NCBI GenBank assembly: GCA_958450365.1
Contig: CAUEEP010000933.1
Coordinates: 1,426,001 to 1,490,000 of the forward strand
Source of the DNA: Mesorhabditis belari
Lineage: Eukaryota > Nematoda > Chromadorea > Rhabditida > Rhabditidae
Direction: 5' to 3'
Length of the DNA: 64,000 bases
Part shown: in pieces, positions 1 through 64,000 of the stretch
Layout: every line of letters begins with the position of its first letter
Numbering within the stretch: the stretch's first letter is position 1
Notes under the pieces: model-generated
Databases searched by the model: none
What the model saw: only the letters and a program-made list of their open reading frames with translations
Told to the model about the DNA's origin: nothing
Translations under genes and position numbers: made by a program

Positions 1-423
1 AGTTGATCAAAATCGGCAAAATGGCGACGAAAAGCAGGTACAACCAGTCATAAGCGGGTAGAGGGGAAAGACAAGGCTCACAAATCGATGCACGAGGATC
101 GGAAAGGGTTGAAGGGTGGAGGTGAGTGAGCGGCGGCACACGCCAACCCCAAGGGCAAGCCTGAAGAATCAAAGTCATTGAAGGGATTGGGTCTTTAAGG
201 GGTCTTTAAAGGGTCTTTAAGGGGGCTTTCAAGGGCCTTTAAGGGGCCTTTAAGGGGCCTTTAAGGGGCCTTTAGGGTTCACCTGACAAACGCTTCCATT
301 CGTCGGATCGCTGGGGTTTCGACCGCAAAAACCTGGACATCTCTGGAAAAGAGAATTTTTGAAAATGCGTAAATTTCATTAGCAATTTATCAAAATGCAA
401 AAACTCACCGAATCCTCGTGCAT
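1..423 (-). CDS. JNK1/MAPK8-associated membrane protein (JAMP), N-terminal part, cut by window edge
   Basis: Three exons are visible: 423-409 (MHEDS), 342-283 and 160 to the window edge. Together they give a Cys-rich lumenal start (RCPGFCGR, NGSVCQACPWGWR, ICEPC) followed by PAYDWLYLLFVAILPILIN, the first membrane segment. In the JAMP family this is the hallmark order: CPG-x-YCGR, a CxxCPxG stretch, then YDWLYL at the start of TM1. JAMP is a multipass ER membrane protein that links proteasomes to ER-associated degradation. The splice phases fit (all phase 0) and donors are GTGAGT and GTGAAC. The start is the only ATG that leads in frame into the CPG motif. It lies on the same strand as seipin, 1.85 kb downstream of it. 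The rest of the protein is outside the window. Confidence 0.85.
185..280. repeat. 11-bp tandem repeat in JAMP intron 2
   Basis: About eight imperfect copies of a GGGGCCTTTAA-type unit lie inside the second JAMP intron. It looks like a simple minisatellite with no coding potential. Confidence 0.8.
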
Positions 424-619
424 GAAGTCGAATAAACGATCACCGAATCGCCAAATGAAAAGTGGGGAACGTCAAGAAATTCGCATATAACCTAACACCT
501 ACGTTGTGCACCTATGGACAACGAAAAATCGAGGGAAATCGAAGCCCGACGAATCCGTTTCCGAGACCGTGCCCCTTTCGCCGGTAAACTACCGTAATAC
601 CGTATTCTATACAAATCAT

Positions 620-1135
620 TCGTTAATCTGGAGCTCACAAAACATTTCTAGGCAATCATCTCAATGAAAACAACAAAACGCCGTCTCGACGTCATTCCAC
701 AGCAACCTCGCCGTGACTCAGAACCCATTCCCGCATCAAAAACAACTCTTCCTTTCCATCTGATTCACCGACCTGGAGCTCACAAAGCATTTCTAGGCGA
801 TCATCTCAATGCAAGCACCAAAACGCCGTCTCGACGTCATTCCACAGCAACCTCGCCGTCACTCAAAATCGGTTTCCCCTTAGAAAACAGCTTTTCTTTT
901 TCATTCGATTCATCAATCTGGAACTCACAAAGCATTTCTAAGTGCTTATCTAAACTGCAGCGACAAAACGATCATCCCGGATTATTTCACAGCAACCCAA
1001 CCGTGCCTCAAAATCCGTTTCCACTTCGAAAACAACTCCTTTTTCTGATCTTATTCATCAATCTGGAGCTCACAAAACATTCCAAAGTCATTTGCAAGAT
1101 TTCCCTTTCGGATTTGTGTGATGATAGAGAAGAGA
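620..1135. repeat. 145-bp tandem array carrying one CTGGAGCTCAC box per unit
   Basis: About 3.5 diverged units are present. The box CTGGA(G/A)CTCAC starts at 628, 773, 918 and 1063, exactly 145 bp apart each time. It is the reverse complement of the GTGNNNTCCAG motif seen in other parts of the window. Other shared text includes CACAAAGCATTTCTA and ACGTCATTCCACAGCAACC. Confidence 0.9.
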
Positions 1136-1711
1136 CACTTTTTAGGAGAATGACGTTTTTTTAAAGGCGAAAAATGCTGCATTCTGCATTTTGCATGAAA
1201 GAAAAAAGCGATAAAATTGATAAAATCCCCAAAAAATCGATCTTTAAAATTTCTATAATCACAATTTCTCTAAAAAAAGTGGCAAAAAATATTTACAAAA
1301 ATGTTGCGGAATTTGAAAAATTTCAAAATAGCAATGGTCTTTTGTACAGAAAAGGTAAATGATTTTTTTGCAAATATCGATCTAGAAGGCGCAATCGATC
1401 GATTTGACTAGACGATGAGGAAAATCTGAAAGAAAATTCTACTTTTTTTTTTGATGGGATTTTATAATTTGTCTTTATTACCGTAGCCCGATTATGGGTA
1501 TTTTTATAGATTTGTTCTTTTCCTTTTTTAATTATTTCTTTCGAAAGTGTGCATTCCAGATAGCATAGGAAATGGTAAAAAGAAAAGGGAATGTTTTTGA
1601 GAAGCGAGAAAAAAAAGCTTGAAGAAAAAAAAAGCTTTGATTCTCATCAATCACTCTTAAAATCTCCTTCAATTATCGTTTTGTTGTCTCTAAAATGCTC
1701 TTCTATTTTCA

Positions 1712-1815
1712 GAGCTCTATTTTAAGAGCTCTATTTTAAGAGCTCTATTTTAAGAGCTCTATTTTAAGATCTCTATTTTTAAGAGCTCAATTTTAAGAGC
1801 TCAATTTTAAGAGAT
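1712..1815. repeat. 14-bp tandem repeat (GAGCTCTATTTTAA)
   Basis: Seven or eight units of GAGCTCTATTTTAA or GAGCTCAATTTTAA are visible. Each holds a SacI-type GAGCTC palindrome. Confidence 0.85.
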
Positions 1816-2269
1816 CGATGAGAAAGACGTCATTTTTATCGAGGATTCCCCTTTATCTTCACTATTTGAAGTTTAAATCTCATAAAACTTGCCTCAAATT
1901 TTTGTCGAAAGCTTGTTGAAATGTAGAAAAATTGTCGAAAATGATGAGAGAGAGAGAGAAAAAAAAGTGCGATTATCTCATCGTTGAAAGCGTTTTTTGC
2001 AAACCCAAATAAGCGATGAGAGTCTAAAAAAAAAAAGAAATGAGAATTATATTTGCTTTTTCTTTTTTTTAATCTCTGATCTTCAATAAGAAAAGTTATT
2101 TTTTATAGAAACTTTTTCAAATTTTTAAATTTTCAAAATTTTTTCTTAAAACTTTTACATTTTGTCTTTTTAAAGACGACAATAAAGAGATAATCACAAA
2201 AAAAAAAAAAATTTAAAAAAAACGTTTATAAACCGTGAAAGTTTTTTTGAATAAAATTCTTTAAACTTT

Positions 2270-5200
2270 TCAAATTTTTGAGCTTAAAAAGAGCTTAAAA
2301 CTGACCGTAAAATAAATGAAAAAAGCCGAGGTTGAGATGAGAATCGATGAAGTGAGCGGCCACGAGGCAAGGAAATGACGGATGAGACCGAAATTCGCAC
2401 GAATTAACATCAAACCATTTTCGACCTGAAAAAAAAAAAAAGAAAAAGAATTTTCTCGAAAAATCATTTCTAACAAATTCAAAAGAGAATTTATATCTTT
2501 TTTTTTTTTTTTTTTTATTTTCATAAATCAACTTTTAAAAAGCGCAAAAATGAAAAGTACTCGCGCGTAGTCAAAGCATTACATTGCAATAAATTAGATT
2601 GCAATAAATTAGATTGCAATAAATTAGATTGCAATAAATTAGATTGCAATAAATTAGATTGTAATAAATTAGATTCCAATAAATTACATTACTATAAACT
2701 AGACTTCAGAAAACAAAACTTAACCAAAACCAAAATCACCAAAACCATAACAAAACCATAACAAAACCAAAACCAAACCAAACCAAAACTCGCCAATATC
2801 TCGTGATTGGGAGGAGCTAGCGAAAATCTGTTTGCAGATTTGAAATCAGCGTCCAAAAATCTATCCCATAGGCTATTTTTTGTTTCGAAATTTCGAGGTC
2901 GTGTTTTGGTCCTTTTTTTCGGCCGCCAGATTTTGGGGAGTGAGAAAAAGTGAAAGGCAAATTTGCATTTTACAATTTTAAATTTACATCTTAATTTATA
3001 TACAAATTGAGTTTTCGTTTGTTTTGGTGTTTTGGTGTTTTGGTTTTGGTCTGTTTTGTTTTTGGTTTTGTTTGCCGAACTCTACTATAAACCATTACAT
3101 TACCATTACTATAAACCACTATAAATTTCTTTATGATTTCTATTTTGCCCTTCCCGACAAGTTGCATTTGATCGCCACCATTTCTGATTTAAAAAGGGCT
3201 ATTTCATTGCACATTTTAAGTGACTTTTTGATCTTTTAACTGGTACATTTTTCATTTCTTTCTTTTTCGCACTTTATTTCTTTCTAAATAAAGTATTTAT
3301 ATACTTTTTTTGATTTGCTTTTTTTTCTTTTCCTTATTTAAAAGCTCTTTAGATTCTCGATTTTTTTTTTCAGCTATATATCACTTCCAAAATCGCATCT
3401 GGACCTTCCAGCAAGATGGTGCTCCCGCTCACAAAGCCAAGATTGTTCAGGATTTCTGCAAAGCGACTTTTCCCCGACTTCATTGCATTCAACGAGTGGC
3501 CCCCAAGCTCCCCAGACCTCAATCCATTGGATTTCTCGGTCTGGTCTGTTCTTGAAGCCGAAGCCTGTCAGAAACCTCACAAAAACCTCGAAAGTTTGAA
3601 GAAATCTCTCTTGAAAGCCTGGGAGGGTCTGGCCGCCGCCTACTTGGTCGCCACGGTCGACGCCTTTCCCAAGCGACTCAAGTCTTGCATCGACGCCAAA
3701 GGAGGAAGATTCGAATATGATCAATAAAAGTTGTTAATTTAAGTTCAATAAATATGTTAAAACTGTTTTTGTGGCAAATTTTTCGTTTTTTGGTCATATT
3801 CCAATGGAACTTCTCTGCACCTATAATTCTGCCGCACCCTGTATGTCGTAGCCGATTATGAATGAGTGGGTCTAGGAGCGTCCTACCATCAAACCATCAA
3901 TTATTTGGTATCATTCAACGCAGAATCATTGATAATTATGTTAAATTTTTGAAATTAGAAAGATTTAATAAAAAGAAAAAAAATTATGGGGCCTCAAAGT
4001 TTCCTGTTGAACAAACAGTTTTTTTTACTCTAATTTTTTTTCTTTTTATTAAATCTTTCTAATTTTAAAAATCTAACATAATTATTAATGATTCTGCGTT
4101 GAATGATACCAAATAATTGATGATTGGACGCTCCTAGACCCACTCATTCATAATCGTCTACGGGGGTCCCGCCGATTTTGAATGAAACGTTGTAGCGCCG
4201 GTAATTTTTAACATAAACTCACAAATTTGGTACCAATCGACGCAGAATTGAATTCGCTACAAAATGATATAAAAAAAACCCCCCAAAAACACGAGTCTAG
4301 TAAATTAAAGTCAAAAACAAAAAAACCCACTAGCACGTATTTGCTTTGAAATTGCACACGCACCTCAGCAGACGGTTCACCCAGCTCAACATGACCTTAA
4401 AAAAAGAGAAAATTCTCTATCAAATTATCAAATTAGCAAATTAGCAAGCTTTATATCACTTTTAAAAGCTAAAAATCACATTGATTTAAAGCTTTCAAAT
4501 GGTTTAGTTTTGAAATTTCCCTAAAAAAAACCCACTTATCGTGATCGGCACATCGTAATGCGCGGCATCGCCAAAGAAACCGAGCAAATAGAGCGGGAAA
4601 AAGACAAGCTTTAACGCCTAAAAAAAAAGGCTAAATTTGATGAAAATTTAGTCAAAATTTGTTTTTGACTAAAATTTCGGCTCAACAGCTCTATTGCATA
4701 AAAAATAACTATCATAAACACTAATAGAAGGTTTCTATAGAAGCGTCGCGTAGTCGAAGTTTACTCTCAAAGAAACGCTCATATCTCGACACTAGTACGT
4801 TTGTTTCTACTCGTTTAGGTATCAAATTAAAGTAGAAAGAATGGCTGTTTTTTTAAGATATAAAACTTGTTCTTAACATTAACCAATGCTTAGAAAAAAA
4901 ATGATTGAAAAGTGACAAAAAAGAGAAAAAAGAGCGAATTTTCGTCGATTTTCAATCATTTTTTCTAAGCATTGGCTAATGTTAAGAATATGTTTTATAT
5001 CTTAAAAAAAACAGCCATTCTTTCTACTTTAATTTGATACCTAAACGAGTAGAAACAAACGTACTAGTGTCGAGATATGAGCGTTTCTTTGAGAGTAAAC
5101 TTCGACTACGCGACGCTTCTATAGGAGGGTCGTTCTATTAGTTTTTAAGTGTTTAAAAAGTGTATAAATTAACAAACTTTCATCAAAAATCCATCGGCTT

Positions 5201-8200
5201 TCCTCGGGTAAATGATTTTCGCATATTCGCTAAGCTTTTTTCCATCTTCTGCAAAAAAATTGACGACAATCTAAAAGAAAAAAAAAAGGCGATTAATAAT
5301 ATTTGAAATTGAAATTTTTGAATGTTTCTTTTTATTTTAACTAAATAAATGTCTTTTAGATGGTTAAATTTTCATAAAATAATTGTCAAAGACGGCAATT
5401 TCAGTTAATTTCGGCCAATTTCGGTCAATTTCGATCAATTTCCGTTAATTGCAATTTAGTCAAAGTCAATTATTCAAATTTAGTCAAATTAGCAATTTAG
5501 CCAATTTTAGTTAATTTTATCAGATTTTATTCAATTTTAGTCAATTTTATTCAATTTTAGTCAATTTTAGTCAATTTTAGTCAATTTTATTCAATTTTAG
5601 CCAATTTTAGCCAATTTTAGTCAATTTTATTCAATTTTAGTCAATTTTAGTTAATTTTAGTTAATTTTAGTTAATTTTATTCAATTTTTCATCAAATTTC
5701 GTTTCGAAATTTAATTGAAACAATCAAAAAAGCGATATTTTACGTTTTATATTGAAAATCAATAATATAATAGGAAATCAAGGTTTAAAAACACATTTTT
5801 ATAGCACTCCAGTCGTTAAACCTATTACCCTAAATGTTTTGAAAGAAAAAAGAAACATTTCTTTTTTATCTTGACAGCGCAATTGAACCCGCGACGTTCC
5901 GCTTAAAAGAGAGAGTCCAATAATCGGTCGGTTATTTGGTATTAGCTATTAGATCAAAAAAAGAACCGTATTGGAACCGTATTGGAAGCGTATTTGAAGA
6001 AGCGTATTGGAACCGTATTTGAACCGTATTGGAACCGTATTGTAACCGTATTGGAACCTTAAAAAGAACCGTATTGGAACCGTATTGGAACCGTATTGGA
6101 ACCTTAAAAAGAACCGTATTGGAACCGTATTGTAACCGTATTGGAAGCGTATTTGAAGAAGCGTATTGGAACCGTATTGAAACCGTATTGAAACCGTATT
6201 GAAACCGTATTGAAACCGTATTGAAACCGTATTGAAACCGTATTGGAAGCGTATTGGAACCGTATTTGTTCAGATTATCATATAAAATGTATTTCAAATG
6301 ACGACTAGAATTTCAAAATGTCAATTTTGATAAAGTTTAAATACAAAAAAACTGATTTTACTTGAAAATTTGCAAAATATCAAAAATTCACCTGAAAAAC
6401 CCCAGCATTTTCCAATTTTCGCACATCCTGAAGCACCAAAGTAAGCCAAATCTCGTAGTTGATCCCGTCAGAGAAGAGAGATTCCTTAGAAATAAGAAAA
6501 TTTAAAATAATCTTTGTTAAAAGCTAAAAAAATTTATTTTTCTTTAGGAAAATCGTTGAAATTTTTACTTTTCTTTTGTCAAAACGTTAATTTCACTTTT
6601 TTTTTAAAGTTGATTGGGCTAAAAGTTTGCAATCAACGATTTTCGAGGGCAAGGGAGTCGAATACGTTATTAGTTTTTAAAGAAAAGTGCTGTTTGAACT
6701 GCTGTTTGAACTGCTTTTTTCGAATATTTCATCACGTTTAATTACCCAGCATTTAGCGCGTTTAAAGTGCAACAAAATGAACTCAATAAAGGCAACAAAA
6801 TGAAACAAACGTAAACTTTCGAGGTAGACTAATTTCCACAACAGGACCATTTGCGTAATTTGCCATAACTTTCTTCTAAGTCGGTCAATCTTTATGATTT
6901 TGGTTTCATTTTGTAGATCTCAATAAGTGCAACAAAATGAAACCAACGTCATAGAGATTAGCCGACTTAGAAGAAAGTTATGACGAGTTACGCAAATGGC
7001 CCTGTTGCGCAAATGGCCCTGTTCTGCAAATGAGCCTGTTGCACAAAAAAAATTACGGAAATTAGCCTACCAAAAACTTTCATTTTTACGTAACGACTTT
7101 TTCTACAACGGTTTTTAGGAAGAAAATATAAAAATCAACTTTTGTTTAATATTTAAATTCTTAGAGTTTTGTGATGATTGCTTGAAAATTAAAGTTTCTT
7201 AAAAACTAATAATAGATTGAAATTCTCTATCCCAGAATGCTTGTGGTTGCAAATTTTCTACAGCTACAGTTTCTACAGCAACAGTTTCTACAGCAACAGT
7301 CCCTACAGCAACAGTCCCTACAGCTACAGTCCCTACAGCTACAGTCCCTACAGCTACAATCTCTACAGCTACAGTCCCTACAGCTACAGCTTCTACAGCT
7401 ACAGCTTCTACAGCAACAGTTGTCTTTCAAAACGTTAGCCAAGATAAAAATGGTGAATCTTTACGGTTAACGGTGGAGACGGTTAACGTTTTTAAGTAAA
7501 AGCTTTAATTAAAAGCTTTAATTTAAAGCTTTAAGTTAAAGCCTTAAGTAAAAGCTTTTACTTAAAGCACTCACCGGCTCATATCGATGCACAGCTAGGG
7601 GAAAAGAACAAACGCCATGTAGCTCATCAGTGCAAGTCGTGAAATGAATGTCAAGTGGAAGATGATCACCGAGAGAGTTTGGAAGAGAACACCATCTAAA
7701 AAGAAGAAGTAATTTGATGTAAACGATTTTCTAAAGCTAAGCCACAATCAAAAAAAAGCTTTAGCTAACTTAGCTAGTTTAGCCAACTTAGCTAACTTAG
7801 CCAACTTAGCTAGCCTAGCCAGCTTAGCCAACTTAGCTAACTTAGCTAGCTTAGCCAACTCAGCTAACTTAGCTAACTTAGCCAACTTAGCCAGCTTAGC
7901 TAGCCTAGCCAACTTAGCCAGCTTAGCCAACTTAGCTAAGCAACTCAGCCAACTCAACTAGATTCAGCTTTTATCTTTTTTAAGCCTTCAAATCAAAGCC
8001 TATATTGCTAATTTCAAAAAGAAAATAAGCTTTTCGACGTTTTTTTCCTTAAAATGATCAAATCTTAACTTAAAAAAAACCAAAATTTTCGGGTAATTTT
8101 GGGTAATTTATTGTCGTAAAAGTTGGAAAATGCGTTTTTTCAAAAATTCGTGAAAATAGGCTTTAAAAGATTCATCTAATATAGGAAAACTTTGAAATAA

Positions 8201-8344
8201 ACGATTCAAAACTTCTCACCTGAAAAGAAACGGCGCAAAAAACGCGAGCGTGCCCGCGATCCACAAATGGAGCAACGCTTTGACGAGCACTCGAATCGAG
8301 AGCGATGAGAGGGAGAAACGCGCGACGGTCACCTCATCCACCAT
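2270..8344 (-). CDS. Seipin homolog (BSCL2 family)
   Basis: Seven exons in phase: 8344-8220, 7695-7575, 6484-6392, 5270-5178, 4617-4536, 4395-4364, 2425-2270. The start is MVDEVTVARFSLSS, then a first membrane segment (LWIAGTLAFFAPFLF). The lumenal domain shows family marks: PLDIHFTTC followed by GVCSFPLA, INYEIWLTLVL ending in NAGVFQ, IVVNFFAEDGKKL, and LVFFPLYLLGFFGD. A second membrane segment (FLASWPLTSSILISTSAFFIYF) is followed by a short tail and a stop. Seipin is an oligomeric ER protein that organises lipid-droplet formation. The gene is stretched to 6 kb by introns full of transposons and minisatellites. The last donor-like site (GTCAGT at 2305) could allow further exons, so the C-terminus is the least certain part. 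Confidence 0.88.
2585..2698. repeat. 15-bp tandem repeat (ATTGCAATAAATTAG)
   Basis: Six or seven copies of a 15-bp AT-rich unit in the last seipin intron, ending where a TIR element begins at 2700. Confidence 0.85.
2700..3084. mobile_element. TIR element, copy 1 of a family also at 56748-57136
   Basis: Starts TAGACTTCAGAAAACAAAAC and ends GTTTTGTTTGCCGAACTCTA, which are imperfect inverted repeats rich in ACCAAA/TTTGGT. The interior (CTCGCCAATATCTCGTGATT and onward to GGGGAGTGAGAAAAAGTGAA) is nearly identical to a copy in an intron of the receptor gene. It has no coding capacity, so it looks like a non-autonomous DNA transposon flanked by TA. Confidence 0.8.
3374..3842 (+). pseudogene. Tc1/mariner transposase, 3' fragment, frameshifted
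   Basis: The translation shows the transposase motif FQQDGAPAHKAKIVQDFCKA in one frame, then WPPSSPDLNPLDFSVWSVLE and a C-terminal tail to a stop at 3727 in another frame. The frame changes near 3475, so the gene is broken, and the N-terminal half is missing. The sequence up to CTGTA at 3842 looks like the right terminal repeat of the element. It lies on the strand opposite to seipin, inside seipin's last intron, and is not expected to be functional. Confidence 0.85.
3847..4162. mobile_element. Palindromic MITE
   Basis: The two arms (CGTAGCCGATTATGAATGAG on the left, CTCATTCATAATCGTCTACG on the right) run for about 130 bp each around a short A/T-rich centre. It lies in the last seipin intron, a few bases after the Tc1/mariner remnant. 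There is no coding sequence. Confidence 0.85.
4708..5143. mobile_element. Palindromic MITE, copy 1 of family at 48509-48975
   Basis: Inverted arms begin ACTATCATAAACACTAATAG and include GTCGAAGTTTACTCTCAAAG and CGTTTGTTTCTACTCGTTTA. The arms meet in the middle near 4910. A second, more diverged copy sits upstream of the coiled-coil gene. It lies in seipin intron 4. Confidence 0.85.
5505..5690. repeat. 10-bp tandem repeat (TCAATTTTAG)
   Basis: Roughly 17 copies of TCAATTTTAG/TTAATTTTAG in the seipin intron between exons 3 and 4. Every unit ends in TTTTAG, which resembles a nematode 3' splice site. Confidence 0.85.
5963..6268. repeat. 10-bp tandem repeat (GAACCGTATT)
   Basis: About 28 units of GAACCGTATTG, GAAACCGTATT and similar in the intron between seipin exons 3 and 4. 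A 121-residue open frame across it is an artefact of the repeat. Confidence 0.85.
6823..7071. mobile_element. MITE, copy 1 of family also at 49928-50544
   Basis: Begins GGTAGACTAATTTCC and ends GGAAATTAGCCTACC, which are inverted. The internal arms contain GCCATAACTTTCTTCTAAGT and its complement, and the right arm carries three short copies of GCAAATGGCCCTGTT. Confidence 0.85.
7255..7430. repeat. 15-bp tandem repeat (CTACAGCAACAGTCC)
   Basis: About 11 units of CTACAGC(A/T)ACAGT(C/T)(C/T) in seipin intron 2. It stays open in several frames on both strands, so the open frames here mean nothing. Confidence 0.85.
7757..7958. repeat. 9-bp tandem repeat (CTTAGCCAA)
   Basis: About 22 copies of CTTAGC(C/T)AA or AGCTTAGCC in seipin intron 1. 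Related TAGC/AAGCC arrays occur at 31005-31175 and 33035-33240. Confidence 0.85.
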
Positions 8345-8834
8345 CACACATACCTCAAATCTGAATTGAATCAAAAACACCGGCAAATCAAAGCAAAAAT
8401 CAAAGCTGTGCGCTCCAGAAGAAAAGAAAAACAAAGAAATGAGCAGGGAAAATGGGGAAATTTTGTCGAAAAACGGTCAAAGTCGATTGAGCGCCTTAGT
8501 CAAAATTCGCGATTAGCTCGAGTTTTTAAAATTTAGCCTTTGAAATCTGATGTGCGTTCCAGGATTTACAAAAACGTCAAAATTTTCTTGGGAAACCATT
8601 TTTCACGCGATGAAATTCGATAGAAAAGCGACCGACTACAGACTACAACACTACAAAAAAAGTGCAAAAGATGGAAAAGAACGGCTTTTTTGAGGAGCAT
8701 GCGTGCCAGATTACCCGAAAAATAAAAATATAGGCAATGAGTGAGAGAAATTTGTGCAAAAAAACGGTGTGGCAAAGGTAACTGCTTTCTAAAAGATGGG
8801 AAATTGAAAAAGCCACCGTACTACGGTAGTTTCT

Positions 8835-9487
8835 CATCTACTTAAAAAAACCGAATTCACCCATTCTAATGCCGTCAACTTCTTTCGTGACATCCAGATA
8901 GATGATTCGTGAAATAGGACTACCGTAATCCCTATTGTCAAGTAGAACTAGACTAGGGATAGATTACGGTAGTTTCCGAATTACTTTAGAAAACTGAATT
9001 CACCCATTCTAATGTCGTCAACTTCTTTCGTGACATCCAGATAGATGATTCGTGAATTAGGATTACCGTAATCCCTATTGTCTAGTAGAACTAGACTAGG
9101 GATAGATTACGGTAGTTTCTCAGCTACTTTTAAAAACCGAATTCACCCATTCTAATGCCGTCAGCTTCTTTCGTGACATCCAGATCGATGAACCGCGAAA
9201 TAGGATTACCGTAATCCCTATTGTCTAGTAGAACTAGACTAGGGATAGATTACGGTAGTTTCTCAGCTACTTTTAAAAACCGAATTCACCCATTCTAATG
9301 CCGTCAGCTTCTTTCGTGACATCCAGATAGATGATCCGTGAAATAGGACTACCGTAATCCCTATTGTCAGGTAGAACTAGACTAGGGATAGATTACGGTA
9401 GTTTTCCAATTACTTTAGAAAACTGAATTCACTAATTCTAATGTCGTCAACTTCTTTCGTGACATCCAGATAGATGATTCGTGAAAT
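8835..9487. repeat. 143-bp satellite, about 4.5 units
   Basis: Units are highly similar and strictly 143 bp: TACCGTAATC starts at 8921, 9064, 9207 and 9350. Each unit holds one GTGACATCCAG box (8887, 9030, 9173, 9316, 9459) and a hairpin (TACCGTAATCCCTATTGTCT with ACTAGACTAGGGATAGATTA). No open frame is conserved. Confidence 0.95.
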
Positions 9488-9809
9488 CTTTTTTTGATCT
9501 GAATTTGGGAAGAGCACTTTCGGCAGGGGCCTACCGAAATCCCGAAAGTAAAAGATATTCAGCCAACGAAAAGATGCATTTCACATTTCTCGAATTCAAC
9601 TTGGCAAATAAACTTTTACTGATATCACCAACGAGATGAATATTCACTTTTCGGGAAAAGAAAAGAGATGTGAATCAACGCACAAAGTCAAGAATTGCAG
9701 GAGGAGATAAGAATAAAATGCGAGTGGTTTCTTCCGTTCACCGCAATCGATTCGTTCGCCGGCTTGAAACAATGCCATTTTTGGAGCTTTTCAAACTTTT
9801 TCTCGACTT

Positions 9810-10190
9810 TTCATTCGTTCTGGAATGCACTTTTGTTAGTTAGCTCAATTTTTACCCTTATTGTCTATAGGATTTCGATTTGGGTTACTGTAGCCGATGG
9901 TGTTCATCGAGTTTTATGCTCGAATATGTAATAAAAAGGGATAACTTTTTGTGTAGAAGTAAATCCTGGAAGTCATTTTGTCGATTGGCATCATTTTTAG
10001 GCTTATTGTCTACAAGATTTCGATTTGGGTTACTGTAGTGGATCGGGTTCATCAAGTTTTCCAAAAAACCACTCAATAAACCAAATAATTTTCTGCGATC
10101 AATGAGTGATCTGGAAGTCACAGAATCCATTCCCAACAAAAAGAAATACTCTAATCCCTATTTCCAACTAGACTAGAAACAGCTGAGCAG
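9810..10190. repeat. Left arm of large inverted repeat; array with 145-bp spacing
   Basis: The CTGGA-type box starts at 9820, 9966, 10111 and 10255 (the last just outside the arm). The arm is a near-identical reverse complement of 11800-12155, sharing for example AGTTAGCTCAATTTTTACCC and AATTTTCTG...GATCTGGAAGTCACA. Exons 1-6 of the fucosyltransferase-like gene lie in the loop. Confidence 0.85.
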
Positions 10191-10549
10191 GTTCATCAAG
10201 TTTTCTAAAAAACCATTCGATAAATGAAATAATTTTCTGAAATAAATGAATGTTCTGGAAGTCACAGAGCTTATTTTTACGCTTACTTTTCGAGAGTAAA
10301 AGGAAATAATTATTGAGGTGTAACTTTGAACAAGGGAAGGCATGGCAACGGACAGAACGAGTCTATTTCTTCCCTGGATAGTCTTTTTCTTCCCTACTCT
10401 ATTTCTTCCCTATCAAAGAGAAAAAGCTTTGCCTTTCTGCTCATTTGGCTTTCAGAAATGTGACATTTAATTTGAATTGCATTAAAATGCATTTTAAAAA
10501 AAAGCTGAATTCCAGGTATTCTTCTTCAGCGGCTTCCACATCCGATTTG

Positions 10550-13500
10550 ATGATTACAGGATGGAAAAATAGCAGGTAATTGGCCGAAAGCATGGTTTAT
10601 TTCCGCTAATGCCATTCTTAGCATACCATTCTCAGCATCCCATTCTCAGCATCCCATTCTCAGCATCCCATTCTCAGCATCCCATTCTAAGCATCCCATT
10701 CTTAGCATCCCATTCTCATCATCCCATTCTCATCATCCCATTCTCAGCATTCCCCTTTCACTCCCCATTTTCAGACATCCAATCCCCACGTTCACTCCGC
10801 GTCTCCCTCCGCGTCATTGTTGCGGACTGGCGCTCGTGGTGGCTCTATTTTGCCTATTCTACCTCTTCTTCACACAAAATGATTCAACTGAAACGGAAAA
10901 TAGTCAGCCGTGAGTTTTCTAGAGATTCTAGAGATTCTAGAGATTCTAGAACAATAGAGAGAAATCGCTTCGACCCGATTTGTCAAGTTAAACAAAAATT
11001 GCAGAATTGCTTGCTTTTTTTTGACCCATATCCTTTTGTGACCTCCAGCTTGTCGATATTTTTAGATATCATCTGCCTCCGAGGCTTCCCGTTCTGCGAG
11101 AGGTGTTGAAAAGTGACGAATGGGAGAGCGACGAGGGGGAGTCTGGTTAGTTGGATTCTGTTGCCTAAATCGATCAAAAATGTTTAGTTTTCAAGAAGAA
11201 TGAGACAAAAGACGTGGAAGTTGAAGCCAAGAAGCTTTTAACGAGTTTTGCAAAGACGAAGCTTACGAAAAGCACGCCGATGTCAGGGCCGATGTCAGGG
11301 CTGAAGTCAGAAAGTGAAGGTTGGGAAAAACCCTGAATCTTTTCGCTTTATTGGCTTTCGTGCGCTCCAGGATTCGTGAATTTTCAGCGAATTGCTCGCT
11401 GAAGTTTCTGTTCGCCGATTTTCACGCGTCAAAATACGGCGGAGGGGTGGGTTTTGATGATTTGAATAGAAAAATTTCACAAATTTCACAAATTCTAAAA
11501 ACTTTTCTAAAAAGTTCGTTTATTAACTGAATATCTTTTTTTATTTCTCTTTTAGGTCGGAAATTTCATGTTTGAATGGATTTCGTTTCTAGGAATCGCA
11601 AAAACAGTGAATCGGTGAGTTTCCTAAAAAATGCTCTTTTCTACCGTAATCTGTGTCTAGTCTAGTTGAAAACAGGGATTACGGTATTTCTCTTGTCGGG
11701 AATGGATTCTGTGACTTCCAGATCACTCATTTATTTCAGAAAATTATTTGGTTTATTGAGTGGTTTTGTGGAAAAGTTGATGAACCTGATCAGCTGTCTC
11801 TAGTCTAGTTGAAAGAAGGGATTACGGTATTTCTTTTTGTCGGGAATGGATTCTGTGACTTCCAGATCACTCATTTATCTCAGAAAATTATTTCATTTAT
11901 CGAGTGGTTTTTTGGAAAACTTGATGAACCCGATCCACTACAGTAACCCAAATCGAAATCTTGTAGACAATAAGCCTAAAAATGATGTCAATCGACAAAA
12001 TGACTTCCAGGATTTACTTCTACACAAAAAGTTATCCCTTTTTATTACATATTCGAGCATAAAACTCGATGAACACGAACGGCTACAGTAACCCAAATCG
12101 AAATCCTATAGATAATAAGGGTAAAAATTGAGCTAACTAACAAAAGTGCAATCCAATTAGACGATCTACAGTAGTACAGATCTACAGACGATTTTAGTTT
12201 ACGCACAAATCTTAGGAAACGGATTACGGTAATTTTTTCAGAATCCCCGCGCTACACGTGCGAAACGATATGGTGGCGTTGATGTTGAAATGGCAAAAGA
12301 GATTCCCGAACATTCTCGACACCACCTCGATCAAGCTTTTGGTGAGTCCTCTACGCGATCGGAGTGTAAACGCCGGCCACCTAGCACACCTGGAACAGTA
12401 TAGCAAAAAAGTCCATAATATTCTCTGAAATCAATCTCAAACGCCGACGTGACTTCCATAATTCCCGAAAATCAACTCGAGATCGCTTGAAAAGCTTTCA
12501 AGAGCGCGTAAACGCTTCCGATCTAGCACACGGTGGTTATGAGATTGCCTGATTGTTTAATTTGCTTAAAAAAAAAAGCTTTAAAATTATGTGGATTGAT
12601 TTTTAAGCAATAAAAAGCAAGAAAGCCTTTTATTAGCAATGAATTTTGTTTAGAGATCGGAAGTCGACGTGGAGTTTCCATATTCGGGTTGTTGCCGGTA
12701 CAAGTCGCCGAAAAAGATTTACAAAAAGTATGCGAATGCGACAAATGTCTTTTCGAGAATGGTCTATATGCAGGTTGACTTTAAAATCTTATAGAAATGC
12801 TACCCTAAAGTCGCGAGTATAAGTTCTGTTTGGGGTTTTCGTATGCAAATTGACGGCTTTGTCTGCAAATTGTCTCCGGTGCGGTGTGTCGAGGGTTCGA
12901 AGCCCGCTGCAGCATAACTTTTTTGGGCTTTTTGAAGAACAATAATAGAAGTCAATTTATTGAGGTTTAATAGCAATTTGTTGTTGTTTGTTGTTGTTAT
13001 TTGTTTGTTGCTCTGGGCGTGGCTCGGCCCTAGCCCTGGCCGTGGCCCTGCTCCTCTCCGGTGCTCAGTCTTATGGATCCCTCCCTGGCCTCTTCATCTG
13101 TCCCTGGTCTCTTCATCCGGCCAAAGTCCACGTCGACGGATAGGGTTTTAGGCTGATTTGTTTGCAGAAAAATGATTTGAATTGCACTTTTGCATAATTG
13201 CACTTTTGACCGAGTAGCTAGCATCGCTGGGGCGAATGACGAGAATTTCCGAGGCGAATGACCCGGGTTCGAGTCCGGTCAGAGCTATTTTTGCTTTGCT
13301 TACATTTCTGCTTATAAATCCTCTTTTAGAGCTATTTCTATTTTAACACGGCTTTCACGCGGGACGAACTCGTCGACTTATTGCGCTTTCACGATGACGA
13401 CAAAAAAGTGGCACGATTGGAGCTGGTTGAGGCCAAGTACAACATCAACAGCACGCACAAGTTTGTGAAAATCATTGAGGGATGGGGTTGGGTGCGTTCC

Positions 13501-15142
13501 AGGACGGGAAAAAATGTAGGATTCAAGTAAAATCGGGGTACTGTAGCAGGAGAGAGGGTGTGGTGACGATTTGGGTTACTGTAGTGGTGTTGTATTTTAG
13601 GGGTTAAGCTATAGAACAAGTTTGAGCAATTGGGTGCGTTCCAGGAAAGGGAAAAATCTAGGATTCAAGTGAAATGGGGTACTGTAAGTAAGAGAGAGGC
13701 CGTGGTGACTGTAGTGATCGGAAACTGTTGCGTTGCTTTGCTAAATCTCTACTCCATCTAGCGAATTGCAGTGTCTGTGTGCACATTCGTCGCGGGGATT
13801 TCGTCCGATCGACTCTCCATCAACACTCGACCGAGGAGTTCACCGCCGAGTCGATCCGTTTCGGGGTGGAGTACGGTAGAGGTTTTCAAGAATCAAGCCA
13901 TGTAGGCCAGAGCCAGGGCCAGAGTCAGAGACAGGGCCAGAGACAGGGCCAGGGTCAGGGCCAGAGCCAGAGACAGGGTCAGGGCCAGGGTCAGGGCCAA
14001 GGTAGGCCAGACCTCCAGCAGTCAAGTCAAGCAACCTATGCATTTCCAGCAAAAACCCAAACGAATCGCACAGTGACCGCGGTGCTTCTCGGCAACGATT
14101 TACCCTGGGAGAAGAAACTTATCCAAACGGTGAGTGCAAAAATTAGAGATCTGGACCTCACAGAACATTTAGCAATCAAAAAAATTACTAAAATTACTAA
14201 AATTACCAAAATTCAAAATTTCAGCTCGGCGACCTACCGTACCCTGTGCTGGCGGCGAAACAAAATCCGGCAAGTTTCAAGAAAATAGACGACGCTCAGG
14301 CTACCGTATCTCGAATTTACTCAATTTTTGAGCTTTCCAGGACCACTGGCCGCCGCACATCGATTGGATTTTCGCGCAAATCTACTGTGACACCGTGATT
14401 CTGACGGGTGAGTGCGCGAACAGACTGCTCGCTTTTTTCTCGACATTTTTACGCAAACTAGCAAATTCTTTCGCTTTCACAGCTCAATCTGGAGTGCATG
14501 TAGGCTACTGAAAAAGTTTCAAAGTGAAAACACCGAAGTTTCAACAAGTCGATATTTCAAAAATTCAAAAATGTCGTAACGCTTTGGAAACGCTCAGGAA
14601 CGCTTCTGATCATCCTGGTGACATCCAGGATGATCAGAAATAGCAAAAAATTCACATATTCTCTTGGCGGAAATCGAGTTTTCCGAGCCGGTTTAGTTAC
14701 CCAAGTCGGAGCGTCGCCGGTTTTTCGGGAAAACCCCTGAACGACTGCTCAATGCTCAACTGTCCCATTTTCAGCTTCCGCTTCAACATACGGCTGGTGG
14801 TTGGGCTATCTCTCGAGAGGCGATCAAGTGCTCTACAACGCGATTTACTCAAAGAAAAATGGGGTTCGAAAATTTTGTGATTTTTTTCAAATTTTTCGAT
14901 TTCAAAATCTCGCGTGACATCCAGGAAGCCGAAAAAAAATAATTGTTAAACGCCGAAATTCTCAGGTGGAGCGCGAGATGGACGAGGAGAAATTCTGGCC
15001 GAAACATTGGCAAAAGATTCATCAAGATGCGCAAACGAAAAAGATCTCAATTGTCAAGACGACGACGATGAGGACGATGAGGACGACGACAACGACGACG
15101 ACAACGACAAAGCCAAAGCCAAAGCCAAAGAAAAGGGCTTAA
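10550..15142 (+). CDS. GT11 (alpha-1,2-fucosyltransferase-like) type II membrane glycosyltransferase
   Basis: Fifteen exons in phase give about 479 aa: 10550-10575, 10775-10909, 11066-11145, 11188-11319, 11388-11446, 11556-11614, 12242-12341, 12654-12773, 13330-13486, 13762-13875, 14050-14129, 14225-14269, 14341-14407, 14775-14863, 14966-15142. A short basic N-terminus leads into a signal anchor (CCGLALVVALFCLFYLFF). GT11 motifs follow: GGGVGNFMFEWISFLGIA (usual GGLGNQxFQ), VCVHIRRGDF (GDP-fucose binding), AVLLGNDLPW and SASTYGWWLGYLSRG (usual STFSWWGAYL). GT11 enzymes act in the Golgi, adding fucose to galactose-ended glycans. The tail is Thr-rich, then KPKPKPKKRA. Intron 12 has a GC donor (14270). 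The exact substrate is unknown; nematodes carry expanded GT11 families. Confidence 0.87.
10616..10755. repeat. 14-bp tandem repeat (CCCATTCTCAGCAT)
   Basis: About ten units of CCCATTCTCAGCAT in intron 1 of the fucosyltransferase-like gene, each with a pyrimidine-rich TTCTCAG that mimics an acceptor. The true acceptor is TTTTCAG at 10774. Confidence 0.85.
11690..12155. repeat. Right arm of large inverted repeat in intron 6
   Basis: Reverse complement of the arm at 9810-10190. It carries the motif in forward orientation at 11711, 11855 and 12000 (spacing 144 and 145) and a decayed copy at 12146. An open frame over 11837-12091 equals one on the minus strand of the left arm, but it shows no known domain. 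Confidence 0.85.
13205..13287 (+). other. tRNA-like sequence in intron 8 of the fucosyltransferase-like gene
   Basis: A clear B-box (GGGTTCGAGTCC, about 13265-13276) is followed by CGGTCAG that can pair with TTGACCG near 13206, as an acceptor stem would. The anticodon arm is not convincing, so this is more likely a tRNA pseudogene or SINE head. Another B-box-like GGGTTCGAAGCCC lies near 12893 in the same intron. Confidence 0.4.
13898..14010. repeat. 6-bp repeat (CAGGGC/CAGAGC)
   Basis: About 17 hexamers of CAGGGC, CAGAGC and CAGAGA type within intron 10. The coding-like frames on both strands are artefacts. Confidence 0.85.
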
Positions 15143-16267
15143 AAAGGAAATGGGTTATTCAATGGGGGATTCTCGAGTTTTTTTTTTCTTTTTCGATTTT
15201 CTCATTTAGGATAGTTAGTGTTGAAGAAATGGTTATTCAAAAAAAGAGTTTTCAAAATTAAATTCGGAGCTGATCTAGCAATTTGTTGTTGCTTTTGTTG
15301 GATGCTCGCGAATGCAGAGTTTTATTGGGTTGGTGAATTGAAAAGTCAAAAATTCAAATTTCGATGAACCCCCTATATTTCGGGTTATTTTCTCAAACTG
15401 TGATTGCCTTTTGTTATTGTTTTTATATTGTATTTTTGTCATTTCAATATCGGGTCGAATTTTGTTCAATTTTTCGAGATTCTAATAAAAGAGAAAAAAA
15501 CGCCCAAAAAATTTCCTGTTCAGACGAAAGAAATGAAGAAACGAAAAAATTTCCAAAAAAGAAAAGACAGAGCAATGAAAAGCGCACGAGCAATGAACAG
15601 ACAGAGCAATGAAAAACGCACGAAAGTTCAAAGCTTCAAAGCTTCAAAGCAAGCTTCAAAAGCGGATCTAGCAATTTGTTGGATGCTCGCGAATGCAGTT
15701 TTATTGGGCGAGACCGGCTTCAACATAGCTGTACCTGGCGGTTTAGCGGGTTGAGCAGCCGACGTCGTCATCGGGAAACGATAAATGGATGGCGAACAAT
15801 TGAGGGAAAGTTATTTCAAGACCAGAAAAAAGACAATTATGCTTTTTAAATGTTAATTTTGATGGTTTCGTCAATGTGTGCTTGACTAAATTGTACGGTT
15901 TTCAATGGTAACTAATTTTTCGGCGGCTTCTCGTGGCTCAAATTCAGGCGATTGACGCGATTGCGATCGACCATGCCTTTATTACCAAAATGCATAAGAG
16001 CTCATTTTCTCGGCATGCAATTTTATAAATACATCGATTTACTTGGGAGTGAAAATCGAAAAAGCACACCTGTATCACAAGATCGCGTTTAAATTTCATG
16101 AATCACCGGATATCAAATGGAACCGGATATCGAATAAAACCGGATATCAAATGGGCAATAATTTACAGGATTGTAACTAGGAAAAAAAATTTGAAATGAA
16201 TGAGCAAATAAAAAAGATGAACGGCGCCCCTTAAGAGACCAAATACTGGAATAAAAAAGAATGACTT
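15143..16267. other. Intergenic region between two convergent genes
   Basis: No gene recognised. A short direct repeat is visible: GATCTAGCAATTTGTTG plus GGATGCTCGCGAATGCAG occurs at 15273-15318 and again at 15664-15697. Candidate 3' UTRs of both neighbours lie here. Confidence 0.65.
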
Positions 16268-19200
16268 TTAGAATGACGGCTGTGGTGGATTTGGTGGAGA
16301 TGGATTGGCTTCGGCGGCTTCTCGTGGCTCACCTTCGGGCGATTGACCATGCGGTGGTTGCTGATGAGAAGATGATTGTTGACGAGTGGAAAACCCGGGA
16401 CTGCTTCGACCACCATTAACCGGCTCCATCGTCGAGTGGAGATCTAGATTGAGAAATTGTAATGAGCATAGTTTAAAATTAAACATTTAAAACCATATAC
16501 CAGAATAGTACAAGGACTATGTTAGCTGAATACTTTCCAAGTTTTGAGAATTTGAAGACAACTGATCTAGGTAGCCCAATGTAGACTTTGGCTGTCTGCC
16601 CTAGAATTTAAGTGCACTTCCAACAAATTTGCATGCAAGCCAAAGTCGGGCCGGCTTTTAAGATCACCAAAAAGTTACCTTGGGAAGGCAAACAGCATAA
16701 AGACCGAAAGAGTTCGTTACCGAAGTGATCTTGAGGATCAGGTCGAGCGAAAGCACCACGAAGACGTCGCACCGCTCGTCCGCCAAAGCCCATTTGTGAG
16801 ACGGGCTCATCCTCGTGATCTGGCTCCATTCGATACAATCCCGTCGTTTTTCTCTTTCCCCGCGACTCGTGCTGCACATAGACTCGAGCCTAAAATAAAC
16901 TTTGATAATAGATCTGAACAATGAGCTTGTAACGAGTACTAACACCAATGTTTGCCGTAATTGGATCTAAATGTAGAATACTTTTCCGTCAAAATTAGTG
17001 TAAAAGTGCACATGTAACGTTTAAGCACGTTGGTCTAGTCCAGTTTCCATCGCTAGATGTAATCAAGATACGTTAACCGTGTACCAATGCTAATAATCAA
17101 AACGATTTATACCTGTCCAAGAAGTGCCTTGAAAATAGTGTCATTCGATCGATCGATGATCTGCTGAGTCACCTCGAGAACCCGTTCATATGCTGCTTGT
17201 CGCTCATCGCGTGGCTGAATCTCGGCAATTCCCCGGATTGCATCAATTCGCGGTGAGATCACCCCTTTATCCGACAACTCGATCAACGCATCTTCTATCT
17301 AAATAAAAAATTAGTTTTACGTTTATCAATTGATAATTGATCATTGATCGTTTATATTGGTTTGACGTTCTTAAGCATCACGGGGCTCTTAAAAGTTCTC
17401 ACTCGATTAGCTTTATCGTAAATTTGACAAAATTTTAGCATCGACTATGAGGTCCTTAAGCGACTTTTCATTCGTAATTTAATCTAAACCCACCGTTGAC
17501 ATATCACAACGAAAAGTAGCAGCTGTTTTTTTAATGTCGATGGTGTGAAATGGAACCAAGTGCAGAATAAGCCCCCGTTCACGAATTGCAGAGAAGAGCT
17601 GAGAGACGTGCGACGAAACGAACGGGTCGAGCAGCAGTCGCCCTTTCATTTCCTCCAATCCGTCCAACACGACTCCCCAATCGCTTCGCACCCATGAACC
17701 CAACAAGCGCACCAAGTCGGGTTCCGTCTCGAGGAAGCGCCTAAAAAAAGATTGTAAAGGAAAGTTTAGCTTTTTTCCATATTACACGGGCAAACCCCTT
17801 ACTTAAACTGGTTATCTCCCGTTCCAGCGTGGAGACTCTTCAGATCCTTGCGATCAAACGTTGCCAATGCACAAAGGGTCCCATAAGTTGCGATGTCCCT
17901 GTGCGAAACGATCCAAGGCACTGGAACCTCATCGGGACACGACTAAACAGAATAATTAGATTAACAAATAAACGAATTTGAATCACCTGAATGAATTTCT
18001 CAGCAGCTTCTTTGAATTGTTTACTATTGATCCTTGAGAGTCCATGAATCACATCCATTTTAGCCTAAAGAAATCTTATGTTAAGATGAAAAGTTCATCG
18101 TAATACCCTGGCCGATTTAATGATAGTCTTATTCGACTTTGCATTCGTCATTTGAGTGCTTCCCCGGACACGCATTTGCTGAGCGCTTGAAGCTTGAGTA
18201 TTCTAAAATAAGCATTTTAAGCCAGCCTAACTGCTCAAGAGCTTGCAAAGAAGAACCGTAAAGCTGACTAATAATCTGTGAAGTTTGATTCAAATTTGGC
18301 GTCAAACATGTAAGTAGCTTAGTCACAATAAGGACCCATATTCGCCTAATATCCCAACAACAAACCTGTTCTGTATCTTGGGCATCATTGATAGCCCGTT
18401 CAGCTTGCGAGAGTAGCGAATTCATACGCGACCATTCACCCTCTTCCACCGCGCACTCCAACCATTGTACGTACATCTATAAATAAAAGTTAACCGAGCC
18501 AAATTTGAAACAACTTACCGACATAACGTGTCGAAACTGGCTACAATAATCGCGCATTCCCTTGTTGTAGAGACGGAGAGCGTCCGAATGAAGACCGAGA
18601 TCGAGGTAATGAAGGAACAGCTCCTCCATAGCTCGACGAGTCGACTCCTGAACAAAATGAACGATTTAGGCTTAAAGTCAATCTAAAACCTGTTACTTTC
18701 ACTACATAGACCTGCTTAACGATTGCTTTACCGCGAAGCAAGTTGTTTAAACCTACGACACGGTTAACACATTTTTATTGTTTTCAAAAGTAAGGAAGGA
18801 CTATGGGTTTAGAAGCAAGGCAAGGCAAGCTTGTCTAAAGACAAAGTTTGGCAAGCGTAAAATGGCAAGCTTGTCTAGTATTACGTCAAATTGATCTAAC
18901 CGAACAATGCCGGCGGGAATCTGATCAAACAATGTCGTTTCAAACTTAAATCCTTTTAACAGTCTTCTCGCACCTTAACTCCCTCGTCCTTTTGCTTTTT
19001 GAACTCAGCCAGTAAGTGATCGGTTCGCGCATAAGCGGCTTGCTGTGTAGAAGAGGCCCATCTAAAAAAAAACCTATAATCAAAGGAAGAAATAACAAAG
19101 ATTACCCATTATCAACAAGATTCGTAGCGGCTCCAATTGCTTCCAAGCGTCCACACACTTGCAAGTAGCGACTGGCGCTTTTGGTGTGCTAAAATGAGTT

Positions 19201-19801
19201 AAGTGATAAGTTAAGTGATTTTACTAAGCAAGTACCTTCTTCAAGATGTCAACCATAGTTAACATCGCTTCTCGTTGAAGTGGTGGGCATCGATCGGCAA
19301 TGAATTGCAGCCGGTTAATCAGTGAGAATGGCTAAAATATAGAATTGGTATCAAAAACATTCAGCTACCGCTTGATCTTGAAACAAGCTAAGTAAAACTT
19401 ACCGTGTAAAGAGGCACAAGAGTGTCCAAGTTGATCACCGCTTTGTCGACAAGAGCCTTAATCACTCCATCATTCGCAGAAGTGATTGATTCTAAATGAA
19501 AACATAATAGTGGCTATTAATCTAAAAGCTTACTGGCATTGTTTGTTGGCGGATTCGGCGCATTCACGTCAACCTCATCATTCCAATCCTCCATTTGCTC
19601 GTTTCCGTTGCCGCTCTAAAGTGCAAAAGTTAAAAAAAAACAATAACACTCAAAAAGAACAAAAGACAATAGAAGTCCGGTTAATAATTCTAAGTCAAGC
19701 TTGTTCCAAGTTCCAAAATTCACCTCTTCCATTGGTTCATTCACAGGCACTGCGTCGCATTCGACCATCAGCTCGTCGTGCGATGGCAGACTACCCGACA
19801 T
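16268..19801 (-). CDS. csn-1: COP9 signalosome subunit 1 (CSN1)
   Basis: Fifteen exons in phase give about 615 aa: 19801-19724, 19615-19534, 19491-19403, 19331-19236, 19188-19106, 19061-18974, 18647-18519, 18476-18366, 18202-18107, 18064-17987, 17942-17803, 17740-17494, 17298-17113, 16889-16721, 16443-16268. After an acidic N-terminus come CSN1 landmarks: FSLINRLQFIADRCPPLQRE, ESTRRAMEELFLHYLDLG, ATYGTLCALATFDR, KGRLLLDPFVSSHVSQLFSA, then the PCI winged helix with FRCDMSTIEDALIELSDKGV. CSN1 is a scaffold subunit of the COP9 signalosome, which removes NEDD8 from cullins in nucleus and cytosol. The tail beyond the PCI domain is Ser/Pro/Gln-rich and poorly conserved. Introns are short and free of the GTGNNNTCCAG motif. 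Confidence 0.93.
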
Positions 19802-20604
19802 TTTCTGAAAAATTGCAAAATTAGATATCACCAGCTTTCAAAGCATTATCGAAACAAAGCAATTTCTAAATGAAAAAGAGAAAATCTGTTGAAAAAGATG
19901 AATTATTCATCTTTTTCGCGATTTCTTTTAAACTTTGCTATTATGAAAAAGAAATCGAATTGTGCTTCAGCGTAGAGCAAACTCGGTACTAATAAACTTC
20001 CACCTTGATCCGACTTGGTCTTGGTCAGACCCTGATTCTAGGCGTGTTTTTTCTAGGCTCAGGCTTTTCTAGACTTTTGTATTTTCTGGGTTAATCAAAT
20101 ACGCTTAATCGATTGACGATCTTTTTAGAATATTTTGAACAAGTTAACACTTTGTATTTTGCCCCTCTTCATTGTTAAGCTTAGCAACACAGCAGAGTGC
20201 AACACTGCAACACTGCAAAACTCCAGCTACCTTATCAAAATATCAATAAAAATTGTTCAGAACTTTCTAGAAATATTATTGATAGATTCATCATGCTTGA
20301 TTAACCCAGAAAAAGTAAAATAACGTTGATAAAACAGTCAAAAAATCCAATTTGACCAAATCGGGTCAAAGACCGAAGTTTATTAGTCCTGCAAACTCTA
20401 GTGATTTTAGAAATCATTTAAAGTTAAACAAAATAGATTTCGATTTTAGAAATTATTAAACAAAGCCAGAAAAACCCGCCAGAAACATCCAAACATCCAG
20501 CCAGAAAAACCCACCTAAGCGGGGTTTTCTGGTTGGGCGTTTTGGGACTAACACGGGAGATCAAACAAAGTTGTCCGCTTGAAAACATTAAAAGCAAAAA
20601 GTCT

Positions 20605-20835
20605 GGAGTGAACAGGAATCGAACCCAGCACCCCCCATATAGTTAGGGTGATGTTAACCTTATAGTTAGGATGTTAACCACCTTGGCGCTAACCCTCCCT
20701 CCCATAGGCGATGTTAACCTTATAGTTAGGAGGTTAACCACCTCGGCGCTAACCCTCCCTCCCATAGGCGATGTTAACGTTATAGTTAGGATGACTAGCC
20801 CACCTTGGCGCTAACCCTCCCTTCCATAGACCACC
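20605..20835 (-). repeat. tRNA-like element with triplicated unit
   Basis: On the minus strand a B-box (GGGTTCGATTCC, about 20611-20622) is preceded by three units of about 62 bp built on TAGCGCCAAGGTGG and GTTAACATCCTAACTATAAG. It resembles a tRNA-derived repeat in which the 5' part was multiplied. No complete cloverleaf is apparent. Confidence 0.5.
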
Positions 20836-21119
20836 GAGGCAAAAAAAAACGGGCGTAGTTTAGCGGTTTTTTAACTTTTAAAAAAGCAGACGATGAAATT
20901 TTCGAATTTTTTTGCAGGCGTCAGCATGATATTACCAATTTAAGAAAAAAAAAGCGCAAAAAAGCATCCCGAAATTCAATCTAGGCGCCGAGAAAACCGC
21001 GAGTGACGGAGAGAGAAACTTTGGTTTTATATATAGTAGATGACAAAAAAGATATTCTATCAATTAATTGAAAGAGAAAGAGAAATTTATGGCAAAAATA
21101 CGAAAGTTCGTCTTTTGCA

Positions 21120-21185
21120 TCCATGGCGCAGTGGGTAGCGCGTTCGTCTCTCGCCCACACAACCCGAGTTCGACCCCCCTAGGTA
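21120..21185 (+). other. tRNA-like sequence (A and B boxes)
   Basis: TGGCGCAGTGG (21124-21134) matches the tRNA A-box consensus and GAGTTCGACCC (21166-21176) the B-box, at a tRNA-like spacing of about 31 bp. The 5' and 3' ends do not form an obvious seven-pair acceptor stem, so it is probably a tRNA pseudogene or SINE head. Confidence 0.45.
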
Positions 21186-21736
21186 CACCCCGATTGTTGC
21201 TTTTAAAAAAATTTTCAGATAGTTTTTTCGAAAACAGCGAAACAGAAAAACACATACACTCTCGCTTATAAAAAGTAGGATTTTTAAATTTCCTTTTCTT
21301 CCAAACGATCTTAATTGATGTCAAAAACGATGTCAATTGATGAGAATTGGATTCAAAAAATCGCTCTGCATTCCCCCCGAAGGTGAGCCATTTCAACCCC
21401 TTTTCGCTTTGTAATCGCAGAGAGCTTGTTCATTGGGTTTCCTTGTAGCCTTCAGCGCTCTCTACATCACTAAATAGCCCCCTCACGCATAGCGTTACGA
21501 TTGCGAAAACGAACCCCTTTTTTTTCTTTTTTTCTTTTTTTCTTTGGACATGATCCAGTTTTCCTGTTTATTTTAGCTTTTTTAAAGTACTTAATCGATT
21601 TTATTAAACCTTAAATGTTGTTTACGGGCAATGATAGTAGATTTTGCGTATTTTGTTTACTTTAAAGCTTATCGTGTTGCGAATTTGCTTTGTTTACTTC
21701 AAAATATCAATCATTTTATGGTTTTTCTTTTATAGG

Positions 21737-23393
21737 ATGTCGGCTCAAATCAACTCGCGACCGTCCTCATCGAATTCGGGAACGAATGAAGAGTTGGCGA
21801 AGCCCGAGCTGCTTGCAAAGTTGGACGATCACGTAGCGAGGGTCACAGATGGATGGGTGCTTGCGAATGAGGACGGATTGTGGACGGCTAGCGAGGATAA
21901 ATCGGTAAGCTGGAACTGATTTTGATACGTTTGACTAGCTCTAGCTCGTTACGTTAGCTCGTTAGCTCGTTACGCTAGCTCGTTAGCTCGTTACGCTGGC
22001 TCGTTAGCTCGTTACGCTAGCTCGTTAGCTCGTTACGCTGGCTCGTTAGCTCGTTACGCTGGCTCGTTAGCTCGTTACGATCACTTTGACATTGAAACAA
22101 AATGTTTGAAACTGTTCGTTAAGAATGTTTTAAACTCTGTTTAACGTCAAGCGCCAAGTGATTCTTTTTGCTTCATTAGTTTGGTTATAAATTAGGTCAT
22201 AAGTTAACGTTGAAACTTAACAACTCAAGCAATTCCAGGCTCAGTTTTGTACAAAGTTTTGAGACTCGTAGATCGTAAGGGCAAAGAACATTTAATCACC
22301 TTTGGTTTTATTCATAAACAAACTTTTTTAGGTGCGCCTCTACCTGCGCCGTGACAACGACCAATACTGGCCTTCGATCAATCATTTCATGCCCGTCCAA
22401 CCGACCTGCCTTTTCTATTGTGAAGAGGTTCACCGCCTCCTTGTCGGCCTTCTCAATGGACACGTTTTCGTCTACGATGTTGCCGATGATTGCAATAGTT
22501 TGCGACAACGTCAACATTTCACTCTTCACGCCGGCCCAATCTCTGGTCTCTACCTGTCGATCACCTCCGAACTTATCTTTTCTTCGTCGCGCGACAAAAC
22601 GGTGCTCTGGCATTGCTCGGAGAATGGCACCAGGCAAGGCGGTGCTTCGATCGACTCATCGTGTGTTTGTATGGTCGTCGCGCAACCGTTCATCTTCATC
22701 GGCGATTACGGCGGAAATGTGCATGTCTTGCGAATTGATGGCTCGGTGGCCCAACACTTGCACAAATTATCCGCACACACTGGTACCGTCACAAGCCTCG
22801 CCTGGGACAACGACAGACAATGGCTTTTTAGCGGAAGTGCTGATAATTTGGTAATTATCTGGGACATTGGTGGACGCAAGGGGGAAGCTTACGAGTTAAC
22901 CGGGCATAAATCTCGAATCACCAAGTTATACTATGGTGCAGGGAAGAAGCAGCTCTTTTCAGCCGACGAATCGGGAAAGCTAATGATTTGGGACATGTCA
23001 GCGGCAAGAATCGTCACTCCAGCGTGGGCCACTTCGGACACATGCCAACTTTGTGAGGCGCCATTTTTCTGGAACCTACAAGCGATGTGGCAGAAGAAAG
23101 TGGTCGGACAACGGCAACACCATTGTCGAATCTGCGGGAGAGCCGTTTGCGGATCGTGCTGCTCGGCGAGGACTACCTATCCGCCAATGGGTTTCGAGAT
23201 ACCAGTGCGAATTTGCAAGTCTTGTGACGAGAACATGAAGAACCACTCGGAAAGGTACAATTTGACGCCACTGGCGGTTGGACACGATATCAGGACCGGG
23301 GTTGTTGGGCTGCACGTGCAAGAGTTGAACGGAAGAATGGTGATCGTCGGACAGAATCGATCGATTTTACTCTATAATATCAAGAATCAATAA
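21737..23393 (+). CDS. WD40 and FYVE domain protein, WDFY2 homolog
   Basis: Two exons: 21737-21904 and 22332-23393, giving 409 aa, close to human WDFY2 (400). WD40 repeats run over most of the protein; examples are LIFSSSRDKTVLWHC, LFSGSADNLVIIWDI and LFSADESGKLMIWDM. A FYVE zinc finger is inserted before the last blade: CQLCEAPFFWNLQAMW, then the PI3P-binding core RQHHCRICGRAVCGSC, and VRICKSCD. All eight zinc cysteine/histidine positions appear present. WDFY2 binds PI3P on early endosomes and acts in endocytosis and Akt signalling. The start ATG follows TTTTATAG, a likely trans-splice site. The 1,062-bp second exon without introns is unusual next to its finely split neighbours. Confidence 0.93.
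21945..22082. repeat. 21-bp tandem repeat (TTAGCTCGTTACGCTGGCTCG)-type
   Basis: About six units built from GTTAGCTC and GTTACGCT(A/G) in the only intron of the WDFY2 homolog. Purely repetitive. Confidence 0.85.
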
Positions 23394-23943
23394 GTCATTA
23401 CCCATTTACCCATTTTGAATCTTATCCTCCGTGTATTTATTTGCGACCAGTGATTTTTGAGCACTTTTTTTAGGGTCTTGTTTTGTCGACAGGCCAGCTT
23501 GAACGTTTTGATGGCTCTGATTGGGTTTGCAAGCGGAAAATTGAAATTTTGCAGGTTTTGGCTTTGGCTACTAAAAGTTCGTTAAGAAATTTTAAAACTT
23601 TGGATCTTGAGAACTTGAGATGTTGAGATGAAAACATCTTGACAAATTCCATTTTTCGCAAAAAAACCTAGATCAGATAAAAGTTTCTTCAACTATCGAC
23701 CAAGCACGACTCGCCTTTTTGTAAATTTTTGTCTTGTGATAGTCCGTGCGCACGTTGATCGTTTCTCTTGTGATTTTCTTTTCAGATATTCTGTGCTATT
23801 ATCTTTTGTGTGAATCCTTTTTGTACGATGTATGCGGTTCCAGTTTTGGCTCTTGCATTGCCCACGATTTTTTTTCGAGTTCTTGTTTTTTGCAAGTTTA
23901 CTTTAAGCAATAATAAACATGTTATTTTTCAGAGATCAAAAGG

Positions 23944-26421
23944 ATGGCGGCCAGCTCGATCGAGGCACTCATCGAGAAGCTCACGGCGGAATCCGTTTTT
24001 GAAGTGAGTAAAGGAATTGTATTGGATGCTGCTGTGGGCTACTTTCTTAAGAAAGTGATTACTTTCTTTTGCAGTTTTTGTTATAGATTGTTTGATTTTA
24101 AGAATTTTCAAGATTTTAAAAGACCCTTAAACAATCTTGCAACAAAATTGCATTCTTTTCTTGCCTTTCAGCCGTTATAATTCTTTAGCACTCAGTAGTT
24201 TTGAAATTTAGCAATGAAATCGCAAGCTACTTGATTTGCCTTCTTTTCAGATCAATTGGGACGGTTTTGTCGAGCTCTCGGATCGACTCAAGAAAGCGCC
24301 CGGTGTGCACAAGGATGCGATCAACACACTGAAGAAACGATTGAATAGCCGGTAAAACGATCTCTCGGGGTTTCCGCTTGCAAACGAATTCTTTAGTGAC
24401 CCACATATTGTGCAGAATGCGATCGAATTGCTCGACTTTTTGTGGAAGAACGTGACGGTGAGTCTAATTTTAACATTCAGCATCATAAGTTATTTGTAGG
24501 CCGAGTTCCGTCAAGAAATCAGCTCAAAGAAGACGATTGCCGAATTGCAAGCAAAAGCCACCTCGGTAAGAACCTTAACCATTTAACCATTAAAAGTCTA
24601 TTTTACAGGCGGAAGCACAAACAGCGCGCAAAATGCGTGAAAAGATTAAGCAATGGGCAGAAGAAGAGTGCAAGAAGGTTTCTTTCAAGTATTGTAACGA
24701 TTTAAAGTTTGTTTTAGGACCCGTCACTTTCGCTGATCGAATCACTCTACCGTGAGTTGGCCAAGAGTGGATACGACTTCGGCTCAAAGGATCCATCAGC
24801 GGCGGTGGCTGAGAAGAAACGGAAAGAGGTTGGTTGTTTTGCGTTACAATGAGAGCCTAAATCGATGTCTAGGCTTTGCTGAAAGAGGAGGAGGAACGAC
24901 AATTGATGGAAGCCATTCAACAATCATTGAAAGTCTCATCAACTTCAGCTGCAACAACGAAACGATCGACTGCATCAACACCGGCACCGGCGGCCCCTCA
25001 AACGGCAAAGTAAGTGAATGAAGTGGACTACAGTTAAAGCCAGAGTTGTTTCGGAAAAAATACGCTTCAGACAATCCTGCAACCATAACACGAAGCTCTT
25101 GTTTTTAGGCTCGAGAAACAAGTGCGTGCCGTTTATGATTTCCCAGCCGCAGAGGACAATGAGATGTCGTTTAATACCGGAGATGTGATCACCGTTTTGG
25201 ATGATAGGCAAGTTTAAAGATGGAGATCTAGGAATCTTTACTTTTCTAGCAATCCTCATTGGTGGAAAGCACGACTGAATGGACGCGAGGGACTAATCCC
25301 AGCACAATTCGTGGAGGATATTACTGCTGCTACTGTTAAGGTAAGGCGTTGGTTTTGTTAAAAATGCTCAAGGTTCTCATTTAGAAGGAGAACAACCCTG
25401 TCGCGGTCGAGCCGGTGAAGGTGGAGATTCGAGCGCAGATCGATGAGGATGTTTTGCTGAGGACGATCGATGTGCTCCAACAATGTGATCCGTCAGGGCT
25501 TCGACCCGATCCCGAAGGACTTGATGAGGTTGTTGAGGAGTGGAATGCATAGAAATGCGACGAATAGCGATTCGCACGAAATTTGAGTGCAACTTTGTAG
25601 ATTTTTAGTGATTGGGTTCTTTTTAGCTTGAAGCCGCCTCTCTTGCACAGGCTCCACTTATCAACGAGCAACTCTCGCAGATCGATCGACTCACAAATAT
25701 GCTGACAAAGGTACAGTTTTATTGTCAACTTTAGATGCAAAAACAAGCTGTTGCGCAAAATTATTGTTTTAATTCCAGGTGGACATGTCAATCCGAAACG
25801 CTCTTGCCGAATATGACAACGCAGTACAAAACTCAGCCATTTATCAAGTATGATTGTTCTTTTTTTGTTGGAAATGTTTTTTTACAGGTTCCAACATCAA
25901 CAATGGCCTATCCACAGCAACATCCAATGCCACCAAATATGCCGATGCAACAACAACAGATGCATCAAGTTCAGCAACATCAACAGCATCAGGTTTGAAA
26001 GCAACGGGAAGCTTAACTATTTCAATGATTAGATGCCTCAACAGCAACAATGGAACAGCGCCGGACAAGTGCCCCAAGGAATGATGCAGCAGCCTCAACA
26101 GAGGTGAGTCTTGTTGATTGTCTAATAGATGGATTAAGATACTAGTCTACTAATAAATCTAGTAGTATCGTGCAGAACGTTCTAAAAAAAGCTTGTGCCC
26201 AAACGGGTAATGCTCGGTGTTCCTCTTTATTCCCTTCACAATATTTTGTTTTCAGTGTGTCGCTGATGGGTGGTCCTATCACATCTCAACAGCAACAACC
26301 ACCACAGCCACTGCATCATCCACAACAAGTTCCCCCATCTCTTCACTACACGATGGCTCAACAACCACCCGCACAGCCCATTCAATCGCTCACTTCTCAA
26401 CCTTATTCAACAGGCTATTAG
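23944..26421 (+). CDS. STAM homolog (signal transducing adaptor molecule, ESCRT-0)
   Basis: Fifteen exons in phase give about 477 aa: 23944-24003, 24251-24351, 24397-24457, 24500-24565, 24609-24677, 24718-24828, 24873-25009, 25109-25207, 25250-25340, 25385-25528, 25627-25710, 25779-25847, 25888-25992, 26033-26103, 26256-26421. Domain order is STAM: VHS (residues about 5-135, with [13 protein letters not shown] and [20 protein letters not shown]), a ubiquitin-interacting motif ([16 protein letters not shown]), SH3 ([17 protein letters not shown] to [11 protein letters not shown], with the HWWKARL core), a coiled-coil region that would pair with HRS, then a Gln/Pro-rich tail. With HRS it forms ESCRT-0, which sorts ubiquitinated cargo on endosomes. 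Intron 8 has a GC donor (25208). Neighbouring WDFY2 acts in the same compartment. Confidence 0.92.
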
Positions 26422-27519
26422 ATTTATTTCCTTGATGGAATTTCTCATGACTGTAAGGCTTAGAGTTCCTTTGTGATTATCGTTATCCAACATATTTTGT
26501 GTGTCTTGATGAAAATTTTTTCTTGTTTTGGCCATGTTCTTCTCTTTTTTTCGTCATCAAAACGCGGTTCTCTTTACTTAAATGCTTTGTCCATCAATTT
26601 TTTTTAGTTAATTCATTCGATTCATCACCTTTCCATACAATATGTACAGTAAACTTCCTAATTTATTCGCTTACGGTGATTGGTTTTTGTCTTCTCTGAG
26701 AGTTCCTTTGGCTTCTTTTCCCTTGTGAAGCACTGTGATAATACTTTCGGAGAGATTTTGGTCTTCCCATTTTTCCTTGTGGTGCGTATAAAATAAAAGA
26801 TTTGTTTAGTGAACGAGTCTGAGGATTTTCTGTTGACAATTGTCTCAAATTACTTGTACACGAGCAAATTTTTAAAAAAAAACAGGTATACTTTCGATAT
26901 TGATAAGCTCTCGATGGTCAATTCTAATGCCTTTGTGTGAATGGACCGAGAACGGAGCTGGGAATTGTGTATCGCATTCGCTTTTAACTTTCTTATTTTT
27001 GCATAAGTCATGGATCGTGTCCCTTTCCCTGGCTACCGTAATCCGTCTCTATCCTAGTTACTAATCGACAATAAGGACTACTTTTTTTTGCTGGGCCCAC
27101 CTTTTAGAAAGCATACAATTGGGCAATGTACAATGTCCAGTTACAGTAATGGACGGGTTATTGTTGGATTCGAGAGGGTGCTGTAGTTTTTTGAGCGATG
27201 AGTTTTCATCACTCGGAATCCGTTTCCTAAAACGTGCCTTCTTTCCGAAACTACCGTAATCTTGTATCGATTTTTCATCCATTCTATTCACTTTTTGATC
27301 TTTACGATATCCTTTGTGAAACCCCACAGAAACAGGCGAAAAGAAAAGATAGATTGGTTGAGAGATGAGTCAAGATTACGGTCACTTTGTCACGTTTTAG
27401 ACGAAACAAGTAAGAAGAAGTTTAAAAGCCAAAGAAAAGAAACGATCATTTCCCTATTCAGCAGCACATTAATCTACAATAACTTATCAGATAGTTTTGT
27501 CACATTTTCAGGTACATGG
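26422..27519. other. Intergenic region between STAM and PGAP3
   Basis: No gene recognised. The first part is T-rich and is probably the STAM 3' UTR and terminator area. Short ACCGTAATC/GATTACGGT words recur at 27036-27380. The gap of 1.1 kb is too long for a typical tight nematode operon, though it is not excluded. Confidence 0.6.
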
Positions 27520-29720
27520 ATGAGTTGGATGCCGCGCTGGAGACCAAGCCGATGGTTGCCGTTCATTCTCGTCGTGCTCTTCTTAGCCCGAAAAGCTTGC
27601 GGTTCGATCGGTGATAGTCAGGTGAGATTTCAGAGAAATTGTGAGATTTAGCTAGGTAGCTATATTTAAATCTAGCTAGATTTAGCTAGATTTAAATTGT
27701 GATATTAAGCTTGCTTGCGTAATTTTTTTTTTGAATCAGTGACTTTTTAGTGTTATAAAGACGGCAAAAAGCTGTTAAAATAGACAAAAGTATCAAATTA
27801 TTGAAGCAGAAAAAGAAAACAAGTAAAAAGGTTGATGTAGATTTGATGAATTCGATTCGATAAATGCTTTTTTTTGTTTTTAGCAAGAAGAACTTTGACT
27901 TGAATTTGTCTACAAAAGTAAGCTAATCAGAATTAAACCAAACAAAATGTTCGATTGAAATTGATGGGAAAAAAAACGGTATAAACTTAGGATATGTTTA
28001 AAAAATATTATTTGGTTGATAGTTTTGTTACTTTTGCTTGTTTAGGAAACGTATTTCGAGTGTACAAAGCGTTGCCGGGATTTACTCGAATGTCGTGGTC
28101 GTTTCGATACTTTCACTTGGGGCAGGCAGCCGTGTTTCCGGTGGGTTTCATTTTTTTTAAGGTTTATGCGTTTTACCGTTCTAGGTGCAAATACGAGTGT
28201 ATGTGGGCGACGGAAGAGGATTTTCGCACGCGATACGGCTACACACCTCAATTTCACGGAAAATGGCCATTTGTGGCACTTCAAATTGGACCAATAGTTG
28301 TGCAGGTGAGCTGAAAAATGCTCGACAAAATTTCGAGTGCTTTAAGCGATTTAGAATTGTTGATTTTTGTGAATCATTTTTTTGATTATAAAAGTTTAAA
28401 AAAACAACTCAATTCGAATGTTTTAGGAACCCGCTTCGGCTCTCTTCTCTATTCTAAACCTCTTCACCACATGGCTTTTCTGGGTTCGTCTTGGCGCTTA
28501 TTCGAAACTTCCCGATAAACACGTTTGGCGAGGGTACAGCGTTGTTGGAATGGCAACTTGGTGAGGGTTTTTTTTTTATTTTTTGATGAAATCTTAAGTC
28601 TTTTGTCTTTCATCATGAATCTTTCAGGATCTCATCGTTTGCTTTTCACTGTGTCGATTGTTGGATCACGGAATGGATGGATTACTTTTCGGGTAAAATT
28701 TTGAAAATTTTATTTACCTTATCTAGTGAATAAACAAGTCTAACCGTCAATTTAGCTGGCGCGTTCATTTTTGCAAGTTGCGCTGTCTCGTCGATCATCG
28801 CGTTGCCCGAGTTGTCAAACGGACGAAATGCAAGAATATGGTGGGGAGGGTTTTTTGATTTTGAGGGAATTGACCGTAAAATGATGTTAGATTAAAGAGA
28901 AACCAATTTCAATGCATCAAATTTCCGTTCTTTTAGGCGATTGGCTTCACCGACGATTGCGCTTATTGTCTGGATCCGACACATCACTGGAATGATGGTC
29001 CGTTTTAGGTTCTTGTCTCAATTTTAGTAATTTTAGTGAATCTGTTGTCATTTCGTCATTTCGTCATTTCTAGTGTTGTCATTTCACTTTTAGACACATT
29101 TCGACTACGGCTACAACATGAGGGTTTGCCTATTTGCATCGTTGTTCTCGTCGCTACTTTATGGACGTTTTATTTTCAAGCGATGGCAGACGAATAAAAG
29201 GTTTGCTTTTTTTGGGGGGGATTTTCTTATTAGGAAAACTTGTGCTTAACGAAATACATCAATTTTTGCAATTTTAGACTCTCCACCGGCGACTGGCTGC
29301 TGATTCGAGCGCTCATTTTACTGAAGGGAAGCGTCATCTTCGAGTTGTACGACTTTCCGCCAATTTGGTGAGTTACTTTACGTTTAAAAGCTCTTGTAAT
29401 CTGTTTTTTTTTTATTGATTTTAATCACATAAACGTCACTAATATAAGGCATGAAAAATCAATGATGATTTCTAGTTCTGTGTAATATTCTATTTGTAAT
29501 TCAAATACTCATCAAAATGCAACGTTTCATCTTTAATCTTTAATTTTCTTTCTTTTTAATCTTTTCTTTTTTAATCTTTTCTTTAATTTAATCCTCTTTT
29601 TTCAGGTGGCTCATCGATGGACATTCTCTATTTCATCTAGTAACAATTCCTGTGCCTCTACTACTTCACTCGGCTCTTCTCAAATATAATGCTGAAATCT
29701 TTGACGTAAAATCTGTTTGA
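27520..29720 (+). CDS. Post-GPI attachment to proteins factor 3 (PGAP3/Per1)
   Basis: Ten exons in phase give about 327 aa (human 320): 27520-27621, 28046-28140, 28185-28305, 28427-28560, 28628-28692, 28756-28849, 28937-28997, 29094-29200, 29278-29367, 29606-29720. A signal peptide (WLPFILVVLFLARKACG) is followed by the Cys-rich lumenal part of the family (ECTKRCRDLLEC, RCKYECMW, PQFHGKWPF) and then seven or so membrane segments with FHCVDCWITEWMDYFSG, HFDYGYNM and the terminal WLIDGHSLFHLVTIPVP. These H and D residues are the conserved ones of the CREST hydrolase superfamily. PGAP3 removes the sn-2 acyl chain during GPI-anchor remodelling in the Golgi. Donor of intron 7 (GTCCGT) is weak. The start lies just after TTTTCAG, a possible trans-splice site. 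Confidence 0.92.
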
Positions 29721-31004
29721 TTATCTGATTTTTTTTTCATTTCATTTGCAATATATGTCTCTTTTTATTAGTTCTTTTTCTTAGTTCTTTTTCGAATTCG
29801 GGTCAAATCTAATTTTTTTTAATGCATTTTTGATGCCTTGCTTTCTGCTTTTTTTATAGTGTTCAAAAATGTCTGTGATTGTTTTTGTTTTTCGTTTCTT
29901 TACGCATTTCTACTTAATAATTACATGAGGTGTTAATAAATATTCAAGCTTTAAGAGATTCTCAGCGCGATTTCAGCTTTTGACGCAAGAAAAGACGGAC
30001 ATGATATCTGGATTTGGGAAACTTTTGGCGAATTGCGATATTCAGTTAATTTGGGAACACGTAACTTGTCACTGAAACAATGAAAATGAACAAATAATCA
30101 ACCAGGGACGATCCATTCACACTGAAACGTCGTGCTTGTTATTGTTATGGGTTATGAGAGCACCAAACTTAATACATTAAGCGAAGCGATGCTTGACGGT
30201 AAATGCCCATTTGGAATCTCATGAAAAATGAGCGAAACCCGAACACCCTTCCAAGATTCCCCAAATAATTTGAGAGTTCATTCGAAAGCTTAAAATTTCA
30301 CCTAATGGGGAATCAAGAACCAAAGTTCTCATGGAAATGTGTGCTGAGATATTTGATCGCGATTGACTAATGAATTGAGGAGCATCGCCAACTGGATCTC
30401 GTCAAAGAGCTGTACAGCGAACTTCAATGTTTATCGACTTGGGAAAGCTTAAGCAGTGTTAGACGAATGAAATCGTAAATAAATCTGGTAACAATTCGAT
30501 CTAGATTAACATCTTGCAAAGTGATCGTCGCTTTCACAATTGTTGGTGACCAGATCTTTTATTGCCGACAACCTCCAAGCGGCTAAAAGATTTTCTTTCA
30601 TTTGCCGTTGATCCCTTTGCTGATCCGCATTTGCTACCATTCTTTTGATGAGTTGGATGATGTGTGTTGATGTGTTGATTCCAGCTTCCCAGCTTGATCT
30701 TTGATTTCCGTTGAAAAGGAAGCCACGTGCCACCAGTCTACATCAAGAAGAACACCAGCGAGGTCACGCTTTCATCTTCGTTTCCCTTGCGAATTGGGTG
30801 TTGATGTTCATCGTTGACTTGACCAGCTCCATCATTTGACACACTTGCTCTATCTGGCTCCATGATTTGACGCATTTGATCCATCTGGCTCCATCATTTG
30901 ACGCATTTAATCCATTAAAGTCCATCACCACATCATGCAAAACTTGGAAACAAGTGTTTCTTTGTACATTATCCAGAAAGTAAAAGCTTAAGCGAAAGCA
31001 AAAG

Positions 31005-31175
31005 CGAAAGCTTAAGCTAAGCCAAGCCAAGCCAAGCTAAGTCTAAGCCTAAGTTAAGCCTAAGCCTAAGCTAAGCCTAAGCTAAGCCTAAGCCTAAGCT
31101 AAGCCTAAGTTAAGCCTAAGCCAAGCTAAACCAAGCCAAGCTAAGCCTACCCTAAGCTAAGTCTAAGCCTAAGGC
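31005..31175. repeat. 6/12-bp tandem repeat (AAGCTAAGCCT)
   Basis: About 25 hexamer-like units of AAGCCT, AAGCTA, AAGCCA. The same type of array occurs inside troponin T intron 1 at 33035-33240. Confidence 0.85.
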
Positions 31176-32417
31176 CTTTTTTTCAAATCCTGGATGTCAA
31201 TTTAGCGGCCAAGTTAATGTCGATCCCCCAATCGAAATGCAAAGTAGAGAGACTGCAAAAAATGATGAGAGAAATATCGCGAAAAAGCAAAGAGGCTTTC
31301 AGTCATCCAAAGCTTTCAGTCTTTCAGTCTTCTCTGATCTTCTCTGAGCTTTTCTGAACTTTTCTGTCTTCTCCGTCTTTTCCGTCTTTCGAATCTTCTT
31401 TCCTTTCCCCCTCCATGCACACAACCCACGCGAATTCTCGAGTACCCAGAGACCCTAGTGGATTTGAGACACCTCAACAAATTTCTCACTCATCCCCACA
31501 TTTCCATCGAGTTTTTTAACATCCAGCTTTAGCAAATTTTTTAAAACATCCAACTTTAGCAAATCAAATCGATTTTCCCCTTTTTTCCAAGCAATAAACT
31601 CGATTTTTGCTCATAATCTCTGTTTTTCCTTGTCCACTTCGTTTAGCTTCTTTATTTTTCCGAGATTTTAAAGTTTTTGCATTTTTTGATTGATCTGGAA
31701 TGCATACTGTAAAATAAAGCTGTAAAATAAAGGGTTTTCTTTGAGAATTTGACCTCGACATTTTGCTCGTGTTCAAGTCCTACTAGGAAAATGAAACCGA
31801 AAACGGTTTTTTGACGAAATCTCTAAAATAAATCTTCTTTCTGGAGGGCACACCGTAATCCGAGAAACTTATTTCGAGTGTTTTTTTGATTTTTCGAAAA
31901 ACGCAAAAATCGATGCTTCGGGACTGATCGATTTTCTCGACACTCCGCAATTTTCTCCAAAATCCACCCACACATTTGGCGATGCTGGAGCGCAGGGTAG
32001 CCGAAGAAAAGATTTGGATATGTGTAGGGGTCGTTTCTGGAAGCTGGAGGGAGAAGGGGGGCGCCCCACCCCAACCGATGGCAAATAGAGATTCTTCCCC
32101 TCGGTCCTCACCTCTCGTGCACTCCAGCTTCACCGAAAATCCACTCCAGTCTGCCCAGTCCTTCATTACAGCAGCGCTGGATAGGTCTTTTCCTTTTCTT
32201 TACTCTGCACACATCCCCCTTTCCCCCCTTCGCCACCCCCATTTTCTCTTTTTACTCAAAGACTCTCAAAGCTTACTTCTCAAAATACAGTACCACTTTT
32301 TGGGTTTTAATTTGGATTATCGTAGAGCTACGAATCGATTTCAAAAGATAAAGTAATAATAAAAATCATATTGTTTCTGACTATTTGGACATGGAAAATT
32401 GATGAATCTTGTACTGA

Positions 32418-32502
32418 GACTTTTCTTTGCCATTTGGTGTGACCCTGAATCATCAATGATCATCAATGATTCAGGGTCACACCAAATGGCAGAGAAAAGC
32501 TA
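32418..32502. repeat. Perfect palindrome holding two copies of the sequence upstream of the troponin T start
   Basis: CTTTTCTTTGCCATTTGGTG and its complement surround AATCATCAATGATCATCAATGATT, giving arms of about 38 bp. TTCAGGGTCACACCAAA lies in the right arm (32470-32486), its complement in the left (32433-32449), and a third copy directly before the start codon at 32610-32626. The right arm therefore also carries an acceptor-like TTCAG. Confidence 0.9.
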
Positions 32503-32629
32503 ATTAAAAATATGCTAAAACGTTTCTTCAATGATAATTTCGTTTTTCTCAAATTGAATCTCTGCCATTTCTCTGTGCTATTTCTTTGCATTTACTTTTA
32601 TTTTTCTGTTTCAGGGTCACACCAAAGCC

Positions 32630-35600
32630 ATGTCCGACGCCGAAGAGTCCTAGTGAGTTTTGAAGATTTGAATTTGAAATTGAAATTGGTTTTGGATTTG
32701 GATTTGGGTTTGGGTTTGGATTTGGGTTTTAATTTGGATTCGAATTTGGATTCGAATTTGAATTTGAATTTGAATTTGAAATTGAAATTGAAATTGGAAT
32801 TGAAATTGGAATTGAAATTAGAAAATCTAGGATTTAGAGTGAGAATGAAGAAATTTCGCACAAAACATTGCTCATCAATTTTTCAATTTTTCTTGGCCAT
32901 TGAATTGGTTACTTTTTTTCAATTTGAACCAAAGAAACAGGAAAAATGAGAACCATTCATTTCACTAGAACCCAGGTGTACAAAGGACATTTGCAGAGGT
33001 CTAGAAAGTCTAGCTTAGAGATTTTAGATGCTAGGGCTAAGCTAAGCTAAGCTAGGGCTAAGCTTAGACAAGCCAGGCCAGGCCAGGCCAAGCCAAACCA
33101 AACCAAGCCAAGCCTAGCCTAGCTTAGCCAAGCCTAGCCAAGCCAAGCCTAGCCTAGCCTAGCCTAGCCTAGCTTAGCCAAGCCTAGCCAAGCCAAACCA
33201 AACCGAGCCCAGCCTAGCCAAGCCTAGCTAAGGCTAATCAAGAATGGACTTATTTTTGTCTCAGGCGATTCTATCAGAAACAAAACAGCGAGTTTGGTCC
33301 CAATTTGATTTGGCCAGCTTTCGACTAAATCTATTGGGTTGGGGAGAATGAGTCGGCGCCGAAAATGAAAAAAATGTCTAAAACTTCAATTCGACTTCGT
33401 GAAATAATATGCGTTTGATATGAGTAGAATGGTTAACGAATTCTCTACAAAATGACATTTAAAAGAAAATTCAAACAGCGCCTCCGCTCAAGAAAAAGCC
33501 ATTTTTTCACAAAAACTACAAACTGTCATCTAGAAAAAAACCATTGGTGGGATCTTCCTGCAAATTTGGCAACTTAAGTAATTGAATGTGCTCTATCTTT
33601 TTTATATAAACACCAAAGAAGGTTTATGTGAAAGAAACTGTTCAAATGATGAGTCGGACTCTTTGCCATTTTAACCAGCTGCGTTTCGAAGTTCATAAAC
33701 TCCACGAAAGAAAAGCTTTGTGGAATCTCTCAAAAGTGATTTTGTAGAGAAATAGTGGATCCTTTTGATGAAACCAAACGTATGTTTAAAAGAAGGCTTT
33801 ATGTGTGCAAAAAGTCCCTTTAAAGTTTGGCGCCGACTCATTCTCCCCAACCCAATAGCTTGTCGTTGAGTTGACAAAAAAGGTCAAAAACTCGTCGGGG
33901 ATTCGAACCCGCGACCCACCGACCGACCTACCGCTTCCCAGGCAAATCCGTTAACCATTACACCAAAAGGCAACTGATCGCCTTTCCTCTAGAGGGAGTT
34001 AAGTTTTGAGGGAGAAGCCTTTGTTAGCTCAGATTTTGCTTGAAATCAAGCTCAACAGTCGAACATCGACCCTAAAAAGGTGCCTCAAATTCTCTGCGTA
34101 ACTGCCCAGAGCGGCCACTGTTTGCATTGGGGTTGGGGGAGCTACGCAAAAATTTTCAAAAATTTTTTTTTAATTTTAGAATTTTAAATTTTTTATATCA
34201 AAATTTAAGAAAATTTAAGAAAATTAAGGAAATTTTTTTTTAGTTTTTACTTTTTTTAAAAAACATTTTTATTAAAAAAATAATAAACCACTAATAAAAT
34301 TTCTATTTAAATTATAGAAAAGCTTGATGATTTCTCTATAAAATCGCTTTTTAGAACCTCTAGAAGCCATTCTAGAGCCTTTTTTTGAACGATTTTTTAA
34401 AGATCGATCACCAAAAAAACCGAAAGTCTTAAATTTTAGCTTTTTTTTTTTTTTGAAACAAATTTTTTTTTTTTTTTTCGCTTCAATTTAAATATAAAAA
34501 GATAGAGTTTATTTGAATTAAAAAAGGCTTTAAAATTCGATTGAAATTGAAATCAATTCGATCAACCAAGCTAGAAAAATTCCAAAAAAAAAAAACAAAA
34601 TTTTTGAACGATTTTTTTTCGTTCAACTTGAGCTGACTTTTTTCCATCTTTAAAGAACAAAATTGTAAAGATCTCTGTGCTTAAAATCCTCTTTACAGCG
34701 AAGAGGAGGAGTACGAGGAGGAGGAAGTCGAAGAGGAAGTCGACGAGACACCAACAGCCGTTGAAGAGGAGAGACAAGCGTAATCATTTTTTTTTGTTTT
34801 TTTCGTCTTTTCTTTTCACCGAAACTATTCCGTTTTGTCGTGTGACCTCCAGAACGACGGAAAAACGGAAATTAGCCTTAAATTCTCGACAAAAACCGTG
34901 AAAATCGTTGAGAACTTGAAATCACCAAATTTCACACTAAATCTCTGATAAAATTCCACGAAAAAACAAGCACATATTGCACAATTAAAATTCTTTAAGC
35001 TTTCCACGACTTTCCTAAATCTAGCCTAGACGTCTAGATGTTCTAGAAGTCGTCTAGACGTTCTAGAGGTCGTCTAGAGGCTCTAGAAGCCATCTAGCCG
35101 TTCTAGAAGTCGTCTAGAGGTTCTAGAAGTCGTCTAGACGTTCTAGAAGGTCGTCTAGCGGTTCTAGAAGTCGTCTAGAGGCTCTAGAAGCCATCTAGCC
35201 GTTCTAGAAGTCGTCTAGAGGTTCTAGAAGTCGTCTAGAGGTTCTAGAAGCCGTCTAGAGGTTCTAGAAGTCGTCTAGACGTTCTAGAAGCCAGCTAGCT
35301 GTTCTAGAAGCCGTTTAGAGGTTCTAGAAGCCGTCTAGCCGTTCTAGAAGCCGGCTAGCTGTTCTAGAAGTCGTCTAGACGTTCTAGTAGTCGTCTAGAG
35401 GCTCTAGAAGCCGTCTAGACGTTCTAGAAGCCATCTAGCCGTTCTAGAAGCCGTCTAGCCGTTTTAGAAGCCGTCTGTTCTATTGTTCTAGCCACTTTCA
35501 GCACTTTCTTTCGAGTTCACCTCAATTTTTATGCCTTTTCAGCGTTACCCGGTACGTTGGAAAGCATTTTCGGGCCTCATGGCACGCACCAGGGAGTTTA

Positions 35601-38376
35601 AAACCCCCGCCAACATGCAACCAAATCGCTAAATGAATGACCGCCCCCCAGCTTCGACCAGATTCCTAACGCTGCTTTGCCTGGCTGCCCACTGCTCACT
35701 GCTCACTGCCCACTGCCCACTAACCACCCCCGCTTTTTGCCTCAAAATCCCTTGTGACTTCCAGATTGGCGAAAAAGAGCGAAAATTTTAGCCCAAAAGT
35801 CAACTACGATGATGGGGACCCGAGTTTGACCGAGGCCGAGAAAGCGATGCTGGTCGGTTTTTGAGTTTTTCGAGATTTTCTTGTGCTATTCTTTCTTGTG
35901 ACCTCCAGATCGAAGGTTAGACTTAAAATTTCTAGGCTGCGAAGAAGCGCCACGAAGAGGACGACATGGCAAAGTTGCACGACTATGAGAGTAGGGATTT
36001 TTGAGTTTTTAGCAATTTTTTATATTAAAACTAGCAAGATTTGAATGTAATGAATATGAGAAAATTAAAATTTACAGGCAAACGCAAAAGCGAGCGCGAA
36101 AAAGAGGAGGAAGAGTTGAGGTGAGTTTTTTTGGAGATTATCCATTTTTTAGAAAACGCTCAAGTTGGGTTACGGTAGTTTAAGTGCATAGAAACAAGGA
36201 GAATTTCCTTTTTTTCCAGGAGAATGAAAGAAAAACAAGAGGAACGTCGAATGAAACGCGAGCAAGAAGAGCGCGAAGCCGAGGAAAAGCGTCGAGCAGC
36301 CGAGGAACGCCAAAAGGCCGAGGAGCAAGAGCGCCGTTCGAGAATGGAGGCCGAACGCCAGAAAAAGGTCGGTAAACGTTGGAATAGGAAACGAGGCTAG
36401 CTATTCTGGAAGTCACCCTAGTGAATGAAGTTTTAAGTTTTTGGATTACGTGAAGAAATAGAGCTCAGATTTTTTGGAGTGTCAGAATTTTGACTGAAAT
36501 TTTTTTTCAAATTTTAACTCAAATTTTGAGTAATAAATTTTTCTCATATTGAATAAAATCATTTTTTTAATGCTTGCCTAGCTAGTGTGACTTCCAGAAT
36601 GTAGAAATAAATTGAATTTGAACTCGATATTTCAGGAGGATGAGAAGAAAAAGAAGGCGGCCGCTTTGATGGGTGGCTCCTTCCAAACGCAAGGTGAAGG
36701 CGGACGGTCGGTTTTTTGAATTTAGCGTCAAGCCTGCCTTCCAGATAGGCTTTTCCAAAAAGTTTATAAGCGAAAAGAGCAAATGCTGGCGCTAGAATTA
36801 GCTTGATTAGGGAGGATTTGAGTTTTTCAAATGTTTCAAGCGTTTCAAAGTGTTTAAAGCATTCGATTTCAGAAACTTTGTCATCCCGAAGAAAGCTTCA
36901 ACCGATGACAAGTTTGGAAACATTGTGCAAGCGAAACAAGAAATGGGAATGACGAAAGATCAGCAAGAAGACGCGAAAAAGGTTCAAAGAGTTGACAAAT
37001 TGGCGAATCGGCAAATTAACGAATTAGCGAATTGGCAGATTGTCAAATCGGGAAATTGACGAATTGGCAGATTGCCAAATCGTTAAATTGGCGAATTGGC
37101 AGATTGCCAAATCGTCAAATTGACAAATTAGGAAATTGGCAATGTGCCAAATCGTCATATCGTCAAATTAGCGAATTGGCAGATTGCCAAATCATCAAAT
37201 CGTCAAATTGTTCATCATCAAATCGCATCTTTCCCCATTTAAACAACTCCAATCCATTGCGTGACCTCCAGATTGAAAACGAAAAAGCAAAAAACCCGTT
37301 TTCCAGAATTTCCTGCGCTACCAACGCGCCGAGATCGAAGCGATGCCTGGTGACAAGAAAGAGACGATCAAGGTTTTCGAAGATTTCCCATTCTTTTCCT
37401 ATTTCGTGACTTCCAGATTTTACATCAACGCATTTGCAAGCTCGAAGCTGACAAATTCGATCTAGAAAAGCGTCACGAGAGGCAAGAGTATGACGTAAGT
37501 AAAGAAAAATATTTTTTTTTTGCGAAATTTCGATTTTTTTTCTTTAACCAAACGATTACGTGACATCCAGGATAAACAAAAAAAAAGAAATCTCCGCATT
37601 TCCACTCGTACTTTTCAGCTGAAAGAGTTGAACGAGCGTCAACGACAAGAGCAGCGCAAATTGCTCAACAAGAAGGGCACCACCGACGACACTGGCGGCA
37701 GACATCCTGTAGGCTTTTGGCTTTTGAAAGCAAAATTGTTTACGCTTGATTTTTAGCCAAAAGTTCAAGTGGCATCGAAATACGATCGACAAATCGATCG
37801 ACGAAATTTCAAAGAGCGCCGCGCCATGTTCGAGCATGTGAGTAACAAGCAACAAAGCAAGAGAAAAGAGAAAATCATTTCTGGAACGTTCTGGAACGCA
37901 CAGCACGAAATGAGCTTAAAATTTCGGCATTTAAACGAGTCTCTCACTTTTTTTCAATTCAAAGCTCAGAAATCAACAATTGAATTTTTCCATTTTTTTG
38001 AAAAACACTTTTCAACGATTTTCAAGTCACTCAAAATCCCCTGTGACATCCAGATTGTTGATTTCTGTCAAAAGTTTCAAGCTAATTCTTTTAAAATCTC
38101 CGAAAATTTGAATCGTTTCAGAAAAACGCATACCCATGCTTCCCGGGAGTGCCACCGCCGCCAGCACTTCTCGAGAAAGTGATCAAGAAGTTGCAATACG
38201 AGATCGAGAAAGAGGAAGAGGAAGCCGAGCAAGCAGCGGCCGACGCCGAGGACGAGGAAGAGGAAGAGGAAGAGGTGAGAGGCGCTAGAATCTAATTCAA
38301 GTCTGTCAATCTGTCAATTGAGTCAATTCAAATTCAAGAAAGAAAAAAACAAACCCGTGTCTATTTGCAGGAGTAA
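32630..38376 (+). CDS. Troponin T
   Basis: Fourteen exons in phase give about 354 aa: 32630-32652, 34699-34779, 35792-35852, 35936-35990, 36078-36120, 36220-36367, 36636-36706, 36873-36981, 37307-37372, 37417-37494, 37619-37708, 37757-37837, 38122-38274, 38371-38376. An acidic N-terminus (EEEYEEEEVEEEVDETP) is followed by DPSLTEAEKAMLAAKKRHEE, a long charged helix, NFVIPKK, DKFGNIVQAKQEMGMTKDQQ, then the conserved core LHQRICKLEADKFDLEKRHE, QEYDLKELNERQR and the nematode-type tail NAYPCFPGVPPPPALLEKV ending in poly-Glu. Troponin T anchors the troponin complex to tropomyosin on thin filaments of body-wall muscle. Intron 1 (2 kb) carries several repeats. Seven introns contain GTGNNNTCCAG; in one the box itself is the acceptor (37406-37416). 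Confidence 0.95.
32665..32825. repeat. 6-bp repeat (GAATTT/GGATTT)
   Basis: About 25 hexamers of GGATTT, GAATTT and GAAATT in troponin T intron 1. The open frame across it (FNFNFKFKFKF on the minus strand) is an artefact. Confidence 0.85.
33035..33240. repeat. 5/10-bp repeat (AGCCTAGCCA)
   Basis: AGCCT, AGCCA, AGCTT units in troponin T intron 1, related to arrays at 7757 and 31005. Confidence 0.85.
33334..33855. mobile_element. Mariner-like non-autonomous element
   Basis: Terminal repeats TTGGGTTGGGGAGAATGAGT and its complement, with GGCGCC just inside, are each flanked by TA (33332-33333 and 33856-33857), the target duplication of Tc1/mariner elements. Size 522 bp. I see no transposase signature inside. 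It lies in troponin T intron 1. Confidence 0.85.
33885..33985 (-). other. tRNA-like sequence
   Basis: On the minus strand, TGGTGTAATGG (33965-33955) fits an A-box and GGGTTCGAATCC (about 33910-33899) a strong B-box. The distance of about 45 bp suggests a variable-arm or extended tRNA-derived element. The acceptor stem does not pair well, so a pseudogene or SINE head is likelier than a working tRNA. It starts only 30 bp after the mariner-like element. Confidence 0.45.
35025..35475. repeat. 20-bp minisatellite (GTTCTAGAAGTCGTCTAGAC)
   Basis: About 22 units in troponin T intron 2. Variation is confined to a few sites (GTC/GCC, GAC/GAG/GCC/GCT). Each unit carries TCTAGA-type palindromes, so single strands could fold into many small hairpins. 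There are no spacers, so it is not CRISPR-like. Confidence 0.95.
36995..37215. repeat. Minisatellite (AATTGGCAGATTGCCAAATCG)
   Basis: Six or seven units of about 27-36 bp in troponin T intron 8. Each holds the self-complementary TTGGCAGATTGCCAA, which can form a hairpin. Confidence 0.85.
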
Positions 38377-40445
38377 ATGGTTTCTTTTGAAGTCTCGTCG
38401 ATCTCCTCAAATCTTTTCGCTTTCTTTGATGGAATTTTTTATTTTCTCTTATCACAAAAACAAAAACCCTTTCACTTTCAAAGAAAAAATGAAAATTGCT
38501 CCGAATAAATCGTTCACATTCGTCACAAATTTATAAAACCAAAAAACAAAACTCACTTTCGGAAGAATTTCTTTTTCCAAAAGAAACGGGTTGAACTTTC
38601 TTTTCAAAATTAAGCTGAACTTTCTTTGCATGAAGATCATAAAGATCATAAAGATCAAAGAAAAGAATCGGCGATTCTCCTTTGCTCAACCGTTGTCTTT
38701 CGATCTTAGTGGTTTCGCGCGTTTGAAAAGAGGTGCGCGGTGATTTCTCAAAGGGGAAAAGAGGTGCGCGGTGATTTCTCAAAGGGGAAAAGGGGTGCGC
38801 GGTGATTTCTCAAAGGGGAAAAGAGGTGCGCGGTGATTTCTCAAAGGGGAAAAGAGGTGCGCGGTGATTTCTCAAAGGGGAAAAGAGGTGCGCGGTGATT
38901 TCTCAAAGGGAAAAGGGTTGCGCGGTGACTTCTCAAAAGGGAAAAGAGGTGCGCGGTGACTTCTCAAAAGGGAAAAAGCTGTGATTTCTCAAAAACAAAG
39001 CCATCCTTTCTCAAAGCCAGCCATTTCTCAAAAACAAAGCCATCAATTCTTCACAAATTTTTTGAATAAACTCTATTTCAATTTTTGACAAAAAAAAGAA
39101 TCAGAGTAGGCTTTACTTTAAATAAAAAAAAACAAAAAAAAAATAAAATAAAAAAAGATATTTCTTGAGCTGAAATGACTTGATCACTTTTTTAAAGTGT
39201 GCTTAGATTTTCGAAAAGTTTTAAATCTTATTAATTTATAGGCTGTATTCATTTAAAACGTCGAATGAAGTACTTTAAAATCGAGAAAATTAGTGATTAA
39301 GTCAAAAAAAAGTCAAATTCTTTTCTAATGTTTTCACTTTTTAGAATCATTTATTTAAAAAAAAAAAAAAAAATTTTCATTGCCAAAAAAAAAGCAATTA
39401 TTTTTTGAAATAGAGCTTTTTTGTAAAAAAAATTTTTTCGGTGGCTTAAAATAGAGATTAACAGAGAGTATTTGTTTATGCTACCGTAAATACTGTAATT
39501 GTACCCCACCCCCCGTCGTACAGTCGACAGTCGCGTAGTCGCAAAAGTTTTTTAGTATTTCATTTTTTTCAAAGCGCCCATACTTTCAAAAAATGCGTTT
39601 TCAAGAAAAACTCGTTCAAAGCTAGACTACGAAACACTCCGCACCGTCATTATGGGGGCTGGGGTACTATTACAGTACTTATGCTAGCTCTATCTAATAA
39701 GAAATCACTTTTAAGTCTCGTGCAAAAAGTAAGCTGTGATTTAAAGGTCGAAAATAATCATTTTTTGAAAAATCTTCAAAATTTTAAGGGAAAGCTGCAC
39801 TCATTTTTTTTACGATTAATTTCTCGGAGTCGACTTGTAAATAATAGAATGAAATGTTCTTGAATTGGTGGATTCGTTTTTAAGAAGAAATTCCACTCAA
39901 ACTTTCTTTCCAACCTAATACGTTAAACTTAAAGTTAGTAGTTTTATCATTTCTAATTCCATTACTAGAAAGTCGATGTGCGAGGCGATATTTTGATCTA
40001 AAAATAACAAGAATTCGCAGTTTTTAAAGTCCCTAGGCCCATTGACAGGTCAAGTAGGCAGAGTATTTCTTTCGTACACAAAGTCAAAGTCATCTGAAGA
40101 ATTATTGCATCAATTGTAGCTCTACACTTCCCAAATTTCAAGCCCAAGATATGAAACTTTATAAAATAATGAAAGACAAATATGTGTATGAAATCTGGGC
40201 CACCGAGATATTCGCAAGCATTCAATAGCATAAAATGCGCGAAAACTATCAAATACAAAAATATGAGACCAATTTAAGGGGAAAAACCATTAGCACTAAG
40301 TACAAAAAAATCAATGAGAATACAGGTAAAAACCACAAATAATAAATGCATAACACGAAAAATGGATGAATATATCTAGCATATATTTAGCATAACACTC
40401 AAATAGCATACACATAAAGTCCATTCGATGCATTCAATTCACCAT
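38377..40445. other. Intergenic region between convergent troponin T and coiled-coil genes
   Basis: No gene recognised. It holds a 31-bp minisatellite (38725-38970), long A runs near 39115-39375, and an imperfect inverted repeat around 39480-39690 (TGCTACCGTAAATACTGTAA facing TACAGTACTTATGCTAGC) that may be a decayed MITE. Both 3' UTRs end here. Confidence 0.6.
38725..38972. repeat. 31-bp minisatellite (GTGCGCGGTGATTTCTCAAA...)
   Basis: Eight units of about 31 bp, the first six nearly identical (AAAAGAGGTGCGCGGTGATT then TCTCAAAGGGG). Lies about 350 bp past the troponin T stop codon. Confidence 0.9.
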
Positions 40446-43400
40446 CTATTGCTGTCGGTTGGCTGCCGTCGAGGTCGACGATGCTCCCGAGAAATGGCGT
40501 TGGTGCGTCGGTCGGGAAGCTAAAGGAGAATCGTGAATAGATTTTTGAGTTTGCTATAACATCTTACAGGTTAATCCAGTTAAGAGGGCACTAAATTATA
40601 ATCTTTAAAGTTTCCCACAAAACACCCACCACTTCCGGTTTGATACAGCAGCTCCAATCCTCGCAAATTCTCGATCGCCTCGTCACCCCGTTGCACCGCA
40701 TCAGCCACCGCTTCGTCGTTCTAAACATTTGCGTATCAGTCAATTTTCAAAGTCCCAAGAAGGTTATGAATCTTGCTTTAAAGAACACAATCTATTCCTT
40801 AAGCACTCCTCAAAAAATTTGCCCACCCTCTTCGCCTCGGCGACAAATCGTTGCACCGTGCTCCTGTAGCGCGCCGAGACGTCGGTGAATTTGTCAGTGA
40901 GCTCCGGATTACCCTAAAAAAGTTCATAAACGTTTGTGTACTCACATCAAACCTGTTCCACTACCAGCCGATTGCACTCCTCGATCTTCGCCACCATCTT
41001 GTTTGTGTTGCTCTGAACGGGACATTGTTAAGTTAATCTGAAAAATTCGCACTCACCAGCAGCTTGGCGTGATTGTTCTTGACAACGTCGTACCTGGCAC
41101 GCACGTCGAAGTAGCATTTCTCGAGCGCCTTCGCCGATTTGACGTTGGTGGCCTAAAGCAAACATCATATAGACTTGATCAATCAAATACCGTACCTTGT
41201 CCAAGTCATGAAGGTTCCGCACTTGGTTCATCTCTTCCTCGAGAGCCCTCACCCGATAGCGCGTCTCGTTCTGAAAGTTAACAAATTGGTTCTGCTTGAA
41301 ATATACCACTACGTCTGAATTATTATTTCCAAAATGTATCATTTAAAGCCAAACTTCTTTGTTCTCGCGCTGCAAATCCACTTTCAGACGTCGCACCTCG
41401 CGTTCGAATTGGTTCCTTTCGAGAATCAGATATTGCTCTCGTTGTTGGGCCGTTTCGAGGCTCAGCTGAGTCGCCTTGATCCTAAAAATTAGTGGTAAAG
41501 TTCGTCACTTCACTTAAAGTGTAAATCAAGTACCACTCACTCTTTTCGCAGCACTCCATTTTCATCTTCCATGCTCGATATCTCCCTATTCAGCTCGACC
41601 ACCCGCCTATCACACTCCTCCAGCTCTTCGACGGCCTCCTGAAAACAGTTTGAAAAAACCCACAACATTCCAACAAACCTTGAGCGCACCGGCGGTTCTC
41701 TCAAAATCTGCCCTCTTCTGTGCAAGCGCCGAGTGCAATTCATCCATTTGCGCCAACCGATGCTCCTGTTCAATATCCGCCTTACGCTGCTCGTCGCTTT
41801 GCGCTGCCCTAAAAACAATAAAGACCTATTAATCTAAAAAGTCACCCAATTACCTCATTTTCTGCATTCTCTCCTCGAGGTCCTGTTGCTTCGCGCGAGC
41901 GTTGCGCACAAAGCGATTTTCCTCGCTCAAGCGCTCCTGGGCGACCGTCAATTCACGTCTAAAATAGAATCTTGAGAAGAGCTCAAATTTTATCTCATTC
42001 TTCGAGCTAGATTAGTCTAAAACTTCCATCCGAATGGCTTAAAGTTTCAATAAATTAGAGATTTGTAAACAAATTCCACCCAAAGTACCGTTTCGCCTCC
42101 AATTCGGCGTTGCTCTTTTCCAATTCCGCGCCCAGTTTGTCCCTGTCGTTCTCGGCTTCGCCCACTTTCTCGCCCAACTTTTCCATATCAGCCGCATACG
42201 AGAGGAGGATCGCATCGAAGAATTTGTTTAACTAAAAACACCATCTTAATCAACAAGTGCTCAATCTAAACGCACTGAGTCAACCAAAGCCTCGTCATCC
42301 ACTGCCTCTTGCGCTCGAATCTCCTGCAGAAGTGTTGCGATTGCCGTCTTGACATCGAGCACGAAATCGTCCGCCTTTTTCTAGAACATAAAAGATAAAT
42401 CAAAGTTTGAAGGGACAACTCGACTAGTCAACAACTAAACTCCGTTTCACTCACCGGCGGAAATCGCTCCAACAACTCGAGAAGTCTCTCCAGAATTCTT
42501 TGTCCAATTTGAGCGCTCTCCAAAGGTTCATCGTTGACCAGAGTGGGCTCCTCGTTGTCCGGGTCCTCATTCTAAAATCGAATAAATTCAATAAGTACAC
42601 GAATTAGAACATACGTGTAACTGATTCGGCGGCATTCCTGGTTGTAGACGATCCAACGAGACCTCGCCATTCTCATCTAAACGCTTGATTTGCATTTGAT
42701 CGACCCACAGATATGAAAAAAACTGTGCGCTATCGTGCTTCTCAAATCAACTGCGACAGACCAAAATTTGGATACTACATTGGATAAAATACAATTAAGG
42801 TAAGACCTTGCATACGCTAAGGCAAGGAAGCCTCTTTCATCCAATCTAATTCAAATCCTTACCCGTAATAACCTCATATTGGGCCAAGCGATGACACAAG
42901 AGTTGAATCGTTTCCTCGCGTTCTTGCAGCAGTTGCGTGAGTCGTCCCTTCACCTCGTTACACATTTCGACCGCGGCCAAATGGGAGATCCGTTCCTCGT
43001 CGTGTTTCACTTTCCACTTCTCGATGTCGGACTCCTAAATATTAGGTTGATGCATAAGTCTTTTTGTTCCTTTTCGTCTGCCGTTTCAAGCCAACAAATG
43101 CACCAATTAAACTACGGCTGATTTCATTAGAAAAACCAATTATTTTTCTGCAAAATAACATTAAAACGGGTTTAAAAATATTTTATGCCTGGATTTTCTT
43201 GAGAGTATGAAGTCGGGTAGTCAAAAAGGGCTAACTCGATGATGCGGTTTAGACACCTTAGCTAAAGAAAACCTATCTTCGTGTCAATAGATAAAAGATA
43301 GAGAAAAAAAAGTTTGATATTTCGCCAAAATTTCAGCGAAATTCATTCAGCCAATTTTTCCGTAGAGTTTTTTATAGATTTTTACGAAAAAGGCGTTTTT

Positions 43401-46400
43401 CGCTCTCGAATTTGCTTGAAAGTGAACCGAAATTGATTTAAAAAGATGGAAATTGTACAAAAAAACACTTTTTTTATAGAGCAAACTATAGATTAATTGG
43501 TGAATTTGTTACTTTTTAACAGAAGTACGAAAAAAACGAAAAGACTTATGCATCAACCTATTAGAATGGGCTAAATAGGAATGCCCTGATAAACTCAACA
43601 ATGCCTCAAAAGTGCCAAACAGGCTATTCTACATTCTCAAGCTTTTAAACTTACCACTTTGGCAATGTCCTTCATTTTCTTGTCCAGTTCTCCTTTAGTC
43701 ACTTCAAGTTGCGCCTCGCACTCGGCCGCTTTTCTCACAACAGCGATGTGATCGGCCTAAAGTCACCTTAGAATTGCACCAAAACCATCAAACTTGCCAA
43801 ATTCTCCTCAGCCTTTGCCACTCTCTTATTCGCTTCATCCAAATGTCCCTTAAGTGTTTCCATCTGGGCGGCGAGTTCTTGTACATCAATTGGCTCGGGT
43901 GTGGAAGCGATTTTCTGAAAATAACATTGGTTTAGTAAAGATTTAGAAAAATCTTACGTGTCTTAAGTAGTCGAGCTCAGTTAAATTGCGCTGATTCTCT
44001 CGCCGCAGCTGATCCCGTTCCAAAGTGATGGTCGTTAGCTAAAGAAAACTATGATTTCTACATCAACTACAGCAAAAATCAACCTGTACAAGTTTTTCAG
44101 TGGTCTCTTGTAGATGTTTCTTTGTCGATTTTGCATCTTTCTCGAAATCGATGATCTAAATGATAAACTTTATATTTTATACAACACTGCAAGGCACTTG
44201 CAAACTATTTTAAATCAAAATGTTCACCTTTATGCAAAACTTCAACCTTTAAGGATACTGATTCAAGAGAAAGTACATTTATTAATCTTTCTGAGTCAGA
44301 AATTCTATTCAAACCCACCCGTCTCTTGAAATCCTCGATATTGTTTCGTAGATGTTTCATTTCGTTCTCGGCCTGTTCCACCCGTCGTTGCTCGGCACCG
44401 ATGTCCTCGACGAGTCGCTTGTTCTTCACCAGTTCTTCCTTAAAAGAAAAACGTTAGTATTTTGTCAATAAAACTTTATCCCTTTTAATGATAGTTGCAA
44501 ACGTGAAGCAAATGTTTTCTTGCATTTAAAAGCAAGTTACGAAGCACTGGACTTACTTAATGCTACCAATTCAACAGTTTGAAACGGATAATCATTTGAC
44601 TGTCATGATCAGATAGCATTGAGTGATGGTACCGCTAAGGAATTAGTGCCGTTACGGGCCAACACCAAAGTAATCATCAAGCACAAATCATAATCATTGC
44701 CAAATCATCTCTTTCATCCTCTTGCCAACCTCCAGTTGATCCTCAAGTTCATCGCTGCGTTTCGTCGCAAAGCCCAGTTCATCAGTGAGTGTTGTCAAAG
44801 CTTTCACCATATCTTCACTTGGATTCATCTAAAAAAGTCTCTATCAGCTGAATCTCCAAATTTTCCTACTTTGTCCTCAAATCTCAGAGAGTTGAGGCGA
44901 CTCATCGCAGCTTCTGGGTGCGTGAAAGTTTCCATGGAGGGAAATTGCCCAAAGTTAGCCTGAAAATAAAAAGTTTGCGTCGTTAAGTCAGAAATTTTGT
45001 CCGCCTCTGGCATACTGTAAGCGAGCTAGTTTCATTGACCCAAACACACCTTTCCATTCTCGACACGTTGAACCGCCGAGTGAAGCGGGCGAACGAAGAT
45101 GTCATCCTCGGAGAGGCATTTCGTAATCCGGTGTTTTGACGTGAGCAACTAAAAAAAGAAGATATCTACCTACTATATATAAAGCAGAGGAGACGTCTGT
45201 CCGTCGGTGCGCAGCCATTGGCAAAAAGGGGCGGGACTTAGATTACGTGGAAAACATGGGCATCCCAGTAGAAAACGCGAATTTTAGTGAGCGTTTTCGG
45301 CTGGTTCTTGATAACATGAATTGCTTGAAGATTAATATCTAACTGAAAATCATTAACACTTGTTGGCATTTGAACTGGGATGTACCAGGTCGTATACGTT
45401 CTTCGAGAATTTTATAGTTAGCATTTAAAAAGTTGAGCAATTGAAACGGATCAGGTACACGTTTTTAGAATTAAATTTTAGTTTTAGAACATAGACATTT
45501 GATACTGGAGAGTCCAAAGTCCCTAGGTTCGACTTGATTTAAACAAAACAGTGAGCCAAGATTGACTCATCCAGAGTGTCTCTTGAGCAAGTGCTTGATC
45601 AAATCAAAAAACGGGCTTGGCTGAAAACTAGAAGACAACTTTCGTAAAATGAAACGATCATCGTGATCATCGTGACAAGCTCCTTCAGTTCAGTTAAAGT
45701 TCAGTTAAAGCTTCGTTCATTCCAATCCATTTTCCCGCTCACCCTGTTCATCTCATCCATATCCACGGGTGCATGCAGTGGTGTGGCTTGGACTCCAGTG
45801 TCGACACTCTAAACAGCGAATATCGTCAAGATTTCCCCTTTCAACCCAAACCTCCGTCCTCATCCCTTCACTTTCACTAAAACGTCGCTCCAACTGGATG
45901 TCGTCATTACTCTAAAGTTGAGTCATTAAATGAAAAACAATTCGAACAAACCCTCCTGTATTGCTGGCTTTCGTTTAGATGTGATGTCAATTCAAAGACT
46001 TCATGCCTAAAAGATTGATTTAATGATTGATTGATTGATGAATCAACATCAGTGCTAAAGCCAGAAAAGGGATAACTTTGATTTGACCAAGAAAATCCAC
46101 AAACTTTTGTATTTCTTAGGGTAATCGAACGTGTAAAACCGATTTATGATGCAAGTCTGTAGGCTAAAATTCAATCTAGAAGTGTATCAGCGTTGTAAAA
46201 GATGCCTAGATTTGGATAGCTTCTTCAACAACCTTTGACAAATGTCTTGCAAGCAGTAATAATCGATTCAAGCATCATGATTCACAAAGAAACGCTCATG
46301 GACAGCAAAAAAAGCCAAAATGTCCCCAAATTTCCCTCAGACTTTTTCATCTTCACAACAAACCTCAGAGTTTCATTGTCCCTCTCCAAATCCTCGTTGT

Positions 46401-47871
46401 TTCTCTCCAAATCCTCGTTTTGTCGTTGCACTCGCTCGAGCTCTTTCGCCTGATTCAGCACGAGGCTAACAGTGGCTAAAAAGAGATATTAGAACAGCTA
46501 AAGCAACAAAGCACTTACTCAATGCTTCCTTGAAGCGGCTACTTCCGTTGGAGTCCCTTGATGGTGGCCTCGAATGTTGGCGTCGAGCACCTAAAAGAAT
46601 ACATTGCTATGTTAAAATTATATTTTCCAAAGTTATATACAATATTCCAAATGATCTACCACATATTTTACATGTTAATGCTAACTATTATTCAAATCTA
46701 AGCTTTAATGGTCAAAGAGAACCGACCGGCATTCAGATCACTGAGACTAGAAGAGGCCGATGCAAAATGGGAGGCACTTGAGATGGATGATATGGTGGAA
46801 TCTATAGAAAAATGTCATTTAAGTTATAAAATAAGTCATAAGTTAAACGGTTGAGGGATGGATTTAGTTGGTAAAAAGTTTTGCTTTGAGAAAAGTGATT
46901 ATTTCTTTGATGAGAGAAAGGTTTCCTTTTAAAAAGGATCATCCTAGTGCCGCTTTTGGTGTTACGAGAGTTAGTGGGAATCGAATTTTGCACAAAAAGC
47001 AGTATAGTAAGCACAAATGATGTTGTATTTGGTGAACTGGCTTTTAAAATCCTTGTTTAGCTTTCAATAAGGCTATTCAAGCCATTTCAACAAGCCAATA
47101 AGACTTCAATAAGGCTTTGGCCAAAAACTTCCTCATTTTTGACTAGTATGCAACTTTTTTTTGTGCTAAACGACGAGCTTGATGACACTGGAACAGAGCT
47201 AAAGGTTAATACTTGATTCAACAACAGCTATGTAAAGTTCTAGATGTCATAAAGCAAAATTTCACCAGAACGGGACCATTAGGTCACTCAAATGCACTTT
47301 CAATCATTTTATTATAGCTAAAGTTTTACGTGACAACAATGGCTATCCAACAAAGCTATCCAGCTATCCAGCTATCCAGCTATCTAGCTATCTAGCTATC
47401 CAGCCTCATCAAAATTTCGCCAAAAAAAACAGCATTGTTAAGACGCTCAAGTAATGCAATTGCAATCAAGGGCCTATTGTTCAATAAGTGTTAGCGTTTC
47501 TGTACTGTTCATGCTTTCAAAAAGGTCAAAAAGATTAAAAACAGGCCACGAAACCTTTTGCTCAGCACGAAGCTGAGCAAAACTGTGATTAGTTTTTCTA
47601 AGCCTAAGCCTAAGCTAGAAAAATTGAAACTCACAAAAAATGGTTAGACTTAGCTTAGCTTCACTTGTAATCTCGATAACATTCTGCCTTTTCATCTTTA
47701 CAAATATCATGGCCTGCTTAAAAGCTGATAACCCAGGGTAATTAATTAAAAACACTTACGAGCCAATGATGGCGTTGGTGGGATTTCTTCAAGAGTTTCT
47801 TGAGAATGTGCTGGCGGTGGATCTCTCGGCGTTGGCTCTCCGCTCACAAATCCGTCGTCGTTTTCATTCAT
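40446..47871 (-). CDS. Large coiled-coil protein, family not recognised
   Basis: About 31 exons in phase give roughly 960 aa. The first exon (47871-47760) encodes MNENDDGFVSGEPTPRDPPP, then Ser-rich sequence. From about residue 85 the protein is mostly heptad-rich coiled coil (LERVQRQNEDLERNNEDLER, QAENEMKHLRNNIEDFKRR, LSEENRFVRNARAKQQDLEE), broken by an acidic linker (NEDPDNEEPTLVNDEP). It ends in a short Ser/Thr/Gln tail (ASSTSTAANRQQ). There is no motor, kinase or membrane segment. The architecture suits a centrosome, rootlet, cytoskeletal or spindle scaffold, but that is inference from shape only. One intron has a GC donor (near 43799). A mariner-like element sits in another. The GTGNNNTCCAG motif is absent from all its introns. 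Confidence 0.85.
43045..43558. mobile_element. Mariner-like non-autonomous element
   Basis: Terminal repeats GGTTGATGCATAAGTCTTTT and its complement, each next to TA (43043-43044 and 43559-43560). The TIR is of the mariner type. No transposase frame is left. It lies in an intron of the coiled-coil gene and abuts the exon coding ESDIEKWK. Confidence 0.9.
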
Positions 47872-48090
47872 GCTTTCTGGAATTAAAAAAAATTAGACAT
47901 GTTTAATGTTTAAAAGAGAATCCAAAAGAAAGGCAACGGTAGTTTTACTGTTTTTTCGTTAAACCAAGAAATAAATACAATAGTTTTGATAGTTTCCCTT
48001 CAATAATTTGCCTCAATCATTTATTATAGCTAAAGTTTTACGTGACAACAATGGCTATCCAACGAAGCTATCCAGCCTCATCAAACTTTC
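47300..48090. repeat. Direct repeat pair around the coiled-coil gene's first exon
   Basis: TTATAGCTAAAGTTTTACGT and the following GACAACAATGGCTATCCAAC occur at about 47311-47352 and again at 48020-48062, once in intron 1 and once upstream. The intronic copy carries extra TCCAGCTATC units at 47360-47400. Confidence 0.75.
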
Positions 48091-48508
48091 ACCATACAAT
48101 AGTTTTGATAGTTTCCCTTCAATAATTTGCCTCAAACTTCATTTTTAGGGCTTATATATAGAAATAATCCAAAAATAAAGATTTGGAGGACTTTTTTTTT
48201 GGGTTAATTAAGAATTCTGAACATAAATTCAGTAAAAACAAAGGGGAAAGTAGAGGAAAGTAAAAGTTTTCGCTAAATTTGCTAACAAAAACGTTTCTTT
48301 TCAAAGCGATTGCCATTTGCATTGCCTAAGCGCTGTTTGAAATGGTCTTTGTTCGCGCCAAGAACAAAAAAAAACGGGAAAGAGCGGGCAAAACGAAGAG
48401 ACGAATGATAGATTTTTAATCAACTGAAGCAATTGTCTGATAAACCCGGCAATTGCTGTTGATCGTTTAGAGATTGTTGCAACTTATTGCTATAATTTAC
48501 AGCAATCA

Positions 48509-48975
48509 AACACCATAAAGACTCTAATAGAAGACTCTATAGAAGTGTCACGTAGTCTAAGTTTACTCTCAAAGAAACGCTCACATCTCGACACTTGCAC
48601 GTTTGTTTCTGCTCGTTTAGGTATCAAATTAAAGTAGAAAGAATAGGTGTTTTTTAACATATAAAACATATACTTCTAGCTTTAAACAACACTTAAAAAT
48701 GAAAAATGAAAAATCCGCTTTTTTTGCCACTTTTGCCACAAAATGATGAAAAATTCGCTCTTTTTTGTCACTTTTCAATCATTTTTTCTAAGCATTGGTT
48801 AATGTTAAGAACAAGTTTTATATCTTAAAAAAACAGCCATTCTTTCTACTTTAATTTGATACCTAAACGAGTAGAAACAAACGTACTAGTGTCGAGATTT
48901 GAGCGTTTCTTTGAGAGTAAACTTCGACTGCGCGACACTTCTATAGAAAGCTTCTATTAGTGTTTATGATAGTTG
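48509..48975. mobile_element. Palindromic MITE, copy 2 of family at 4708-5143
   Basis: Arms share GTTTACTCTCAAAGAAACGC and AGGTATCAAATTAAAGTAGA with the seipin-intron copy, and the right end AGAAGCTTTC...CACTAATAGAAG complement matches that copy's left end. It has a different centre with GCCACTTTTGCCAC. It lies about 640 bp upstream of the coiled-coil gene start. Confidence 0.85.
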
Positions 48976-49204
48976 GGTAGACTTCAAACGATCAAACGAG
49001 TAGGCGAGCGAGCCAAGCGATTCGAATTTCAGTTGTAGAACAAGTGTTTCAGTTGCCAAGTCGAACAATTGTTTATCATCATCTAAAACTTTGATAATAA
49101 AACGGATTAGATAAAAAAAAAACAATGAAAGGAGAGAACAAAAACCAATGTAAAATGATTTGAGATTACTTTACAGACTAAAAATTTGGACGAAACAGCG
49201 TTAA

Positions 49205-49903
49205 ATGGGGGTATTAATCGCGGCCGGGTGACGATAAAAAATTTTTTACGGCAACCACCTGTTTTTTATTTTAATATCGCTGATTTTATTATAAAAAGAA
49301 TAAAAATCACCCGGCTAGAGTGATTTGATGGGTTTACAAATTTTTGGAGACGCTGCAAGGCTTGGAAAAAAAACAAGATCCTCACTCATCAGACACCTCA
49401 GCTAAAAGGCACCTATTTGAGAAAACTAAAACCACAAGCGACCACAAATGGAAAGAAGATCTAATTGTGTCAATCAAAGCGCTGAAGACGTCCTACGGTG
49501 GAGGAGATCCAGTCACTTCTGGTGAAGATGCGCTGGAAATTGATAAGATAGGAAGCCGATTTGAGCCGAACTGCTGTACTTGAGCGAAGATGAAAGTGAG
49601 CAAGAGGAAGAATTATAGATTAACAGTTTATTTTTATTGTTTTTTGTGCTTTTTATTTTGTTTTTAAATTTATCTGCAATTAAAACTCAATCGATCTAGA
49701 CTGTGCTGAGGTGTCTGATGAGTGACGATCTTGTTTTTTCTCCAAGCCTTGCAGTGTCTCCAAAAATTTGTAAACCCATCAAATCACTCTAGCCGGGTGA
49801 TTTTTATTCTTTTTATAATAAAATCAGCGATATTAAAATAAAAAAACAGGTGGTTGCCGTAAAAAATTTTTTATCGTCACCCGGCCGCGATTAATACCCC
49901 CCT
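49205..49903. mobile_element. TIR transposon flanked by TTAA
   Basis: Inverted repeats of about 200 bp begin A(T/G)GGGGGTATTAATCGCGG and are flanked on both sides by TTAA (49201-49204, 49904-49907). TTAA target duplication is typical of piggyBac-type elements, but the ends do not start with the usual CCC, so class is uncertain. A 79-residue open frame (49344-49583, METLQGLEKKQDPHSS onward, ending DALEIDKIGSRFEP) begins within the left arm. I do not recognise it. Confidence 0.8.
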
Positions 49904-49927
49904 TTAAGGAAATCTCCGGTAGGCTAA

Positions 49928-50544
49928 GGTAGGCTAATTTCCGCAACTCGCCATAACTTTCTTCTAAGTCGGTCAATCTTTATGATTTTTGTTTCATTTT
50001 GTAGATCTCTAAGTGCAACAAAATGACATAAAAATCATAAAGATTGGCCAACTTAGAAGAAAGTTATGGCGATTTGCGCAAATGATCCTGTTGCGGAAAA
50101 AAAATTGAACTAGCCTAGGGAGTGGGACAAATGCGACCTTTTTTTGCGCACCTGGACATTTGCGCACCTTTTTTTTGCTAGAAAAGGCCTTAGGAAAGGT
50201 CGTAGAGCTTCAAAAAAGTTTTCATAGAAGGGAATCGTATGCGTAGATTCCGAATTTCGACAAATCAGATTTCGCTGACACGTCAAATTTGGACTAAAAG
50301 GCAAAAACTACGCAACTTAACGCTTTTCCGCAGTTTTTGCCCTTTAGCCCAAATTTGACGTGTCAGCGAGGTCTGATTTGTCGAAATTCGGAATCTACGC
50401 ATACGATTCCCTTATATGGAAGTATTTTCGAAATATTTTCGAAGCTCTACGGCCTTGCCTAAGGCCTTTTCCAGCAAAAAAAAGGTGCGCAAATGTCCAG
50501 GTGCGCAAAAAAAAGGTCGCATTTGTCCCACCCCCTAGCCTACC
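49928..50544. mobile_element. MITE, copy 2 of family at 6823-7071, split by a nested MITE
   Basis: Starts GGTAGGCTAATTTCCGC and carries the same GCCATAACTTTCTTCTAAGT arms as copy 1. Its expected right end (TAGCCTACC) is found only at 50536-50544, behind the second MITE, so the latter appears to have landed inside it. Confidence 0.75.
50118..50535. mobile_element. Palindromic MITE nested in another MITE
   Basis: Arms GGGAGTGGGACAAATGCGAC and complement, with GGTGCGCAAATGTCCAGGTG and the complement inside, are each flanked by TA. The arms are about 200 bp and meet around 50325, so it is nearly a full palindrome. Confidence 0.85.
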
Positions 50545-52311
50545 CAAAGAAATGAACTGCTTTACGATTTACAATACTGCTTTTATAAAACGCATAACTG
50601 AATAACTTTTTACTTATTGAAATGCTTGTTTACGGTATTCAGAATTACAAAGACAACCACGATTTGTGAAAATTGCTAAGAATTCTATAAACTAAATAGC
50701 ATAATGGAACTTTTTGGCGTCATCGATCAAACGAATGGTTGTTTTTCATATTTACACCATTAAAACAAAGATCACGATCAAGAATGTAGCAATAGGAGAA
50801 AGGAAAGAAAAGAGAAAGTTCAAGGAAAGAAAAGAGACAGACTCCCTTGCGCTCCTCCACCCCACCCAACTCAGTCTCTTAAATCAAATGCTTCCCCCCG
50901 AGTTTCTCAGTGATTTCTCTCGTCGTGAGTTCCAGATTGTCGATCCCCCTCAAAAAAAACCCTTGCCCCACCTTATCTGATCGCTTTTGGGAAGTACGAG
51001 AGTTCCCCTGTCGTCATGCGATTCTCAAAGTTGCCAAAATGTCTTATTTTGTTTCCCCAAATCGCTTATATGCCTTCCAGATTGCAGTAAATCATCACGA
51101 TTTTCGATCGTTTTCTTTCATTAAGTCGAGATTTTTGCGAGTGCGTGTTTCGCTGATCGACTAGTGCAAAATTATCACTTTTCTAACTGCTTTCTGAATA
51201 ATTTTTTGGTTTTTCATGTGATCGCTGGCTTCTAAATGGTTTTAATCACGTAAATATGTAAATTTATATATAAAAATTTAATTTTAAAGATATTCAGCTG
51301 TTTAACTGAGTATCTAAAGATAGAGTTTTTGTAAATTTAAAAAGTTTTCCTTTAGAAATTTTTCGCTTAAAAATTTCTAAATTTCTAATTTCTTTATTCA
51401 TTTAAAGATATTCAGCTGTTTAACTGAATATCTAAAAATAGAGTAATTTTTTTAAATAAAAATTTTTTATTTAAAAAAATCATTTTCATTTTTCATTTTC
51501 ATTTTCATTTTCATTTCAATTTTTCATTTTCATTTTCATTTTTCATTTTCCAAATTTCTTCATTTCTACAACTCGAATGACATCCAGCTTGCGCGAAAAA
51601 ATCAAAATTTTAACGTTTTCTTGAAATTTTACTCAATCTTTTGCGTCATTCTCAATTCAATCCGTTTCTCGATCGATTTCTTCAATTTTTCTTTTTTCTC
51701 TCACCGATTTTTCATCTTTTTCACTTTTTACAATGCTTTTTTTTGCTCTAAAAGAAAATCGAGCAATAATGCACAGGTTTTGTTGTAGAGTGCTGGCACA
51801 GCTCTTCTCTTCCCTGCGTTCGACTCTTCGGTGAACAGCCTCTACCCCTTTTCCCCCCGATTTATCACATCAACGCCACCGGCTTTCCCCTTCGTGCGCT
51901 CCAGCATTAAGATTTTAGTGAATAACTTTTTTAAAACTTGCTTCCACACTTTAAAATCGGCTTGTTCTCGTTTGTCGAATTGGTCTGATCGAAAAGCCGA
52001 TTTTCTGCAATAACCTAATACTCTTTTTGTTTTTATCTTGCCATGTGCGTTCCAGTTTTCAGATTTATAAGCTCAAATTTGTGATTCCTTTGTTAAAAGG
52101 CATCTAAACTGGCACCATCTCTTTCTCAACATTTTCCCGATCGAATTTCTGAATATTAATTGTGCTTCAATGGGTCAGATTTCAAATTCGATTCCAGAAA
52201 ATAGATTTTTGTGATCGAATTTCAGCGAATTCATTTTGGATACGGGTTTTATCGATGAGATTTTTTTAATGCTCTCTACAAATTTGGTTCCTTATCTCTA
52301 GGAATTTATTA

Positions 52312-52895
52312 GGTGTGTGAAAAAGTAATCCACGTTTTTTATTTTTATCTGATCACCAAGTAAGACGCTGTCTTCTCGAAAACCCTCGTTCAACCTCTTC
52401 AGAAATAGGCCTTACATTAAATTGTGATGGGTCAACCGTAAGGAAACGCTTGAATGCCATTAATTTTAGCAAAAAGTTGGACAGCAAATGGATACCGCAC
52501 GAACGATAACGCGCGACCATATGTCTCTTTACAGACTCGGCAAAAAATCCAGAGTGTTGGATGGGAGGGTTTTACCACATCCACCTTATAGTCCAGACAT
52601 TTCTCCATCTGATTATTATTTATTTTTGTCTCTGTCTAACTTTTTGGCCAATTTGGCCAATTTGGAATTTGGCCAAACGGTTCAATTCCGAAAAAGATGT
52701 CAAAATCGAGGTTGATCTTTTCTTCGCTTCTAAGGACCAAGATTTTTATTATCGTGGAATGTCTTTACTTATAGAACGTTGGCAAAAGGTTCTCCTTTCG
52801 AATGGTGATTACTTCGTTGAATAAAAATTATTTTAACGAAACTTATGGTCCTTTATATTTAAACGTTAAAAACGTGGATTACTTTTTCACACACC
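52312..52895 (+). mobile_element. Mariner element with internal deletion
   Basis: Perfect terminal repeats GGTGTGTGAAAAAGTAATCC (plus ACG) with TA on both sides (52310-52311, 52896-52897). Inside, an N-terminal piece of transposase shows the helix-turn-helix region (STVRKRLNAINFSKKL then WIPHE), and then the frame jumps to the C-terminal catalytic motif HPPYSPDISPSDYYLF. The central part of the gene, with the first catalytic residues, is gone. At 584 bp it is less than half of a full mariner and cannot encode a working enzyme. Confidence 0.92.
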
Positions 52896-52914
52896 TAATA
52901 GTTCCTTTTCTCTC

Positions 52915-53265
52915 TAAATTTGGTTCCTTATCCTAAAAAATGAGAGCAGAGCCTCGGCAGGATGCCAAGCCACGCCCCCGCACGTCAAAACCTATATAAC
53001 TGCATTTGATTCCTTATCTCTCTACATTTGGTTCCTTATCCTAAAAAATGAGAGCAGAGCCTCACCAGGATGCCAAGCCACGCCCCCTCACGTCAAAACC
53101 TATATAACTGAATTTGGTTCCTTATCTCTCTAAATTTGATTCCTTATCCTAAAAAATGAGAGCAGAGCCTCGCCAGGATGCCAAGCCACGCCCCCTCACG
53201 TCAAAACCTATATAACTGAATTTGGTTCCTTATCTCTCTAAATTTGGTTCCTTTTCTCAGAGTCA
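52915..53265. repeat. 109-bp tandem array, three units
   Basis: Unit: TTTGGTTCCTTATCTCTCTA, CTAAAAAATGAGAGCAGAGC, CTCGCCAGGATGCCAAGCCA, CGCCCCCTCACGTCAAAACC, then TATATAACTG. A part lies before the mariner at 52283 too, so the mariner sits at the array's edge. An inverted fragment occurs at 55565-55665. Confidence 0.9.
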
Positions 53266-53794
53266 TCGACTAGTTCTCGATTGTTCGATGCTTTAAAAAC
53301 TCAACTTCTAACCATTCTAATCCAATTTCTTTTCTTTAAATATCTCTAATCTCGAAGGCTCTCAATCAAATTTTGACAATTTTAAAACATTTTGACAATT
53401 TTAACAATTTTTATCGTTCATTGATAATGATTTTATATTCTGATGACGTCACTATTAAGATCGTGCCGATTGCTCAAAGAATTCACGAGAATTCCCCGAT
53501 TTTTCGATCTTTTCTTTAAATTATGGATATCATATGAGAAATTGAATATGACAAAAAATTCGATAATTACTTTTAAAATCAACCACCAGACTTGAGTCGA
53601 GTTGGGTAACTAAACCGACCCGAAAAATCAAATTTACATTAAAAGACAATTTTTATTGTAAATTCTGGATGTCACTTAAGAAATTGGATCAATAATATGT
53701 TTCAGTTCTTGCTTTTTTTTGATTTGACCTTGTTTACTTGAGTTGGGCAACTAAACAGACCAGAACTCGATTTTCAGCTTCCTCGCTCTCCTAA

Positions 53795-56700
53795 ATGAGC
53801 AGTGCAAATGTTCGAACGGATTGTTTCTTCAATTTAAGCACTGAGGAGCGAATTGATTTGTTTAAGGTTTTGCTTGATCGCTTGATGACAATGCTTTTTC
53901 TCTAGAGGAGACGCTCGCTGCTGCTTGAAACGGTCTACCGGCTCTACTATGGGAAATTGATGCTCCCAATGGCAATGCTGGGTGTCATCCTGACTACTCT
54001 ATACCTTGGTTTGTCAAAAATCGACATACAAAAACATCGACATATTAGGGTTACTGTAGCAGGAGCACAATTTATCAGATTACAATAATCTGCGATTTTT
54101 ATTAGCACATAGTCTGCTGTGCGTTCCAGAAAAAGCTTAGATAAAGTTTCTAGACAATAACTAGAGCTAAGTTAAGCTAAAACCCCTAGGATACAGTATC
54201 GAGTTCATAAGTTCATCTTGGGATTACGGTAATGATCCATTTTTATTACCACTCTTTCTTCTGTGCATTCCAGAATACTCATTTAAAAAGTTTTCAACTT
54301 AACAATTCGCATTCTTCGCGTAAAACATGCAGTCTTTAGCCTCCTCCTACAAAGCGATTTGCTCGCGACGAGTTTCTCGTAAATGCTACGTTCTGCTATT
54401 CAATCGAGCGATTGGCGATATTTTGTCGTGTCTCGTCGCGCTGGCTACTGTAGTCTATGTGCTGTTCGCGCACGAAGTCAAGTGAGTGAGAGGGGTAAAG
54501 AGTACTGTATCAAAGAAGATCTACAGTAGCTACAGATCTACTATAGCTACAGTATCTAGAGATCATTAGTACCAAAATCCTATAGCACCAGTAGTTTTGT
54601 AGCTGGCTTCAGTAGTTTAGAGTATTGTAGCCATAGCAGGGTTCGTCGTCTAGAGAGCACTGTAGCCAAAGCCCGGCAGTCTGGAGTACTGTAGTTGGGA
54701 TCCCATAGACTATAGCGACGGGTTAGTAGGCTAGAGACGAGAGTACGGTAGAGTTCAGTGGTATTAGAGAATACTGTAGCCACAGCAGAGTCCAATAGTG
54801 ATTAGAAAGTAGTGTAAGTACAGTAGGAAAGACGAGTTTAATAGTTAGGACCTAGTAGTACTCAAGAGTTCTAGAGTGCTGTAGCCATGAGTGTTAGAGT
54901 ACTGTAGCTATAAGTCCTTGAGTACTGTGTGCGCACTATTGCACTATAGCTACAGTTGTTCGGCTCTCATACTACATATTGTACTGTAGCCATAGTCGAC
55001 CTACTGTAGCTTTCCCTAAACAAACACAAACCCCACAAATTTCCCTAACCATTCTCCATCGTGATATCCAGGATGACATCTTGCACCAAAAGCCACTCAA
55101 ATTTTCCAGTCGTGATGTCGTTTTCCTCTTCGAGTCTTTCTTCATCGGCTCCTTTTGGTCAGCAATGGTCTCCTACACGTGTTTATCGATGCTGAAAGTT
55201 TTTTTTTTCTTATCAAAGCTCCATAACCAACCATTCTTTCAGTTGTACGCTGTCTGGAAACCGCTCGACTATCGTCGGATGATCACGATGAAGCGATGCA
55301 TTTACGTCATCGTTTTCAGGTGTAATATGGAATTTTTTTTGTCAAAATTTAACTTTTTTTGGCCAATTTGGAATGCAGAACATTGATTTACGTCAAAAAA
55401 TTCTGAGCTTAGATCAGAAATAAATTTTTCTCCCGGTTCATGGCTACATACAATAAATGAATCGCTTGTTGCATGCTCTAAAAAAGTAAAAACCCAAAAA
55501 TGCAATTTCCGGTTGCAACGCCAAAATTACATTTAAATCTTTGCCCAGTAACATCAGCATTTATATCAGTTATATAGATTTTGACGTGAGGGGGCGTGGC
55601 TTGGCATCCTGGCGAGGCTCTGCCATCCTGGCTTGGCATCCTGGCGAGGCTCTGCTCTCATTTTTTTCAATTCAAGAATTTTTATAGATCCAAATTTGCA
55701 ATTTAAACTAAAATTCGAATTCGTTTTCTATTTTAGAATTCAAATTCGTTTGCATATCAAGATTTCAGCTGGCTAATGTTTATGGCGATTTGTGTGATCA
55801 CGCTTGGGGTGACCGCTCTTGTCAAAGTGCCAACATTGAACGACTGGAGTGGGTGAGTGAAATCTAGGAAAAACAAAGCCGAAATTCAGCTCAACACCCC
55901 AAATGCCCTCCAGAACGCCGATTTTTGCCAAAAATAACAACGTTTATCGGAATTTACTCAACATTTCGACCCATTCTCAAACTAGCTGCTAATCTTTCCC
56001 AATCGCGCGTAAAACTGGCGTGCGCTCCAGAAACACCGTTTAACTTAAAAAATATTGAACTTTGTCGTAAGATACTCGAAATTTCAATCCATTCTCAAAC
56101 TCACCGCTTACCCCTTTTTGCTAATCTTTCCCAATCGTGCGCAAAACTCGCCAAAAGCTGGCGTGCGTTCCAGAATCACCATTCAACCTAAAAAATATTG
56201 AACTTTGTCGTAAGATACTCGAAATTTCAATCCATTCTCAAACTCACCGCTTACCCCTTTTCGTCAATCTTCCGCAATCGTCCTCAAAACTCGCCAACCA
56301 CTAAAGTGATCTCCAGAATCACCGCTTAAATTAAAAAATATTGAACTTTGTCATAAGATACTCGAAATTTCAATCCATTCTCAAACTCACCGCTTACCGC
56401 ATTTCCCCAATCTTCCCCAATCATACTCGAAACTCACCACCCACTAGCGTGACCTCCAGAAGCGCCATTTTTTATTTTCAATTTCAAATCTGAATAGCAT
56501 TGCGCGAGGCACTAGCTTGGTCCGAAATTTTCAATTTCACTCAAACTTTAGCTGCAAAATGGAAACGTGTCTACGGACGATGTACCGAACACGGAATTTC
56601 GCGACCGTTTGCATCTACTTGTGGACGATTTTCGTCTTTATCATCACAGGTAGAGCTGTAATAGTTGAAAAAATTTTGAAAAAAAAGTTTTTCAAAATCT

Positions 56701-59700
56701 CCGCATAACTTTCATTTTCAATTTTCAATTTTTAACGTTATAGAAAGTAGACTTCGGAAAACAAAACTTAACCAAAACCAAAACCAAAACCAAACCAAAA
56801 CTAACCAAAACTAACCAAAGCTAACCAAAACTCGCCAATATCTCGTGATTGGGAGGAGCTAGCGAAAATCTGTTTGCAGATTTGAAATCAGCGTCCAAAA
56901 ATCTATCCAATAGGCTATTTTTTGTTTCGAAATTTCGAGGTCGTGTTTTGGTCCTTTTTTCGGCCGCCAGATTTTGGGGAGTGAGAAAAAGTGAAAGGCA
57001 AATTTGCATTTTACATTAATATTTGCACTTTACAATTTTAAAATTTACATGTTAATTTATATGCAAATTGGGTTTTGGTTTGTTTTGGTTTTGGTTTTGG
57101 TCTGTTTTGGTTTCGGTTTTGTTTGCCGAAACTCTAATAGAAAGGTTTAATCGGCTCCAAATTTCATTTCCATTTCATTTCCATTTCAGTGCTTCTCATA
57201 AAACGAGCCGAGGCATTCAGCAATTCGTTTAAAACCCGAGATTATTCCACGTCATCACAAGAAACGACAATGACAATGAAAACGATAAAACAACAAAGAA
57301 ACGGCATGCCGAGGGCACGGTTTGTTTATTTATTCTACAGAAAGCTTCTACAGAAAGCTAGAAACATTACGCTAAAAACTACAATCCTACTTGAGACAAG
57401 ATTACGGTAGTTTTCGGGAAAAAAGACACACTTTATTTGTTCATCGTCTGAAAAGCTACAGTAAGATTAAAGTCGCTTAAACGCCACAAATTCACTTTTG
57501 TTTACTTGTGTGACTTCCAGAAAAGCGATTGGCTTCAATTTTACCGTATCCATGGCCACTACAGCCTCTATAAACGGCCGAACTAGGTTTATCAGAGCAC
57601 TGTAGACACCTGGTTTACCAGAGACACCAGCTCATCCAAGCCATAGTACCCTGTGGCTAAAGCTACAGTACCCTTGTTAAATCCTACAGTAACCCATCCC
57701 TTACTGTAACTAGACACTGTGCATTAGGGTGCTTTCTAAAAAGTGCCTTTTTGCTGAATTTGGGTAGAATTTTGGTGGTTTTAAATCGCTGAAATGGCTA
57801 GCTTGGCAATAATTTTTAATTCAAAGCTCAATCTGGATGTCACAGCACTGATCTAACATAGAATTACTCGAATATTCGATTTTTGGAATTCCAGTAGAAT
57901 TCTGGTGGAGTTCTGGCGGTTTTGAGCCGCTGAAATGGCTAGCTTGACAATAATTTTCAATTCAAAGCTCATTCTGGATGTCACAGCACTGTTTTAACTC
58001 AAAATTAATCGAATATTCTCAATTTAAGAAAATTCGCCGAATTCCAGTAGAATTCTGGTGGAGTAGAGCCGCTGAAATGGCTAGCTTGACAATAATTTTC
58101 AATTCAAAGCTCAATCTGGATGTCACAGCACTGATCTAACACAAAATTACGCGAATATTCGATTTTTGGAATTCCAGTAGAATTCTGGTGGAGTTCTGGC
58201 GGTTTTGAGCCACGGAGATTGCTAGCTTGACAATAATTTCTAATCCAAAGCTCAATCTGGATGTCACAGCACTGATTTAAATAGGAATTTTTGGGGAAAT
58301 TGAAATTTTCGAGAAATTGGGATTTTATTTATTTTCCCATTTATTTTCAGATTTCCCCTTTGGAAACTCGGCCTTCACATTCTCACATTTGCCGGTTTAA
58401 ACGTTTTCTACGTGGTTTGGTGAGTTTTCCATGGCTAGCTATTCTAAAACTATCGTTTTACAATTGTAAAGTAGGCAAATCTCCGTTCCAGGTGCGTCGG
58501 TCTCGTTCTCAACACGGACCAGTGCTATTTCCAGCGAAATTACGCCGAAATGATGCGAATTTTGGGTTGTGTGAGGTGAATTGGAAAGGACATTGACGAA
58601 TTTTCGCATATGCAAATTGTTCAGGTTAACCCTCGTCTTGCGCATCTGTCTCGACCCATTGCTCTCGTTTCTCACCGATTTTCAGGTAAACACACAATCA
58701 TTTCCAACGTTATCCTGCATCCTGGAAGGCACTAGAAAGTTTGCACTAAAAATCCCGACTCTAGCGGTCAAATGGAAAAGTGGTCAAAACGCGAGTTTTT
58801 CTTTTTGATGAAAGACGCAAAATTTCGACAAGAATAGCTCATGTGCGTTCCAGATCGACCAATTTTGGAAAAATAAATGCGAAAAATTCCAGTTACGGCG
58901 TTGTTTCCTGCAGATGCTCGGTATTAAACACAAGATCTCTTTCACCTCTCCATCAGGGATTCTCAAAAGGGAAGCGTTTACGAATGAGGAATCGACTGAT
59001 GGTCAACAACATAAAAATCATCATGATCGAGGTGAGTGTGATTTAAAGCTAAATGAATCTCGAAAGGGATAAAATCGAGACAAGATTACGGTGGTTTTCG
59101 TCAAAAAAGGGCAAAAATGCGTTTTTTTATAGGATTTTTACGTTTAAATCGCCATTTGACGCAGAAAAATTTGCTGAATTCAATGATGAAAAAATTACCA
59201 AAATCCGTCTTGTAGATTTTTATCAAAAAAATCGGTATTTTATATTTTACAAACGGCCAAACTCACCTGCATTTGGCCCTTCACTAGTCGATGATAACAA
59301 AAAATTAGAAAAGGCCAGGTAGTAGACTTTGTCAAAATGTTTTCTGCGGTCATTTTGAGACCAAAATCGTATTAATTGGTCAACTCAAAAAAGAGTTATG
59401 ACATTTTGAAGAAAAAAATGACGTTTGACGACTTTCTGCGCGCTAAAACGTGGATAATACCGTAACCCTTCCCATGGCGAAAAACAAAACTACTTTTAAA
59501 GAGCGCTTGGAGAGAATTTTTTTTTTTCAGTTTGTTTTTCTTCTTTTTACGAGTTTACTTTAATCATTTTCATGTCATAATAATTGTTTCTTTTTTTCAG
59601 ATATCCAAAAATGAGTCGGCCAAAGAAACGCAGCCAAATAGGAAAGCAAACGATCGAAAACAAAAGAGAGAAGCAGTGGATGAAGGTTTTAAGCCAACTT

Positions 59701-61901
59701 ACGATGGAAAGGAGATTAGGAGAGCAAGCAAAAAGGAGATTAGTAGAATCGAAAAACGCAAACGCGTTTAAATGTTCTGTTCGATGACCGGATCAATCAG
59801 CACAAGCATAAATAGGGATTTCACGAGGTTATCTTTTTTTTTCTGTGGTTGTGATTTAAGGGTGAAAGTTTAGTTTTTCTTCGATATCAGAAACCGAACG
59901 GATTTCAAGGACTGTTTAGATCAAAAGTGTGTAAAGATATATTTATATATTTATTTTAAAATTATGAAAACAAATGCATCAAAAGATACAAGTAACAGTT
60001 AAAAAAATTGAATTAAGAGAGCAGTAAATCTTTGTCAAAAAGTAGAACGCGTTTTGAGTATTTTCTTGCCGCATGTGGATAAATTTCGAGATCATCCGCG
60101 CGTTTAATCCTCTTACATAGGTGATTGACGACAGAAGGAAGACATTCGAGACCTTCTTCTGACATAGATCCCAGTGCTTTATGTGTTGATGGAAAAAGGG
60201 GAACGTGTGCATTTGCTATGCGGGCTTTGACAGTTTTTAGTCCAATACTGTTTAGTTTCATAGCGTTAAGTAAGTTGTCCGTAGCCGAAAGGATTGCTTG
60301 GATTTCCTTGTCCGATAGAACGCTCTTTGTAGATCCAATTGCTCGCGAGAATTCCATAAAAAGCTCCAGACAATCGCATAACTTTTTGTAGGCAAGTGAA
60401 CTGACAATCGGTCGAAATGCGTTTTGTATTTGCACATAATTTCTTCAACCTTGGTCCGTTCAAATCATCGGATTTGTAAGATTTACTCTTTTCTCTGTTA
60501 AGACCCAGGGTTTCAGTCAATTGTAAAAATGCCGCTCCTTCTTTTGAATGGTTTGCACGAGCGTCGGTTTCCATAGCTTTAAAAAATGCAATTACCAAAA
60601 CCAAGTTTAAAGTGTAGCACAGGAGGAATACAGAACGATGGATGTATCGGCCAAATATATCGACGAAAGCCGCCCAACTTCTCTTCAGGTTTGGCAGATT
60701 TTCTTTGCAGAATGTCATCAAAGTGTTTGATTGTTCGAACAGAATATTGAGGTCTATCGAAATTCGTGATAACTCTTGTTGAATTTAGGGCTTTGTCCAC
60801 TTTGTATATACACCAAATGCCAGGGGAAGTTGACGCCTTGGACAAACCAAATGAAGATGCAAGAAAGTTGAGCCTCCCAAAAATATTTGTCTATTGAATG
60901 GTGCGAGCTTGTCGACAATATTACTGTATTTTAGTTTTGATGGTCTTCGCCTCCTTTCCAAACGGTCGTCCCTCCTTTCCAAAGAATCAAGTGGTTATAG
61001 CACGATTGAGGATTGTGTTTCTTGTCTGATAGCATAAGTGTTAACTTTGTACTATCAAGTCCCTTATCGTCCATTATAATCAACCGTTTCATTTCAGAAT
61101 CGTTCAGCTGACTCAATCGATGTTTTACTGCTGCAAATAGATCTTTCAATACAATAGCGTTTTCTGATATCTCATAATCAATGCTGAAGCTTTCCGGATC
61201 CTGTCCATTTGATACTCGCTGACAAAAAGAGATATCGCACGGCTATACATTCTGTGAGCATCACGAGTAATTTTAGATTTTGACATCAAAGCCAATGTTT
61301 CAAGGGGGGAAAGAAGAGATCCACAACCAATTGAACGCTTGCGTTTTTTTTCACATAGCGACGATAAATGTTTCGGGCTAAACGAAGCTTCTGCAACATT
61401 TAAACGCGTTTGCGTTTTTCGATTCTACTAATCTCCTTTTTGCTTGCTCTCCTAATCTCCTTTCCATCTTAAGTTGGCTCAAAACCTTCATCCACTGCTT
61501 CTCTCTTTTGTTTTCGATCGTTTGCTTTCCTATTTGGCTGCGTTTCTTTGGCCGACTCATTTTTGGATATCTGAAAAAAAGAAACAATTATTATGACATG
61601 AAAATGATTAGAGTAAGCTCGTAAAAAGAAGAAAAACAAACTGAAAAAAAAATTCTTTCCAAGCGCTCTTTAAAAGTAGTTTTGTTTTTCGCCATGGGAA
61701 GGGTTACGGTATTATCCACGTTTTAGCGCGCAGACAAGTCGTCAAACGTCATTTTAAGCAAGTTTTAAAAAACGCCATCAGATCCAATTCAATTCCAACA
61801 TTTCAGTGGACTGCGTCTCCTCATTCGGCACTCAAAGTACCTCGCTTTCGCCGTCTCATTGCGAGATCGCGAAAAGTGGGTCGACGAGGACGACATTTTG
61901 A
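53795..61901 (+). CDS. Rhodopsin-like seven-transmembrane receptor
   Basis: Thirteen exons in phase give about 431 aa: 53795-53866, 53906-54008, 54340-54481, 55110-55197, 55243-55319, 55769-55852, 56498-56649, 57190-57319, 58351-58419, 58492-58575, 58625-58685, 58893-59031, 61807-61901. An N-terminal N-glycosylation site (NLS) precedes TM1 (KLMLPMAMLGVILTTLYL). TM2 holds IGDILSCLVALATV; TM3 ends SYTCLSMLKLYAVWKPLDY, a DRY-like region; TM4 SWLMFMAICVITLGVTALV; TM5 ATVCIYLWTIFVFIIT; a Ser/Thr-rich third loop; TM6 HILTFAGLNVFYVVW; TM7 LRICLDPLLSFLTDF (place of NPxxY). The ligand cannot be inferred. Exon 7 could start at 56553 instead. Introns are rich in repeats, and the last one contains a 2.3-kb transposon. 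Confidence 0.82.
54490..55010. repeat. Cluster of CTACAGTA/TACTGTAGC words in receptor intron 3
   Basis: More than 20 copies of TACTGTAGC, GCTACAGTA and similar, at irregular spacing (10-50 bp) and in both orientations. The word also occurs sparsely near ACCGTAATCC elsewhere. No period was found. Confidence 0.7.
55565..55665. repeat. Inverted fragment of the 109-bp array
   Basis: TTTTGACGTGAGGGGGCGTG and TGGCATCCTGGCGAGGCTCT match the array at 52915-53265 in reverse orientation, with the GGCATCCTGGCGAGGCTCTG core doubled. It lies in receptor intron 5. Confidence 0.85.
55895..56465. repeat. 143-bp tandem array in receptor intron 6
   Basis: About four units with AAATATTGAACTTTGTCGTA starting at 56050, 56193 and 56336, exactly 143 bp apart. 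One box per unit: 56020, 56163, 56306, 56449. The unit text is unrelated to the 143-bp satellite at 8835-9487 except for the box. Confidence 0.93.
56748..57136. mobile_element. TIR element, copy 2 of family at 2700-3084
   Basis: Begins TAGACTTCGGAAAACAAAAC and ends GTTTGCCGAAACTCTA. The interior is nearly identical to copy 1 over about 250 bp. It lies in receptor intron 7. Confidence 0.85.
57770..58280. repeat. 141-bp tandem array in receptor intron 8
   Basis: Units hold GGCTAGCTTGACAATAATTT and TTCAAAGCTCAATCTGGATG. The box CTGGATGTCAC starts at 57833, 57974, 58116 and 58257 (141, 142, 141 bp). Confidence 0.93.
59415..61755 (-). mobile_element. DNA transposon with about 370-bp inverted repeats, unclassified
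   Basis: The left arm (59415-59790) and right arm (61375-61755) are inverted and almost identical, starting AAAATGACGTTTGACGAC. Each arm encodes the same lysine/arginine-rich peptide (MSRPKKRSQIGKQTIENKRE onward), preceded by TTTTTTTCAG. Between them, minus-strand frames form a broken or intron-split protein. It sits in the last intron of the receptor gene. No known transposase motif is certain. Confidence 0.85.
59979..61587 (-). CDS. Internal gene of the unclassified transposon, possibly degenerate
   Basis: Read on the minus strand from the right arm: 61557 onward MSRPKKRSQIGKQTIENKRE, a basic DNA-binding-like start; then frames with CEKKRKRSIGCGSLLSPLET (about 61360), LKDLFAAVKHRLSQLNDSEM (about 61150), LIIMDDKGLDSTKLTLMLSD, NIVDKLAPFNRQIFLGG (about 60900), NLVLVIAFFKAMETDARAN (about 60600), SDDLNGPRLKKL (about 60460) and a long open end (60435-60013, LFMEFSRAI to KDLLLS). 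The frame changes several times. Some changes may be introns, others frameshifts. Charged, helix-rich sequence in a TIR element suggests a transposase, but I cannot name the superfamily. Confidence 0.5.
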
Positions 61902-62635
61902 GGAAAAATTACAAAACCTAGGAAAATTTCTTACAAAACACACCAAATAGCATAATTTCATATGCAAATTTTCTCGTCAGCATTCCGCATTCAAAATTCC
62001 ATTTTTTCCCCATTGCTCAACCATTTCCTTTGTCATCATCCTCAAAACAAAGCTCAGCTCTAAAATATGGGTATCATTTTGTTCGTTTTGTCTTTTTTTC
62101 ATAGATTTATCATAGTAACATAGAAATCAATTTTCCTTTAATCAACAACAAAAAAAAATCGCTAACAATAAAAAAAGCGGGATGAAACATTGGACCCGTG
62201 TGAAAGAGGAATTTCTTAAATCGTTTTTTTAAAGGATGCCCTCTAGGGAAAAAGCTACCATAATCCCCAATTTGCATCATAACGGTCAAGTTTTAAAGTT
62301 ACTTAGCCAAATTTATATAAAATCTAAATTTTTAGAGTCAAGCCAGCCCGGGGAATCGACTTTTAAGAATCCCTGGGGAGTACTGATAGCTTTCCTCTAA
62401 AGGGTACCTTTTAGAAAGCCTTAGAAAAGCTACCATAACTCAATCATTTTGTCGAAAAACAAGAAATGATTGTTTTTAAGCAAAAAAAGTTTTAGTCAAA
62501 GAAGATTTAATTTTTGAAAAAGACAACTGAGAGTACAGTAGGTTTCCCCTAAAGAAGTGGAAAATACATAGTAGTTTGGCATAAAAAAAAAAGAAATACG
62601 TTATATCTCATGTCGTCGCTTTGTCCTTTGTCCAT
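61902..62635. other. Intergenic region between convergent genes
   Basis: No gene recognised. It is AT-rich, with a few ACCATAATCC/CTACCATAA words near 62265-62430. Both 3' UTRs are expected here. Confidence 0.6.
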
Positions 62636-64000
62636 TCAGCTGTGTCTGGATCGTTTCCTCTCGCGTTCCCCATCATTCCTTTCATCGCTTCTCTCATCGT
62701 CTCGTCCATTCCTTTCCCCATCATCCCCTCTCCTTTCTTCATCTCCGTCATCGTCGCTTTCGTCTCGGCGATGATGATGATCTTTCGGGTCATCACTTGC
62801 ACTAAAATAAACAAATTTCATTTGGTTTAAAGTCGACAGCCGTTTATTCACGTTCAGAGTACTTCTTGAACTTTTTATTACAATTTGAAAGGGAATTAGC
62901 TACGCTAGACGTGATTTAAACAACCAAGCTCTATCAAATCTAAATCTAGATGACTCAAAACCAGCTTAAACAAAATTTAACCTGAACCAGTGGTTATCAA
63001 ACTTTTCTAAACCTAGCAATTCTTAAAGCAAAAATAAACCATTGCCATCGACTCTTTACCAAATTCTCTTTAAAACGCTAACAAAAATTGGCCTAGTAGT
63101 TTTTAATCTTTTTTGGGGGATTTTTTAGGTCAAGTTGATTGTGAACATATTCAGTTATTAACCTTTAAATATATAAAACCATTTTAGCAAGAGAATAGCC
63201 AATATGAGTTGAAATTTTCTTGTTTTCGACCTATTTGAGCTCCCTTTGGATGCGGGTTCTTAGTTGAAACAGAAAGTACACTACTCCACAAAATGAGATG
63301 GGCACTTACTTTTTTACCAATTTTATGCTCTTAAGAAACGATAGTGAAAAAAGTTGTTTTACTACACGAAAAACAAAGTGTCCATATAATTATGTGGAAA
63401 GCGCCAAAGGTGATTTTTTACAAAATTCGATTTTTAAACATTCATATTCCAAACTATGGTAGTATATCTAACGTGCTTCAATAGCAAATCTAATAAGGAA
63501 AATACTATAAAACAACTTTTTTCACTATCGTTTCTTAAGAGCATAAAATTGGTAAAAAAGTAAGTGTCCATATCATTTTGTGGAGCAGTGTATTTATCCG
63601 ATGGAAATTCAAAGCAGGAAAAGGACTTAAAACACAATATTCCTGATTAGAACGGCCCCGTTGTGTCCGCGTAGTCTACAAAAGTGTTTCTAGTTTTTCT
63701 CGCGAATCCGCGCACCGTTTTTATTTTGGTTTTTTTTCGAAAAGATGGGGAAAAGATTGGTTGATCTTTTGAAACGAAACCGCACAAAATCAGTAAACCA
63801 AAACTTCTTTTCATAGACTACGCATCTCGGCGCTGCAACGACGAGTTCAGCGCAACCGCAACCACTTGAATTTCTGACTTTCTTGCCACATTGAACCCAC
63901 TTGCTCCACGTGTCCTCGCTGTCCGAGCTATTCTCCGCGTAGATCTCGACCAGCTCGGATTTCATCATTGAATCGCTCATATAAACACCGCCGTTCAAGT
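62636..64000 (-). CDS. Acidic/arginine-rich protein, 3' part, cut by window edge
   Basis: Two exons: from the right edge (64000) to 63901, and 62801-62636. They join in phase 2 (AA|GTGGGT donor, TATTTTAG acceptor). The upstream exon encodes MSDSMMKSELVEIYAENSSD then SEDTWSK; the last exon is almost only D, E, R, H, S (SDDPKDHHHRRDESDDDGDE, ending ERERKRSRHS). Such tails are common in nuclear RNA-binding or chromatin proteins, but this is a compositional hint only. The reading may begin at the in-window Met or continue beyond the edge. An alternative frame of the last exon (MTEMKKGEGMMGKGMDETM) is open too but does not join in phase. Confidence 0.6.
63279..63590. mobile_element. Palindromic Tc1/mariner-type MITE
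   Basis: Terminal repeats CACTACTCCACAAAATGAGA and the complement of CACTGCTCCACAAAATGATA are flanked by TA (63277-63278, 63591-63592). Arms of about 115 bp include ACCAATTTTATGCTCTTAAG. It lies in an intron of the right-edge gene. Confidence 0.88.

Follow-up and report, generated by a model that had tools for sequence, protein, structure and literature searches.

What keeps an 11-bp word at nucleosome-length intervals in DNA whose remaining text differs from one place to the next? The question is raised by a 64-kb stretch of the nematode Mesorhabditis belari, hereafter the window (C708:1426001-1490000 of an assembly of 207.6 Mb in 714 contigs), and it joins a long-standing one, that of sequence dictating nucleosome-by-nucleosome architecture over long chromosome domains. 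The setting is that of Mesorhabditis, a genus that eliminates DNA in a programmed way, has holocentric chromosomes and is unusual in its female meiosis; PMC10456839 describes M. belari as holocentric with 2n = 20. A partial search of the literature on M. belari, or on Mesorhabditis DNA elimination and motif, found no description of the box, which does not establish its absence from print.

The box, GTGNNNTCCAG, has 54 exact matches in the window, on both strands, where 100 dinucleotide shuffles gave a mean of 0.80 and at most 5. A first-pass annotation of this DNA had counted more than 50 copies, and its coordinates and spacings for the exact boxes agree with our pattern count. The boxes one base off, at 9966, 12000, 36734 and 51070, are indeed present, each with another base replacing the first G. 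The core consensus is approximately GTGMSNTCCAG, in a layout of three bases, NNN and five with fixed bases around NNN; preferences beyond this core are mainly for A/T at base 2 and G at base 4 past the 3' end of the box. A WDFY2-like reading frame is also present in the window.

Exact boxes on the same strand and less than 160 bp apart are spaced by 141-145 bp (20 pairs), or by 151 and 154 bp. The regular arrays comprise four boxes 145 bp apart at 628..1073 (minus strand, one BLAST family) and, with families assigned by BLAST components, five boxes 143 bp apart at 8887..9469 (plus), four 143 bp apart at 56020..56459 (plus) and four 141-142 bp apart at 57833..58267 (minus). Exact pairs with related flanks, again by BLAST components, lie at 10111..10265 (minus, 144 bp) and 13492..13644 (plus, 142 bp), and the plus-strand pair at 11711..11865 (144 bp; BLAST components) is accompanied by the degenerate third box at 12000. 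Other plus-strand pairs have unrelated flanks, at 8408..8562 (144 bp; flank z 0.0 and BLAST components) and 51894..52055 (151 bp; flank z 0.1), or weakly related ones, at 54119..54273 (144 bp; flank z 4.3, different BLAST components). Two opposite-strand pairs of exact matches with unrelated flanks, at 37891..38053 and 58722..58853, measure 152 and 121 bp from centre to centre. Single exact boxes occur on the plus strand at 1549..1559, 11038..11048, 11360..11370, 14618..14628, 14914..14924, 32117..32127, 55061..55071 and 57510..57520, and on the minus strand at 14151..14161, 31841..31851 and 53665..53675; those at 9820..9830 (minus) and 50925..50935 (plus) are joined by the degenerate boxes at 9966 and, 145 bp on, at 51070.

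Could all of these descend from one satellite? Close neighbours are mostly local tandem copies of each other, and the strand bias of close pairs (90 of 104 under 200 bp lie on the same strand) is as tandem duplication predicts. When flanks are compared by BLAST with the box masked, 170 boxes nevertheless fall into 95 components; for 215 boxes the number is 121 at E<1e-4 and 111 at E<0.01. These counts bear out the differing text between arrays that the first-pass annotation had reported, and they reject a single satellite source, the outcome that would have told against its reading. Single linkage at E<1 leaves 11 components, with one of four close gaps at 139-147 bp and six longer gaps without a period; this collapse is set aside as chance joining, and it leaves too few different-family pairs for a test. 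A deeper common origin would have all boxes come from one 143-bp repeat, as old satellite or transposon debris that passed on both the box and its A/T pattern. Such an origin is unlikely in our view, even though most close neighbours are tandem copies, non-redundant flanks share a mean ungapped identity of 0.290 against 0.263 expected, and one base is preferred at a few flank positions.

One part of the window speaks to this origin from within a gene. A gene matching troponin T (E 9e-4), for which a Pfam search returned no match, holds two plus-strand intronic boxes 144 bp apart at 35754..35908 (starts 35754 and 35898; flank z 0.8 and BLAST, unrelated), with an exon between them by eye. Further along the plus strand, three exact boxes 145 and 154 bp apart at 37261..37570 stand across exons and belong to three different families by flanks and BLAST, again with an exon, by eye, between 37261 and 37406. 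Intronic boxes kept in phase with exons between them speak against debris. The same gene has single intronic boxes at 36406..36416 (minus, 181 bp from the next box) and 36587..36597 (plus, with the degenerate box at 36734), and a single plus-strand box at 34842..34852 lies in or near it. The earlier statement that nearly all copies are noncoding thus holds for the introns of this gene, judged by eye and in this gene only, save that one box seems to be a 3' splice site.

The box does resemble a 3' splice site, and by eye the middle one of the trio (37406-37416, plus) ends at a likely one. As a general identity for the box a splicing signal was rejected, since, of the eight sense boxes inspected in this gene, six stand, by eye, 27-68 bases before the acceptor. 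A tRNA or another known RNA was likewise rejected, with no Rfam match and no tRNA in the window. ARAGORN gave two matches across 16 loci, and tRNA-like text occurs between some divergent boxes.

The interval itself is kept by boxes of different families and on opposite strands, which tells against debris. Among 153 consecutive gaps on any strand, 81 measure 121-156 bp and none is shorter than 121 bp. Neighbours of different families (E<0.01) provide 110 gaps; all 28 of those under 260 bp lie at 121-181 bp, half of them (14) between opposite strands, and 16 fall at 139-147 bp (binomial p 8.7e-17 against a uniform 1-260 bp, 3.0e-8 within 115-185 bp). The 62 different-family gaps of 186-1000 bp recur at steps of 158 bp (R 0.53), with a strength that 0 of 1000 jittered sets reached, or 1 of 1000 with E<1e-4 families. 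A set of 202 gaps that includes listed positions contains two below 121 bp, of 15 and 105 bp, both on contig C5, and the held-out loci have gaps of 401 and 421 bp, between lattice steps. The autocorrelation that the first-pass annotation had anticipated is thus present in the sampled DNA and, for opposite-strand pairs, among those listed.

Between opposite strands the preference for 143 bp is less sharp than on the same strand. The assembly holds 615 divergent pairs at 116-176 bp, the only range counted, and the 38 distinct pairs among the 50 listed (C45 to C159) cluster at 129-131, 139-143, 148-153, 158-165 and 168-173 bp, with none at 116-128 bp. Their distances have a helical period of about 10.6 bp (R 0.57), which none of 5000 sets drawn uniformly from 126-176 bp matched; the quantisation is weak in the sampled gaps (R 0.30, n 60). 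Helically quantised distances, a lower limit near 120 bp and a rotational register would all suit an architectural protein that joins two boxes and closes histone-free loops of 12-17 helical turns, eased by in-phase A/T bends. We regard these loops as very unlikely, for reasons found in the register itself.

Around 57 non-redundant boxes, the profile of A/T (WW) dinucleotides is most strongly periodic at 10.1 bp, to a degree attained in 0 of 400 random and 0 of 400 jittered sets. Overall, this oscillation, of 10.1-10.2 bp, keeps register with the box centre, and it recurred in two further sets. Two held-out loci (45 boxes, 20 non-redundant), scored at the positions expected for a dyad at the box, reached 0.252, the null being -0.011 (sd 0.036; 0 of 1000 as high). 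In the third set, of 76 further 5' flanks, maxima stand at 14, 24.5, 35.5 and 44.5 bp, a description made without a null. Several maxima have about as much A as T (A28 T27 at offset 19 from the box start, A23 T29 at 41), a balance that fits poorly with a pattern inherited from one repeat. The same period characterises 20 boxes that have no exact neighbour within 200 bp (0 of 400 jittered sets), so that isolated boxes are also in register, as loops would not require. The profile stays coherent between about -45 and +60, slips out of phase near -60 to -80 and +80 to +90, and regains its phase further out; the register is strongest at the box and falters about midway between boxes, just where a loop would need it. 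Slip and recovery form the pattern that linkers would give, and GC content is higher about halfway between boxes than elsewhere, which is unusual for linkers.

A dyad at the box would predict maxima near 15, 25, 36, 46 and 56 bp. To either side of the box centre they are found near 14-15, 24-25, 36 and 45-48 bp, with the outer ones at 52 bp on the left and 57 bp on the right. Of 213 boxes, 63 have their best predicted dyad at -1 to +2 and 53 at -8 to -10; a simple dyad score is highest at 0 to +1, with an almost equal value at -9. From the dinucleotide profile, the predicted rotational setting is firm and the exact dyad not unique; by our estimate, a phase this near half a turn would be expected by chance about 1 time in 8. 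The general 10-bp periodicity of box-rich loci is somewhat and unevenly higher than that of box-poor ones (mean 0.032 for eight rich loci, 0.013 for ten poor).

While the text around it drifts, the box is under constraint. Between neighbouring tandem units, mismatches affect 4 of 504 fixed box positions (0.8%), 26 of 189 NNN positions (13.8%) and 1300 of 7560 flank positions (17.2%), in comparisons that begin at an exact box and are in many cases counted in both directions. Leaving out overlapping rows gives 57 ordered unit pairs in 19 arrays, with mismatches at 4 of 456 fixed and 24 of 171 NNN positions; in 53 of these pairs the partner box is exact. A roughly twentyfold lower divergence of the box than of its flanks within the same arrays again argues against debris. 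In raw counts, W-to-S changes are found at 141 of 1622 positions at WW maxima and 177 of 1357 at minima.

On a larger scale, the assembly contains 15,661 exact boxes, against 1,173 for the pattern read backwards, and they are concentrated in domains. Fourteen 10-kb stretches of other contigs (C4, C21, C100, C200, C300, C400, C500, C600, C650, C700, C710, C712, C713 and C714) together contain 2 boxes in 140 kb, compared with 54 in the 64-kb window. Given this scarcity, the boxes would make a poor candidate for a mark that every chromosome requires along its whole length. Along C708, seven of ten 2.5-kb samples lack a box, those at 0-0.8 and 2.0-2.19 Mb among them, and the others, at 1.2, 1.6 and 1.8 Mb, contain boxes; 10-kb stretches at 1.0, 1.3, 1.41 and 1.5 Mb have 14, 17, 10 and 11, and a small patch near 0.48 Mb has three boxes among the matches listed. 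On C548 (3.96 Mb), the matches listed start near 2.94 Mb, with none in the samples at 3.0 and 3.5 Mb and six at 3.8 Mb. The C548 run extends toward the contig end and the C708 run does not, these being contigs and not chromosomes; scattered TTAGGC telomere-type arrays are uninformative for placing domains at chromosome ends. C159/C569 and C428/C548 look like alternative haplotypes, judged by match spacing.

Box density, 0.84 per kb in the window and 1.25 per kb over all rich loci, would put box-rich DNA at roughly 12-17 Mb, or 6-8% of the assembly. Where rich is defined by box content and several stretches were chosen for their boxes, 212 copies are found in 169 kb of rich DNA and 3 in 175 kb of poor DNA. 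When patterns of the 3+NNN+5 layout that are frequent in the rich loci are ranked by enrichment, each of the top twelve is the box or a shifted form of it. Tandem Repeats Finder, which makes no use of the box, reports 36 rows of period 120-175 in the rich DNA (two row pairs overlap), 32 of them with an exact box, and no row of that period in the 175 kb of poor DNA.

What such domains might be for brings in two further candidates. They could serve another chromosome-scale mark, such as X dosage control or the retention or loss of DNA in programmed elimination, and both the rarity of boxes in the sampled stretches of other contigs and the elimination of DNA in Mesorhabditis cited in PMC13370393 would agree with this. 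Rich and poor stretches alternate within C708 and C548, unlike a whole X, and the whole-X reading was dropped because of this alternation; we hold such marks to be quite improbable. Alternatively, each box could be a promoter element for a very small germline RNA gene, with thousands of such genes in all, in the manner of the clustered piRNA genes of Caenorhabditis elegans and with a similar copy number, clustering, use of both strands and presence in introns. PMC11262695 describes over 10,000 such genes in two megabase domains where USTC orders nucleosomes, and PMC6436959 reports that clustered and intronic piRNA modes both exist in nematodes. In the sequence of 57 aligned flanks, no fixed T or YRNT start is seen at a constant distance within about 60 bp, and independent promoters would need no 143-bp spacing, which makes promoters, too, a rather improbable identity for the box.

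Our preferred reading is that the box is probably a protein-binding site under selection, rotationally locked to nucleosomes and marking large domains. It would be the core of a site for a putative sequence-specific protein that reads it on nucleosomal DNA at a fixed rotational setting, probably no more than about one helical turn from the dyad of a positioned nucleosome. Boxes would then seldom come closer than about 120 bp, the preferred interval of about 143 bp would correspond to neighbouring cores almost without linker, and an average lattice of about 158 bp would appear, on either strand, where intervening nucleosomes carry no exact box; the floor, the preference, the lattice and the indifference to strand would all follow from such a nucleosomal reading. 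Recombination or slippage between boxes one nucleosome apart may duplicate the unit and create local arrays, each with its own text. Since boxes stand about one nucleosome apart even across unrelated DNA, the packing of box-rich regions is suggested to be partly written into sequence.

The earlier reading is in part supported, for what concerns a short constrained box kept per nucleosome-length unit while the rest drifts. Beyond it stand the spacing between opposite strands, the A/T bending signal in register and the concentration of boxes in domains. Going further, we tentatively propose a DNA-encoded chromatin fibre, in which a protein would read the box at successive close-packed dyads, selection would keep box, spacing and bend, introns included, and the fibre would act as a germline mark of chromosome identity. 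The genome of M. belari provides replicates by the thousand in unrelated text, a simple mutable word and box-poor DNA as a control, and the box is a bait for a new chromosome-domain protein. The function would be that of a domain mark used in the germline; by analogy, a platform akin to a meiotic pairing centre is our leading guess, ahead of other chromosome-domain roles, although a doubtful one.

In sequence, the box presumably differs from the HIM-8/ZIM motif, from the C. elegans piRNA motif and from the CENP-B box. To our knowledge, pairing-centre motifs and piRNA clusters, the functional parallels that come nearest, share its clustering and not its nucleosome-length spacing. As far as our sources describe them, HIM-8/ZIM motifs are short (12 bases in C. 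elegans, 11 here), present in many copies and clustered in chromosome regions, and the box is likewise a short motif enriched in discrete domains; PMC9071541 and PMC8455136 report HIM-8/ZIM homologues in many Clade V genomes. The box differs from these motifs by its nucleosome-length spacing, helical register and intronic copies. The piRNA clusters of C. elegans, with over ten thousand copies, megabase domains and ordered nucleosomes according to PMC11262695, are alike in scale. Unlike them, the M. belari box has a preferred 143-bp spacing and, in the 57 aligned flanks, shows no start-site signature at a fixed offset within about 60 bp. A sequence for elimination (SFE) marks a small set of telomere-addition sites; judged by copy number, 15,661 boxes do not fit such a mark.

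Alpha-satellite provides a precedent for a protein-binding box, that of CENP-B, kept inside nucleosome-length units. The M. belari box is phased also outside tandem repeats, and the confinement to one satellite family seen with CENP-B gives way here to 111-121 families among 215 boxes. Periodic A/T clusters have an A/T period near 10 bp in noncoding DNA. In C. elegans they form a named class, the PATCs (PMC7725773, as far as that source describes them). Compared with PATCs, the A/T periodicity of M. belari is a local one that keeps register with the box. Nucleosome-positioning satellites, finally, combine a unit near nucleosome length with a rotational signal; in M. belari, by contrast, the box, the interval and the register are all that over a hundred families have in common.

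Within the sampled loci, the stretches of assembly DNA used for box-spacing counts, 29 distances from a one-mismatch box to an exact box fell at 140–149 bp, with 7 more at 40–49 bp and another 7 at 100–109 bp, and gaps near 325, 465 and 606 bp were recurrent. Taken together, these distances look as if the 143-bp steps were at times stretched by about 39 bp.

Read by eye, a very short intron of the troponin-T-like gene (about 44 bases) has its likely 3' splice site exactly where the box at window positions 37406–37416 ends. Among the 50 divergent (opposite-strand) box pairs listed, some appear by eye to contain tRNA-like text (contigs C57, C60 and C159), with spacings mostly of 161–173 bp.

Elsewhere in the M. 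belari assembly, the 46 U2 snRNA gene matches scored include tandem arrays on contigs C641, C286, C598 and C521, often with a spacing of about 1.5 kb. Telomere-type TTAGGC arrays gave 2,160 overlapping matches on one strand and 1,385 on the other, and the first 100 listed lie at scattered positions along C13, C20, C30, C32, C40, C77 and other contigs.

The window itself carries, by eye, one element in two near-identical copies (2710–3090 and 56730–57130), both flanked by AACCAAAACC-type repeats; it is likely a short transposon. Reading frames at 3353–3730 and 52340–52870 look similar to the C-terminal part of mariner/Tc1-type transposases.
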